In this document: one piece after another, positions 1 to 52,501 of the stretch
How positions within the stretch are numbered: the stretch's first letter is position 1
How the letters are laid out: every line of letters begins with the position of its first letter
Assembly (NCBI GenBank): GCA_017305555.1
Contig: JAFKKM010000040.1
Coordinates: 1-52,501, forward strand
Direction: 5' to 3'
DNA: 52,501 nucleotides
DNA from: Hyphomicrobiales bacterium
GTDB lineage: Bacteria > Pseudomonadota > Alphaproteobacteria > Rhizobiales > Xanthobacteraceae
The notes under the pieces: generated by a model
Told to the model about the DNA's origin: nothing
What the model saw: only the letters and a program-made list of their open reading frames with translations
The model's database searches: none
Program-made: the position numbers and the translations under genes

Positions 1-34
1 GGAATAAATCCGGCCATGACGAACGCTGGCGCAC

Positions 35-520
35 TTACCCGTTCGCCGCCGCCTCGACCGTGGCGATATCGATCTTGTTCATCGTCATCATCGCCGCCAT
101 CGCCCGCTGGGCGCGGGCGGGATCGGGGTCTTGCAGCAGTTCGATCACCCGCGCCGGTGCCGTCTGCCACGACACGCCGAACTTGTCCTTGAGCCAACCG
201 CACTGGCTCGGCTGGCCACCGTCGGCCATCAGCGTGTCCCAGTAATAGTCGACCTCATCCTGCGACTGGCAGTCGATGCTGAGCGAAATCGCCTCGTTGA
301 ATTTGAAATGCGGTCCGCCGTTCAGCGCGATGAAACTCACGCCCTCGATCTCGAACGTCGCAGTCAGCACCGTGCCCACCGGCATCGGCGCACCCTCGCC
401 GTAGCGCAGGATTTCACCCGCCTTGCCGTTCTTGAACACCGATAAGTAAAAATTCATCGCCTGTTCGGCCTCCCTGTCGAACCACAGGCAGGGCGAGATC
501 TTGCTCAGGATTTTAGGCAT
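35..520 (-). CDS. VOC family protein (PhnB-like)
   Basis: The product has 161 residues from the ATG at 520, preceded by GGGAG seven bases upstream; an open frame continues to 595 but lacks family-like sequence there. The opening segment ISPCLWFDREAEQAMNFY and the later FEIEGVSFIALNGGP match the PhnB-like branch of the vicinal-oxygen-chelate superfamily, often labelled 3-demethylubiquinone 3-methyltransferase in databases although many members have no shown methyltransferase activity. The fold is two beta-alpha-beta-beta-beta modules, and the length is normal for a one-domain member. Substrate and metal are unknown. It is monocistronic as far as can be seen, with a palindromic repeat upstream. 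Confidence 0.85.
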   Translation of the reverse strand: MPKILSKISPCLWFDREAEQAMNFYLSVFKNGKAGEILRYGEGAPMPVGTVLTATFEIEGVSFIALNGGPHFKFNEAISLSIDCQSQDEVDYYWDTLMADGGQPSQCGWLKDKFGVSWQTAPARVIELLQDPDPARAQRAMAAMMTMNKIDIATVEAAANG

Positions 521-639
521 TGCGGAACTCCCGGGTTGAGCGTCTTCGCGCGGCGCGCGGGTAACCGCACGTTCGGCTTCATCTCTAAGACGCACGAGGA
601 CGGGGCGATCCGACAGGGGGTGAAAGATTTTTCACCTAC

Positions 640-772
640 GTCGTCCCCGCGCAGGCGGGGACCCAGACGCCGCAGCGCTCGTAATCGAAGAAAGCGCGCA
701 TTGCTCAGCATCCCGCGCTTGGGATCATCGGATAGGCTAGGGGTTCTGGGTCCCCGCCTGCGCGGGGACGAC
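640..772. repeat. dispersed palindromic repeat, family A, copy 1
   Basis: The ends are mutually inverted: GTCGTCCCCGCGCAGGCGGG on the left, and its complement ends in GGGGACGAC on the right. Between them is a conserved core containing AGCGCGCATTGCTCAGCATC. Two relatives lie at 2286-2417 and 17640-17761. Repeats of this kind are abundant between genes in Bradyrhizobium-like genomes. The transcript could fold into a long hairpin. Confidence 0.85.
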
Positions 773-824
773 CAAGGGCAAGGCCAAAACGCGGCGGCAC
801 TTACAACATTTTCAATAAGTGTCC

Positions 825-1490
825 TTACCCCTTGCCCGCCCCGCACATCAGATCGATGGCGCCGCGCACGATCGCTTCCAGATCCTTGCGCGGGGTGCGG
901 GCGCGGGCGCGGATGGCGATGGTGTGGATGGTGGCGGAGGCCATCTGCGCCAGCACATCGGGATCGGCGGACGGCGGCAGTTCGCCCGTCTCCTGGGCGC
1001 TGCGGAAGCAAATCGCGAACGCCTTATCGAGTTCGTGGAACCCGCTCAGCACCATGGCGCGGATGTCGGGATCGGCGACCGCCTCAGAGGCCGCCGTCAT
1101 CACCGTGAAGCAGCCGCGCGGCCCCTCCTCACCCGACAGGTAGATGTCGAGCGCGACCGCGTAGATGCGTTGCAGCCGTTTGCGCAGCGGCAGGTCGCCC
1201 TTGAACGCCTCCTGCATCGCCGCGCGCGCGTCGGCGCGATAGCGCTCGTAAGTCTTGATGTAGAGCGCGCGCTTGTCGCCGAACGCGCCGTAAAGGCTCG
1301 GCCGGTTCATGCCGGTAGCGGCACTGAGATCGTCCAGCGAGGTGCCGGCGAAGCCGTCCTTGCGAAACAGATCGAGCGCCTTGGCCAGCGCCACGTCCGG
1401 CTCATACGCGCGCGGACGGCCGCGGCGCTTTACTGGCGCAGCTTCGGCGGACGATGGCGGCGACGCGGCGGATTTTCTTTTTTGTACCAT
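825..1490 (-). CDS. TetR family transcriptional regulator
   Basis: This 221-residue protein begins with a basic proline- and arginine-rich tail (residues 1-30, with KRRGRPRAYE), followed by a TetR DNA-binding domain at about 33-80. The helix-turn-helix reads TSLDDLSAATGMNRPSLYGA (residues 50-69) and is followed by the typical GDKRALY. The C-terminal half is the variable ligand-binding and dimerisation domain. The gene is divergent from the glutathione S-transferase at 1595, with a 104-base shared promoter region, which is the usual arrangement of a local repressor and its target. The inducing ligand cannot be inferred. Confidence 0.93.
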   Translation of the reverse strand: MVQKRKSAASPPSSAEAAPVKRRGRPRAYEPDVALAKALDLFRKDGFAGTSLDDLSAATGMNRPSLYGAFGDKRALYIKTYERYRADARAAMQEAFKGDLPLRKRLQRIYAVALDIYLSGEEGPRGCFTVMTAASEAVADPDIRAMVLSGFHELDKAFAICFRSAQETGELPPSADPDVLAQMASATIHTIAIRARARTPRKDLEAIVRGAIDLMCGAGKG

Positions 1491-1594
1491 TTCGAAAATT
1501 AATCCTTGACCATGGATATATTATGCGAGACGGTATAAAAATCAACGCGCGTTGGTTGCCCCATTCCCTATTCCGAGCTCAAGGAGCCATTCCC

Positions 1595-2239
1595 ATGGAT
1601 CTCTATTTCTCGCCGCTTGCCTGCTCGATGGCGACCCGCATCGCGTTCTACGAAGCCGGCGCCAACGCCAGCTATCTCGAAGTCGATCCGAAATCGAAAC
1701 GCGTGCAGCAGGACGACTCCGATTTCCTCGCGGTCAATCCCCTCGGACTGGTGCCGACGCTACGCACCGACGACGGCGTGATCCTGACGGAGAACGCCGC
1801 GATCCTGCAATACGTCGCCGACCGCTTGCCCGATGCCGGCATTTCCGCACGCAACGCCGCCGAACGCTCACGCTTGCAGCAATGGCTGTGCTTCATCGGC
1901 ACCGAATTGCACAAGGCGCTGTTCGTACCGTTGCTCGACAAGAAGTCGTCGGCCGAGGTGAAGGCCTACGCGGTCGAGAAAGGGCTGTCGCGGCTCGATT
2001 ATCTCAACGCCTATCTCCAAGGCCGCGATACCCTGCTCGATCACTTCAGCGTCGCCGACGCCTATCTCGTCACCATCATCAACTGGAGCATGGCGACGCC
2101 GCAGATCGACCTCGCCAAATGGCCGAACATCAAGGCTTATTACGAACAGCATCGCGCGCGGCCGAGCGTGACCAAGGCGATCGACGAGGAGTTTGCACTC
2201 TACAAAGCCGAACAGGCGCGCCACAAGGCGGCGGCGTGA
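1595..2239 (+). CDS. glutathione S-transferase family protein
   Basis: The product has 214 residues from the ATG at 1595, set by AAGGAG at 1581-1586; the frame is open further upstream but overlaps the promoter region. The N-terminal thioredoxin fold starts MDLYFSPLACSMATRIA, with Cys10 at the position of the catalytic cysteine of beta-class bacterial GSTs. NPLGLVPTLRTDDG followed by LTENAAILQYVAD is the cis-proline and glutathione gamma-glutamyl binding stretch. The C-terminal helical domain contains HFSVADAYLVTIINW, the N-capping box. The likely role is conjugation or thiol transfer in detoxification, probably controlled by the divergent TetR protein. Confidence 0.93.
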   Translation: MDLYFSPLACSMATRIAFYEAGANASYLEVDPKSKRVQQDDSDFLAVNPLGLVPTLRTDDGVILTENAAILQYVADRLPDAGISARNAAERSRLQQWLCFIGTELHKALFVPLLDKKSSAEVKAYAVEKGLSRLDYLNAYLQGRDTLLDHFSVADAYLVTIINWSMATPQIDLAKWPNIKAYYEQHRARPSVTKAIDEEFALYKAEQARHKAAA

Positions 2240-2285
2240 GGCGTTTCGAGTCTCGCGGACTTGTGCGGGACTCGACTCTCATTTC

Positions 2286-2417
2286 GTCGTCCCCGCGCAG
2301 GCGGGGACCCAGACTCCGCAGCGGTCATAAGTCAAGGAAGCGCGCATCGCTCAGCATCCCGCGCTTGCAATCACAGATAAGCTAGGGATTCTGGGTCCCC
2401 GCCTGCGCGGGGACGAC
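2286..2417. repeat. dispersed palindromic repeat, family A, copy 2
   Basis: This has the same architecture as copy 1. It starts GTCGTCCCCGCGCAGGCGGG, keeps the internal GCGCGCATCGCTCAGCATCC with few changes, and closes with the complementary end. It lies between the convergent GST and ybgC genes, where its hairpin could act as a two-way transcription stop. Confidence 0.85.
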
Positions 2418-2458
2418 CATTGAGAGGTCTCGTTCTTGAAAACGAGACTTAACTACCC

Positions 2459-2929
2459 CTAATCCGCCTTCATCGCCACGCGCAGCGCCTTGGGAATCGG
2501 CCGGGCGCGGCCGCCGGAGACGAAGGCGACTTTGACGTCGGCTTCCAGCAGCAGGATGGCACCGCGTTTGATCTCCTGATGCAGCGTGATCGACGCGCCG
2601 CGCACCTCGAGCGGCCGGGTGACAACGTCGAGCAGATCATCCATATGCGCCGGGCGGATGAATTCGAGCTGCATCGACCGCACCACGAAAGCGAAGCCTG
2701 GCGCTTCAGTTTCGGCTTCCGCGAATAGCGCGCGCTGGTCGGCGCCGAGCAGCCGCAGATAGTTGGTGCGCCCGCGCTCCATGAAACGCAGGTAGTTGGC
2801 GTGATAGACGATACCGGAAAAATCGGTGTCCTCGTAATAGACCCGCACCTGCATATGATGGCGGCCGTCGCGGATCTCGCCGTCGAGATGCCCGGTGATC
2901 GGCGCGGAAGCAATCTCCGGCGCGGTCAT
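2459..2929 (-). CDS. ybgC: YbgC-type acyl-CoA thioesterase
   Basis: This is a 156-residue hotdog-fold protein. The signature [20 protein letters not shown] (residues 33-52) is that of the YbgC/4-hydroxybenzoyl-CoA thioesterase group, where an aspartate of this motif is catalytic. The substrate is probably acyl-CoA or acyl-ACP. The family is usually linked to the Tol-Pal envelope complex. Its start overlaps the ruvB stop by ATGA, so it is the last gene of the ruv transcript. The usual tolQRAB neighbours are absent: a family A repeat and the GST gene follow instead. Confidence 0.93.
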
Positions 2930-3978
2930 TGGTCGTCATCCTTGCCGAACAGGCCGAACTGCGACGCATCGCGCGACGGCTCCGCGAGGCCGAGATGCCT
3001 GAACGCGTGCGAGGTGAGCAGGCGCCCGCGCGGCGTGCGTTGCAAATAGCCGCACTGGATCAGATACGGTTCGATGATGTCCTCAATGGCGTCGCGCGGT
3101 TCCGACAGCGCCGCCGCCATGGTTTCCACGCCGACAGGGCCGCCGCCGTAGTTCAACGCGATGGTGGTGAGATAGCGGCGATCCATCGCATCGAGACCGG
3201 CGGCATCGACTTCCAGCGCGCCGAGCGCGTGGTCGGCGATCTTGCGATCGACCGCGGCCGCATCGGCAGCTTCCGCGAAGTCGCGCACCCGGCGCAGCAG
3301 GCGGCCGGCGATGCGCGGCGTGCCGCGCGCGCGCCGCGCGATCTCGTTGGCGCCGTCCGCCGTCATGCCCATGCCGAGCACCCGCGCGCCGCGGCTGACG
3401 ATGTGTTCCAGTTCCGCGACGGTGTAGAAATTCAGCCGCACCGGAATGCCGAAACGGTCGCGCAGCGGATTCGTGAGCAGGCCCGCGCGCGTCGTGGCGC
3501 CGACCAGCGTGAATTTCGCCAGATCGATTTTCACCGAACGCGCCGCCGGTCCCTCGCCGATGATGAGGTCGAGCTGAAAGTCCTCCATCGCCGGATAGAG
3601 CACCTCCTCCACTGCCGGATTGAGGCGATGGATCTCGTCGATGAACAGCACGTCACGCTCTTCGAGATTGGTCAGGAGCGCGGCAAGGTCGCCGGCCTTG
3701 GCGATCACCGGGCCGGAGGTGGCGCGAAAGCCGACGCCGAGTTCCCGCGCCACGATCTGCGCCAGCGTGGTTTTGCCGAGACCGGGAGGGCCGACGAACA
3801 GCACGTGGTCCAATGCTTCCTTGCGCTTGCGCGCGGCGTCGATGAACACCTGCAAATTGGCGCGCGCCTGCGCTTGGCCAACGAAATCGGCCAGCAGTTG
3901 CGGACGCAGCGAGGTGTCGCCGATATCGTCGGCGCGGCGTTCGGGCGTCACGAGGCGGGAGGGATCGTTCATGATCAC
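2926..3978 (-). CDS. ruvB: Holliday junction branch-migration helicase RuvB
   Basis: This 350-residue AAA+ ATPase is the motor of RuvABC recombination repair, and its hexameric rings pump DNA through the RuvA-bound junction. Walker A is GPPGLGKTT (63-71) and Walker B is [15 protein letters not shown]-like elements such as FRATSGPVI and the C-terminal winged helix with [15 protein letters not shown] are present. The length is normal. It overlaps the upstream membrane-protein gene and the downstream ybgC gene by four bases each (ATGA), implying coupled translation. Translation could also begin at the second methionine (residue 3). Confidence 0.98.
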
Positions 3979-4499
3979 CCCTTAACCCCGCGCGGCGGAA
4001 GATGCCAGCCGCGAACGATGGCCCAGCACGCCATGGTGGCGGCGAGGCAGGTGACCACCATCACCGGGACATGCTCCGGTTGCTCGGTGTCGGTCAGCAT
4101 CGCCGGCAGCGAATGACCCGACATCACCAGGAAACCGATCCCGAGGCCGACGCCGATCAGCGCCGCGACCGGCCAGTTGACCGGTCCGAAAAACGCTTGC
4201 CGGACGCCGAACACGAGGCCGCCTGCGGCCGCCGGTCCCGCGCCGATGAAATAGCTGAGCGGCGCGGCGTAGATCAGCGCGAACAACCCGATCCATGACA
4301 GGCCGATCAGGTCGACCTTCGCCCCCATCCCGATCACCGCGATCGACAGCATGAACGCCAGCGCGCCGACCGGCGGACCGATAACGACGAAAACCATCAC
4401 AATGGCAAACAGGCAACGCAGGCGCTTGCCGGGCGTCGGCTCCGCCGGTATCGCGACGGGCAACGGCGGCGGCATGGCGCCCGACGCGTCGGTCATCAC
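3975..4499 (-). CDS. hypothetical membrane protein inside the ruv operon
   Basis: This 174-residue protein has a short proline-rich N-terminus and about four or five hydrophobic segments, including [20 protein letters not shown], a stretch around [20 protein letters not shown] and one near [20 protein letters not shown] do not recognise a named family. It sits between ruvA and ruvB with four-base ATGA overlaps on both sides, so it is very probably co-translated with recombination genes despite being an inner-membrane protein. Function unknown. Confidence 0.8.
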
Positions 4500-5113
4500 C
4501 GCGACAACTCCTTCAAGCCGAGGCGAATGAGTTGCGCGGTTTCGGCTTTCTCACCGGCGTCGCGCGAGGCGGCCGCGATGGCGGCGGCGGCTTGCGGCTG
4601 GCCGTAGCCGAGATTGACCAGCGCCGAGATTGCGTCCGCCACCGCGCGCGGCGCGCGGGCGTCATCGAGAGCGCCGGAGAGTTTCACCACCGCCGGATCG
4701 ACGTCGGCGAAGGCCGGGGCCTTGTCCTTCAATTCGGTGACGATGCGCTCGGCGACCTTGGCGCCGACGCCGGGCGTGCGCGCTACCGCCGCCTTGTCGC
4801 GCAGCGCAATCGCGTTGGCGAGATCGGATGGCGACAAGGTGCTGAGTACCGCGAGCGCGACCTTCGCGCCGACGCCTTGCACCGTCTGCAACAGCCGAAA
4901 CCATTCGCGCTCGACATCGCTGCGAAAACCGAACAGCTTGATCTGGTCCTCGCGCACGTAAGTCTCGATCGACAGCACGGCCGCTTCGCCGGGCGACGGC
5001 AGCGCCTGCAGAGTGCGCGAGGCGCAATGCACCTGATAGCCGACGCCCGAGACGTCGAGGATCACGTAGTCCTCGCCGTAGGAGTCGATCAGGCCTTTGA
5101 GTTTGCCGATCAT
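4496..5113 (-). CDS. ruvA: Holliday junction DNA-binding protein RuvA
   Basis: The product has 205 residues, normal for the family. The N-terminal OB-fold starts [20 protein letters not shown]. Two helix-hairpin-helix regions follow, recognisable in [18 protein letters not shown] and [19 protein letters not shown]. The C-terminal domain III, which contacts RuvB, ends [20 protein letters not shown]. RuvA tetramers clamp the four-way junction and load RuvB. It is separated from ruvC by 173 bases that contain a palindromic repeat. Confidence 0.98.
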
Positions 5114-5128
5114 GATCTTGCTTTCTTA

Positions 5129-5242
5129 CCTCTCCCGCTTGCGGGGGAGGTCGGCGAGCGAAGCTCGCCGGGTGGGGGCACTCGCACATCGGCTGGCAGA
5201 GTGGCGCCCCCCTCCCCATCCCTCCCCCGCAAACGGGAGAGG
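5129..5242. repeat. palindromic repeat between ruvC and ruvA
   Basis: CCTCTCCCGCTTGCGGGGGA on the left is answered by CCTCCCCCGCAAACGGGAGA on the right. The centre carries a second hairpin, GGCGAGCGAAGCTCGCC. It is an interspersed repeat of a different family from A and B and may dampen transcription from ruvC into ruvA. Confidence 0.75.
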
Positions 5243-5286
5243 GGGCCCGTTGCCGTCGCGGCCATTCATCATGCGAACTGCACTCA

Positions 5287-5799
5287 TCATCCCGCCACCT
5301 TCATCCGCAGCGCCGTGCTTTGCCGGTGGTGCGCGTGGGTGATGGCGATGGCGAGCGCGTCGGCGGCATCGGGCGACGTCGGCGCGGCTTTCGGCAGCAG
5401 GATTTTCAGCATCACCTGGATCTGGGTCTTGTCGGCATGGCCGGCGCCGACCACGGTTTTCTTCACCTTGTTGGGCGCGTATTCCGCCACCGGAATGCCG
5501 AACATCGCCGGCACCAGCATGGCGATGCCGCGCGCCTGCCCGAGCTTCAAGGTGGCGACGCCGTCCTTGTTGACGAAGGTCTGCTCCACCGCCGCCTCGG
5601 CCGGCTTGAGCTCGCCGAGCACCTGCGTCAGGCCGTCATGGATCGCCAGCAGGCGGCGCGCCAGCGCCATGTCCTCGCGCGTCTCCACCGAGCCGCAACC
5701 GACATAGATCAGCCGGTTGCCCTCGATATCGATCACACCCCAGCCGGTGCGGCGCAGCCCCGGGTCGATGCCCACGATGCGAATCGGTGTCGATGCCAT
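5287..5799 (-). CDS. ruvC: Holliday junction resolvase RuvC
   Basis: This 170-residue RNase H-fold endonuclease makes symmetric nicks in the junction. The first acidic residue lies in [15 protein letters not shown], the second in [19 protein letters not shown], and the last pair in [17 protein letters not shown]. The length is normal. It is the first gene of the ruvC-ruvA-ruvB-ybgC cluster. Confidence 0.98.
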
Positions 5800-5862
5800 A
5801 GCCTACGTTATCATGGCTTATGATATCGCAACCGGCCGCGCGCGTCCGCCTGGTGGAACGAG

Positions 5863-6597
5863 CTAAAGGATCAATCCGCCGTCGACGATCAGCGTCTGGC
5901 CGGTGACATAGCTCGCCAGCGGCGACGCCAGGAACAGCGCCGCGCCGGCCATGTCCTCCGGAGTGCCGAACCGTTTCAGCGGAATGTTCGCGATGGTCGC
6001 CTCGCGGCGCTTCGGATTGTCGGTCGTCACCTTGGTCAGCTTGGTGTCGACCAGCCCCGGCGCGATGCCGTTGACGCGAATGCCGTCCTCGGCCCAGGCC
6101 TGCGCCAGCGTGCGCGTTAGCCCGTAGGCGCCGGTCTTGGAGGCGTTATAGGCCGGGTTGCCCTTGGTGGAATGAAACGCCGCCACCGAACTGATGATGA
6201 TCAGCGAGCCCTTGCTCGCTTTCAGCATCGCGTGGAATTTCGCGGCACAGGCCATCAGGCTCATCAGGTTGACTTCCATCACCTTGCGGAAGCCGTCCAT
6301 GGCGAATTCACCGCGGTTGTAGATCACCGTGCCCTGCGCCAGCACCAGAATGTCGAGGCTGTCGAAATTCGGCTTGAAGTTGTCCACGGAGCGCGGATCA
6401 CTGACGTCGAGCTGCGCGTAATCGAGACCGTCGAGATCGGAGCCCTCGACGCCGATGTAGCCCGCCGCACTCGGCTTGGTGCCGCAGATGTTCACCTTCG
6501 CACCACGCGCGCGATAGGCCTGCGCGATGCCGTTGCCGATGCCGCTGGAACCGCCGACGATCAACGCGCGCTTGCCGCTGAAATCCAGTTCGTTCAT
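5863..6597 (-). CDS. SDR family oxidoreductase
   Basis: This 244-residue classical short-chain dehydrogenase has the cofactor loop VGGSSGIGNGIAQAYRARGA near the N-terminus, the catalytic serine in IISSVAAFHS and the YNASKTGAYG active-site Tyr/Lys pair. The C-terminus SYVTGQTLIVDGGLIL is typical. Residues after strand 2 (NICGT) suggest NADP(H) preference, but this is weak evidence. It is divergent from a second SDR gene at 6737. The substrate is unknown. Confidence 0.92.
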   Translation of the reverse strand: MNELDFSGKRALIVGGSSGIGNGIAQAYRARGAKVNICGTKPSAAGYIGVEGSDLDGLDYAQLDVSDPRSVDNFKPNFDSLDILVLAQGTVIYNRGEFAMDGFRKVMEVNLMSLMACAAKFHAMLKASKGSLIIISSVAAFHSTKGNPAYNASKTGAYGLTRTLAQAWAEDGIRVNGIAPGLVDTKLTKVTTDNPKRREATIANIPLKRFGTPEDMAGAALFLASPLASYVTGQTLIVDGGLIL

Positions 6598-6736
6598 GGG
6601 TGTGTTTCACTCCTGTTGCCGCGTTGCGCGGGCGTTTGACCTTTGCCGGGAACGATGCAAGCCTTGAAGCATCGCGCTTGTCAAATCCGCCGCGCGGAAA
6701 GCGCATTTGCCACAACTATTCCGGAGAATCCGTCCC

Positions 6737-7516
6737 ATGGCCGATTTCAAACAGCTCAGCCGCTCGGTGCGTGGGCTCACCGTGCTGGTCACCGGCGCCG
6801 CCAGCGGCATGGGCCGCGCCACCGCGCGGGTGTTCGCCGCCGAGGGCGCCAACGTCGCCGTCACGGACTACGATGGAGCGGGCGCGCAAACGGTGGCGAA
6901 TGCGATCACCGCGAGCGGCGGCAGTGCCAGGGCGTGGCAATTCGACGTCGCCGACGCTGCGGCGGTGACGCGCGTGGTGAACGAAGTCGCGCAGCATTTC
7001 GGCGGGCTCGATATCGTCGTCAACAATGCCGGCATCTCCACCGTCAGCGCCATCGACGGCGACGGCTACGACGCGCTGTGGGATCGCGGCATCGCGGTGC
7101 TGCTCACCGCGCAGCAACGCATCATCCGCGCCGCGTTGCCGTACCTGCGCAAATCGAAGTGTCCGCGCATCGTCAACATCGCCTCCACCGAAGCGCTGGG
7201 CGCGACCGCGCTGCATAGCCCTTATTCGGCGGCGAAGGCCGGTGTCACCGGATTGACGCGCTCGCTTGCGGTGGAGCTCGGGCGCGAAGGCATCACCGTC
7301 AACTGCATCTGTCCGGGGCCGATTACCACCGGCATGACCGACCGGATTTCCGCCGAGCACAAGGCGATCTACGCCAAGCGCCGCACCGCGCTCAATCGCT
7401 ACGGCGATCCGGAGGAGGTCGCGCACATGACGCTGAGCCTGTGCCTGCCGGCAGCCTCGTTCCTCACCGGCGCGGTGATCCCGGTGGACGGCGGACTGAT
7501 GGCGCGCAACGCATAG
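6737..7516 (+). CDS. SDR family oxidoreductase
   Basis: The product has 259 residues from the ATG at 6737. The nucleotide-binding loop is VTGAASGMGRATARVFAAEG. An aspartate at the end of strand 2 (VTDYDG) points to NAD(H). The active site shows YSAAKAGVTGLTRSLAVELG, and the C-terminus reads SFLTGAVIPVDGG. It is read away from the other SDR gene across a 139-base intergenic region. The substrate cannot be told; 3-oxoacyl reductase-type or polyol/steroid-type reactions are both common in this group. Confidence 0.92.
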   Translation: MADFKQLSRSVRGLTVLVTGAASGMGRATARVFAAEGANVAVTDYDGAGAQTVANAITASGGSARAWQFDVADAAAVTRVVNEVAQHFGGLDIVVNNAGISTVSAIDGDGYDALWDRGIAVLLTAQQRIIRAALPYLRKSKCPRIVNIASTEALGATALHSPYSAAKAGVTGLTRSLAVELGREGITVNCICPGPITTGMTDRISAEHKAIYAKRRTALNRYGDPEEVAHMTLSLCLPAASFLTGAVIPVDGGLMARNA

Positions 7517-7539
7517 AACCTCGTCGTTGCTGCCAGTTT

Positions 7540-7611
7540 GTCATTGCCGGGCTTGACCCGGCAATCCATCTTTCGAAGGTGATGGATGCGCGGGTCGAGC
7601 CCGCGCATGAC
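7540..7611. repeat. palindromic repeat, family B
   Basis: GTCATTGCCGGGCTTGACCC begins the element, and an imperfect complement ending in GAGCCCGCGCATGAC closes it. A related longer copy lies at 9017-9106. It is a short intergenic hairpin after the SDR gene. Confidence 0.75.
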
Positions 7612-7719
7612 GTGGTGTGTTTAAGTTCGAACATGAGATATGCGTCGACGCTTGATTGACATCGGATGCGCGCGGCGTAGCCTTTCCTCGAAGCAAGAAC
7701 GACAACGAGGAACCGCACC

Positions 7720-8607
7720 ATGGCCATCCGCATCCGCCAGCTTCATCCGCATTTCGTCGGCGAGGTGTCCGGCGTCGATCTCACCAAACCGCTGACGGCG
7801 GATCAGGCGCGTGAGATCGAGGCCGGCATGGATAAGTATGCCGTGCTGGTGTTCCACGATCAGGATATCACTGACGATCAGCAACTCGCCTTCGCCGAAA
7901 ATTTCGGACCGCGGGAAAATCGCAAGGGCGGCAGCGTCACCAAGAAGGACGACTATCGCCTCGCATCGGGACTGGCCGATGTCGGCAACCTCGACAAGAG
8001 CGGCAAGCCGCTGCCGCGCGACCACCGCACGCATCTGTTCAATCTCGGCAACTGCCTGTGGCACTCCGATAGTTCGTTCCGGCAGATCCCAGCAAAGTTC
8101 TCACTGCTGTCGGCGCGCGTGGTCAATCCCAAGGGCGGCAACACCGAATTCGCCGACATGCGCGCGGCCTATGACGCGCTCGACAACGAGACCAAGGCCG
8201 AGATCGAGGACATGATCTGCGAGCATTCGCTGATGTATTCGCGCGGCAGCCTCGGCTTCCTCGACTACAGCGAGGAAGAAAAGCAGATGTTCAAACCGGT
8301 GCTGCAACGGCTGGTGCGCACCCATCCGGTGCATGGCCGCAAGTCGCTGTATCTGTCGTCGCACGCCGGCGCTATTCAAGGCATGAGCGTGCCGGAAGCG
8401 CGCGTGCTGCTGCGCGACCTCACCGAACACGCCACGCAGCCGGAATTCGTCTACGTCCACAAATGGAAGCTGCATGACCTCGTGATGTGGGACAATCGGC
8501 AGACCGTGCATCGCGTGCGGCGTTACGACCAGTCGCAGCCGCGCGACATGCGCCGCGCCACGGTGGCGGGCAACGCACCGACGGTGGCGCAGCAGGCGGC
8601 GGAGTAG
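7720..8607 (+). CDS. TauD/TfdA family Fe(II)/2-oxoglutarate dioxygenase
   Basis: This 295-residue protein opens with IRQLHPHFVGEVSGVDLTKP, typical of TauD/TfdA enzymes. The HxD half of the iron triad is in LWHSDSSFRQIP, and the distal histidine is in DNRQTVHRVRRYD, followed by arginines that bind 2-oxoglutarate. Members oxidise taurine, 2,4-D and other small acids; the particular substrate here is unknown. RBS AACGAGGAA lies just upstream of the start. No transporter or regulator is adjacent, so no pathway can be inferred. Confidence 0.93.
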   Translation: MAIRIRQLHPHFVGEVSGVDLTKPLTADQAREIEAGMDKYAVLVFHDQDITDDQQLAFAENFGPRENRKGGSVTKKDDYRLASGLADVGNLDKSGKPLPRDHRTHLFNLGNCLWHSDSSFRQIPAKFSLLSARVVNPKGGNTEFADMRAAYDALDNETKAEIEDMICEHSLMYSRGSLGFLDYSEEEKQMFKPVLQRLVRTHPVHGRKSLYLSSHAGAIQGMSVPEARVLLRDLTEHATQPEFVYVHKWKLHDLVMWDNRQTVHRVRRYDQSQPRDMRRATVAGNAPTVAQQAAE

Positions 8608-8679
8608 CACACACGCATCACAGTCCGGCGCGTGCCGCCAACTCCGCTAAACGTTCCTCGCCCGCGAAAAATTTACATC

Positions 8680-8704
8680 GGAACAAATCTCCGTCGAACA
8701 AGTT
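8680..8704 (+). promoter_or_regulatory. possible EcfG-type general stress promoter
   Basis: GGAAC at 8680-8684, 16 bases, then AGTT at 8701-8704 fits the alphaproteobacterial EcfG pattern GGAAC-N16/17-CGTT with one change in the -10. A start site near 8711 would leave about 34 bases before the small secreted protein at 8745, with its GAGGAG ribosome site. Confidence 0.45.
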
Positions 8705-8744
8705 GACGACGGCTGTATTTTCAACGTGCCGAGGAGGCATTTCG

Positions 8745-8993
8745 ATGAAGACATTCGCTGTCATGGGTATCGCGGTTGCGGCTTTGATCAGTATCGGTTC
8801 GATGGGATCGGTTGCACAGGCGCAGGGCGTAGGTATCGGAGTGGGTCCGGGCGGTGTCGGCGTCCACGTCGACGACGGTTATCGCGGCCATCGCCGTTAT
8901 CATCGCGAGCGGGAATATCGCCGCGACCGTTACGAGCGCCGTCGTCATATGGAACGCCGGCACCATCACGGCGACCGAATCTACATTCGCTAG
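8745..8993 (+). CDS. small secreted basic protein
   Basis: This 82-residue protein starts at the ATG at 8745, with GAGGAG at 8731-8736. Residues 1-26 form a signal peptide (MKTFAVMGIAVAALISIGSM, then GSVAQA before the likely cut). A glycine/valine stretch GVGIGVGPGGVGVHVDDGY follows, and the tail is rich in Arg, His and Tyr (RRYHREREYRRDRYERRRH). I do not recognise a defined family; similar short His/Arg-rich exported proteins are common in Bradyrhizobium-like genomes. An EcfG-like promoter upstream suggests stress induction. Confidence 0.75.
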   Translation: MKTFAVMGIAVAALISIGSMGSVAQAQGVGIGVGPGGVGVHVDDGYRGHRRYHREREYRRDRYERRRHMERRHHHGDRIYIR

Positions 8994-9016
8994 AGCGAGA
9001 TGCCTTCAACTTGATC

Positions 9017-9106
9017 CGTCATGCCCGGGCTTGTCCCGGGCATCCACGTTCTAACAAGCACGCAAGCTCAAAGACGTGGATGGCCGGGACAAGCCCGGCC
9101 ATGACG
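9017..9106. repeat. palindromic repeat, family B
   Basis: CGTCATGCCCGGGCTTGTCC on the left and GGGACAAGCCCGGCCATGAC on the right are inverted copies, each containing an internal short palindrome. It lies between the small secreted protein and the gltD terminator. Confidence 0.8.
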
Positions 9107-9133
9107 ATGATGCCCGTCGATCCACGACATACA

Positions 9134-9168
9134 AAAACCCTCGCGGACGATCCGCGAGGGTTTTGCTT
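9134..9168 (-). terminator. rho-independent terminator after gltD
   Basis: A near-perfect hairpin (AAAACCCTCGCGGA, three-base loop, TCCGCGAGGGTTTT) ends in a run of T on the minus strand, about 20 bases past the gltD stop codon. It is symmetrical enough to work in both directions. Confidence 0.85.
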
Positions 9169-9186
9169 TTGATGATCGCGCGGCAA

Positions 9187-10644
9187 TCAGCGCGGCAGGT
9201 TGGTCGATCCCATCAGGAAGGTATCGACCGCGCGGGCGCACAGGCGTCCCTCACGGATCGCCCACACCACGAGCGACTGACCGCGCCGCATGTCGCCGGC
9301 GGTAAATACCTTCGACAGCGAGGTCTGATAGTCCGCCGTGTTGGCGCGGACGTTGCCGCGCTGGTCGAGTTCGACGCCGAGCGTCTTCAACAGGCCTTCG
9401 TGAATCGGGTGCACGAAGCCCATCGCCAGCAGCACCAGATCGGCGTCGAGCGTGAACTCGGAGCCCGCGATCGGCTGGAATTTTTCGTCGACGCGAACGC
9501 AATGCAGCTTGGTGACCTTGCCGTCCTTGCCTTCGAACTTTTGCGTCAGCACGGCGAAATCGCGCGCAGCGCCTTCGGCCTGGCTCGATGAGGTACGCAT
9601 CTTCAAAGGCCAGTTCGGCCAGGTCAGTGCCTTGTTCTCATGCTCCGGCGGCGCCGGCATGATTTCAAGCTGCGTCACCGACAGAGCGCCCTGCCGCAGT
9701 GAAGTGCCGATGCAATCGGAGCCGGTGTCACCGCCGCCGATCACCACCACATGTTTACCACTGGCGAGAATCTCCTTCACCCCGCCGAGCGACTCGTTGC
9801 CGACGCGGCGATTCTGTTGCGGCAGGAAATCCATCGCGAAGTGGATGCCGTCGAGCTCGCGGCCGGGGATCGGCAGATCGCGCGGCGCTTCCGATCCGCC
9901 GGTGAGCGCCACCGCCTCGTAATCCTTCAGCAACTGCTGCGGATCGAGCGCACCCTTGTCGGCGCCGCCAACCGGCGTGTTGGTGTGGAAGGTGACGCCC
10001 TCGGCTTCCATCTGCTTGACGCGACGGTCGATGACATCCTTCTCCATCTTGAAGTCGGGAATACCATAACGCAGCAGGCCGCCGGCCTTGGCGTTCTTCT
10101 CATAGAGATGCACGTCGTGTCCGGCGCGAGCGAGTTGCTGCGCGCAGGCCATGCCGGCGGGGCCGGAGCCGACCACGGCAACCTTTCTGCCGGTCTTGTG
10201 CGCGGCGATTTCCGGCTTGAGCCAGCCGTTCTCCCACGCGCGCTCGACGATGGCGTGCTCGATGGTCTTGATGGTCACCGGCGTCTCGGTGATGTTGAGC
10301 GTGCACGACGCCTCGCACGGCGCCGGGCAGATGCGGCCGGTGAAGTCCGGGAAGTTGTTGGTCGAATGCAGGTTGCGCGAGGCTTCTTCCCAGTTGCCCT
10401 GATAGACCAGGTCATTCCAGTCCGGGATCTGGTTGTTGACCGGGCAGCCCGGCGTGCCGGGCGCGACCGAGCCAGTGCCGTGGCAATACGGTACGCCGCA
10501 GTTCATGCAGCGCGCGGCCTGATCGCGGAGGTCTTTCTCCTCCAACGGAATGACGAACTCATTGTAGTTCTTCAGCCGCTCGGTGACCGGCGCATACTTG
10601 CGGTCGTTGCGGTCGATTTCGAGAAAGCCTGTGATCTTGCCCAT
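9187..10644 (-). CDS. gltD: glutamate synthase (NADPH) small subunit
   Basis: This 485-residue flavoprotein passes electrons from NADPH to the large subunit. N-terminal cysteine clusters for Fe-S centres are [11 protein letters not shown] and [10 protein letters not shown], then [14 protein letters not shown]. The FAD-binding motif is [19 protein letters not shown], and the NADPH-binding motif is [19 protein letters not shown]. The length is normal. It starts three bases after the gltB stop, so the two subunits form an operon ending at the hairpin at 9134-9168. Confidence 0.98.
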
Positions 10645-10647
10645 CGC

Positions 10648-15447
<4,800 letters not shown>

Positions 15448-15931
15448 ATTCTTATCCTCGATGGTATTTGCGGGCCTTCATTCCAGAGCTGGAACCCCGG
15501 CCCTCTCTCCTTTTTGTGCGGCCCCTCCCCGGATGGGCGGAGCCGGCGTCGACGTCGCTTGAACGTTTCACCGCCGCTGATGCTCCCGCTCGCTGACGTC
15601 AGGGCTCACGAAGCCCTTGCAGGCACCCCGTTAGGCACCCAGCGGCGAAAGTCCATCAAACCTCAGTTATAGATCGCGCGGCTCGCCACCGTCACGGCAG
15701 GCGAGCGCCGTTTCCTTTCCGCATCACTTGAGGCCACCATCCTAGCGGGGCGGCCAAGCGAGCGGAATTCCGTTCGAAATTAGGACAGCATTGCTGCCCT
15801 AGATTGAGATTGCCAAACTTTTTTTCAACATACAAGCGTCTGGACCCATTCTAACGCAATTTTTTACAGGATCGTGGCCGCGATACGACCGAATATTACC
15901 GAATGTTACAAACAGGATACCGCACGACAGC
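15448..15931. other. gltB leader and intergenic tract
   Basis: These 484 bases lie upstream of gltB and hold no convincing gene. Read on the minus strand, the gltB-proximal part can form several hairpins, among them AGGGCTTCGTGAGCCCT at about 15602-15618. The distal part (15780-15900) is AT-rich and is the probable promoter area. No known riboswitch was recognised. A long leader would leave room for attenuation or RNA-based control of gltBD. Confidence 0.4.
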
Positions 15932-15956
15932 AAAACGCCCCGGAGGCCGGGGCGTT
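15932..15956 (-). terminator. terminator after the small heat-shock gene
   Basis: The inverted repeat AACGCCCCGG / CCGGGGCGTT (stem of 8-10 pairs, tiny loop) is followed on the minus strand by TTTTG. It lies about 40 bases past the stop of the Hsp20 gene. Confidence 0.7.
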
Positions 15957-15997
15957 CGCTTGTCAGTCAGCTTGCGAAGAAGCGGCGACGCCCGAAA

Positions 15998-16474
15998 TCA
16001 GGCGGCTGCTTTTTCCCCGCTGTTCTCGATGACCGGCTGCGCCGGCGCGGTGCCGTTGATCGGAATCTGGCGCGGCTTCTTGGCCTCGGGAATCTCGCGG
16101 ACCAGATCGACGTGCAGCAGGCCGTTCTCCAGCGAGGCGTTCTTCACCAGCACGAAATCGGCGAGTTGGAAGACGCGCTCGAAAGCGCGGGCCGCGATGC
16201 CGCGATACAGCACCTCGGGCTTGTTCTCGACATTGTTGTTGGCGGTCTTCTCGCCCTTGATCGTCAGGGTGTTTTCCTTGGCGACGATCGAGAGTTCGTT
16301 CTGCGCGAAACCGGAAACGGCGACGCTGATACGATAAGCGTTCTCACCGGTGCGCTCGATGTTGTAGGGCGGATAGCCAGCGGCAGTGTCGCCGGGCGCC
16401 TGGTCGAGCAGCGAGAAGAGACGGTCGAAACCGACGGTGGAACGATAAAACGGGGTGAGATCGAACGTACGCAT
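15998..16474 (-). CDS. Hsp20/alpha-crystallin small heat-shock protein (core copy)
   Basis: This 158-residue ATP-independent chaperone holds unfolding proteins. The start is the ATG at 16474, set by GGAGGA eight bases upstream. The N-terminus MRTFDLTPFYRSTVGFDRLF is that of rhizobial class A (IbpA-like) proteins. The alpha-crystallin domain spans about YPPYNIERTGENAYRISVAV to ENGLLHVDLVREIPE, and the C-terminal I-X-I anchor is RQIPI. The upstream region has an RpoH promoter and ROSE-like leader, so heat control should act on transcription and translation. A related copy lies at 28274. Confidence 0.96.
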   Translation of the reverse strand: MRTFDLTPFYRSTVGFDRLFSLLDQAPGDTAAGYPPYNIERTGENAYRISVAVSGFAQNELSIVAKENTLTIKGEKTANNNVENKPEVLYRGIAARAFERVFQLADFVLVKNASLENGLLHVDLVREIPEAKKPRQIPINGTAPAQPVIENSGEKAAA

Positions 16475-16565
16475 AGTTAGTCCTCCATTGAGCGACATAT
16501 GTATCAACCCGCCCGCCAATCGGGCCGGGCCGTTGTCTGCGTGCAGCCTGTAGAGTGGCCTGCAC
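16475..16565 (-). ncRNA. ROSE-like RNA thermometer, hsp20 leader 1
   Basis: The predicted 5' leader of about 90 bases ends in UCGCU (complement of 16491-16495), a short loop, then GGAGGA (16481-16486), followed by the start codon. The U(U/C)GCU box pairing with the Shine-Dalgarno is the hallmark of ROSE elements, which melt on heat shock and are best known from Bradyrhizobium small heat-shock genes. A GC-rich upstream segment can form a further hairpin (CGGCCCGGCCCG region). Folding was judged by eye only. Confidence 0.65.
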
Positions 16566-16572
16566 GAAGGTG

Positions 16573-16600
16573 ATATGGGAGGGCTGCAACCGGCTTCAAG
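16573..16600 (-). promoter_or_regulatory. RpoH (sigma-32) promoter of hsp20 copy 1
   Basis: On the minus strand, CTTGAA (16595-16600), 14 bases, then TCCCATAT (16573-16580) closely fits the heat-shock consensus CTTGAA...CCCCATNT. A start near 16566 gives the leader described at 16475-16565. Confidence 0.8.
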
Positions 16601-16671
16601 AGTTCGCGCCGGCAGTCTTTGTCTCATCCGCCGCCTTGATTTCCGGCACCTTCTCCCTAACCGGTTCCTGC

Positions 16672-17616
16672 ATGTCCCTGGTTTCGATTCCCGCCAATCC
16701 GGTTCCTGACGGCGCCGTCAGCGGCACCATCACTACGCCGGACGGCGTCAGCCTGCGCTACGCGCGCTTCGCGCCGCCGCCGGGTCGCAAGGGCACGGTG
16801 TGCGTGTTCACCGGACGCGGCGAGCAGATCGAAAAATATTTCGAGACGGTGCGCGATCTTCAGGATCGCGGCTTCGCGGTGGCGACACTGGATTGGCGCG
16901 GACAAGGCGGCTCCGCGCGAGGCCTGAGCGACGCGCGCAAGGGTTACGTCCGCGACTTCGCCGATTTCGAGATCGACGTCGAGGCGTTCTATCGTCAGGT
17001 GGTGCTGCCGGATTGCCCGCCGCCCTACTTCGCATTGGCCCATTCGATGGGCGGCGCGGTGATGCTGCGCGTCGCGCACGCCGGCCGGCGCTGGTTCGAC
17101 CGCATCGTGCTGTCGGCACCGATGATCGACCTGCCCGGCCGCACCACGTCGTGGCCGCTCCGAATGCTGTTGCGCGCGATGCGATACGCCGGCATGGGCG
17201 GCAACTACGTGCCCGGCGGCAACGATGTGCTGGTGGGCGAAGCACCGTTCGTCGACAATCCGCTGACCAGCGATCCGGTGCGCTACGCTCGCAACGCCGC
17301 GATCCTCGCGGAAGACCCGAGCGTCGGCATCGCCTCGCCGACAGTGGCCTGGGCCGACACGGCTTTTCGTACCATGCACGGCTTCCGCGCCACGCACTAT
17401 CCATCGCAAATCCGCCAGCCGATCCTGATGCTGGCGGCGGGTGCCGACACCATCGTCTCGACGCCGGCGATCGAGGAATTCGCCTACCACCTGCGCGGCA
17501 GTTCGCATCTGGTGATCCCGGGTTCGCGCCACGAGATCCTGCAAGAGCAGAACCGCTATCGCGCGCAATTCTGGGCCGCGTTCGATGCATTCGTGCCGGG
17601 CTCAGCGGTGAAATGA
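16672..17616 (+). CDS. alpha/beta hydrolase, lysophospholipase-like
   Basis: This 314-residue protein starts at the ATG at 16672, where homology-like sequence begins; the frame is open to 16555 but overlaps the heat-shock promoter. TGRGEQIEKYFETVRDLQDR and ATLDWRGQGGSARG are typical of the PldB/monoglyceride-lipase group. The nucleophile elbow is ALAHSMGGAVML (Ser in HSMGG). The acid and histidine are probably in AAGADTIVSTPA and VIPGSRHEILQE. The likely substrate is a lysophospholipid or monoacylglycerol. No signal peptide is evident. Confidence 0.9.
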   Translation: MSLVSIPANPVPDGAVSGTITTPDGVSLRYARFAPPPGRKGTVCVFTGRGEQIEKYFETVRDLQDRGFAVATLDWRGQGGSARGLSDARKGYVRDFADFEIDVEAFYRQVVLPDCPPPYFALAHSMGGAVMLRVAHAGRRWFDRIVLSAPMIDLPGRTTSWPLRMLLRAMRYAGMGGNYVPGGNDVLVGEAPFVDNPLTSDPVRYARNAAILAEDPSVGIASPTVAWADTAFRTMHGFRATHYPSQIRQPILMLAAGADTIVSTPAIEEFAYHLRGSSHLVIPGSRHEILQEQNRYRAQFWAAFDAFVPGSAVK

Positions 17617-17639
17617 AGTAACACGATACATATCACAGC

Positions 17640-17761
17640 GTCGTCCCCGCGAAGGCGGGGACCCATTACCCCTAGCCTTGATTGTCGTCGCAGGCACACA
17701 ACAGGCACTTTCCGCATCACCAGTGCTGCGGAGTCTGGGTCCCCGCCTTCGCGGGGACGAC
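17640..17761. repeat. dispersed palindromic repeat, family A, copy 3
   Basis: The ends GTCGTCCCCGCGAAGGCGGG and the complementary CCCCGCCTTCGCGGGGACGA match copies 1 and 2 except for a compensated change in the stem (GAAGGC with GCCTTC, against GCAGGC with GCCTGC). The core is inverted and more diverged: GGCACTTTCCGCATCACCAG replaces the GCTCAGCATC core. The paired change argues that the hairpin is what is conserved. Confidence 0.8.
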
Positions 17762-17784
17762 AATGGAGAGGATGAACGACCACC

Positions 17785-18420
17785 ATGCTCGGCATTCACG
17801 ATCTCTGGCTGTTCATCGTCTCCGGCCTGTTGCTCAACATCACGCCGGGGCCTGACAACGCCTATATCACCGGCCGCAGCCTGCAACTCGGCTGGCGCGG
17901 CGGCGCGGTGGCGGCGATCGGCATCGGCTGCGGCTGCCTCGTGCATGTCTTCGCCGCCGCGGTCGGATTGTCGGCGCTGCTCGCAGCATCGTCCACCGCC
18001 TTCACGGCGGTGAAACTGATCGGCGGCGCCTATCTCTGCTACATCGGCATCCGCATGTTGCTCGCACGCGACGGCAACAGCCATGGCGAACAAGCCACCG
18101 CCAAGCCGGTCACGCTGCGGCAGGTGTTCTGGCAGGGTGCACTGACCAACATCCTCAATCCGAAGATCGCGCTGTTCTTCCTCGCCTTCCTGCCGCAGTT
18201 CGTCGATGCCGGCGCGCCGCATCTCTCGCTGGCGCTCTTGGTGCTCGGCGTCATCTTCGTCGCCAACGGAACGCTGTGGTGTCTCGGCGTCGCCGCGTTC
18301 GCCGCCATCGCCGCGCGAAAGATGCGACAGTCCGGCGCCCTGATGCGCTGGATCAATCGCGGCATCGGCGCGCTATTCGTCTATCTCGGCATTCGCGTCG
18401 CGCTGATGGACGCGCGCTGA
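17785..18420 (+). CDS. LysE family amino-acid exporter
   Basis: This 211-residue inner-membrane protein has about six hydrophobic segments. The N-terminus carries the LysE/RhtB signature NITPGPDNAYITGRSLQLGW, and NPKIALFFLAFLPQFV in the middle is also characteristic. These proteins export amino acids or related small compounds; the substrate is not predictable. It ends two bases before the convergent TauE/SafE gene. Confidence 0.93.
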   Translation: MLGIHDLWLFIVSGLLLNITPGPDNAYITGRSLQLGWRGGAVAAIGIGCGCLVHVFAAAVGLSALLAASSTAFTAVKLIGGAYLCYIGIRMLLARDGNSHGEQATAKPVTLRQVFWQGALTNILNPKIALFFLAFLPQFVDAGAPHLSLALLVLGVIFVANGTLWCLGVAAFAAIAARKMRQSGALMRWINRGIGALFVYLGIRVALMDAR

Positions 18421-18422
18421 AT

Positions 18423-19175
18423 TCAAGCCGCAATCTTCTGGATCGCCTCGATGCCGAGGTAGATGCCGAGCCCGATCATCGCGATCAGGAACCAGTGGCG
18501 GAACGCGTCGGGATGCATCCGGGTGCGGACATTCTGTCCGATGAACATGCCGGCGAATCCCGCCGCAAGCGCTACCAGTCCCGGCACCGCGACCGACACC
18601 GTGAGCAGCCCCGCATCGGCAAGGCCGAGCATCAGGCCGAGGGTCCCCGTGGTGAAGAACACGCCGAGCGCCTGCACCAACTCGTCCTTCTCGAGCCCGA
18701 TCGCCTGCATGAACGGCATTGACGGAATCACCTGCACGCCCGTCACCGCCGACACCGCGCCGGTGACGACACCGACAATGCCACCGATCCATTTCTCTCT
18801 CGCGGGCGGGACATGGAAGCGCACCTTTCGCAAGCCGATGATGCCATAGACGATCAGGAGGACGCCGAGGATCAACGTGCCATAGCGCGCGTAAGGCCCG
18901 ACCATCAGGCCCGAACCGCACCAAATGCCGAACAGCAGCCCGACCAGCATCGGCCACAACCGGCGCACGAGATCGCGAAAGTAAGGGCCGCCAAAGGTCT
19001 GCCAGATGTTGGTGGTGATCGCCGGCACAATGACGATGGCGAGCGCATGAGCCGGCGCCATTCGGGTCGCCAACAGCCCCATCGCCACCGTCGGCAGACC
19101 GAGGCCGATCACGCCCTTGACGAATCCGGCAAGCAGAAACACGGCGACGATGAGAATGAGACTGGGTTCTGACAT
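18423..19175 (-). CDS. TauE/SafE family sulfite/anion exporter
   Basis: The product has 250 residues from the ATG at 19175. It has seven or eight hydrophobic segments with the repeated family element GFVKGVIGLGLPTVAMGLLA and GAVSAVTGVQVIPSMPFMQA. TauE/SafE proteins move sulfite, sulfoacetate or other organic anions. It is divergent from the LysR gene at 19263 with 87 bases between, a usual regulator-target arrangement. An open frame extends upstream to 19619 but runs antisense through the LysR gene and is not real. Confidence 0.92.
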   Translation of the reverse strand: MSEPSLILIVAVFLLAGFVKGVIGLGLPTVAMGLLATRMAPAHALAIVIVPAITTNIWQTFGGPYFRDLVRRLWPMLVGLLFGIWCGSGLMVGPYARYGTLILGVLLIVYGIIGLRKVRFHVPPAREKWIGGIVGVVTGAVSAVTGVQVIPSMPFMQAIGLEKDELVQALGVFFTTGTLGLMLGLADAGLLTVSVAVPGLVALAAGFAGMFIGQNVRTRMHPDAFRHWFLIAMIGLGIYLGIEAIQKIAA

Positions 19176-19262
19176 GGCGGCAGATTGACCGAACCGGGTG
19201 CGCGGCGCAATCTGGAGGTTCCGGAAATAGCCTTCGGGATATCCGAACCTCACGGAGGCATC

Positions 19263-20150
19263 ATGCGATTCGATCTGGTCGATCTTCAGGTGTTTGTCGC
19301 GGTGGCGGAAGCGCGCAGCATTACCCGCGGTGCAGCGCGCGCCAACCTGGCGCTGGCGTCCGCCAGCGAGCGCATCAAGACACTGGAATCCGCGCTCGAC
19401 GTGACGCTGCTGCGGCGCGGCCGCCATGGCGTCACGCTGACGGACGCCGGCGAAAGCCTGCTTGATCATGCCCGCGTGGTGCTGGCGGCGGCGGACAATC
19501 TGCGCGGCGATCTCGCCGGCTACGCGCGCGGGATCAAGACCAGCATCCATGTGCTGGCGAACACGTCGAGCCTGTCGGAGCACCTGCCGCCCGCGCTGGC
19601 GAGCTTTCTGCGCGATCATCCGCAGGTGAACATCGACGCGGAAGAACTGGAAAGCATCGGCATCGCAGAAGCCATCGCGGCAGGCCGCGCCGATATCGGG
19701 ATCGCGGTGGAACAGACTTTACCATCCGGCATCGAACGCTTTCCGTTTCGCGACGACCGGCTGGTGCTTGCGGTTTCCGCGCAGGACGATCTCGCCCACC
19801 GCCGCGTCGTCGATTTCGGTGCGGTGACAACGCGTGATTTCGTCGGGCTTGCCACCGCGAGCGCGCTGCAAAGCCATCTCGCGACGCAGGCGGCGCGGCT
19901 CGGCGCGCGCCTGCGGTTTCGCGCGCGGCTGCGCGACTTCGATGCCGTGTGCCGCCTGGTCGCCGCCGGCGTCGGTATCGCGGTCATCCCGGAAGCAGCG
20001 GCGAAGCGTTGCGCGCGGGTGATGGCGATCAAGTCGGTGCGAATTCGCGATGCGTGGGCAACACGGCGACTTGCGATCTGCGTGCGCAATTTGAAAGCGC
20101 TGCCGCGCCCGGCACAACAGTTGGTGGCGCACCTGCGTGGCGGCGATTAG
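19263..20150 (+). CDS. LysR family transcriptional regulator
   Basis: The product has 295 residues from the ATG at 19263. The winged helix-turn-helix is at residues 1-60: LVDLQVFVAVAEARSITRGA then LALASASERIKTLESALDVT. The effector-binding domain follows with IHVLANTSSLSEHLPPALAS and a final AVCRLVAAGVGIAVIPEAAA. It is likely to regulate the divergent TauE/SafE exporter gene and itself through the 87-base gap. Confidence 0.95.
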   Translation: MRFDLVDLQVFVAVAEARSITRGAARANLALASASERIKTLESALDVTLLRRGRHGVTLTDAGESLLDHARVVLAAADNLRGDLAGYARGIKTSIHVLANTSSLSEHLPPALASFLRDHPQVNIDAEELESIGIAEAIAAGRADIGIAVEQTLPSGIERFPFRDDRLVLAVSAQDDLAHRRVVDFGAVTTRDFVGLATASALQSHLATQAARLGARLRFRARLRDFDAVCRLVAAGVGIAVIPEAAAKRCARVMAIKSVRIRDAWATRRLAICVRNLKALPRPAQQLVAHLRGGD

Positions 20151-20176
20151 CGCGAATGATCTAGAAATCCGCTTTC

Positions 20177-20293
20177 GTCATTGCGGGGAGCATCCGGATC
20201 GGTGCTTCGCACTGTCCGGGCACAGGCTCCGCGATGAAGCAATCCGGCCTCTTAAAAAGAAAGATTGGATTGCTTCACTTCGCTCACAATGAC
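20177..20293. repeat. palindromic intergenic repeat
   Basis: GTCATTGCGGGGAGCATCCG on the left and CACTTCGCTCACAATGAC on the right are inverted at their ends. An internal pair, GAAGCAATCCGG and TTGGATTGCTTC, makes a second stem. It is distinct from families A and B and lies between the convergent lysR and hisN genes. Confidence 0.7.
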
Positions 20294-20301
20294 GTGGATT
20301 A

Positions 20302-21084
20302 TCAGCCGGCCAGCACCTTGAGCGCCTGCTCATGCACGCGCGGATCGCCGGCGGCGACGATGCGGCCGCCCTGCTGCGCCGGCTTGCCCTCCCAGGTGGT
20401 GATGACGCCGCCCGCGCCGGTGACGATCGGAATCAACGCCGCGATATCGTAGGGCTTCAATTCGGTCTCGATCACCAGATCGACGTGGCCCGCCGCCAGC
20501 ATACAGTACGAGTAACAATCGCCGCCGAAACGGGCGAGCCGCACCTGGTCCTGTACCCGGGTGAAAGCTGCGCGATCAGGCTCGTTCATCAACAGCGGGC
20601 TGGTGGTGAACAGCGTCGCATCGCCGAGACTCTCGCAACGCCGCACCGCCAGCGCGCGCTGGCCGCCGGCGCCGCGATAGATGGCAGAGCCATTGTCACC
20701 GCTGAACCGCTCACCGATATAAGGCTGATGCATCATGCCGTAGACCGGCAGGCCGCGATGCATCAGCGCGATCAGCGTGCCCCAGATCGGAAACCCGGAG
20801 ATGAAGGATTTGGTGCCGTCGATGGGATCGAGCACCCAAACGTAATCGGCGTCCTCGCGCTCGTTGCCGAACTCCTCGCCGACGTTGCCGTGCTGGGGAA
20901 AGCTGTCCTTGATCATCCGCCGCATCACCGCCTCTGCACCGCTATCGGCCTCGGTGACCGGGTCGAAGCCCTGCTTGGATTTCTTGTCCTCGATGCCGAG
21001 CGAGGTGCGGAAGAACGGCAGGATAGTTTCGCCGGAGGCGGTCGCCAGGCGGTCAATGAATGCGGTAAAATCAACGACCGTCAC
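20302..21084 (-). CDS. hisN: inositol-monophosphatase family, probably histidinol-phosphatase
   Basis: This 260-residue protein is of the Li-sensitive, Mg-dependent phosphatase superfamily. Metal ligands are in NVGEEFGNERED and VLDPIDGTKSFISGFP, with the later aspartate in KPYDIAALIPIVTGAGG. The pattern DPIDGTKSFISG and the length of 260 fit the HisN-type histidinol-phosphatase used for histidine synthesis in many alphaproteobacteria. A general inositol or nucleotide phosphatase role cannot be excluded from sequence. No his genes are adjacent. Confidence 0.88.
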   Translation of the reverse strand: MTVVDFTAFIDRLATASGETILPFFRTSLGIEDKKSKQGFDPVTEADSGAEAVMRRMIKDSFPQHGNVGEEFGNEREDADYVWVLDPIDGTKSFISGFPIWGTLIALMHRGLPVYGMMHQPYIGERFSGDNGSAIYRGAGGQRALAVRRCESLGDATLFTTSPLLMNEPDRAAFTRVQDQVRLARFGGDCYSYCMLAAGHVDLVIETELKPYDIAALIPIVTGAGGVITTWEGKPAQQGGRIVAAGDPRVHEQALKVLAG

Positions 21085-21590
21085 GGAGCATCTCCCTCGA
21101 TTACGCGAATCCGACCTGCTTAACGGCTTGGGGTGAGAAAACCAATCCGGGATGACGATAGCGCGTCGGCGGAAAACTCGGGTCGCCTTCCGCCGCCATT
21201 CGCATCCGTCTCCAAGTCATTTTTCCAAATCATCTTCCATGTCATTTTGCATGGATGAAGCGAACCGAATCGTCGCTTCGGCGATTGCGAAGCGTGCCTC
21301 GCACGGCCGGAAGCGACCGATTTCTCTTTATCGACGTGATGCAAATGGAAGCCGAAGGCGCTCATCCATAGGACAGTGGTTTCCGACCGAATGGTCGAAT
21401 CGAGAAAGAGCCCGCGAGCCGCAAAAAATCAGGTCATCCTCATAAGATTGAACAGATGTTCACTTTATGACGCGCTCACAGTTTCGCCACATATCGATAA
21501 GCAATTGAAAAACATTATCTATTTAAAAGTTGGGATGCATCGTTCACAGGAACAGATATGCAAAATCCGCATACAAAAACAGCGAAAAAA
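21085..21590. other. intergenic tract between hisN and the sRNA locus
   Basis: About 500 bases without a believable gene; the short open frames have no family features. Local AT content rises towards 21480-21590. I see no repeat or transposon end here. Confidence 0.5.
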
Positions 21591-21591
21591 C

Positions 21592-21621
21592 CTTGCGTTT
21601 TGTGCGCTGCGGCCGCATATT
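21592..21621 (+). promoter_or_regulatory. candidate sRNA promoter
   Basis: CTTGCG at 21592-21597 and CATATT at 21616-21621, 18 bases apart, resemble the housekeeping promoter of alphaproteobacteria (CTTGAC with a CTATAT-like -10). A start at about 21628 sits just before the hairpin of the candidate small RNA. Confidence 0.45.
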
Positions 21622-21627
21622 GATGCG

Positions 21628-21715
21628 GTGCGGTAACGCCTCGCGTTATCGCTGCCCTCCTTGGGCGTTTCCTCCCTAGACTTGGGCCGCTTGCCTTTGC
21701 GAGCGGCCCTTTTTC
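21628..21715 (+). ncRNA. probable trans-acting sRNA, AbcR/alpha-r15-like
   Basis: There are about 88 bases between a promoter and a strong terminator. A first hairpin has a nine-pair stem (21631-21639 with 21643-21651, loop CTC). It is followed by pyrimidine-rich unpaired CTGCCCTCCTTGGG and TTTCCTCCCTAGAC, which are anti-Shine-Dalgarno-like, and then a terminator hairpin. This order and the CCTCC motifs resemble the AbcR (alpha-r15) RNAs of Rhizobiales, Hfq-dependent repressors of ABC-transporter mRNAs. The family name rests on recall of its layout, not on a search. Confidence 0.5.
21684..21715 (+). terminator. rho-independent terminator of the sRNA
   Basis: GGGCCGCT (21684-21691) pairs with AGCGGCCC (21702-21709) across a ten-base loop and is followed by TTTTTC. 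It reads on the plus strand, away from hisN and towards the convergent amidohydrolase gene. Confidence 0.85.
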
Positions 21716-21769
21716 TTTGCCGCATCCCTGAGGCGCGATCGCCAAGGCCGGCGACGGGACGACAACCGC

Positions 21770-22657
21770 TTATTCAGCGGCGGCGACGAACGGCCCGAGA
21801 TCACCGAACGGCAAGGCGGTAAGCGTCTCGGCGAGCCGGCCGAAATCCTCGACCACCGCGGCAAACCGCGGCCGGCGCTCGCGGCGGCGCTCGTCCATAT
21901 AGATCGCGCGGTTTAATTCAATCTGAACGGCATGAAGTCCGCTCGCCGGATTGCCGTAGTGCTCGGTGATGAAGCCGCCGGCATAAGGCTTGTTGCAGCC
22001 CACCGAATACCCCAGCGCCGCGAAGGTCTGCTCGACGCGGTCGCGCAGCACCGCCGCGCAACTGGTGCCGTAACGATCGCCGATCACCACATCCGGCCGC
22101 GGCGGCTCCTCGCGAGAGACGCCGACCGACGGCATCGAATGGCAATCCACCAGGATCGCCGTGCCGAAGGCGAGATGCGCCTTGGAGATCAGGCGGCGCA
22201 ACGCCCGATGATAGGGCTTGTATAGCGCCTCGATGCGGCCGAGCGCATCGTCGACATCGAGACGCTCGCGATAAATTTCCTGGCCGTCGCCGACGACGCG
22301 CGGAATGGTGCCGAGGCCGCCCGCCACCCGCATCGAACGGGTGTTGGCAAAACTCGGCAACCGTCCGCTGAACATCCGCGGATCGAGTTCGTAGGGCTCG
22401 CGGTTGACGTCGACATAGGAGCGCGGGAAGTGGACGCTGACCACCGGAAAGCCCTGCGCGCTGAGCCCCGCGATCAATTCGTCGACAAAAGAATCCTCCG
22501 AGCGGCGCAACGCCGCGACATCGACCCGCGACGCGGCCAGAAACGCCTGCGGATAGACCGAGCCGGAATGCGGCGAGTTGAAAATGATCGGCGCCCGCCA
22601 GACCGCCGGCTCGACGATGGTGAATGGGGGCGACAGTTCGCCATCAAACTGAGGCAT
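21770..22657 (-). CDS. N-formylglutamate amidohydrolase
   Basis: The product has 295 residues from the ATG at 22657; a TTG at 22693 in the same frame is a less likely start. FNSPHSGSVYPQAFLAASR near the N-terminus and VDCHSMPSVG in the middle are the conserved zinc- and substrate-site motifs of this family. INKPYAGG-type sequence (CNKPYAGGFITEHYGNPASG) also fits. The enzyme hydrolyses N-formylglutamate at the end of one histidine-degradation route, or a related formylated acid. It is divergent from cpdR. Confidence 0.92.
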   Translation of the reverse strand: MPQFDGELSPPFTIVEPAVWRAPIIFNSPHSGSVYPQAFLAASRVDVAALRRSEDSFVDELIAGLSAQGFPVVSVHFPRSYVDVNREPYELDPRMFSGRLPSFANTRSMRVAGGLGTIPRVVGDGQEIYRERLDVDDALGRIEALYKPYHRALRRLISKAHLAFGTAILVDCHSMPSVGVSREEPPRPDVVIGDRYGTSCAAVLRDRVEQTFAALGYSVGCNKPYAGGFITEHYGNPASGLHAVQIELNRAIYMDERRRERRPRFAAVVEDFGRLAETLTALPFGDLGPFVAAAE

Positions 22658-22955
22658 TGGCGCGCGCTGTCCCGAAAATGATCCCGGCGGCAAGGCCGGG
22701 TATCAACGCTGGCTTGAACATCATTGTCAGGATTTGCCATCGACCTGCCAAGTGAAAAAACCGCGAAACCGTCACTTCGTCTGGAATACCTCCAGCGGGC
22801 GGTTTAATGGCCACCGGCCGCAGCGGCGACCGTCGCCCGGCTTCGAAGAGGGTATCGGATTGTGGTTCACGTCCTTAACCTTCACCCGAAATTTACCAAA
22901 CCTCTGGCTAACTGAGGTCCTAGGTTTCTCTCACCGGATTCGATAATCAACCGCC

Positions 22956-23315
22956 ATGCACAAGATCCTTCTCGCCGAAGACGACAACGACATGCGCAGG
23001 TTCCTGGTCAAGGCGCTGGAAAACGCCGGTTACCAGGTGTCCTCGTATGACAACGGCCTCTCCGCCTACCAGAGGCTGCGCGAGGAGCCATTCGAGATGC
23101 TGTTGACCGATATCGTGATGCCGGAAATGGACGGCATCGAATTGGCGCGCCGCGCTTCAGAACTCGATCCGGACATCAAGATCATGTTCATCACCGGCTT
23201 CGCGGCGGTGGCGCTGAATTCGGATTCGGCCGCGCCGAAGAACGCCAAGGTGCTGGCCAAGCCGGTGCATCTGCGCGAACTGGTCAGCGAAGTGAACAAG
23301 CTCTTGGCAGCCTGA
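22956..23315 (+). CDS. cpdR: single-domain response regulator CpdR
   Basis: This 119-residue stand-alone receiver domain has the acidic pocket in LLAEDDNDMRRFL, phospho-acceptor Asp52 in MLLTDIVMPEMDG and the conserved lysine in KVLAKPVHLREL. In Caulobacter and Sinorhizobium, unphosphorylated CpdR directs ClpXP to the cell pole and promotes destruction of cell-cycle proteins; the CckA-ChpT relay phosphorylates it. The C-terminus ends in two alanines (KLLAA), like the ClpXP-sensitive tail of Caulobacter CpdR as I recall it. It is divergent from the amidohydrolase gene. Confidence 0.93.
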   Translation: MHKILLAEDDNDMRRFLVKALENAGYQVSSYDNGLSAYQRLREEPFEMLLTDIVMPEMDGIELARRASELDPDIKIMFITGFAAVALNSDSAAPKNAKVLAKPVHLRELVSEVNKLLAA

Positions 23316-23319
23316 TCCG

Positions 23320-23772
23320 TCAAACCCGGATCAGCACCACGGCAACCACCAGAAGCCCGCAGCCGATCAGGCGCGGCAGGTCGATGGCGTGCTGCGGCAC
23401 GCCAAGGATGCCGTAGTGATCGAGCACCACCGACATCACCATCTGGCCCGCGACGAACAGCGCCAGCAGCGTTGTGGCGCCGAGCTTGGGCAACAGCAGA
23501 ATCGCCGCCACCACATAGACCGCGCCGAACAGGCCGCCGGTCCACGACAGCCATGAGGTCTTGGCGAGGTCAGCGGTGGCCGGCCACGACGACCGGCTGA
23601 GGACAACGAAAACCACCATCGCCAGCGCGCCGCCGGTATAGCTGATCAGCGCCGCCCACGACGCCGAATTCAGCGCCGCGCGCAAATCCGCGTTGACCGC
23701 GGCCTGGAACACGATGGCACCGCCGCCGATCACGGCGAACGCCGCCAGTCCCATGAATTCAACAAGTCCCAT
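23320..23772 (-). CDS. DMT superfamily transporter, DUF606 (YdcZ-like)
   Basis: This 150-residue membrane protein has five hydrophobic segments, starting MGLVEFMGLAAFAVIGGGAI and containing QAAVNADLRAALNSASWAAL and WLSWTGGLFGAVYVVAAI. These are diagnostic of the short DUF606/YdcZ family, half-size relatives of drug/metabolite transporters that work as dimers. The substrate is unknown. It is convergent with cpdR, four bases apart. Confidence 0.9.
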   Translation of the reverse strand: MGLVEFMGLAAFAVIGGGAIVFQAAVNADLRAALNSASWAALISYTGGALAMVVFVVLSRSSWPATADLAKTSWLSWTGGLFGAVYVVAAILLLPKLGATTLLALFVAGQMVMSVVLDHYGILGVPQHAIDLPRLIGCGLLVVAVVLIRV

Positions 23773-24024
23773 AGTCCATCAGCCCCTTGCCGCCCGTTCC
23801 CCGTGTCGCCCTACCCGACGTGGCGGCGCATTCAAACCCGTTTCCCGATTGGCTCGAAAGCCAACTTTCGGACATCTTGGCTTGCACCGCCGCAGGGGAG
23901 CCGATATAGGGATGCCGACCCAACCGGCGTGCCCAAACACGCCGGAATTTGTTTCGGATGCGCCGCGAGGCTGCCGGAACACGAAGCTGGAGCCGCCGGT
24001 CGAAATCACCGGATGGACTCAAGC

Positions 24025-24099
24025 GGGCGCGTAGCTCAGCGGGAGAGCACTACCTTGACATGGTAGGGGTCACAGGTTCGATCCCTGTCGCGCCCACCA
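24025..24099 (+). tRNA. tRNA-Val (anticodon GAC)
   Basis: A complete cloverleaf of 75 bases with encoded CCA. The acceptor GGGCGCG pairs with CGCGCCC; the D arm is GCTC/GAGC; the anticodon stem CTACC/GGTAG carries loop TTGACAT (GAC); the T arm is ACAGG-TTCGATC-CCTGT. Everything right of it for tens of kilobases has accessory character, so its 3' end may be the integration site of an island. Confidence 0.98.
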
Positions 24100-24436
24100 T
24101 CCAGTCCCGGCAAACCCGACATCTTTGCGTATTGAGCAAACCGGCCGTTTTTCGCGGGCTTTCCGGGGTAGTCATTCCGAGTGTCTGTCTCTGCTCGCGG
24201 ATAGTGACAAATTTCAATGGTTTCAGACCGCCCGTCTCTGCGGTGCAAATTCCCGTTCCTGGCCGACCGGTCAAAAGTCCAACTCATCGCATTTCAGACG
24301 ATCAAGGAAGCGAAGAATGCGGGCCAGCTGGCACAGGGCATCCAGTCCTGATGCAGATCTGAGCCGCACCTGAGGTTCAGGTCTCAGATGGGCCACAGGC
24401 CATCGCTAGATGCTCATTCGGAATGCACGCTGCTGA
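24100..24436. other. junction region between tRNA-Val and the recombinase
   Basis: There are 337 bases with no convincing gene. CATCCAGTCC occurs just after the tRNA (24098-24107) and again at 24339-24348, a ten-base direct repeat. A frame ending KEAKNAGQLAQGIQS followed by a stop just before the second copy could be a gene remnant. No second copy of the tRNA 3' end was seen. Confidence 0.35.
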
Positions 24437-26053
24437 TTAGGCGGGTGCGAGGCCAAGTGCCTCCAGCTGACGATCCCACTGGATCGGCAGGTCGCGAAGC
24501 TGTTCGACACCGATACCACGAGGCAGCCGCCCCTCGACGGCCGCCTTGACCAGCGTCGGTGACAGGAACGCCAGTGACAGCGTCATGTTGACGTGACGAA
24601 GGCTGCAATGCTCGCGCTGTGCAATAGCTTGTGCGTTTGTTGCCGAGTCCGCGATGAGTTCGTCGAGCCATCGGCGGCCACGGGCAATCGCTGCGACGAG
24701 CGTGGCACGCCGTTCCAGTTTCATCGGGCGCAGCGGGAGTTTGACAGACGTCGGTCGCAGGATCGATCGTGCCATTCGTGCCGGAGGTTTGGTCCATGGA
24801 ATGATGACAGTGCGATCATCCTCAGGATTCCCCTCATCCGCATCGTTTCGCTTTAACTGAACGACGAGTTGGCTTTTGCGCACCTCGATCCGCTCGATGA
24901 TATTGCTGGCCAATGCGCCATCGACGGCTACTGCATTTTGGTTTGGGAGTCGCGGTTGCAGTATGATGGTGCGGATCCGCTCCTCGATCTCTTGAGCCGG
25001 CACGCGAGAGACGGAGCCGACCTCGGCAGACGCGGCATTGCCGAACAACAACGGCCGTGAGACGTAGTAACTGTAACGCCGGCCATTCTTTTGCGCTTGC
25101 GTCGGGGTCATGCGGTGACCGGCGTCGTCGAAGATCAGGCCAGTCAGAAGATGCGTGAAAGCTGTCCTGGTTCTGGTGGTATGTCCCCACTGATCCGACA
25201 GGGTCTGCTGAACAAGGTCGAACAGTTCACGATCGAGGATGACTGGCTGCTCGCCGGGATAGATTTTTCCCTTGTAATTGACCTCTCCGATATAGAAGCG
25301 ATTACGCAGCAGATAGAACAAGGCACCACGGCCGAAGGGAACGCCACCCCGGACCTTGCCGGTCTTGAGCAGGCGGCGCTTGCTGACGATGCCGCGCTCC
25401 TTCAGATCCCGCATTAAGGCATGGACGCTGCCAAGTTCGAGATAACGGGTGAAGATCAGCCGGACCTGTTCTACCTCTTCCTCAACGACCGCCACCTTTC
25501 CGTCATTCATGGCATAACCGAGCGGTAGCGGGCCTCCGACCCAGATGCCCTTCTTTTTGGAGGCTGCGATCTTGTCGCGGATGCGCTCCGAGGTGACCTC
25601 GCGCTCGAACTGGGCAAAGGACAGCAGCACATTGAGGGTGAGCCGTCCCATGGAGGTCGTGGTGTTGAACTGCTGCGTGACCGAGACGAACGACACTCCA
25701 TGGGCATCGAACAGTTCGACCAGTTTGGCAAAGTCAGCCAGCGAACGGGTCAGACGGTCGACCTTGTAGACCACGATGATGTCGATCCTGCGGGCGCGAA
25801 CATCGTCGAGCAGATTCTGAAGCGCCGGGCGATTCGTCGATCCGCCAGAGAAGCCGCCATCATCGTAACGGGTCTTGACCTCGACCCAGCCGGCATGTGC
25901 CTGGCTCCTGATATAGGCACTGGAGGCTTCGCGCTGGGCATCCAGGGAGTTGAACTCCTGATCGAGACCGTTGTCGGTGGAGACCCGAGTATAGATGGCG
26001 CATCGGACTGCCATCTTGACCTTCGACGGACTGTAGTTGCTGCGCCTGCTCAC
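24437..26053 (-). CDS. large serine recombinase
   Basis: This 538-residue site-specific recombinase starts at a GTG. The N-terminal resolvase domain contains the catalytic serine (Ser25) in AIYTRVSTDNGLDQEFNSLD and the arginines in VYKVDRLTRSLADFAKL and FAQFEREVTSERIRDK. The recombinase DNA-binding domain follows with PLPLGYAMNDGKVAVVEEE. The zinc-ribbon region is odd: the segment LLTGLIFDDAGHRMTPTQ has no cysteines where most relatives have CXXC pairs. It overlaps the DUF2924 stop by GTGA and is read towards tRNA-Val. It probably mobilises the adjacent DNA or is left from a phage. Confidence 0.93.
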   Translation of the reverse strand: MSRRSNYSPSKVKMAVRCAIYTRVSTDNGLDQEFNSLDAQREASSAYIRSQAHAGWVEVKTRYDDGGFSGGSTNRPALQNLLDDVRARRIDIIVVYKVDRLTRSLADFAKLVELFDAHGVSFVSVTQQFNTTTSMGRLTLNVLLSFAQFEREVTSERIRDKIAASKKKGIWVGGPLPLGYAMNDGKVAVVEEEVEQVRLIFTRYLELGSVHALMRDLKERGIVSKRRLLKTGKVRGGVPFGRGALFYLLRNRFYIGEVNYKGKIYPGEQPVILDRELFDLVQQTLSDQWGHTTRTRTAFTHLLTGLIFDDAGHRMTPTQAQKNGRRYSYYVSRPLLFGNAASAEVGSVSRVPAQEIEERIRTIILQPRLPNQNAVAVDGALASNIIERIEVRKSQLVVQLKRNDADEGNPEDDRTVIIPWTKPPARMARSILRPTSVKLPLRPMKLERRATLVAAIARGRRWLDELIADSATNAQAIAQREHCSLRHVNMTLSLAFLSPTLVKAAVEGRLPRGIGVEQLRDLPIQWDRQLEALGLAPA

Positions 26054-26511
26054 GGCTGGTCCCCGTTCCCGGCGGCGTCGCGCAAACCGAAGAACCGCGG
26101 CCCGTTCCAGCGGGTGCCCGTGATGGCGAAAGCAACCTTTGACAGGCTATCGTAGGTGATCCCATCCCAAAGGAAGCCACCATCGGCAACGACCACCCGA
26201 TGCGTAGCGCCATTCCACTCACGGGACAGGATGGTGCCCGCCTTCAACTCGGTCTGGCTGCGATCGAAGGTGATCAGCTTTGCCATCACCGACGATCGCG
26301 TTTCCTTCTCGACAATGCGATCGAGAAACTGGCGAATGGCAGGATCCAGTTGACCAAACTGATCCACCTGCCGCCGGTAACTCACGATCGCAGTCTGCAG
26401 ATGCTTTGGCAGATGCGCCAGAGCAGATCGTCGCGAGAGCCGGCGTGATCCGCGCCTTGGACCTGTGAGGTCGTCCCGACCGACGACCTCACCTTTCAAC
26501 GCTCTTGCCAT
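26050..26511 (-). CDS. DUF2924 domain protein
   Basis: The 153 residues contain the diagnostic C-terminal core LSREWNGATHRVVVADGGFL, YDSLSKVAFAITGTRWNGPR and FFGL. The N-terminal part, which in most relatives holds a longer helical motif, is short and diverged here (RRLSRRSALAHLPKHLQTAI). Function is unknown; the family travels almost always with DUF3489 and serine recombinase genes in alphaproteobacteria. Start and stop overlap both neighbours (TGATG with DUF3489, GTGA with the recombinase), suggesting a tightly coupled three-gene unit and perhaps an accessory role in recombination. Confidence 0.88.
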   Translation of the reverse strand: MARALKGEVVGRDDLTGPRRGSRRLSRRSALAHLPKHLQTAIVSYRRQVDQFGQLDPAIRQFLDRIVEKETRSSVMAKLITFDRSQTELKAGTILSREWNGATHRVVVADGGFLWDGITYDSLSKVAFAITGTRWNGPRFFGLRDAAGNGDQP

Positions 26512-26858
26512 CACGAGGCCAGCTTCGTCGCAGCAGTGACGATGCGATAGACGCGCTGATCGGCTTCGACTGCCGACACCAACTCCAACCCAAGCTTCTT
26601 GCGGACCACCCCGGCTAAAAATCCGCGTACCGAATGTTGCTGCCAGCCGGAGGCTTCAGAGAGGACAACAATGGTCGCACCGGCCGGTCGCCTCAATAGA
26701 TCGAGCAGCTTTGCCTGCTTGTTCGGTTTTTGACTCGTCTGCTGCCGCGCTGACTGACGTGCAGCCTGCGCCGACTTGGCGGCGCGACCGACGTTGCCAG
26801 ATTTCGCGCGCCGAACGGGTTTGGACGTTGCTTTACGGCTACGGGATGACTTCTGCAT
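26511..26858 (-). CDS. DUF3489 domain protein
   Basis: The product has 115 residues from the ATG at 26858, set by GGAGG five bases upstream; an upstream in-frame start at 26954 lacks such a site. The first half is a low-complexity basic linker (KPVRRAKSGNVGRAAKSAQA) that could bind DNA. The second half is the DUF3489 winged-helix-like domain: KLLDLLRRPAGATIVVLSEA then GWQQHSVRGFLAGVVRKKLG. It is the first gene of the triad with DUF2924 and the recombinase. A DNA-binding or directionality role is a guess. Confidence 0.88.
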   Translation of the reverse strand: MQKSSRSRKATSKPVRRAKSGNVGRAAKSAQAARQSARQQTSQKPNKQAKLLDLLRRPAGATIVVLSEASGWQQHSVRGFLAGVVRKKLGLELVSAVEADQRVYRIVTAATKLAS

Positions 26859-27361
26859 AAAACCCTCCAGGTGAGGCGACATCAGCGTCGCACCACCCGA
26901 GGCCCCGTAAGCGATATTGCGCTGCGGGGCCGATTCAAGCCTTTCCTCCGACACAGCAATGCTCGCTTTGCCAATGAATGCCAGTGCTTTCTGCGAGGTA
27001 TCTCGCGGGCTGGAATGTCGGTTAATGAACGAGGTCGAGGTACGTCAGGGCCATGAAACTCATCTGGTGGCCTTGGGCGGCGCGCTCACCGTCGATGACA
27101 TTCGACACGATGATCATCGGTGATTGTCTTCGCTATCAGCTGCGCGCGGCATCGATCTTCGCGGCTGGCGACCCAGTCCGCCCGCTATATTATCGCTATG
27201 GCTCGAAGACCGCACCCCTGTGGAGACTCAAATATCGAACTCGACGACCCCGCGATCGAAGGAAGATTAGATGCCTTTCCCGCCTCGCGCCTGTAGCGTA
27301 CCCGAGAGGATGGCAACTAGCTTCATAGCGGTCCTGTCTGTAGACCGGCGTTGAATAAAGG
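26859..27361. other. gene-poor accessory tract
   Basis: About 500 bases upstream of the recombinase unit. It must contain that unit's promoter, but no clear -35/-10 was picked out. Short open frames have no family signs. It looks like eroded accessory DNA. Confidence 0.4.
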
Positions 27362-27575
27362 CTCTGACGCAATTTTGGTGACGAAGCAGAGCGATGATGG
27401 GAATGAGGAGTGACGCATCGCATTGATTGCACTCGCAATCTTTGGCAACGCGTCTACATCGAGAGAGTTAGAGTGGAAGGAATCGCCGCACCCTCTTCCT
27501 CGAGAGCGATCATTTTGAATTGACTCGGCATTTCCCGGATCGGCATGTTAGCGCGTCATCAAGATTGCGTCAGAG
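27362..27575. repeat. MITE-like element with terminal inverted repeats
   Basis: CTCTGACGCAATTTTGGTG at 27362-27380 is matched, inverted, by sequence at 27557-27575 with 17 of 19 identical, the outer 12 being perfect. The 214-base interval has no transposase frame. The ends are reminiscent of a DNA transposon terminus, but I could not find a target-site duplication. It may be a non-autonomous element or the scar of an insertion sequence. Confidence 0.55.
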
Positions 27576-27665
27576 TCCAAGTTCGGCGCCGGTTAACACT
27601 ACTTCTCACACAGCCTATATCTCGCGGGGCTTCTTGAAGCACGCAATCGACTAGTGACAGGGCGA

Positions 27666-28181
27666 TCATCCGGTCAGCTTGCGGATGGCGGATTGCTCCT
27701 CTGCCAGTCGACGCGTCACGAACTGGCGCTCCAGTTCCGTGAGACCGGTCGCCAGGATTCGCTTGTAGCGCCGGATGTTGTCGCGATGCGCCCGGATCTT
27801 CACAGCCCGTAGGGATGTATCTTGCCGCAAGTGAGCCAGTTGGCGAGCCACCAGCGGCGCCGATCCATGTATCGGGTTTACACCCCGGTCGCTCACCAAC
27901 ATGCGCTTCGCCGCACCGCCGCGCGGGGGCGGATCGTCATCATCCAAATCACGAAGAGCGTCGAGAATCTCGCTTAGACGCAGCGGCCGTGCTTGGCCCG
28001 GTACCATCCTCAGCGCGGGCAAGGATTCGATCGCGTACATATCAGATGCCCAAGCCGATAGAATGGCGCGTTTTTCGTCCGAAGACAGTTTCTGGTCTTT
28101 GAGAACCGCTTGGACCGAAGGGTGATGAACATCCGGACGGAACAGTGGCGTTCCAGCTTGATGACAAAGGATACGACTCAT
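27666..28181 (-). CDS. hypothetical protein, partner of the second hsp20
   Basis: The product has 171 residues from the ATG at 28181, preceded by GGAGGGG. The middle contains SSDEKRAILSAWASDMYAIE then SLPALRMVPGQARPLRLSEI and an acidic LRDLDDDDPPPRGG. The C-terminus is helical and basic (RRYKRILATGLTELERQFVT). I recognise the EKRAILxxWASDxxAxE pattern as one that recurs beside small heat-shock genes in Rhizobiales, but it has no assigned function. It lies 92 bases downstream of the heat-shock gene on the same strand and is probably co-transcribed from the heat-shock promoter. Confidence 0.75.
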   Translation of the reverse strand: MSRILCHQAGTPLFRPDVHHPSVQAVLKDQKLSSDEKRAILSAWASDMYAIESLPALRMVPGQARPLRLSEILDALRDLDDDDPPPRGGAAKRMLVSDRGVNPIHGSAPLVARQLAHLRQDTSLRAVKIRAHRDNIRRYKRILATGLTELERQFVTRRLAEEQSAIRKLTG

Positions 28182-28273
28182 TGCTTCCCCTCCATCTCCT
28201 TTCATTGGGGATTCACTACGACAGGGACTCGGGCGGAGATTGATTGCCGCCCGAACCTGACATGCGAGTGTTG

Positions 28274-28729
28274 TTAAGCCGCGCGCTTGTTTTCGATTTG
28301 CGCCTCAGCCGCGGCGGCTCCGATCGGAATGCGCCGGGGCTTCATCGTCTCGGGAATTTCCCTCACGAGCCTGATCTGGAGCAGACCGTTTTCGAAGGAC
28401 GCGCCTTCGACCTTGACGTAGTCTGCGAGATTGAAGGTCCGCTTGAAGTGACGCGCCGAGATTCCCTGATACAGGTAATCTTTGTTGGCCGCTTCCGTCT
28501 TGCGTCCTTCGATCGAAAGCACGTTCTGCTCGGCCGTCACCGTGATTTCATCCGGAGAAAAGCCGGCCAGCGCGAGCGATATTTGGTAACGATCCTCGGA
28601 CTGCCGCTCGATATTGTAGGGCGGATAATGATCCTCTCCCTCCGCGCGTTGCGCTGCATCAAAGAGGTCGAGAAGACGATCGAATCCGATCGTGGATCGC
28701 CACAGGGGTGCAAAATCATAGGCTCTCAT
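28274..28729 (-). CDS. Hsp20/alpha-crystallin small heat-shock protein (accessory copy)
   Basis: The product has 151 residues from the ATG at 28729 with AAGGAGGA upstream. It is clearly paralogous to the copy at 15998, sharing the opening pattern MRxxDxxPxxRSTxGFDRL, YPPYNIER, and the end LVREIPExxKPRxIPI. The alpha-crystallin domain is complete, and the anchor motif is RRIPI. An RpoH-like promoter and a ROSE-type leader precede it. It is carried beside a recombinase and an insertion relic, so it is probably a transferred copy. Confidence 0.96.
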   Translation of the reverse strand: MRAYDFAPLWRSTIGFDRLLDLFDAAQRAEGEDHYPPYNIERQSEDRYQISLALAGFSPDEITVTAEQNVLSIEGRKTEAANKDYLYQGISARHFKRTFNLADYVKVEGASFENGLLQIRLVREIPETMKPRRIPIGAAAAEAQIENKRAA

Positions 28730-28843
28730 AGCCAAATCCTCCTTAGAGCAAGATGGGTACGAGCGGACGTCGGACACCAGCCGGCGCCCGTCTCTATTCT
28801 TGAGCCCTTACGGCGCTCAAGGCCGCATTTTCCGCGACGGAAA
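28730..28843 (-). ncRNA. ROSE-like RNA thermometer, hsp20 leader 2
   Basis: The leader ends UUGCU (complement of 28747-28751), CUA, then AAGGAGGA (28737-28744) and the start codon. This is a textbook U(U/C)GCU-to-Shine-Dalgarno helix of ROSE elements. Further upstream, CTTGAGC and GCTCAAG form a seven-pair stem (about 28800-28822), as expected for a multi-hairpin ROSE leader. Confidence 0.75.
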
Positions 28844-28850
28844 TTGACTT

Positions 28851-28874
28851 AAAATGGCTGCCGACGATTTCAAG
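28851..28874 (-). promoter_or_regulatory. RpoH-like promoter of hsp20 copy 2
   Basis: On the minus strand, CTTGAA (28869-28874) is followed after ten bases by GCCATTTT (28851-28858), a partial match to the sigma-32 -10 CCCCATNT. It is weaker than the promoter of the core copy but lies at the right distance for a leader of about 114 bases. Confidence 0.55.
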
Positions 28875-29192
28875 AGGGGGCAATAAAAAATTTTGGGCGC
28901 CGTCTCTGATGTCGAACAGAACCCGCTTTGGTTGATGCCGTGCGGTCCACGGCCAGTATTCTCCCCTGGCAGTGTTTCGGCGCGGGAGTTGAATGCCAAT
29001 CGGCGTCGGGGTCACAGCAGCCACACAAATGAAATCAATAATTTAGACTCGAACACGCGTAGATTGATGGGGTCAAACTCGATCAGCATTCACAGCTTGT
29101 GGCTACGATGAACCAGAAATCCCCCTCCATGAAGTCCCCCAAGTTGTCAAAGGGGTGCTGATCGGGAACAGGTCCGACGGAAGAAGCTCTTT
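28875..29192. other. intergenic tract between heat-shock and tspO units
   Basis: About 320 bases separating divergent transcription units. No gene or repeat is seen. The RpoE-type promoter of tspO begins at its right end. Confidence 0.5.
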
Positions 29193-29218
29193 TGATCCAA
29201 ACGCATTCCCGTTACGTA
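29193..29218 (+). promoter_or_regulatory. RpoE/ChrR-type ECF promoter, site 1 (tspO-phr)
   Basis: TGATCC at 29193-29198, exactly 16 bases, then CGTA at 29215-29218. This is the same spaced pair found before rpoE itself at 37438. It lies 70 bases upstream of tspO and would drive tspO and the photolyase gene. Confidence 0.8.
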
Positions 29219-29287
29219 AGCTATATGCAAAAAACAACTTTGCGACAAAATGCCTGTGCATGAGGTCGCCTTTTCCAGAGAACCGTA

Positions 29288-29779
29288 ATGAACTGCCAAG
29301 CAAACTCAGCGGCATGGGTCAGAGCATCGGTCGCCTTGCTCCCGGTGATTGCGGCGTTACTTCTGGGCCAGTGGGCAACATATCCCAATATAGCATCATG
29401 GTATGCAGCGCTTGTTAAGCCGTCATTCAACCCACCCAACTGGATTTTTGCTCCAGTTTGGTCCATCCTTTACGTGTTGATGGCTTATGCGGTCTGGCGC
29501 ATCCTGAAAGTTGATGACAGACCTGCGGAGCGCCGTATCGCGCTGACGCTTTTCTTTCTGCAACTGACGCTGAATGCGCTGTGGTCATGGCTATTTTTCG
29601 GGTTGAACAATCCCCTTGCCGGATTGCTTAACATCCTGCCGCAGTTTCTGCTCATCCTGGCAACAATAGATCGGTTCCGCAGGCTCGATCTGATCGCCGC
29701 TCTTTGTTTGGTGCCGCTCGCGGCGTGGGTCGCATTTGCATCGTTGCTGAACTTTGAAATCTGGCGTCTGAATGGCTAA
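29288..29779 (+). CDS. tspO: TspO/MBR family tryptophan-rich sensory protein
   Basis: This 163-residue membrane protein has five hydrophobic helices. The conserved KPSFNPPNWIFAPVWSILYV and LNALWSWLFFGLNNPLAGL carry the tryptophans and prolines that define the family. Bacterial TspO binds porphyrins and can promote their light- and oxygen-dependent breakdown or export; in Rhodobacter it affects expression of photosynthesis genes. The gene precedes a photolyase gene by 17 bases and stands behind an RpoE-type promoter, which fits removal of photosensitising porphyrin during singlet-oxygen stress. Confidence 0.95.
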   Translation: MNCQANSAAWVRASVALLPVIAALLLGQWATYPNIASWYAALVKPSFNPPNWIFAPVWSILYVLMAYAVWRILKVDDRPAERRIALTLFFLQLTLNALWSWLFFGLNNPLAGLLNILPQFLLILATIDRFRRLDLIAALCLVPLAAWVAFASLLNFEIWRLNG

Positions 29780-29796
29780 CGGAGAAGCAGAAGACG

Positions 29797-31248
29797 ATGG
29801 CCTCCGAGGGCTCTTTTTCAGAGTCAGAACGTCCCGTGATCGTCTGGTTCCGAGACGATCTTCGCTTATCCGATAACCCAGCGTTGACCGCTGCGGCGAA
29901 CTCTGGCCGCAAGATCATCTGCATCTTCGTGCATGATGAAGAATCCGAGGGGATTCGCCCGCTCGGTGGCGCCGCGCGCTGGTGGCTACACGGCGCCTTG
30001 CAGAAACTGGATGATAAACTGCGTCGCCTTGGCACTAGACTTTCGGTCCATAAAGGATCTGCGCCGGTGGTTATCCCGCAGCTTTCGGCTCACATCAGGG
30101 CGGCGGCAGTCTATTGGAACCGCCGATATGGAAGGGCGGAGCGCTGCGTCGATGAGGCTGTGAAAACCGCCCTCAAAACACAGCGGATAGAAGCGAGAAG
30201 CTTTAATGGCCACCTGCTTTACGAGCCGTGGTTGATCAATACCAAGTCCGGCGGTCCGTTCCGTGTGTTCTCTGCATTCTGGCGAGCCGCACATGAGACT
30301 GGCGAACCGTGCCAGCCGCTCAGTGCCCCCTCACGGCTGAACGCGTTCAGTGATTCCTGCGAGCAGACGTCAACGAGAGTTGAGCTTGCCGATCTTGCAC
30401 TCGAGCCGTCATCACCTGATTGGGCGGGCGTACTACGATCAAGTTGGCGACCCGGAGAAGCCGGTGCCCAAGCCCAGCTCGATTTTTTTCTCGAAAAGCA
30501 TTTGAAAGAGTACGCCGATCTCAGGGACTTTCCTGACCGATCGGCGACATCACGGCTCTCGCCCTATCTGCGCTTTGGCAACATCTCACCCCGGCAACTG
30601 TGGCACGCTGCAGAGGCCGCAGCTAACGCGAGTGCCGCTTTAAGGCCTCATCGAAGCCTCGAAAAATTCCAATCTGAACTGGGCTGGCGTGAGTTCTCGT
30701 ACCATCTTCTCTACCATAATCCCGAGATAGTAGCCCAAAATCTGCAACGTAGATTTGACGGTATGCCTTGGCGAACAGATGCCGACGCGCTTCGAGCGTG
30801 GCAGCTAGGCAAAACGGGCTATCCGATTGTCGATGCCGGCATGCGCGAACTTTGGACCACAGGGTGGATGCACAACCGGGTGCGCATGGTGGTCGCATCG
30901 TTCCTGATCAAGCATCTGCTGATCGATTGGCGGCAGGGCGAGGCTTGGTTCTGGGACACGCTTGTGGATGCCGATCCGGCCAATAACGCGGCGAGTTGGC
31001 AATGGGTCGCCGGGTCGGGCGCGGACGCTGCACCCTACTTCCGAGTTTTCAACCCGGTTCTTCAAGGTGAGAAATTCGACCCCGAGGGCCGCTATGTCAA
31101 ACGATGGGTTCCGGAACTTGCCAACGTTTCTCCATCCGTTATTCATCAGCCTTGGCAACTTGAGAGTAAGGTCGAAATTTATCCCGAACGAATCGTCGAA
31201 CACGCTCGGGCCCGCCAACGCGCACTCGATGCCTTTAAGAACCTATAG
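29797..31248 (+). CDS. phrB: deoxyribodipyrimidine (CPD) photolyase
   Basis: This 483-residue light-driven DNA repair enzyme has an N-terminal antenna domain starting VIVWFRDDLRLSDNPALTAA. The FAD-binding helical domain has LGWREFSYHLLYHNPEIVA, TGWMHNRVRMVVASFLIKHL and WFWDTLVDADPANNAASWQW, the class I photolyase signatures. The length is normal. It is the second gene of the tspO unit under an RpoE-type promoter; a photolyase gene (phrA) is also a known RpoE-ChrR target in Rhodobacter sphaeroides. A cryptochrome role is possible but less likely given the intact repair-type motifs. Confidence 0.96.
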   Translation: MASEGSFSESERPVIVWFRDDLRLSDNPALTAAANSGRKIICIFVHDEESEGIRPLGGAARWWLHGALQKLDDKLRRLGTRLSVHKGSAPVVIPQLSAHIRAAAVYWNRRYGRAERCVDEAVKTALKTQRIEARSFNGHLLYEPWLINTKSGGPFRVFSAFWRAAHETGEPCQPLSAPSRLNAFSDSCEQTSTRVELADLALEPSSPDWAGVLRSSWRPGEAGAQAQLDFFLEKHLKEYADLRDFPDRSATSRLSPYLRFGNISPRQLWHAAEAAANASAALRPHRSLEKFQSELGWREFSYHLLYHNPEIVAQNLQRRFDGMPWRTDADALRAWQLGKTGYPIVDAGMRELWTTGWMHNRVRMVVASFLIKHLLIDWRQGEAWFWDTLVDADPANNAASWQWVAGSGADAAPYFRVFNPVLQGEKFDPEGRYVKRWVPELANVSPSVIHQPWQLESKVEIYPERIVEHARARQRALDAFKNL

Positions 31249-31901
31249 GGTGATCTGTATTGCCGACCTGCTCATCCGCGTGACGACAAGTTTGTATTGG
31301 CCGCACAGTTTACTCTCCATGCGGCTCAAGTTGCGTGGACTAATCTGATATCAGCGGCGATCGACCATTTCCGAAAGAAAGACGACGTCCGATTCGTAGA
31401 AGTCGCCATGAGCCCAATCGCGTCTGCTTTCTATATCGTCCGATCCAAATACGGCCGACGCTTCTTTGTCTCTTTCGTACTCGACGCTGACAGATCGCAG
31501 CGAACCGGACATGGGGCAATGGACAAGGTGTTTCTATATTCGTCTCTCCAAATGAAAACGAACTCCAAGAACGATAGTGGGAGATAACAGCATGTCTCGT
31601 CTAAAATTCGTGCGCGCCGCTTCCAGATCTCGTCACGCATCTGATTGTCGCCTGGAAGTCCGAGCAAGCCATAGCAGGATGTTTCGCGCGAGCATGACAA
31701 GCAACTACTTGTGGCACTGTGAGCCAGCACAAAAACGGTCGTTTGCGTGTTGTCGTAAACTCCTCGCCCTGACGTGACCGCTATGGGCAGATCGGCTATG
31801 ACAAATTTTCCCTACGCGCAATTCTCGTCGACCTGTCTTTCATCCTGCCGTCATGGGTCACAGAGCGGGTCTAGCTCACTCCCACCAATCTGTTACGGCA
31901 G
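31249..31901. other. gene-poor tract upstream of the hemH promoter
   Basis: About 650 bases. One plus-strand frame at 31297-31587 (96 codons, with VEVAMSPIASAFYIVRSKYG) reads somewhat like protein but has no recognised family or ribosome site; it may be a remnant. The rest shows no gene, repeat or transposon end. Confidence 0.35.
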
Positions 31902-31927
31902 TGATCCGCTCGGCTCTCCCATCCGTA
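31902..31927 (+). promoter_or_regulatory. RpoE/ChrR-type ECF promoter, site 2 (hemH-CIA30)
   Basis: TGATCC at 31902-31907, 16 bases, CGTA at 31924-31927. The predicted transcript would begin near 31935 and reach hemH after about 220 bases. The leader holds no convincing gene; a 24-codon frame starting near 31938 is the best candidate for a leader peptide and is weak. Confidence 0.7.
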
Positions 31928-32155
31928 TTTGTATTGAATGCGTCCGAGGCCAGATAGGACGACAGCCAGGGGAAAATCGGAAAATACTCGAGCCAGATCT
32001 GGAACATCCTAATTGTGTGCTTCTCTTTGAGATAGACACGACACTTTCGAAGACGATCGAGGAAGCAAGACGCCTGAAGACAAACTTCTTCAGAGCAACA
32101 CGTAAAATTCTGGTGGAGCTCACGCGCTCCTTAACCCTGTCGGCGTTCGTTAAAA

Positions 32156-33196
32156 ATGGATCGTGTAATTTTGATTGAGAACGCACCATCCGGGCATCCA
32201 AAGGTGCAATATGGCAAAATCGGTGTGTTGCTGATCAATCTCGGCACACCTGATGCCACCGATCCCGCTTCAATACGCCGATATCTCGCAGAATTTCTGT
32301 CAGATCGCCGCGTCATCGAGTGGTCTCGTTGGCTTTGGTATCCGATACTCTACGGCCTCGTCCTGAATACTAGACCAAGAAAAGTCGGAAAAGCCTACGC
32401 GAAGATTTGGAACAAGGAGAGAGACGAAAGCTACCTGCGGACTTTCACGCGTAGCCAGGCTTTGCAACTCACCAATAGGTTGTCGGATCTTTCGTCGGTG
32501 CGAATTGAGTGGGCGATGCGTTATGGCCAGCCGTCGATACGCGGCAAGATCGAGGAGCTTCAGCGAAGCGGCTGCGAAAGAATACTTTTATACCCTCTCT
32601 ATCCTCAGTATGCGGCAGCGACGACGGCGACTGTGAATGACGAAAGTTTCAGGGCGCTTATCGATTTGAGATGGCAGCCGGCAATCCGCACCGTACCTAG
32701 ATATCACGACGACCCGATCTATATCGACGCTCTCGCCCGTTCGATCGAAAGTTTTATCCCCAGTCTCGGTTGGGAGCCGGACATGTTGCTGACTTCCTAC
32801 CATGGCATCCCGATGTCATATTTCATGAAGGGCGATCCCTATCACTGTCAGTGTCAAAAAACGACGAGGCTGCTCAGGGAACGTCTCGGTTGGGACCAAG
32901 ATCGGATAATGGTGACGTTTCAATCGAGGTTCGGTCCTGAAGAATGGCTGCAGCCATACACCGACAAGACCTTAGAACAGATGGCAAGAAACGGGACGAA
33001 GAGAGTTGCGGTGATCAATCCGGGCTTTGTTTCCGACTGCCTGGAAACGCTAGAGGAGATTGCGGTCGAGGCGAAAGAGATATTTCTTCATAATGGTGGT
33101 GAGCGGTTCGCCCATGTGCCGTGCCTCAACGACGGGTCGGACGGCATGAAGGTCATTGAACACATCGTGCGCGAGGAACTATCAGGTTGGGTGTGA
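32156..33196 (+). CDS. hemH: ferrochelatase
   Basis: This 346-residue enzyme inserts Fe2+ into protoporphyrin IX, the last step of protohaem synthesis. The N-terminal KIGVLLINLGTPDATDPASI and LAEFLSDRRVIEW are typical. The catalytic histidine lies in LLTSYHGIPMSYFMKGDPYH, and the conserved glutamate is in FVSDCLETLEEIAVE. No strong ribosome site precedes the ATG at 32156, so the exact start is uncertain. Its place behind an RpoE-type promoter and beside accessory genes suggests a stress-induced extra copy that lowers free protoporphyrin, a strong photosensitiser. Confidence 0.96.
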   Translation: MDRVILIENAPSGHPKVQYGKIGVLLINLGTPDATDPASIRRYLAEFLSDRRVIEWSRWLWYPILYGLVLNTRPRKVGKAYAKIWNKERDESYLRTFTRSQALQLTNRLSDLSSVRIEWAMRYGQPSIRGKIEELQRSGCERILLYPLYPQYAAATTATVNDESFRALIDLRWQPAIRTVPRYHDDPIYIDALARSIESFIPSLGWEPDMLLTSYHGIPMSYFMKGDPYHCQCQKTTRLLRERLGWDQDRIMVTFQSRFGPEEWLQPYTDKTLEQMARNGTKRVAVINPGFVSDCLETLEEIAVEAKEIFLHNGGERFAHVPCLNDGSDGMKVIEHIVREELSGWV

Positions 33197-33247
33197 GGCG
33201 GTATCAAATTTCGCTGACACGCGTTCACGAATACGAGGGACGGAAAG

Positions 33248-33784
33248 GTGCTCTCTGCGTCCGCAACGATTGACGACCTCAGCAGGGAGCCTCCTGTGGC
33301 TACAATTGGCAGCGTCTGGCAACTTGTTACAGACCAGGTCATGGGCGGAATTTCCAAAGGAGTGATGGGTCGCGAGATGGTCGCCGGCCGGGCCGCCATC
33401 CGCGTGCGCGGAGACGTAAGCTTGGAAAACAATGGAGGATTTATTCAAGCAGTCCTCGACCTCTCGCCGACACCTCACGTTGTGGATGCAAGTGGCTGGG
33501 ACGGGATTGCGATCGACATGTTCGGCAATGGCGAGGATTACGGCGTTCACCTGAGGACGGACTATCTGGCAAGGCCGTGGCAGTCATACCGCCAGAATTT
33601 CACGGCATCTGCAGAGTGGCGGACAGTCGTTTTGCGGTTCAGCGCCTTTGCTCCCTATCGCACAGATACTCCACTCGACAAACGTCGGTTGCGGCGTGTC
33701 GGGCTGGTAGCAATAGGCCGTGACTTTCGATGCGATTTTGCTATCAGCGGGTTGAGGTATATTGGCGCCGATACTCACGGCTGA
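33248..33784 (+). CDS. CIA30 family protein
   Basis: The product has 178 residues from a GTG at 33248, 51 bases after hemH. WQLVTDQVMGGISKGVMGRE and NNGGFIQAVLDL, then VHLRTDYLARPWQSYRQNFT, are the hallmarks of the complex I intermediate-associated protein 30 (CIA30) beta-sandwich family. In mitochondria NDUFAF1 helps assemble NADH dehydrogenase; bacterial members are soluble and uncharacterised, possibly sugar- or flavin-related. It is probably transcribed with hemH from the ECF promoter at 31902. Confidence 0.88.
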   Translation: MLSASATIDDLSREPPVATIGSVWQLVTDQVMGGISKGVMGREMVAGRAAIRVRGDVSLENNGGFIQAVLDLSPTPHVVDASGWDGIAIDMFGNGEDYGVHLRTDYLARPWQSYRQNFTASAEWRTVVLRFSAFAPYRTDTPLDKRRLRRVGLVAIGRDFRCDFAISGLRYIGADTHG

Positions 33785-33958
33785 AATCTCCGATAAATCA
33801 TAAATGGCGACGCAACCAATTTGAGATCGCGCCTCACCCGATATCGGCATCCCACTTATCTTTTAGCCCGCAGGCGAGAGCGTCCGCCATCAATTGTCCG
33901 ATAATCCAGCCGGAATTTGTGTCAGAAGAAAATCGACATTGCCGCAACATCGTCTGGC

Positions 33959-35179
33959 TCAGCCTTTGGCAAGAACATAAAACCCCACATCAATGGTTTC
34001 AGCCCTGAAACCAGCCTCGCAGTAACAGAGGTAGTAGTCCCAAAGCCTGCGAAAGCGTTCGGAAAACCCCATTTCGGCGATGTCGGGCCATGACGCCAGG
34101 AATCTTTTGCGCCACTCGGCCAGTGTCGCTGCATAGCTCTGGCCGAAACTCTCTGTCGAAACCAGCTCGAGGCCAGCCCGCGCGCTTAGTTCGACAAGAA
34201 TCCCTTTGGTTGGCAGCATTCCTCCTGGGAAGATATGCCGCTGAATAAAATCGGCTGACCTGCGATAGGTCTCGAACCGAGTTTCGTCGATCGTGATCAC
34301 CTGTAGAACCACTATGCCGCCCTCGTGCAAGCGGTCATGCAGCGTCTTGAAATAGATCGGCCAATAAGCCTCGCCAACCGCCTCCAGCATCTCGATCGAT
34401 ACGATCCTGTCATAGCGGCCTTCGAGGTCACGATAGTCAGTCAATTCCAAAGCGACTTTGCCGACCGCCGCTTGCTGTTCGACGCGCTGGCGCGAGAAGG
34501 CCAGTTGCTCGGACGATAGGGTCACGCCGGTCACGCGAGCACCTGCAAGGGCCAATCTCATGGCCAACGCTCCCCAGCCGCAGCCGATTTCGAGGACTTT
34601 CTCGCCGCCACGGAGGTCGAGAAGCTGCTCTACTCGTGACAGCTTGGCTTCCTGTGCGTCTTCAAGCGTCTGGTCCGGATGCGCATACAGTGCCGAAGAA
34701 TAGGTCATGCTTCGATCGAGCCAGCGCTCGTAGAAAGCGTTGCCGAGATCGTAGTGGAAAGCAATGTTCCTGCGGCTGCCGGCCTTGCTATTCGCGCGCA
34801 GCAAATGCCGCACACGATTAAAAATGCGCGCCGGCCAGAAACCGGCAGTGCTGCGGTCGAGCAGGGCTATGTTGCCCGCCGCCAATTCCAGCAGCGCGGG
34901 AAGGTCAGGGCTCGTCCAGTCGCCATCGATATAGGCCTCGGCGAAGCCCAGGTCCCCCTGGCTGATGAGCCGCCCGATCGCCCGCCAACGATTCAAAACA
35001 AGCATTGCGGACGGTCCGGTCGACGCTCCGGATCGTTGGATCCGATCACCCGAAGGGAGCACGACAGTGATTTGGCCGAAATCGATCTGCGCGATCATTC
35101 GGTTCAGCGCACGGACGACCAGGCCTTCCCCGGGCCCTTCAAGGCCACTCAATGTCGTTGTCTTGCTCTCAAATGTCAT
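33959..35179 (-). CDS. cyclopropane-fatty-acid synthase family protein
   Basis: The product has 406 residues from the ATG at 35179, overlapping the DUF1365 stop by 11 bases. SAM-binding motif I is KVLEIGCGWGALAMRLALAG. RNIAFHYDLGNAFYERWLD and SIEMLEAVGEAYWPIYF are typical of CFA synthases, which add a methylene or methyl group to unsaturated acyl chains within phospholipid. The C-terminus CYCEAGFRAETIDVGFYVLA is complete. It is the last gene of the FAD oxidase-DUF1365-CFA operon. In Rhodobacter, RpoE-regulated homologues take part in methylated or furan fatty-acid formation, so simple cyclopropane synthesis is not certain. Confidence 0.95.
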   Translation of the reverse strand: MTFESKTTTLSGLEGPGEGLVVRALNRMIAQIDFGQITVVLPSGDRIQRSGASTGPSAMLVLNRWRAIGRLISQGDLGFAEAYIDGDWTSPDLPALLELAAGNIALLDRSTAGFWPARIFNRVRHLLRANSKAGSRRNIAFHYDLGNAFYERWLDRSMTYSSALYAHPDQTLEDAQEAKLSRVEQLLDLRGGEKVLEIGCGWGALAMRLALAGARVTGVTLSSEQLAFSRQRVEQQAAVGKVALELTDYRDLEGRYDRIVSIEMLEAVGEAYWPIYFKTLHDRLHEGGIVVLQVITIDETRFETYRRSADFIQRHIFPGGMLPTKGILVELSARAGLELVSTESFGQSYAATLAEWRKRFLASWPDIAEMGFSERFRRLWDYYLCYCEAGFRAETIDVGFYVLAKG

Positions 35180-35990
35180 TCGTGCCGCTCTTCTCGTAAC
35201 GATTACTCTTCGGTTCCGCGCCGCGCCCGAGGGTGACTGGCCGATCGGGCGGAGAGGGTCGCGTGACAAGACCGATCCCCTTCAGCCATACGAGCAGTGC
35301 TTCCCAGTGGATGCCCGCGATCACCTTTAACGTCAGCAGCGGATAGAGGAAAAACGCACGAGCTAATGAGGCATCCGTCAATTTTTTTCTGACCGCGGCT
35401 AGTTTTGCGATAATAAGCGGCCCGCTCTCGTCGTGACCAACGACCGAAACCGACAGGTTCGATCCGGGTGGCACGACGGAAAAGGAGTAGGCCATGTCGG
35501 TGGTCATGAAAGGCGACACATAAAAGGATTTCTGGCTTTGTTGCCGGATCGGCTCCTCGACACCCGAGGGAACGGGAATCAAGTAGCTATGGCGCTGCCC
35601 GAAGGTGTTGTTGACCTCGTATAAGATCGCGGAAAGCGATTGATCGCGTCTGTGGCAAAAATAGATGCTCAGCGGATTGAAAGCGTAGCCCAGGATGCGG
35701 GGCATGGTGAGAAGCTGGATCGGGCCGCCGGATTCAACCCCGGCTTCCCGCAACTGCCGCTCGACCCATTCGCGAGGTGACAGCATCGCTCCCTCGCCAT
35801 AGTCTCGATCGTGAATACTGAAAAGATTGAAGCGATTATGCGAGAACAGGCGGACCCGGCCTGCCAGGATTTCCACCTCATCGAGATCAATCAGAAGATA
35901 GAAGATGCTGTAACGCAGGCGGTGTTCTCTTGGCCGCAGCCTGTGATGCATCACATAACCAGCATAGAGACCTGATCGGAATTCGGGCAT
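35169..35990 (-). CDS. DUF1365 domain protein
   Basis: The product has 273 residues from the ATG at 35990, overlapping the stop of the FAD oxidase gene (TGATG). Characteristic elements are YAGYVMHHRLRPREHRLRYS, LTMPRILGYAFNPLSIYFCH and YEVNNTFGQRHSYLIPV, then SFYVSPFMTTDMAYSFSV. The biochemical role is unknown; the family almost always lies between an FAD amine-oxidase-like gene and a CFA-synthase-like gene and belongs to the RpoE-ChrR core regulon. It probably acts on, or presents, acyl lipids. A longer upstream frame overlaps the neighbour and is not supported. Confidence 0.93.
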   Translation of the reverse strand: MPEFRSGLYAGYVMHHRLRPREHRLRYSIFYLLIDLDEVEILAGRVRLFSHNRFNLFSIHDRDYGEGAMLSPREWVERQLREAGVESGGPIQLLTMPRILGYAFNPLSIYFCHRRDQSLSAILYEVNNTFGQRHSYLIPVPSGVEEPIRQQSQKSFYVSPFMTTDMAYSFSVVPPGSNLSVSVVGHDESGPLIIAKLAAVRKKLTDASLARAFFLYPLLTLKVIAGIHWEALLVWLKGIGLVTRPSPPDRPVTLGRGAEPKSNRYEKSGTNDI

Positions 35991-37369
35991 CAGGCGGCCT
36001 CCGCCTCCTGCAAGTTGGGCTCTCCGCGATAAAGGTGGATGCGCCCGGATTCGTCCGGCACTGTCCATGGCCGCCGCACACCGCCGAGGGCTTCGGCGAC
36101 CGCGAGGCCGGCCTGCAGCCCATCCTCGTGAAACCCGGCGCCAAAATAGGCGCCGCAGAACCATGTGTTGCGGTGGCCCTGTAGTGACCAAAGCTCCTTC
36201 TGCGCCTTCATCGCCACGGCATCGAAACGCGGGTGACTATAACTCATCCGCTTCAAGATCGCGTCGGCCTCAATTTCCCTGTGAGGATTAAGCGTGACGA
36301 AGAGGGGCCGGTCACTCTCGATTGCCTGCAGGCGGTTCATCCAGTAGGTCACCGCGAGCCTGCGGCCATCGTCGTCATCCCTGGTCATATAGTTCCAACT
36401 CGACCACACACGCCGCCGCAGTGGCATCAGTCGCGGATCGGTGTGAAGGACGGTATCGTTGACGATATAGTTGAATGCGCCAAGCAGACGCCGTTCGTCA
36501 TTGCTCGGGTCGGCAAGCATTTTCAGCGCCTGGTCCGCGTGAGCAGCGATGACAACGTGATCGAAGCGGCGCCGGTGACCATGTTGTCCGATGATCTCGA
36601 TGCCATCTACCGTGCGGACAATAGCCTTGACGGGATGGTTCGAAACGACTTCCGGTATGCCTTGCGACAGCATCTGGACGTAGGATCGACTGCCGCCGGC
36701 AACAGTTCGCCATATCGGTCGGCCAACCAGTTTCAGAAGGCCGTGGGTCTGGCAAAACCGGATGAACGAGGCCGCAGGATAGGCGCCAATATTCGCCGCC
36801 GGGGTCGACCAGATTGCGGCCGCCATGGGATAGAGATGGTCATTGCGGAAGCCGTCGCCATAGCCTGCCGCATCAAGATATTCATCGAGCGTTATCATGC
36901 CCAGAGCCGCCACATTGCACGGCGCTTCGCGATAAAAGCGGACGAGATCGCGCAGCATCATCCAGAATCTCGGGCTGACGGCGTTCCTGCCCTGTGCGAA
37001 AAGGCCCAACAATCCGGTGCCGGAATATTCAAGACGGCCGTCGTCGAGGGAAACGGCGAACGACATATCGGAACGCCTAGTGGCAATGCCGAGGTGATCG
37101 AAGAGCGCTGTGAGGTTCGGATAGGTGTTCTCGTTAAAGACGATGAAGCCGGTATCGACCGCGACGCCGGCGACATCGACAGTGTGGCTGTGTCCACCCA
37201 ACCGGCCATCGCTTTCGTAGAGAACCACGCGATTCCGCTTCGACAGCAGCCATGCGGCGGACAGCCCGGAAATACCGCTGCCCACGACCGCGATATCGAG
37301 ACCGCTATCGGGAATCGGCCGACGCTTTGGTCCGCCATTCCAGTCGGTCCCTGCAATCATTTCGGTCAA
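35990..37369 (-). CDS. FAD-dependent oxidoreductase (amine-oxidase-like)
   Basis: The product has 459 residues from a TTG at 37369, chosen because GGAGGG lies six bases upstream; an ATG at 37360 or a distant start at 37486 are alternatives, but the latter precedes the predicted promoter. The dinucleotide fold is DIAVVGSGISGLSAAWLL followed by YESDGRLGGHSHTVD. The C-terminal FAD-binding GAYFGAGFHEDGLQAGLAVA is intact. Homologues in RpoE-ChrR regulons are annotated as cyclopropane/unsaturated fatty-acid proteins and may desaturate or oxidise phospholipid acyl chains. It is the first gene of the operon under the leftward ECF promoter. Confidence 0.93.
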   Translation of the reverse strand: MTEMIAGTDWNGGPKRRPIPDSGLDIAVVGSGISGLSAAWLLSKRNRVVLYESDGRLGGHSHTVDVAGVAVDTGFIVFNENTYPNLTALFDHLGIATRRSDMSFAVSLDDGRLEYSGTGLLGLFAQGRNAVSPRFWMMLRDLVRFYREAPCNVAALGMITLDEYLDAAGYGDGFRNDHLYPMAAAIWSTPAANIGAYPAASFIRFCQTHGLLKLVGRPIWRTVAGGSRSYVQMLSQGIPEVVSNHPVKAIVRTVDGIEIIGQHGHRRRFDHVVIAAHADQALKMLADPSNDERRLLGAFNYIVNDTVLHTDPRLMPLRRRVWSSWNYMTRDDDDGRRLAVTYWMNRLQAIESDRPLFVTLNPHREIEADAILKRMSYSHPRFDAVAMKAQKELWSLQGHRNTWFCGAYFGAGFHEDGLQAGLAVAEALGGVRRPWTVPDESGRIHLYRGEPNLQEAEAA

Positions 37370-37402
37370 GGATTTCCCTCCGCTCGCCAAACTGCCACTA
37401 TT

Positions 37403-37428
37403 TACGAAACTTGACGCGTCATAGATCA
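37403..37428 (-). promoter_or_regulatory. RpoE/ChrR-type ECF promoter, site 3 (FAD oxidase operon)
   Basis: On the minus strand, TGATCT (37423-37428), 16 bases, CGTA (37403-37406). It faces away from the rpoE promoter, the two -35 elements being nine bases apart. A start near 37396 leaves about 27 bases before the TTG start codon. Confidence 0.8.
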
Positions 37429-37437
37429 CTCTTGGCG

Positions 37438-37463
37438 TGATCCGTTGGAGGGGTTCCGGCGTA
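37438..37463 (+). promoter_or_regulatory. RpoE/ChrR-type ECF promoter, site 4 (rpoE autoregulation)
   Basis: TGATCC (37438-37443), 16 bases, CGTA (37460-37463). This is the expected self-controlled promoter of the sigma factor gene. Transcription should start near 37470, only a few bases before the first ATG at 37474, so the message is either leaderless or translation begins further in. Confidence 0.85.
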
Positions 37464-37473
37464 TGAAGGGCAA

Positions 37474-38127
37474 ATGGATGCAGCAAGCTTATATTTCGGC
37501 ATTAGAAATGCGCGGCAAGTCCGCCCCGCGGCCAGGCTCGTTGTTTTGAACGAGGCCAGGCAAAAGGAAGTGCTGCCCTCTCCTGAGGAACTGATCGGTC
37601 TCGTCGAGGCGGTCGGGCGAGAGCAGGACCGGAATGCCTTCGCGCGCCTGTTCGGATATTTCGCGCCCCGCGTCAAAAGCTTCCTCATGCGCTCGGGCCT
37701 GGCGGATTCGACCGCCGAGGAAGTGACCCAGGAGGTCATGATCGCGGTATGGCGAAAGGCGTCTTATTTCGATCCGGGTAAGGCCGGCGTGTCGACATGG
37801 GTGTTTACGATCGCTCGCAATCAAAGGATTGATCGGCTTCGCCGCACGCGCTCTCGGACAGCCGAAAGTCTTTCGGATCCGAGTGACGAGCCCGACATGC
37901 CATTATCGGGTGAAGAGATCACGATCACGGCGGAGCGGGAGGAAGGGGTGCGAAAGGCCTTGGCAACCCTGCCGAGTGATCAGGCTACGATCGTGCGACT
38001 TTCTTTCTTTGCTGAGAAGCCACATGCGGAGATCGCGCGAGAATTGGGCATTCCGCTGGGCACCGTAAAATCCCGCGTTCGGCTGGCATTGAGCCGCCTT
38101 CGGACCTTGTTGGACAGCGATATATGA
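37474..38127 (+). CDS. rpoE: ECF sigma factor RpoE (ChrR-controlled, ECF11-like)
   Basis: Up to 217 residues. Region 2 is RLFGYFAPRVKSFLMRSGLA through VSTWVFTIARNQRIDRLRRT; region 4 is LPSDQATIVRLSFFAEKPHA and LGIPLGTVKSRVRLALSRLR. It resembles R. sphaeroides RpoE, the singlet-oxygen sigma factor of about 181 residues, so the first 30 or so residues here may not be translated: the predicted start of transcription almost coincides with the ATG at 37474, and a GTG at 37570 fits the homologous start but lacks a well-placed ribosome site. The stop overlaps chrR (ATGA). Confidence 0.94.
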   Translation: MDAASLYFGIRNARQVRPAARLVVLNEARQKEVLPSPEELIGLVEAVGREQDRNAFARLFGYFAPRVKSFLMRSGLADSTAEEVTQEVMIAVWRKASYFDPGKAGVSTWVFTIARNQRIDRLRRTRSRTAESLSDPSDEPDMPLSGEEITITAEREEGVRKALATLPSDQATIVRLSFFAEKPHAEIARELGIPLGTVKSRVRLALSRLRTLLDSDI

Positions 38128-38771
38128 GTATTAAGCATCATCCCAGCGACGAAACGCTGATGCGCATGGCGGCCGGCGCTTTGGGCGCAGGCCCCGCGAT
38201 TGTCGTATCCGTCCACCTAGAAGGATGTGCCGTCTGCCGTAACCGTATGGCGCATTTCGAGGCCGTTGGAGGTGCGATTCTGGACGGGATGCCATCCGCT
38301 CCTCTTGCCGCGGATCTGTTCGGACGCACCATGGAGCGGCTCGAAGCCGCTCCACCGTTACCGACGAGAGAGCGGATGGTTAAGCGCCCCGAACTAGGAT
38401 TGGAGCTTCCGCGAGCCATGCAGAACTGCGAAGTCGGTCCGTGGAAATGGCTTGGACCCGGCTTTCAGTGGAGCAAGGTCAAGATCGTTGGCAGCCCGGA
38501 CGCCAAGGTCATGCTGATCAAGGGGAAGGCCGGGCTTCATCTGCCAGCGCATGGACATACCGGTCTCGAATTCATGCAGATTCTTTCTGGATCGCTGGCT
38601 GACGAGCGCGGTCAATATTTGCCGGGGGATCTCGACGAGGCGGACAGCGACGTCGATCATCGCCCGGTCGTCGGGCAGGATTCGGATTGCATCTGTCTTG
38701 CCGCTCTTGAAGGTGATACACGCCTTCACGGATTGCTCGGTCGCCTTTTGCGCCCGTTCGTGGGCTTCTGA
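38124..38771 (+). CDS. chrR: ChrR family zinc anti-sigma factor
   Basis: This 215-residue protein has two domains. The N-terminal anti-sigma domain has the zinc set His6, His31, Cys35 and Cys38 (VHLEGCAVCRNRM), the same positions I recall for R. sphaeroides ChrR. The C-terminal cupin has probable metal ligands His143, His145, Glu149 and His179 (PAHGHTGLEFMQILSG, then DVDHRPV). The protein holds RpoE inactive; singlet oxygen acting through the cupin leads to its release and ChrR breakdown. All ligands are present, so the switch should work. Confidence 0.95.
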   Translation: MSIKHHPSDETLMRMAAGALGAGPAIVVSVHLEGCAVCRNRMAHFEAVGGAILDGMPSAPLAADLFGRTMERLEAAPPLPTRERMVKRPELGLELPRAMQNCEVGPWKWLGPGFQWSKVKIVGSPDAKVMLIKGKAGLHLPAHGHTGLEFMQILSGSLADERGQYLPGDLDEADSDVDHRPVVGQDSDCICLAALEGDTRLHGLLGRLLRPFVGF

Positions 38772-38824
38772 TCGATGACCCTCGCGGCCGCAATCAGCCG
38801 AGCGCCTCGAGAGACGGCCGACGC

Positions 38825-39682
38825 ATGAACTTGCTCCCGTCGCCGGTCGATTGTCTGAATGCGATCGCCAGGATCGATGCGCCGTACGCCCGTCAGGGTA
38901 TGCGTTATGGCAGTGGTCCGCGCCATATCCTTGATGTCTATCCGGCGGCAGCAAGCGGACCCACCCCCGTCATCGTGTTCTTCTACGGCGGCGGCTGGGA
39001 AGGCGGTGAACGAGGCAATTATTTTTTTGTTGGGTCGGCGCTGGCATCCCGCGGCTTCACGACCGTCATTCCCGATTACCGAGTTTACCCGGAGGTGCGC
39101 TTCCCTGGATTCGTCGAGGATGCGGCGGCTGTAATGCGCTGGACGGTCGATCGCATCGCCGAGGTTGGCGGCGATCGGCGCCGGCTCATCGTCATGGGCC
39201 ATTCGGCGGGCGCCTATATTGCCGCGATGCTGGCGTTCGATCGGAAATGGTTTGCCAGCGTCGATCTCGACGCGCGCGTCGAGCTGCGCGCAATGATCGG
39301 CCTCGCCGGCCCCTACGATTTCCTGCCGCTGCGCAGCCGAAAGTTGAGGAAGATCTTTGGACCGGAGGAAGACCTCGCGGGGACACAGCCCATCAACTTC
39401 GTGGACACGCTCGCGCCACCGGCATTTCTGGCGACTGGAACGAGAGATCTGACTGTGCGGCCCGCCAACACGATCCGGCTCGCCGAGCGCATAAGGCACG
39501 TCGGCGGCGAAGTCGACGTGAAGCTCTACAAGCGGGTCAATCACCGCACGCTGGTCGGAGCCTTGGCACGGCCGTTACGGTTTCTGGCGCCGGTTCTCGA
39601 CGATGTCACGAGCTTCGCTCTGAAACACTCCCATCCCCAGGCGCCTGTCGATTGGACAGCGGCGCCGGGCAGGATCGCATGA
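38825..39682 (+). CDS. alpha/beta hydrolase, esterase/lipase (BD-FAE/kynurenine-formamidase-like)
   Basis: This 285-residue protein has the oxyanion element VFFYGGGWEGGERGNYFFVG (about 51-70) and the nucleophile elbow VMGHSAGAYIAA with Ser127. The aspartate is probably in LATGTRDLTVRPA, and the histidine in RVNHRTLVGAL. It lies 53 bases after chrR and overlaps the DUF1295 gene by ATGA, so it belongs to the rpoE operon. A role in releasing or editing damaged acyl chains would fit the neighbours, but the substrate is unknown. Confidence 0.9.
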   Translation: MNLLPSPVDCLNAIARIDAPYARQGMRYGSGPRHILDVYPAAASGPTPVIVFFYGGGWEGGERGNYFFVGSALASRGFTTVIPDYRVYPEVRFPGFVEDAAAVMRWTVDRIAEVGGDRRRLIVMGHSAGAYIAAMLAFDRKWFASVDLDARVELRAMIGLAGPYDFLPLRSRKLRKIFGPEEDLAGTQPINFVDTLAPPAFLATGTRDLTVRPANTIRLAERIRHVGGEVDVKLYKRVNHRTLVGALARPLRFLAPVLDDVTSFALKHSHPQAPVDWTAAPGRIA

Positions 39683-40509
39683 CGGCGTCGATCGTCATGA
39701 TCGCGCTCGCGGCTTGTCTCTCGGCGACGATGATGGGGGCGTGGCTTGTGGCGCTTCGGTCCGGCCGATCGGGCTGGATCGATGCGATCTGGTCCTTTGC
39801 CACCGGCGGATTCGGCGCGGCAGTTGCCCTTGTTCCTCTCGCCGAAACCCAGCTCTCCGTGCGGCAGTTGCTCGTGGCGGCTCTGGCGCTGGCCTGGTCA
39901 TTGCGACTCGGTATTCACATCGCGGTTCGGACCGCTCGCGGCGGTGACGATCCGCGCTATCGGCAGCTGCGCGAGGAATGGGGCGACGCTTTCCGGCTTC
40001 GCCTGTTCTGGTTCCTGCAAATCCAGGCGCTGGTGGCGCTCGCGCTGGCTCTGTCGATCATGCTCGCGGCACACAATCCCGCACCCGGGCTCAGAGCCTC
40101 CGACTGGATCGGCGTCGCAATCCTGATCGCGGCGGTCGCCGGCGAGTCGATCGCCGACCGCCAGCTTTCAGCGTTTCGCGACGATCCGGCGAACAAGGGT
40201 CGCGTTTGCGACATCCGGCTCTGGGGGATGTCGCGCCACCCCAATTATTTTTTCGAATGGATGGGCTGGTTCGCCTACGCCATCATCGCAATCGATTTTT
40301 CAGGTGCCTATCCCTGGGGCTGGCTGGCTCTCGCGGGGCCAGCGCTGATGTACTGGCTCCTCGTCCACGCCTCCGGCATTCCGCCGCTCGAAGCGCACAT
40401 GCTTCGCTCGCGTGGACCGGCATTTCGCGACTATCAACATCGCGTCAACGCATTCTGGCCCGGCCCGCAACACGCTGCACAAGCGCATGACAATGGAGAC
40501 ATTCGATGA
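39679..40509 (+). CDS. DUF1295 membrane protein (steroid-reductase/methyltransferase-like)
   Basis: The product has 276 residues from the ATG at 39679; the much longer open frame upstream is antisense-like filler over the hydrolase gene. Seven or so hydrophobic segments end in the DUF1295/ICMT-like signature WGMSRHPNYFFEWMGWFAYA and HASGIPPLEAHMLRSRG. Related enzymes include 3-oxo-5-alpha-steroid 4-dehydrogenases and isoprenylcysteine methyltransferases, all acting on lipids at the membrane. It overlaps both neighbours by four bases and belongs to the rpoE-chrR operon; lipid modification in the stress response is the likely job. Confidence 0.92.
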   Translation: MTASIVMIALAACLSATMMGAWLVALRSGRSGWIDAIWSFATGGFGAAVALVPLAETQLSVRQLLVAALALAWSLRLGIHIAVRTARGGDDPRYRQLREEWGDAFRLRLFWFLQIQALVALALALSIMLAAHNPAPGLRASDWIGVAILIAAVAGESIADRQLSAFRDDPANKGRVCDIRLWGMSRHPNYFFEWMGWFAYAIIAIDFSGAYPWGWLALAGPALMYWLLVHASGIPPLEAHMLRSRGPAFRDYQHRVNAFWPGPQHAAQAHDNGDIR

Positions 40510-41534
40510 GCTTGATTGCCTCAGTGATCCGCGCCGCCGAACGCGCGTCGCTTCCCGACTTCCTCGCGCAAATGGGCGTCGAACTCCTGGTCGGGCGCAC
40601 GCGACGAAAGCTTGCCGCCGCGCGGCATGTGGCGGAGAGCGATTTCGCGCGCGCCATGAGCGATCATCCGATCGCCGAACATGCCGAAGCTGCGAACAAG
40701 CAGCATTACGAACTGCCGCCCAAGTTTTTCGCCCTCACGCTCGGCCCACACCGCAAGTACTCGTGCTGCCTTTATCCGACGGGTGAGGAGACACTGGCCG
40801 ACGCCGAGCGGTTGTCGCTGGAAGAAACGGTCGCGCATGCCAATCTCGCCAATGGGCAATCAATCTTGGAACTCGGCTGCGGCTGGGGCTCGCTGACGCT
40901 GTTCATGGCGGAGCGGTTTCCGCGTTCGACCATCACCGCTGTCTCGAATTCCAGGCCGCAACGACTGCATATCGAGGCTCAGGCGGCCGAACGCGGCCTC
41001 GCCAATGTCCGCGTCATAACTGCGGATATGAATGAATTCACGACGGCCGGGTCGTATGACAGGATCGTCTCTGTCGAGATGTTCGAGCATATGTCGAACT
41101 GGAAGGGGCTGCTCGAACGCATCAGGACATGGCTCGTCCCCGAGACGGGAAGGCTTTTCGTTCACGTCTTCAGTCACAGGAACAGCCCCTATCGTTTCGA
41201 TCACACGAACGAAGCGGACTGGATCGCCCAACACTTCTTCACGGGAGGAATCATGCCAAGCCACGGCCTGATCGGGCATTTCCCGGATTGTTTTGTGATC
41301 GAACAGGATTGGCGCTGGAGCGGGATTCACTATCAGAAGACAGCGGTGGGCTGGCTGGCGCGCTTCGATGAAAATCGCCGGGAGATAGATCGGATCCTCG
41401 GCAATGTTTACGGTGCCGACGCCGCGCTCTGGCGCCAGCGTTGGCGCCTCTTTTATCTGGCGACCGCCGGGCTGTTCGGACATGCCGGCGGCGAGGAATG
41501 GGGCGTAAGCCATTATCTCCTGCGTCCAGCCTGA
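40506..41534 (+). CDS. second CFA-synthase-like methyltransferase (CfaA-like)
   Basis: This 342-residue protein has SAM motif I in SILELGCGWGSLTLFMAERF, HYELPPKFFALTLGPHRKYS and RIVSVEMFEHMSNWKGLLER, close to the coclaurine N-methyltransferase-like branch of the CFA family rather than to classic CFA synthase. It lacks the longer N-terminal domain of the 406-residue paralogue at 33959. It overlaps the DUF1295 gene by ATGA. An RpoE-controlled cfaA of this type is known in R. sphaeroides. It may methylate unsaturated acyl chains; the exact product is not predictable. Confidence 0.93.
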   Translation: MSLIASVIRAAERASLPDFLAQMGVELLVGRTRRKLAAARHVAESDFARAMSDHPIAEHAEAANKQHYELPPKFFALTLGPHRKYSCCLYPTGEETLADAERLSLEETVAHANLANGQSILELGCGWGSLTLFMAERFPRSTITAVSNSRPQRLHIEAQAAERGLANVRVITADMNEFTTAGSYDRIVSVEMFEHMSNWKGLLERIRTWLVPETGRLFVHVFSHRNSPYRFDHTNEADWIAQHFFTGGIMPSHGLIGHFPDCFVIEQDWRWSGIHYQKTAVGWLARFDENRREIDRILGNVYGADAALWRQRWRLFYLATAGLFGHAGGEEWGVSHYLLRPA

Positions 41535-41548
41535 CGCCCAGTAAATCC

Positions 41549-42118
41549 ATGAATCGTCTTCGACACATGTGGGATCGAATCGCGGGTTACGTCGCACATG
41601 ACGATCCCATGGTCGCCGCCTGCAACATGATTGCGCTGGTCGTGGCGTCCAACCAGCCGTTTTATCCACTCTATGTCTATTGGACCGTCAGCGACCATGT
41701 CTGGCCGACTTTCTTCACCTTCCTGTCAACGCCGTTGTTCCTGGCCGTGCCGGCCGTAGCCAGACGATATTCCAGGACAGGCCGAGCGCTGCTCCCCATT
41801 GCCGGCATTGCCAACACGATGTTGAGCGCTCAAGTATTCGGCCCCGCGTCGGGCGTGGAGATTTTTCTGATTCCGTGCGCCTTGATTGCTGCGACGTTCT
41901 TCAGAGCCTCGGAGAGGCTTATCGCATTTGTTTTGATCGGCGCGGCCTTCCTTGTTTATGTGGGACTTCACGGCGTGTATGGCGTTCCAGTCCACATCTA
42001 CACGGCTCCCGAGTATCATGCATTTTCGCGGCTGAACGCTATGAGCGCGGGCACACTCTGCGTCTTCGTCGGACTCATCGCGTCAGGGCTGATAAGCCAG
42101 ATCAGTTGGCGGACGTGA
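41549..42118 (+). CDS. hypothetical integral membrane protein
   Basis: The product has 189 residues from the ATG at 41549, 14 bases after the CFA-like gene. It has five or six hydrophobic segments, including AACNMIALVVASNQPFYPLY and IFLIPCALIAATFF, ending GTLCVFVGLIASGLISQ. An N-terminal piece of this sort is seen on some membrane-bound adenylate cyclases and sensor proteins, but no catalytic domain follows here. It is probably the last gene of the rpoE operon. Its 3' end overlaps the convergent DUF2177 gene by 17 bases. Confidence 0.75.
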   Translation: MNRLRHMWDRIAGYVAHDDPMVAACNMIALVVASNQPFYPLYVYWTVSDHVWPTFFTFLSTPLFLAVPAVARRYSRTGRALLPIAGIANTMLSAQVFGPASGVEIFLIPCALIAATFFRASERLIAFVLIGAAFLVYVGLHGVYGVPVHIYTAPEYHAFSRLNAMSAGTLCVFVGLIASGLISQISWRT

Positions 42119-42512
42119 AGGCGCGTGTGATCAGAAAACCGACCGTTGCCGCAACCGCAGTCAGAAAGGTTCCCCAGCACAGATCGGCGACGGTCACCGC
42201 TAACGGCCAGTTTTTCAACGTCGCCTGGTTGGTCAGGTCGTAGGTCGCATAGGCAAAAAGACCGAGAAACGCGCCATAGGATGTTGCTGTCGTCCATCTT
42301 TCGCTGGCCAAGGCAGGCGCGACTGCAAAAACGACGATGCCTGTGATGTAGATGAGATAGAACAACGCCGCTGGCGCCAGCCTGAAGCCATCGACCAGCA
42401 TGTCACCCATGAGCGGACGATAGAGCCGCTGTGCAGCCACGGTCAGCCAGATTGCATCGATGGCGAGAAACAACAAGCCGGTCGCGATGTAGGCGATGCC
42501 ATAAGTTTTCAA
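42102..42512 (-). CDS. DUF2177 membrane protein
   Basis: The product has 136 residues from a TTG at 42512, where the family-typical start LKTYGIAYIATGLLFLAIDA begins; the upstream frame runs into the promoter. It has four hydrophobic segments, with the conserved AIWLTVAAQRLYRPLMGD and GAFLGLFAYATYDLTNQATL. Function is unknown; the family is a frequent member of RpoE-ChrR regulons. A perfectly spaced ECF promoter at 42546-42571 precedes it. Confidence 0.92.
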   Translation of the reverse strand: MKTYGIAYIATGLLFLAIDAIWLTVAAQRLYRPLMGDMLVDGFRLAPAALFYLIYITGIVVFAVAPALASERWTTATSYGAFLGLFAYATYDLTNQATLKNWPLAVTVADLCWGTFLTAVAATVGFLITRAFTSAN

Positions 42513-42545
42513 AGGTTGGCCTTTCCTTGCCTGAGATGCTCTCGT

Positions 42546-42571
42546 TACGCCTCTGAGTGATCTTCGGATCA
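42546..42571 (-). promoter_or_regulatory. RpoE/ChrR-type ECF promoter, site 5 (DUF2177)
   Basis: On the minus strand, TGATCC (42566-42571), 16 bases, CGTA (42546-42549). A start near 42539 leaves about 27 bases before the TTG start codon, much like the FAD oxidase operon. Confidence 0.8.
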
Positions 42572-42629
42572 CAGTGGGTTGCTTGTTACCGCGATCCAAG
42601 CTTCGAAGGCCGTGCCCACGCATGGAATG

Positions 42630-42655
42630 TGATCCGAACACGGAATGCCTGCGTA
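42630..42655 (+). promoter_or_regulatory. RpoE/ChrR-type ECF promoter, site 6 (DUF2147)
   Basis: TGATCC (42630-42635), 16 bases, CGTA (42652-42655). It is divergent from site 5 with 58 bases between the -35 elements. A start near 42663 leaves about 39 bases to the ATG at 42702. Confidence 0.8.
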
Positions 42656-42701
42656 AACATCGCAGTTGAGGTGCAAATATTTGGGAGCCTGTGCCGTGAT
42701 C

Positions 42702-43073
42702 ATGCGCGCTGCGGCATTCTCTATTGTTTCATTAATAGGTTGCACTGCCCTCGCAGCTCAGGAGCGTAGTCCTGACGGAGTGTGGCAGCGCGATGACGGC
42801 AACGCTCGCGTCAGAATCGCACCGTGCGGTTCCAAGCTATGCGCCACAAACCTTTGGATCAAAGACACGAGCAAGGGCGAGGAGGTCGGGGACCGACTGG
42901 TCATGACTCTCAATCGTAAGTCTCCCACGAAGCTTACAGGAACCGCGTACGACCCGAAGCGAGACAAGAACTATGCCATAACGTTAGTTGTCGATAGCGG
43001 CAGCTTGATCACACGCGGCTGTATCCTGGGCGGACTGCTCTGCCGGGATGTGAATTGGGCTCCGGCAAATTGA
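42702..43073 (+). CDS. DUF2147 secreted protein
   Basis: The product has 123 residues from the ATG at 42702 (a GTG at 42696 is also possible). The signal peptide MRAAAFSIVSLIGCTALAAQ is followed by SPDGVWQRDDGNARVRIAPC, CATNLWIKD and GTAYDPKRDKNYAITLVVDS, the small beta-barrel DUF2147 family. A further cysteine pair in GCILGGLLCRDVNW could form a disulfide. Periplasmic; function unknown. The ECF site upstream puts it in the singlet-oxygen regulon. Confidence 0.9.
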   Translation: MRAAAFSIVSLIGCTALAAQERSPDGVWQRDDGNARVRIAPCGSKLCATNLWIKDTSKGEEVGDRLVMTLNRKSPTKLTGTAYDPKRDKNYAITLVVDSGSLITRGCILGGLLCRDVNWAPAN

Positions 43074-43156
43074 CGTTAGCCAAATCGACCCGCCAAATTA
43101 TTGCGGCGCGCGGCGGCGCGGATCGCTTCGGTTGGAATCCAAAACCCTGCATTAGC

Positions 43157-43181
43157 AACCGGACATCGCACGACCCCGACG
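43157..43181 (+). promoter_or_regulatory. candidate promoter of the second ECF sigma factor
   Basis: AACCG (43157-43161), 15 bases, CGACG (43177-43181). A nearly identical pair with the same spacing stands before the fasciclin gene at 44547. Both lie 68 bases before their start codons. The motif was picked out by comparing the two regions, so it is suggestive only. Confidence 0.4.
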
Positions 43182-43248
43182 GTTAGGCGGGTTCTTGGAT
43201 GGACGACTGCGCACGTTATTGGCGCTGTTGCCGACCTTGGAATGCCAA

Positions 43249-43788
43249 ATGATGCATCACGACATAACAAAGCTGATTGTGCGAACTTCAATGAAGGATC
43301 GTGCGGCGTTTGATGAGCTTTATCGTCATACGAGCGCGAAACTTTTCGGCGTGTGCCTTCGTATATTGAAGGATCGCGGCGAGGCAGAGGAGGCTCTGCA
43401 GGAGGTTTTTATCAAGATTTGGTCAAAAGCCGACCGATGTGCTGTTTCGGAACTTAGTCCCATCTCTTGGTTGGTGGCGATCGCGCGCAACCACGCAATT
43501 GATCGCCTGCGCGCTCGAGCCAAACTTCCAGTCGATATCGCCGACGCTTTGGAGATTTTCGATCCCGAGCCTGGGCCAGAAGCGAAGTTGGTCGCCATAG
43601 GTGAACGCGGACGGATCTACGGTTGTCTCGATGAGCTTGAGAAGGTCAAAGGCGACGCAGTCAGGAGTGCCTACCTGGATGGCGAAACCTATGCGGAGCT
43701 TGCCACCCGTTATGCTGTTCCGCTCAATACTATGCGCACTTGGCTAAGGCGGAGCCTGATCCGGCTTAAGGAATGTCTGGAAAGATGA
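43249..43788 (+). CDS. ECF sigma factor, SigK-like (ECF19 type)
   Basis: The product has 179 residues from the ATG at 43249; the frame is open to 43195 but the shorter form fits the family. Region 2 is AFDELYRHTSAKLFGVCLRI to SWLVAIARNHAIDRLRARAK; region 4 is YLDGETYAELATRYAVPLNT then MRTWLRRSLIRLKECL. It is followed with an ATGA overlap by an RskA-like anti-sigma gene and then a fasciclin gene, the arrangement known for SigK-RskA and the MPT70/MPT83 fasciclin proteins of mycobacteria. The inducing signal here is unknown. Confidence 0.92.
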   Translation: MMHHDITKLIVRTSMKDRAAFDELYRHTSAKLFGVCLRILKDRGEAEEALQEVFIKIWSKADRCAVSELSPISWLVAIARNHAIDRLRARAKLPVDIADALEIFDPEPGPEAKLVAIGERGRIYGCLDELEKVKGDAVRSAYLDGETYAELATRYAVPLNTMRTWLRRSLIRLKECLER

Positions 43789-44504
43789 CGCTTGAGGACA
43801 AAAACGACCCGATGAAGGGCAGCGATAATACTCTCGCCGCCGAATATGTCGTGGGCGTCCTTTCAATGGCGGACCGTCGAAAAGTAGCTGCGCGTATGAG
43901 ACGCGATGACGTGTTCGTAAAGCTGGTTGAGACTTGGGAAGCCAAGTTGTCGCCCCTTGCGGACAGCTATCTTGAGGTCGAGCCGCCGGCCACAGTTAAA
44001 CTGGCGATTGACCGCATATTGTACGACGGAAACCACAGCGCCACAATGCAGCCCGAAAGCTTGTGGCAAAGACTGACATTCTGGCGCGGCCTTACCTCCG
44101 TAGCGTTTGCGCTGCTGATCGCCGTCATAGCCGTGCCCCTGGCCACGCATAGACCTCCCGAAATCGGCATCCAGTTGATGGCATTACTTGCACCGAAAGG
44201 CAGCGATGTGAGCTATCTCGCCTATTACGATCCTCGCACGCGACAGCTTTCCCTATCACACTTATCTGGCGAGCGGAATGCGGGCCTCGATTTCGAACTC
44301 TGGGCAATCGAGGGACAAGAAATGCCAATCTCTCTCGGCGTAATTCCTCCCGGCAATAGAGTACGTGTCAGACTAGACTCGAAAATAGGCAGCCACCTTT
44401 CCAAGGGAGGAATTTTGGCGATCAGTACAGAGCCTGCTGGTGGCTCACCAACAGGACAGGCGACGGGGCCCGTCGTAGCGGCTGGGGACCTGCATCAAAT
44501 CTAA
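43785..44504 (+). CDS. RskA-like transmembrane anti-sigma factor
   Basis: The product has 239 residues from the ATG at 43785, overlapping the sigma stop (ATGA); 43773 is an alternative start. The cytoplasmic N-terminus DNTLAAEYVVGVLSMADRRK is typical of the anti-sigma-K family and lacks the zinc HXXXCXXC set. There is one membrane helix (GLTSVAFALLIAVIAVPLA, about residue 112). The periplasmic RskA domain contains VSYLAYYDPRTRQLSLSHLS and FELWAIEGQEMPISLGVIPP. It should hold the SigK-like factor at the membrane until the periplasmic side is cleaved or altered. Confidence 0.92.
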   Translation: MTLEDKNDPMKGSDNTLAAEYVVGVLSMADRRKVAARMRRDDVFVKLVETWEAKLSPLADSYLEVEPPATVKLAIDRILYDGNHSATMQPESLWQRLTFWRGLTSVAFALLIAVIAVPLATHRPPEIGIQLMALLAPKGSDVSYLAYYDPRTRQLSLSHLSGERNAGLDFELWAIEGQEMPISLGVIPPGNRVRVRLDSKIGSHLSKGGILAISTEPAGGSPTGQATGPVVAAGDLHQI

Positions 44505-44546
44505 GCGGCGTTGGTGACGAACTAGCCATGATGATCGGTGCGCGGT

Positions 44547-44571
44547 AACCGACGAAAAAAAGCTAACGAAG
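44547..44571 (+). promoter_or_regulatory. candidate SigK-like ECF promoter of the fasciclin gene
   Basis: AACCG (44547-44551), 15 bases, CGAAG (44567-44571), nine of ten positions identical to the pair before the sigma gene at 43157, with the same 68-base distance to the start codon. Confidence 0.4.
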
Positions 44572-44638
44572 CTGAAACTTTCGAGACGCGCACATCGTGA
44601 CTCCGATAGCCGATAAGGGCTCAACCATGGAGAATTTT

Positions 44639-45202
44639 ATGCTTACTCAGAAGATTCTGGCGGCCGCCTTTTCTGGAGCACTCGCCGTCGCTGCGTTTGG
44701 TGGTGCGGCTTCCGCAAAGGACCCGATGGTTGGGGGTGCCGCGATGTCGCCCAGCAAAAACATCATCCAGAACGCGGTCAATTCGAAAGACCATACGACG
44801 CTTGTGGCGGCAGTGAAGGCAGCTGGTCTCGTTGAGACGCTGGAAGGTAAAGGCCCATTCACGGTCTTCGCGCCGACCAATGAAGCCTTCGCAAAGCTAC
44901 CTAAGGGCACCGTCGACAGCCTTCTGAAGTCCGAGAACAAGGACAAGCTGGTCAAGATCTTGACTTGTCACGTTATCGCGGCAGACGCCACTGCTGCTGT
45001 CGTAAAGAAGATGGTCAAAGACGACGGCGGCGCGCACAAGGCGAAGACCGTCGGCGGTTGCATGCTGACCCTACGCGACAAGGACGGTCGTGTCACGGTT
45101 ACTGACGAGAATGGCAATACCGCTAATGTCACAATTGCAGACGTCAAGCAGTCAAACGGCGTGATCCATGTGATCGATAAGGTGCTCCTGCCTAAGTCGT
45201 AG
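44639..45202 (+). CDS. fasciclin (FAS1) domain protein
   Basis: The product has 187 residues from the ATG at 44639, set by GGAG seven bases upstream. The signal peptide is MLTQKILAAAFSGALAVAAF, then GGAASA before the cut. The single FAS1 domain runs to the end: KDHTTLVAAVKAAGLVETLE, GPFTVFAPTNEAFAKLPKGT (H1 box) and SNGVIHVIDKVLLPKS (H2 box). FAS1 proteins are exported and act in adhesion or surface interactions. It is the probable target of the SigK-like sigma factor encoded just upstream. Confidence 0.95.
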   Translation: MLTQKILAAAFSGALAVAAFGGAASAKDPMVGGAAMSPSKNIIQNAVNSKDHTTLVAAVKAAGLVETLEGKGPFTVFAPTNEAFAKLPKGTVDSLLKSENKDKLVKILTCHVIAADATAAVVKKMVKDDGGAHKAKTVGGCMLTLRDKDGRVTVTDENGNTANVTIADVKQSNGVIHVIDKVLLPKS

Positions 45203-45227
45203 TATATCAGCGGTCCTTCGCTTCTAG

Positions 45228-45261
45228 GCCGGGGCGGTTATCAGTCACATTCCGTCCCGGC
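45228..45261 (+). terminator. possible terminator after the fasciclin gene
   Basis: GCCGGGGCGG (45228-45237) and CCGTCCCGGC (45252-45261) form a ten-base stem with one mismatch. Only a weak T-run follows, so it may be a rho-dependent or processed end. Confidence 0.45.
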
Positions 45262-45356
45262 TAATATCTTGGCACCAATATAAGAATTTTATAAGCGCTC
45301 AAAAAAGATTAGGATTCCGTAGACACGGCCCAAAGACAAACCACCAGTTCTCAAAG

Positions 45357-45740
45357 CTAATGGTGACATCTATTTTTAGTTCGGCTTTTGGCGAGAAATC
45401 TTTTGATATAGTCAGCCGCCCCTTGAGGATCATAAGGCCGACTCAAGTACGGGCCGTGGTCACACATTTGGGCCGTAGCCTTTGCGGAGGATTCGATTGA
45501 CCCGGCGAGAATGATTTGAAGGTGAGGTTGAAGCGATCGCGCCAGTCGAAAAAGCTCGAATGCGTTGATTGATCCGCAGATCTCTGCGTCGCAGATCATG
45601 GCATCAATAACTGTTTTTACCTCCTGGAGTACCGTCAGTGTCTCGTCGGACGTAGAGGTCTCGATGACGGTATACCCGCAAGAACGCAGATAATCGGAGA
45701 TCGCATACCGGACCAGTACATCAATGTCGGCAATGATCAC
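45357..45740 (-). CDS. single-domain response regulator, N-terminus altered by IS insertion
   Basis: The product has 127 residues from a GTG at 45740. It is a receiver domain with the acidic pair in IIADIDVLVRYAISDYL and the phospho-acceptor in DAMICDAEICGS. The usual lysine before proline is an arginine (LSRPYDPQGAADYIKRFL), which may change signalling. An IS630-family element begins 32 bases upstream. If it is removed with one TA, the frame continues upstream as ERPSQQNRNAEADY into a GTG just after the other response regulator, so the original protein was probably about 17 residues longer. It is likely transcribed poorly now. Confidence 0.82.
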   Translation of the reverse strand: MIIADIDVLVRYAISDYLRSCGYTVIETSTSDETLTVLQEVKTVIDAMICDAEICGSINAFELFRLARSLQPHLQIILAGSIESSAKATAQMCDHGPYLSRPYDPQGAADYIKRFLAKSRTKNRCHH

Positions 45741-45782
45741 GTAATCAGCCTCTGCGTTGCGATTCTGCTGACTAGTAGTTCA

Positions 45783-46913
45783 TCACAGTGGTTTTGAATC
45801 TTTGGCGGCAACTGGATAGGCGCGTCCGAGTTTGGCGCGTGCTTTGTCGGTTGTGAACATCCATTTGATACGGTCTCGCGTTTTATTTCGCTGCCGCTGC
45901 CATGCTGCGATCTCTGTTCGGAGCCTTTTGGGGTCGTCGATGCGGCGGCCGAGACATTGGCGTTGCAGAACGCTGATCTCGCACTCGACCATGTTGAGCC
46001 AACTGGCGTGTTTCGGGGTGTAGTGGAATTCGAGGCGGCGCAGGATACGACGGGCCTCGGCAGGCGCAAATGCTTGATACAGTGCGCCGGCGGTATGGAT
46101 CGACAGATTGTCCTGCACGACACGGATGCAGGGGGCATCGGGATAATGGACGTCGACGAGTTCGCGCATGCAGTGCGCGTAGTCTACGGCAGCGCGGCGG
46201 TCTGTAACCTTGACGTTGCGCCAGCCGCGATGTGGATCGAAGGTGACGAAGAGATTGACGGTGCCGTTGCGGCGATATTCGTAATCGTAGCGCTCGCGCT
46301 GTCCCGGTTGGGCCGGGATCGGCTGACGCACCTCGCCGACCAGCTGGACGGGGGTCTCGTCGAAGCAGACCAGGGGCCGCTCGGGATCCGGCGCTTCAGC
46401 ATAGAGATCGAGCACGTCCTCCATGCGGGCGACGTATTCGCCGTCGACATGGGGAATGCACCACATGTCCTTGCGCCAGGGCTTGAGACCGTTCTCGGCC
46501 AGCCGACGGCGCACGGTCTCGCCCGACAGGCTGTCGTGATCTGTGAGCTTGACCATCGCATCGGCCAGCAGCGTCAGCGTCCAGCGTTTGCGGCCGGCGG
46601 GCGGCTTGGCGCATGCCGTCGCCACCAGCAGGGCCTCTTCCTTGCCTGTCAGCTTGCGTTCCGCGCCCGGACGCGGCTCCTCACTCAAGGCCCGCTCCAG
46701 ATTGCCTTCCACGAAGCGGCGCTTGGTCCGGCCGACGGTGGAAAGGCTGACCCGGACGGTTCGGACAATCTCTGCGTCGCAACTGCCGGCATCGGCCGCC
46801 AACAAAATCTGCGCCCGCTTGAGTTTGCGGGCGGCATGTTTGCCGCCGCCGAGCATCCCCGTCAGTTCGTCCCGTTCGGCTTGGCTCAGTTCGACCCGGT
46901 ATCGTACATTCAT
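45783..46913 (-). CDS. IS630 family transposase
   Basis: The product has 376 residues from the ATG at 46913 (MNVRYRVELSQAERDELTGM), the usual start of this group; an upstream in-frame start at 46961 would overlap the passenger gene. An N-terminal helix-turn-helix (LLAADAGSCDAEIVRTVRVS) precedes the DDE domain: LVCFDETPVQLVGEVRQP, IRVVQDNLSIHTAGALYQAF and ASWLNMVECEISVLQRQCLG carry the three acidic residues. The gene is full length with no frameshift, so the element may still be active. Confidence 0.96.
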   Translation of the reverse strand: MNVRYRVELSQAERDELTGMLGGGKHAARKLKRAQILLAADAGSCDAEIVRTVRVSLSTVGRTKRRFVEGNLERALSEEPRPGAERKLTGKEEALLVATACAKPPAGRKRWTLTLLADAMVKLTDHDSLSGETVRRRLAENGLKPWRKDMWCIPHVDGEYVARMEDVLDLYAEAPDPERPLVCFDETPVQLVGEVRQPIPAQPGQRERYDYEYRRNGTVNLFVTFDPHRGWRNVKVTDRRAAVDYAHCMRELVDVHYPDAPCIRVVQDNLSIHTAGALYQAFAPAEARRILRRLEFHYTPKHASWLNMVECEISVLQRQCLGRRIDDPKRLRTEIAAWQRQRNKTRDRIKWMFTTDKARAKLGRAYPVAAKDSKPL

Positions 46914-46952
46914 CCTTCGCCTCCATGTCGGAGGCTCCGGACGAATCCAGCG

Positions 46953-47237
46953 ATGAGTCAAAAATCAGGCGCGCACTTCACCGAGAAGCAGGGACACTAC
47001 CTGGCCTTCATCTACACCTACGCGCGCATGTTCGGTCGCCCACCCGCCGAAACAGACATGCAGCGCCATTTCCGCGTCAGCCCACCGTCGGTCCATCAGA
47101 TGATCGTCACCCTCGAACGAAACGGATTCATTCGTCGGCAGCTAGGTGTTCCCCGCAGCATCGAGATTCTCCTGCCACCCGAAAACTTGCCCATCCTCGA
47201 ATGGCTCGGTATCAAAACGTCAAAATCACTGCGATAA
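46953..47237 (+). CDS. LexA-like winged-helix passenger protein of the IS
   Basis: This 94-residue protein (MSQKSGAHFTEKQGHYLAFI) is a stand-alone LexA/MarR-type winged helix: FTEKQGHYLAFIYTYARMFG, PPAETDMQRHFRVSPPSVHQ, then MIVTLERNGFIRRQLG and a wing ending PRSIEILLPPENLP. It has no protease domain. It is read divergently from the transposase across 39 bases and ends within the terminal repeat, so it is part of the element. It may repress the transposase promoter or bind the ends; not proven. Confidence 0.85.
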   Translation: MSQKSGAHFTEKQGHYLAFIYTYARMFGRPPAETDMQRHFRVSPPSVHQMIVTLERNGFIRRQLGVPRSIEILLPPENLPILEWLGIKTSKSLR

Positions 47238-47259
47238 ACCACTAGGTCGTTCCACGACT

Positions 47260-47655
47260 TCAGCCGATAATATTCTTCGCAAACGTGGCGATGTCGGAAG
47301 GTAAATAGGGTTTCCGTACACCCAATACGAGATCTCCGATATTCGGGGCGATGAGCGCTCCGGATGCAAGTATGATGGGTATGTCTGGCCGTTCAAGCGT
47401 TAGATACTTGACGAGCGCTCGTCCGTCCATCTGCCCCGGCATTTGCACGTCGCTTATGACGAGATCGACGTGTATGCCGGAATTGACTATGATGATTGCT
47501 TCGTCTGCGTTTCCAGCCTCGATGACCTCATAACCAATATCGCGCAAGCTCTCTGCGACAGGAATGCGGATGAGCACTTCATCTTCGACCAAAAGGACTG
47601 TCTTCGATTTCGCCTCTTGGCGGTTCAGTCGATTCGTGTCTGGCTGGGAAGCCAT
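47260..47655 (-). CDS. single-domain response regulator
   Basis: The product has 131 residues from the ATG at 47655 with GGAGG seven bases upstream. It is a receiver domain with TVLLVEDEVLIRIPVAESL, phospho-acceptor Asp in DLVISDVQMPGQMDGRALV and the conserved lysine in LGVRKPYLPSDIATFA. There is no output domain. It probably once formed an operon with the response regulator at 45357, now split by the IS630 element. An EcfG-type promoter upstream suggests induction in the general stress response. The partner kinase is not in the window. Confidence 0.93.
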   Translation of the reverse strand: MASQPDTNRLNRQEAKSKTVLLVEDEVLIRIPVAESLRDIGYEVIEAGNADEAIIIVNSGIHVDLVISDVQMPGQMDGRALVKYLTLERPDIPIILASGALIAPNIGDLVLGVRKPYLPSDIATFAKNIIG

Positions 47656-47698
47656 TAACCAACCTCCTCTATTCCCACTCCAAGAAGCCGCACCCAGA

Positions 47699-47724
47699 AA
47701 CGCTGCTCAAGCCTTGCAGGTTCC
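47699..47724 (-). promoter_or_regulatory. EcfG-type general stress promoter of the response regulator
   Basis: On the minus strand, GGAAC (47720-47724), 17 bases, CGTT (47699-47702), a full match to the alphaproteobacterial EcfG consensus. A start near 47692 leaves about 36 bases to the ATG at 47655. Confidence 0.7.
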
Positions 47725-47824
47725 ACGAGTGAAGCATTTTCCGATGCGTCTTAGAAAATAAAAGAAAGCGCGAGCGCCACTCTGATGGGATGTTACATCC
47801 TTGCCTGGGGGCAGAAGCTGTCGA

Positions 47825-48073
47825 TCAATTCGTTTGACCATCGCTCAAATCGTCATCTCTGCCGCCTGCCTGGCCAGACGTCTGACGAAGCAGCACACTA
47901 GAACGGGCGCGGAGAAGATGGTTCAGGATCTCGAGGTCATTTAATAGATCGATGGGGTTTCGATCCAGCGCCGAATTTAATGCATCTTTGAGCCAACGGC
48001 TCATTGTTCGATGTTCAAGAACCCAGGAGATACGCTTGTCTATTTCTTTAGTGCTTACTTTAGACTGGGACAT
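47825..48073 (-). CDS. small hypothetical protein
   Basis: The product has 82 residues from the ATG at 48073 with GAGGA about eight bases upstream. It is hydrophilic and mostly helical: STKEIDKRISWVLEHRTMSR then WLKDALNSALDRNPIDLLND and LEILNHLLRARSSVLLRQ, with a polar tail. No membrane segment or known family is recognised. It lies downstream of the DUF6671 gene on the same strand (72 bases apart) and may be co-transcribed. Confidence 0.65.
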   Translation of the reverse strand: MSQSKVSTKEIDKRISWVLEHRTMSRWLKDALNSALDRNPIDLLNDLEILNHLLRARSSVLLRQTSGQAGGRDDDLSDGQTN

Positions 48074-48145
48074 TCGCTTTCCTCAGATGATCAAACAACG
48101 GTTAGCGGCGTAAATTAATCGAGCCCGTATCCGGAGTTCCCCCGA

Positions 48146-49045
48146 TCAGGGATTGCACTGCGGGCACTGGCTAGGATCGGCGTGAGTACGCCCGTCGGGT
48201 CGAGGGCGTCGCTCACGAAAATCGCAGGCAACGCAGCCAAATACCTGATAGAGAATCATGAGACTCGATGCGCCGCACCATTCGCAAGGCAGACCAGATT
48301 CAATATCAACCAGCCCGTAGCCTGGCATGTCGCAGCCCGGACAGGACGTAGCCAGTCGATCAGAAAGAGCATTTGCCAGGCGACGGACGGTCGCCATCCG
48401 TGTCGGATTCATATGTGCGCGCATGTCTGTCTGCACGAGCGCACGGTTGTCGCTCGAGTGGCGTGCTGCCGACGAGATCGCGTCGCTCAATGCTTCGACC
48501 GTGCGTAATCCCTTGTGTATAAAGGCATCACTGTCGTCGGTCTGATGAGGCCGCACGATTACCGCATGAACGGGAAAGCATATCCGATTTAGAAACGAGG
48601 TAATATCGCCGCTCTCAGCCGTGATCACGTGGTCGTAAACCGGGGAATCGTCGATCAGATGCTCGCACACGACAATTCCCCGGTCATCGTCCACAGCAGC
48701 CATAAGCTCAATGCCGCCAGCAATGAAGGGAATGTGAGGATGCGGTCCGTAGCTTCCCTCGCTGGCGATGCCGATAGATATCCCCATCGACGTCATCCCA
48801 AGGCGGGCTTTGGCGATTGCGGTCTCGCGGATTGTTCCGATACGAGCAATTTCGCCTGTGAAAGTGCCGAGTGCATCCGTATCGAGTCCTGTTGGTGTTT
48901 CGACGCGCAGTCCGAGCCTTTTCCGGAATGCTGGCGAAATGACAACCTCTTTGCCGTGCATCGTCGTCAGCACGGCGCGCCGGTTATGATAGAGATCGGA
49001 CCTTCGCGAGCTCACAACTTTTTTGTTGTCATGAATCTTGCTCAA
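48146..49045 (-). CDS. DUF6671-like protein with C-terminal cysteine clusters
   Basis: The product has 299 residues from a TTG at 49045 (GAGAGG upstream). The N-terminal part NRRAVLTTMHGKEVVISPAF and SYGPHPHIPFIAGGIELMAA, then HQTDDSDAFIHKGLRTVEAL, fits the uncharacterised DUF6671 family as I recall it. The C-terminus carries cysteine pairs in TSCPGCDMPGYGLVDIESG, CEWCGASS, FGCVACDFRERRP and QCPQCNP, eight cysteines suited to two zinc ribbons. Nucleic-acid or protein binding is possible; no enzyme activity can be named. Confidence 0.75.
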   Translation of the reverse strand: MSKIHDNKKVVSSRRSDLYHNRRAVLTTMHGKEVVISPAFRKRLGLRVETPTGLDTDALGTFTGEIARIGTIRETAIAKARLGMTSMGISIGIASEGSYGPHPHIPFIAGGIELMAAVDDDRGIVVCEHLIDDSPVYDHVITAESGDITSFLNRICFPVHAVIVRPHQTDDSDAFIHKGLRTVEALSDAISSAARHSSDNRALVQTDMRAHMNPTRMATVRRLANALSDRLATSCPGCDMPGYGLVDIESGLPCEWCGASSLMILYQVFGCVACDFRERRPRPDGRTHADPSQCPQCNP

Positions 49046-49288
49046 AGGTCGCCTCTCCGATCTGACGTTTAAGCAACGTGCAATTGGTGATCATTGTTCG
49101 GTTCTGAAGTTCTTGGGTTAGTGTTTTGAGAAGGAGAACAGCTAGAAAGACGGGTGTGCGTTACGCCTGCGCCACCAGCTAATGAGTTTCCGAAAATGTT
49201 CTCCCCATTTGCGGCGTTGAAAGGGTACGGGCAGATCCCCGCAGCATCGGCGACGACGATCTGCATTCGTTGCGCAAGGATAGCTGTC

Positions 49289-51712
49289 TCATACCGCCAC
49301 CGCATCACGCTCGATATTTCTGCTGGCAATCATCTTCCAGCGCAGGTCACCGATGTACCGCCATGCCATGATGCCATCGTCATCTAGAGCTATAAGATGG
49401 AGCCATTTGTTGTCGAATAGTGCCCTGACTTGGTCGTGACGCTTCAGGATATCGGTCATAGCTTCACGAGGCGCTTCGAGGAGTACCGTCAAACGGACAG
49501 GCTCATGCACGTAACGCTTGCCGTCATGAATCGACTGCCACGGAAGCCCGGCTCGCAAAACTCCTCCATTCCCCTCAAGGACACCGATGCCGCCCGTGAT
49601 GTTGTGGAGAAGTTTATTGCCACCGCCAAAGATCTCCGGGGCGACCGTCGATCCGTAATATTGCAGGCTAATCCAACTTGCGACCACGACCGGCGCTGTC
49701 ATGATCAATTCGAGGACGCTGAATCCTTCATCCAGCCGCCAATCATAGTCATGAAGAAAGGCGCGGCCTTTCAGGTCTCGGCCGACGGTTTGATGACGCG
49801 GTGCTGCGATAAAGATCTCGCAGCCGGCTAAACCCCACTCCGGTCGAATTTCGGACCAGTCGCGAGATCGACTGATGATATCATTTGAGCTGGCGGCTCG
49901 TGGCAAACGTAATGCGCGTTCGGTCCGAGCCTGCTCGCCAGCGGCTTCAAACCAAGCCTTTGCCTTCTCGATTTTCTCCTTATCAGCTGAAGACTGACGG
50001 TCCGTTTCATAGACTGTCACTTGGTCCGTAGTCGTGTCATGCAAGGCGCCGAGAAACAGCGTATCATCCGGGATGCGAATCCCGCGCTCTACCAAGCCTA
50101 CGCGCACCTCCTGATCGTTTAGCAACCCCGCAAGCAACCGTGCGTTCACATCGCCAGAGTAGCCGCCGCATGCACCGCAGTGGAGTGCGCTGGCATGTGG
50201 GTTGTTGATGACGTTTGCACCATGTCCAGCGACAATAACGAGCGGTGCAAATCTCTTAACCAAAGACATTCCTTTGAGAACGCTCTGAGCCATGCTGATG
50301 CGAGTGTCGAGAGGTAGCGCCGGATCAAACCGCGGGGGCGGATCGTGCGGCACGTCGTTCTTGGACCGGCCGAGGCCGTCATGGATGAGCTTGCTCGCAT
50401 AGATAGGTCCGGTCGCTTCGACGAAAGCAAAAGAGGAAATTGCGGCAAGCTTGAACCTACCCCAAGCGCGCTTGGCACGCGCAACAAGCCGGACCGACTG
50501 ATCCTGTTTGCTGCTGTCGTGCGAATTGCCGCCAGAGCATGAATGCAATTTTGGATATAGAAGTACCGGCAGATGGGCTTCGGACACATCGGAGGCAAAG
50601 CGCTTATGCGAGATCCCAACACCAAAAAAGCCGGCAAATCCCAGCGTTTCGATAGATGGATCAGTACTTTCAAGCGCCCGGCGGAATACCTCCGAGCGCA
50701 CATCTATGCAGAAAGCCATCTGCAATGCCGGGCGCAACGATAAATTGGTGGAAGCGGGAACTGCGAGGATTTTGGCTACCCGCCGCTGTGCCGAACGCTC
50801 AACCGCCTCTTGCAGAATCATATCGTTGCTGTCGTCCAGTGTCGGTTCGATTGGCAGAGCATAGGCGCGAAGCGTCTCTTCCCATTGGTCGGTGATCTTT
50901 GAGTTATATTGTTCAAACAATGCGGCTTCCCACATCAATCGGATAGCCAATAGTCCGGCTATCGTATCGTCCGTCCCCCCAGTGAGTTCGGTTTGCCAAA
51001 GCTTGTACCGGGCATACTGTGCCCAGCCACCCAAGCTCAGAAGCAGCCGGTGGAAGTACAACTCGAGCGCGTCGTCACTGACTCCCAGCCTGCTGGCCAC
51101 TTGGATCACTGCGTCGCTCTCGAATTCGGGTGCCTGTGCGACATGAGCAGCAAATCCCGACAAGCCAAGTATCTCCGGCGTGAGGTCATTTATCGCGACC
51201 GCGCGCCATGTTGCGTAAGCGCTTCGGCCCTGCGGCGCCGCCCATAGAGCCTGGCCCGTGTCGAAATAACTGGCGGCCCAGTGACCGACGCGCTCGGACA
51301 CAATTCCGGGCCAGTCGATGCCTGAAACGCTGGCAGCCAGATCCGCGACGGTCGCCAGCGGATGCAAATCTGGTGTTTCCGCTTCTGCTTTTGACTTGAT
51401 GGAAGCGAGGGTTTCGGTTGGAGCCATTTCGCGTGCCGCGACGAGAGCTTCCTCAAGATCTTCGTCTGAAATTTCACCCGTGCGAATGCGTTGTGCGTAC
51501 CATTTGCGTGGCATTGTGAGAGCAATTCCAGCGACTCTTCTGAGGCGAGCCGCAGCTACAGGTAACGGTTCCTCGATCTGTCCCAGGAAAGGGTTTACCG
51601 CGACACTGGAAGTTAGCGGCCAAAGGGGTGGGATGGCGCGAGCCGCTTGTTTGGCAGCGACCAGAATTGCGTTCGATTCCAGAGCTGTAGGTTCAGGCTT
51701 AATCATCAACAT
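49289..51712 (-). CDS. dabA: inorganic carbon transporter subunit DabA (DUF2309)
   Basis: The product has 807 residues from the ATG at 51712 (AGGA upstream); a TTG at 51739 overlapping the dabB stop is an alternative start. DabA is a distant beta-carbonic-anhydrase relative that with DabB forms an energy-coupled CO2-to-bicarbonate pump. The zinc ligands expected from Halothiobacillus DabA are present: Cys335 and Asp337 in [14 protein letters not shown], His497 in [14 protein letters not shown] and Cys512 in [13 protein letters not shown], with the same 15-residue spacing between the last two. Full length. Confidence 0.95.
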
Positions 51713-51735
51713 TGATTTGTTCCTGGTTGTACTAT

Positions 51736-52501
51736 TCAAGACGGCTTACGGACGGACCAGCCGCCAAGCATCCGGTCGAATGTTGCATTCACGTAAAGAC
51801 CGTTCGAAAGATGAACTCGCAGACCGGCAGCCGCCGGGTGATTGGACCAAAGCGGGAAAAGTGCTTGAGCGACCGCGACCATTCCGAACGAGAGGATCGC
51901 AAGAACCATAAGTGTCCACTCGAGGCGCCCTGGCGCGGGCGTTCTGGGCAGCGCGCCAGCGGTTAACCACTCTGTGATCGTTTGTAGGGCGAAGTAGCCG
52001 AATGCGGCGGCGACCGAGTAAACCGCTGTCATACGGGTCAACGTGCGTGGCGCGGCATCGGCCATTCCCTGCGCCAAGAGATACGCTACGCCGAAAATCA
52101 GGATGGCGCCGAGCGCAAGAGATTGCGGTGATTTGTGATCGAAGCCGAAGGCCGTACCGAATGCCGCGCCGATCGCGGCATAGATCGTGAGCGCCACAAT
52201 AAAGGCCCAGCCAACGGCGGCACCGTCAGGTATCGCAACCGGCCCGGGTCGCCGCACGGCCGCTACTTGTTCAACCGCGCCGCCAGAAGATAGGAAGGCA
52301 TGCGCCTTATACAGTGAATGTGCGACGATGTGCAGCAACGCTAATTGAAAGAGCCCCAACCCGCATTGAAGCGTCATGAATCCCATTTGCGCTACCGTCG
52401 ACCATGCAAGCGAGGTTTTGACGGAAGGCTGCGTCAACATCACAAGTGCACCGAAAAGTGCGGTGAAGCCGCCTAGGATGGCCAGCACGGCCAATGTTCC
52501 T
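51736..52501 (-). CDS. dabB: DabB, NuoL-like membrane subunit (partial)
   Basis: The C-terminal 255 or so residues of a proton-translocating antiporter-like protein of the NuoL/MrpA family; the N-terminus lies beyond the window edge. [20 protein letters not shown] and [20 protein letters not shown] hold the conserved lysines and histidines of the proton path. It is followed by dabA, with a possible TTG start overlapping the stop, as in DAB operons, where DabB supplies ion-gradient energy to DabA. Confidence 0.92.

Follow-up and report, generated by a model that had tools for sequence, protein, structure and literature searches.

An RpoE-ChrR (ECF11) gene block with six look-alike promoters on an apparent genomic island of a Hyphomicrobiales bacterium

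In a 52,501-nucleotide stretch of a Hyphomicrobiales genome (the window), we found a gene block that, judging by its sequence, is with high confidence a regulon for photo-oxidative stress under ECF11 (RpoE-ChrR) control, located on an island capable of horizontal transfer. With a switch, a brake, thirteen genes and six look-alike promoters, it probably constitutes a self-contained kit for the defense of membrane, DNA and pigment against singlet oxygen generated by light. The block is a known system in mobile, extended form; new are its island location, with a copy on a Mesorhizobium terrae plasmid, the adjoining genes for a SigK-like ECF sigma factor, RskA and a fasciclin protein, possibly a cascade, and the recurrence of block families in the consulted part of the Chlamydomonas SAK1 singlet-oxygen list (PMC4067076).

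The promoter motifs and their conservation, the genes, the zinc ligands and the island features can be read in the DNA itself. As the first-pass annotation had reported, TGATCY-N16-CGTA occurs at six positions in the window, without a single mismatch; window shuffles gave a mean of 0.14 sites and a maximum of 2. Each site lies upstream of, and is directed into, a unit, but the description "just upstream" fits hemH only loosely, with 228 nt between the -10 element and the ATG. Since all six fit the pattern, the further claim that the best match precedes rpoE is unproven. The predicted promoters are as follows:

29193..29218, plus strand: ECF11-type promoter of tspO-phr, exact motif, 69 nt to the tspO ATG
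31902..31927, plus strand: ECF11-type promoter of hemH-CIA30, exact motif, 228-nt leader
37403..37428, minus strand: ECF11-type promoter of ufaD-ufaO-ufaM, exact motif
37438..37463, plus strand: ECF11-type promoter of the rpoE operon (autoregulation), exact motif
42546..42571, minus strand: ECF11-type promoter of the DUF2177 gene, exact motif
42630..42655, plus strand: ECF11-type promoter of the DUF2147 gene, exact motif

The rpoE operon itself contains six genes:

37474..38127, plus strand: rpoE, ECF11 sigma factor, start 37474 (ATG) or 37546 (TTG)
38124..38771, plus strand: chrR, zinc anti-sigma factor with cupin domain, over the TIGR02451 cut-off, zinc ligands aligned to 2z2s
38825..39682, plus strand: alpha/beta hydrolase (PF20434)
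39679..40509, plus strand: DUF1295 membrane protein (PF06966, 9e-64), weakly steroid-reductase-like (PF02544, 2.1e-5), ATG 39679
40506..41534, plus strand: second CFA-like methylase, FufM candidate (PF02353, 6.1e-37)
41549..42118, plus strand: conserved ORF without a Pfam family, start (ATG 41549) chosen by us

On its sequence features, the sigma/anti-sigma pair is ECF11 RpoE-ChrR. The best solved relative of RpoE is R. sphaeroides RpoE (2q1z_A, 8.7e-45), followed by SigK (5.8e-20), and the nearest structures to ChrR are 2z2s and 2q1z_B. ChrR scores 184.8 against TIGR02451 (cut-off, 124.5) and consists of a ZAS domain and a cupin, with all eight zinc ligands kept (H6, H31, C35, C38, H143, H145, E149 and H179, according to the list in the consulted part of PMC6852236). 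Against the NCBIfam equivalog NF051881 (stress ChrR), it reached 178.6 bits, below the cut-off of 300; this model is narrower than the family, and the miss was therefore not treated as defining. Translation of RpoE may start at a near-leaderless ATG or at the TTG: among 13 sequences, codons 1 to 24 show no indels and differ by 0.277, 0.224 and 0.369 at the three codon positions, compared with 0.147, 0.100 and 0.429 in the body of the gene, so that the third-position excess is weaker in codons 1 to 24. Farther downstream in the operon, the second CFA-like protein shares 29.8% identity over 218 residues with the ufaM-like protein (for comparison, FufM [RPA0924] is 26% identical to R. sphaeroides UfaM), and the conserved ORF recurs at 66 to 88% in loci L014 to L019, L021 to L023 and L040.

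Of 32 related loci, 27 were used to count conservation of the promoters; L041 to L045 (29 to 46% RpoE identity, partial) were left out. Before rpoE, the motif is exact in 18 of 26 loci, has one mismatch in six and is absent from two, both Hyphomonas; its distance to rpoE is identical in the 11 closest loci. An exact motif also precedes ufaD in 15/22 loci (17-nt spacer in one, none in six), DUF2177 in 11/14 (one mismatch in two, none in one), DUF2147 in 5/6 (one mismatch in the sixth) and hemH in 2/2 (L014 and L016), as well as hemH and tspO-phr on the M. terrae plasmid and tspO-phr in M. composti L082. No exact motif was found before the operon-internal genes ufaO (0/22 loci), chrR (0/27) and DUF1295 (0/13), and one-mismatch sites before nontarget genes were seen for ufaM (3/22) and chrR (1/27). 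The ufaM row (exact motif, 0/22) was not used as a control, its match being the second CFA gene in at least L017, L019 and L022, while the second-CFA and second-ECF rows were set aside because the best tblastn match was often a paralogue (ufaM or rpoE). Photolyase genes occur in nine of ten genomes examined, and, besides M. composti, an exact motif precedes the gene in Chelatococcus L090 only, with a one-mismatch site in L085; it is therefore no general rule. The 142 class genomes hold 13 DUF2177 copies outside the window, with a motif within about 110 bp upstream that is exact for three, has one mismatch for three and is missing for seven, an association with a rough P of 1e-8. The earlier proposal of an RpoE-ChrR pair with the motif before itself and five other units is thus borne out, as an ECF11 pair whose motif placement is conserved in relatives.

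The remaining units of the block comprise the following genes:

29288..29779, plus strand: tspO, porphyrin-handling membrane protein (PF03073, 1.1e-43)
29797..31248, plus strand: phr, DNA photolyase (PF03441/PF00875)
32156..33196, plus strand: hemH2, second ferrochelatase (PF00762)
33248..33784, plus strand: CIA30-family protein (PF08547), 51 nt behind hemH
33959..35269, minus strand: ufaM-like fatty-acyl methylase, CFA-like (PF02353, 3e-83), gene order as in R. palustris RPA2571-2569
35169..36191, minus strand: ufaO-like DUF1365 protein (PF07103, 1.6e-79), coordinates of the listed ORF, within which the true start probably lies
35990..37360, minus strand: ufaD-like FAD desaturase (PF01593/PF13450), start assigned by us to an ATG 42 nt downstream of the -10 element
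42102..42512, minus strand: DUF2177 membrane protein (PF09945, 7e-46), TTG start 42512
42702..43073, plus strand: DUF2147 protein (PF09917)

All core regulon genes (phr, cfa/ufaM, ufaD and ufaO, as given in the consulted parts of PMC6852236 and PMC5507510) stand behind the motif, and neither an SDR nor a GPH symporter (RSP1087 and RSP1089 types) was among the 20 proteins scanned with Pfam. The three adjacent genes for a FAD oxidase, a DUF1365 protein (UfaO [PMC7380195]) and a CFA-like methylase are, by family, published description and gene order, best read as a putative ufaD-ufaO-ufaM furan-fatty-acid operon (PMC7380195). Another hemH copy, on contig C125, is 54% identical to hemH2 of the block. 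The first-pass annotation had missed hemH being a second copy, furan-fatty-acid synthesis, the island, the plasmid copy and the adjacent second ECF system. Furan fatty acids reportedly scavenge singlet oxygen, going by the title of Lemke 2014. The block marks DUF1295, DUF2177 and DUF2147 as apparent recurrent members of the regulon; for the first two, we know of no role.

From these genes, we infer what induces the regulon, how it is transcribed, what its enzymes do and how porphyrins come in, as follows. ChrR, through its zinc anti-sigma and zinc cupin domains, would hold RpoE until ChrR is lost under the action of singlet oxygen or of a lipid peroxide product, and the freed RpoE would read the six promoters. 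The rpoE promoter would provide autoregulation of rpoE-chrR-hydrolase-DUF1295-CFA2-conserved ORF, the divergent promoter would drive ufaD-ufaO-ufaM and hence furan fatty acids, which ChrR turnover reportedly requires in R. sphaeroides (a positive feedback), and the others would drive photolyase and TspO, the second ferrochelatase and CIA30, DUF2177, and DUF2147. With TspO and HemH2, the cell would hold less free protoporphyrin IX, which is itself the photosensitizer; this suggestion ties both proteins to its disposal.

A second regulatory system directly follows the block:

43252..43788, plus strand: second ECF sigma factor, SigK-like (NF009167, over the cut-off)
43773..44504, plus strand: RskA-like anti-sigma factor (PF10099)
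44597..45202, plus strand: fasciclin-domain protein (PF02469, 4.9e-36)

The SigK model NF007228 gave 137.7 for this sigma factor, under its cut-off of 226. That the three genes form a second cascade step switched on by RpoE, with two sigma factors at one locus, is possible if rather doubtful. In Pseudaminobacter L023, DUF2147 has an AGATCC-N16-CGTA box and is followed after 24 nt by the start of the SigK-like gene; the R. capsulatus "RpoE-ChrR" is SigK/RskA-like and goes up 3.7 log2 under singlet oxygen; and the fasciclin gene RSP_1409 stands in the R. sphaeroides singlet-oxygen table alongside rpoE targets. In the window, however, a 178-nt gap between DUF2147 and the SigK-like gene leaves room for its own promoter or a terminator, and the gene, which may be a neighbor through island shuffling, occurs in L023 only among the 27 loci, within the stretches covered, and is lacking in the M. 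terrae plasmid stretches examined.

The block shares with R. sphaeroides RpoE-ChrR (ECF11) its sigma factor, anti-sigma factor, zinc ligands, TGATC...CGTA promoters, phr, ufaM, ufaD and ufaO. There, however, the core genes are spread over three loci according to the consulted part of PMC5507510, as opposed to a single block here, and the additions are hemH2, tspO (which in R. sphaeroides is RpoHII dependent [PMC8307010]), CIA30, DUF1295, the second CFA, DUF2177 and DUF2147. In R. palustris, the locus numbers RPA2571-2569 place ufaD, ufaO and ufaM in matching order, and an additional CFA-like methylase exists as well, but fufM (RPA0924) is far off by locus number, whereas the FufM candidate of the block lies within the rpoE operon. 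Shewanella oneidensis RpoE2-ChrR, in the consulted part of the source, also controls a second ferrochelatase behind TGATCC-N16-CGTA, paired there with a glutathione peroxidase (pgpD-hemH2) rather than with CIA30. The sources consulted in part describe the same promoter logic for R. sphaeroides, P. syringae and Shewanella, in the last with mapped start sites for rpoE2 and pgpD-hemH2.

That this ECF11 regulon naturally answers not to singlet oxygen but to an organic hydroperoxide or to oxidative stress in general is unlikely, though still to be reckoned with. Promoters and ChrR cannot distinguish inducers, and the partly consulted sources describe a response of ECF11 systems to t-BOOH, too, and sensitivity of Shewanella rpoE2 mutants to H2O2 and paraquat; the H2O2 sensitivity of a P. 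syringae B728a ecf11 mutant was unaltered, and the inducer may therefore differ. In favor of singlet oxygen, the zinc ligands of the ChrR cupin, a domain required for the R. sphaeroides singlet-oxygen response in the part of the source consulted, are kept, and photolyase, the ufa genes, tspO and hemH are in keeping with stress from light and photosensitizers.

To the left and right of these genes, the surroundings of the block look like those of a genomic island, seemingly transferable:

24025..24099, plus strand: tRNA-Val(GAC) beside the left edge of the island (ARAGORN)
24437..26053, minus strand: large serine recombinase (PF00239 and PF07508)
48146..52494, minus strand: DUF6671, DabA and DabB-like genes (PF20376, PF10070 and PF00361), island cargo common to the plasmid

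The island, seen from its left edge (the contig ends at 52501), combines a tRNA neighbor, a site-specific recombinase, a composition shift (GC of 0.60 to 0.67 left of 24 kb versus 0.53 to 0.63 to the right) and absence from congeners: similarity to congener G072 stops at about 24238, and ChrR is absent from both congeners sampled. M. terrae plasmid NZ_CP044217.1 carries a copy of the block (78 to 80% identical); four plasmid records matched the block, the other three being Shinella with about 95 bp, and the right flank matched 241 records. Plasmid and window share tspO, phr, hemH, CIA30, ufaM to DUF2147, fasciclin and DUF6671-DabA-DabB (the last in the same order at 71 to 72% DNA identity), mostly collinear at 71 to 80% DNA identity overall. 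The plasmid differs in that CIA30 is inverted, fasciclin stands in another place, the SigK-like/RskA pair is absent from the 34.8 kb examined, and cryptochrome-like, SDR, msrPQ, lipocalin and SOUL genes are added. Its two examined stretches hold seven exact motif sites, each upstream of a unit, one of them 36 nt upstream of the SOUL gene.

Vertical inheritance of an ancestral block, with no mobile island, appears improbable. Afipia, Tardiphaga and Chelatococcus do follow the RpoB order (RpoE, 86, 79 and 76%; RpoB, 94, 93 and 84%), but M. composti (RpoE, 87%; RpoB, 81%) and Microvirga (RpoE, 62% over residues 42 to 213; RpoB, 84%) break it (RpoB was found in eight of the ten genomes examined), and the lack of ChrR in the congeners, the tRNA, the recombinase, the GC shift and the plasmid copy also speak against it. 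The gathering of often scattered genes, previously regarded as peculiar to this genome, is shared: 10 of the 27 related loci combine ufaO-ufaD, rpoE-chrR, DUF1295-CFA2 and DUF2177 (with ufaM at its own place in seven of these and DUF2147 in six, within the stretches covered), and so does the plasmid. A whole stress regulon packed with its switch suggests that one transfer could give a new host singlet-oxygen protection. Among the best literature matches, judged by title and the start of the abstract, none joined ChrR to a singlet-oxygen island.

The bare motif is found genome-wide and is not specific. The 5.17-Mb genome contains 13 exact matches, and the proposed genome-wide scan upheld the clustering, with 6/13 in the block; of the seven others, six lie inside ORFs (five antisense, one sense) and the seventh overlaps the end of a phage-like ORF, pointing antisense into it. 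With any sixth base and a spacer of 15 to 17 allowed, the genome gave 100 matches, contexts being read for the 13 exact sites. Overall frequency does not tell genomes with ChrR from those without: among 80 family genomes (three with weak ChrR matches set aside), all 80 with at least one site, density averages 2.30/Mb in 28 with ChrR versus 1.99/Mb in 49 without (p = 0.088). Because these densities are similar, the signal is the placement of the sites, not their rarity. A genome-wide count as a regulon test was dropped, its reversed-pattern control (0 to 3 matches per strand) being unfairly low, as the ChrR-lacking congeners G040 and G072 have eight true-pattern matches each; the case therefore rests on placement and conservation. 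Chance or compositional matches without a regulon, which about two sites per Mb across the family regardless of ChrR might suggest, are extremely improbable and already refuted by conservation for the six sites taken together, given six sites in 13.5 kb versus 0.018 expected (background, 7 per 5.16 Mb; P[≥6], ~5e-14), retention before the same genes in relatives and the lack of exact sites before the operon-internal genes counted.

Perhaps, although we lean slightly against it, green algae and bacteria use one singlet-oxygen lipid module of CFA-like methylases, DUF1365, DUF1295, DUF2177, fasciclin and SOUL heme binders. If so, bacteria would carry the module on a mobile island that includes a sigma switch, Chlamydomonas would keep it under SAK1 control, and DUF1295 and DUF2177 would help to make, export or sense furan-type lipids. 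The block also opens a bacterial route to gene families whose expression rises strongly with singlet oxygen in an alga. The first 25 rows of the SAK1-dependent gene table (PMC4067076, Table 5; 104 genes by its own count) include CFA1, CFA2, FAS2, DUF1365, DUF2177 and DUF1295, so that CFA (two), DUF1365, DUF1295, DUF2177 and fasciclin are block families in that list. SAK1 is a nuclear, eukaryotic regulator, and common families do not prove common ancestry of the response. In the consulted part of the same source, Chlamydomonas SOUL1 and SOUL2 parallel the SOUL gene of the M. terrae plasmid, and the shared-module reading gains probability because the exact motif precedes that gene.

On sequence grounds, the block at window ~29-43 kb is well supported as an extended and mobile form of a known kind of system, for which we infer the physiology throughout. 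The six TGATCY-N16-CGTA sites that the first-pass annotation had placed in this block were all recovered, exactly as described, by a pattern search. Across the 5.17-Mb assembly the exact motif occurs 13 times, six times in the window and seven times elsewhere. Six of these seven fall inside reading frames, five of them running antisense and one in the sense direction; the seventh overlaps the end of an ORF, pointing antisense into it. The surrounding ORFs, judged from translations read by eye without a search, comprise a cation-diffusion-type gene, an oxidoreductase, phage-like genes, a binding-protein gene, a dehydrogenase subunit and an acetolactate synthase subunit. With the seven sites as background, 0.018 sites are expected per 13.5 kb, giving a probability of 5e-14 for six or more. 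Motif density barely differs between genomes of the family, being 2.30/Mb in those with ChrR (n = 28) versus 1.99/Mb in those without (n = 49; p = 0.088), and this near-equality counts against a simple reading of the motif. Since density is so similar in both groups, the bare motif alone says little, and its placement says much.

Placement was followed in 27 of the 32 related loci found via the sigma factor. Upstream of rpoE, the exact motif is present in 18 of the 26 loci with enough upstream DNA, with one mismatch in six more and absent from two. It precedes ufaD in 15/22 loci (with a 17-nt spacer in one more and missing from six), DUF2177 in 11/14 (one mismatch in two more), DUF2147 in 5/6 (one mismatch in the other) and hemH in both loci available. 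The operon-internal genes ufaO (0/22 loci), chrR (0/27) and DUF1295 (0/13) have no exact upstream motif, and a one-mismatch version precedes chrR in a single locus of 27. Among the matches listed, a divergent motif pair lies within ~0.7 kb of chrR in seven of eight ChrR-bearing genomes, the window's own included; the matches listed for the remaining genome, G037, contain no such pair, and a single site there lies 143 bp upstream of the second, weaker of its ChrR-like matches. In two sampled genomes of one genus (G013 and G057), a divergent motif pair is found ~100 bp before a chrR-like match, with no space for rpoE in between.

DUF2177 is present in 14 of 142 class genomes. Upstream of the 13 non-window copies, a motif within ~110 bp is exact in three, carries one mismatch in three and is lacking in seven (rough P of 1e-8, with the background taken from the conservation survey of related loci), and five of the 13 adjoin ufa, CFA2 or DUF1295 genes within 1.5-kb flanks. 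Because of these upstream motifs and this gene company, DUF2177 is a recurrent, though not constant, predicted ECF11 target.

The best solved relative of the block's sigma factor is Rhodobacter sphaeroides RpoE (2q1z_A, 8.7e-45), followed by SigK (5.8e-20). The genome has no other close RpoE; its next match is 34% identical. ChrR residues 1 to 203 align with 2z2s, and in the alignment H6, H31, C35 and C38, together with H143, H145, E149 and H179, coincide with the published zinc ligands. Within 37460-37550, the rpoE ATG at 37474 stands 10 nt behind the -10 element and is kept in 13/13 aligned sequences with zero indels. The sigma factor would be made either from a nearly leaderless mRNA, with ATG 37474 as start codon, or behind a leader preceding a TTG at 37546.

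The unit divergent from rpoE encodes an FAD oxidase, a DUF1365 protein and a CFA-like methylase. Their counterparts in R. sphaeroides and Rhodopseudomonas palustris, UfaD, UfaO (itself a DUF1365 protein) and UfaM, are described as making furan fatty acids on membrane lipids (PMC7380195), and a review counts the furan-fatty-acid genes among the core regulon and states that ChrR turnover depends on them, which amounts to positive feedback (PMC6852236). Further along, the rpoE operon encodes a hydrolase, a DUF1295 protein and another CFA-like methylase, which shares 29.8% identity with the ufaM-like protein and is a candidate FufM. The hemH gene of the block encodes a second ferrochelatase (the genome's other copy is 54% identical). 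According to accounts of Shewanella, a second ferrochelatase gene there lies behind TGATCC-N16-CGTA and is RpoE2 dependent, and a double hemH mutant is not viable in light (PMC4336711, PMC6664582). For R. capsulatus, induction of TspO and a ferrochelatase-type enzyme, there CbiX, is argued to limit porphyrin photosensitizers (PMC7074977). The block would act at three levels: on damage (photolyase), on the membrane (furan lipids) and on the source (porphyrin). A long leader (31928-32155) separates the hemH promoter from hemH; at this position, two relatives (locus L016, about 160-330, and L081, on a Mesorhizobium terrae plasmid, 6641-6784) have similar 47-aa ORFs that begin with TTG and are preceded by a good ribosome site. 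This ORF looks decayed in the window and in the Afipia locus L014, which would have left the long leader. To the left of the block, an HSP20-family gene (28274-28777, minus strand) is preceded by none of the six exact motifs.

On the right, the block is followed by a SigK-like ECF sigma factor, an RskA-like anti-sigma factor and a fasciclin protein. The gap between DUF2147 and the SigK-like gene is 178 nt in the window; in Pseudaminobacter the latter begins 24 nt behind DUF2147, which itself stands behind a one-mismatch motif. A sigma cascade from RpoE to the SigK-like factor is plausible. The R. capsulatus pair named rpoE-chrR resembles SigK/RskA and responds to singlet oxygen by induction, and the fasciclin RSP_1409 appears in the R. 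sphaeroides singlet-oxygen table; in Azospirillum, RpoE-ChrR reportedly controls fasciclin (PMC10949492, citing Dubey 2021). Beyond the fasciclin gene, past a response-regulator-like ORF, lies a DDE_3-type (IS630-like) transposase (45783-46961).

Several features mark the region as an island. GC content is 0.60 to 0.67 in the first 24 kb versus 0.53 to 0.63 beyond, with a tRNA-Val at the step, followed by a large serine recombinase. Similarity to a congener (G072) reaches ~24238 and then gives way to other genes, and ChrR had no match in two sampled congeners. RpoE and RpoB identities to the host disagree for both M. composti (87% and 81%) and Microvirga (62% and 84%). The M. terrae plasmid carrying a copy of the block, typed as mobilizable in PLSDB, matches tspO-phr-hemH at 78.4% identity over 3.9 kb and ufaM to DUF2147 at 79.7% over 9.1 kb, and farther along has DUF6671, DabA and DabB-like genes in the same order at 71 to 72%. 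In the window, the DabA/DabB inorganic-carbon transporter genes and DUF6671 occupy 48146-52494 on the island. The two plasmid stretches examined (34.8 kb) contain seven exact motifs:

Exact motif sites on the M. terrae plasmid
Before tspO, within an ORF annotated as hypothetical
Upstream of hemH
Before ufaD
Before rpoE
Before DUF2177
Before DUF2147
L092 8578-8603, 36 nt upstream of a SOUL haem-binding gene (L081 25488-26114), across the record's origin

The plasmid also has added stress genes (L081 7950-14459: DPRP cryptochrome-like, SDR, msrPQ and fasciclin) and a one-mismatch motif ahead of an unknown-SDR-CIA30 unit.

A similar set of families recurs in Chlamydomonas. Table 5 of PMC4067076, listing SAK1-dependent genes (104 by that paper's count) by singlet-oxygen induction, ranks CFA1 2nd, SOUL2 5th, SOUL1 10th, CFA2 11th, the fasciclin FAS2 12th, DUF1365 18th, DUF2177 22nd and DUF1295 25th. 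The CFA, DUF1365, DUF1295, DUF2177 and fasciclin families are common to this list and the window's block, and SOUL (PF04832) is added in the plasmid version. The bacterial-algal CFA parallel was already noted by those authors and in a review; nothing in the passages covered links the bacterial regulon with DUF1295 and DUF2177.

Further exact motifs occur in relatives. In Afipia (L014 15668-18573), two lie in a stretch that also encodes an EAL protein, a BLUF blue-light sensor and GTP cyclohydrolase I, whose gene folE begins ~120 nt behind the second motif, hinting that the regulon there may take in photoreceptor and folate genes. In Pseudaminobacter (L023 17007-18804), a second divergent exact-motif pair separates a DUF2459 gene from one for an alpha/beta hydrolase.
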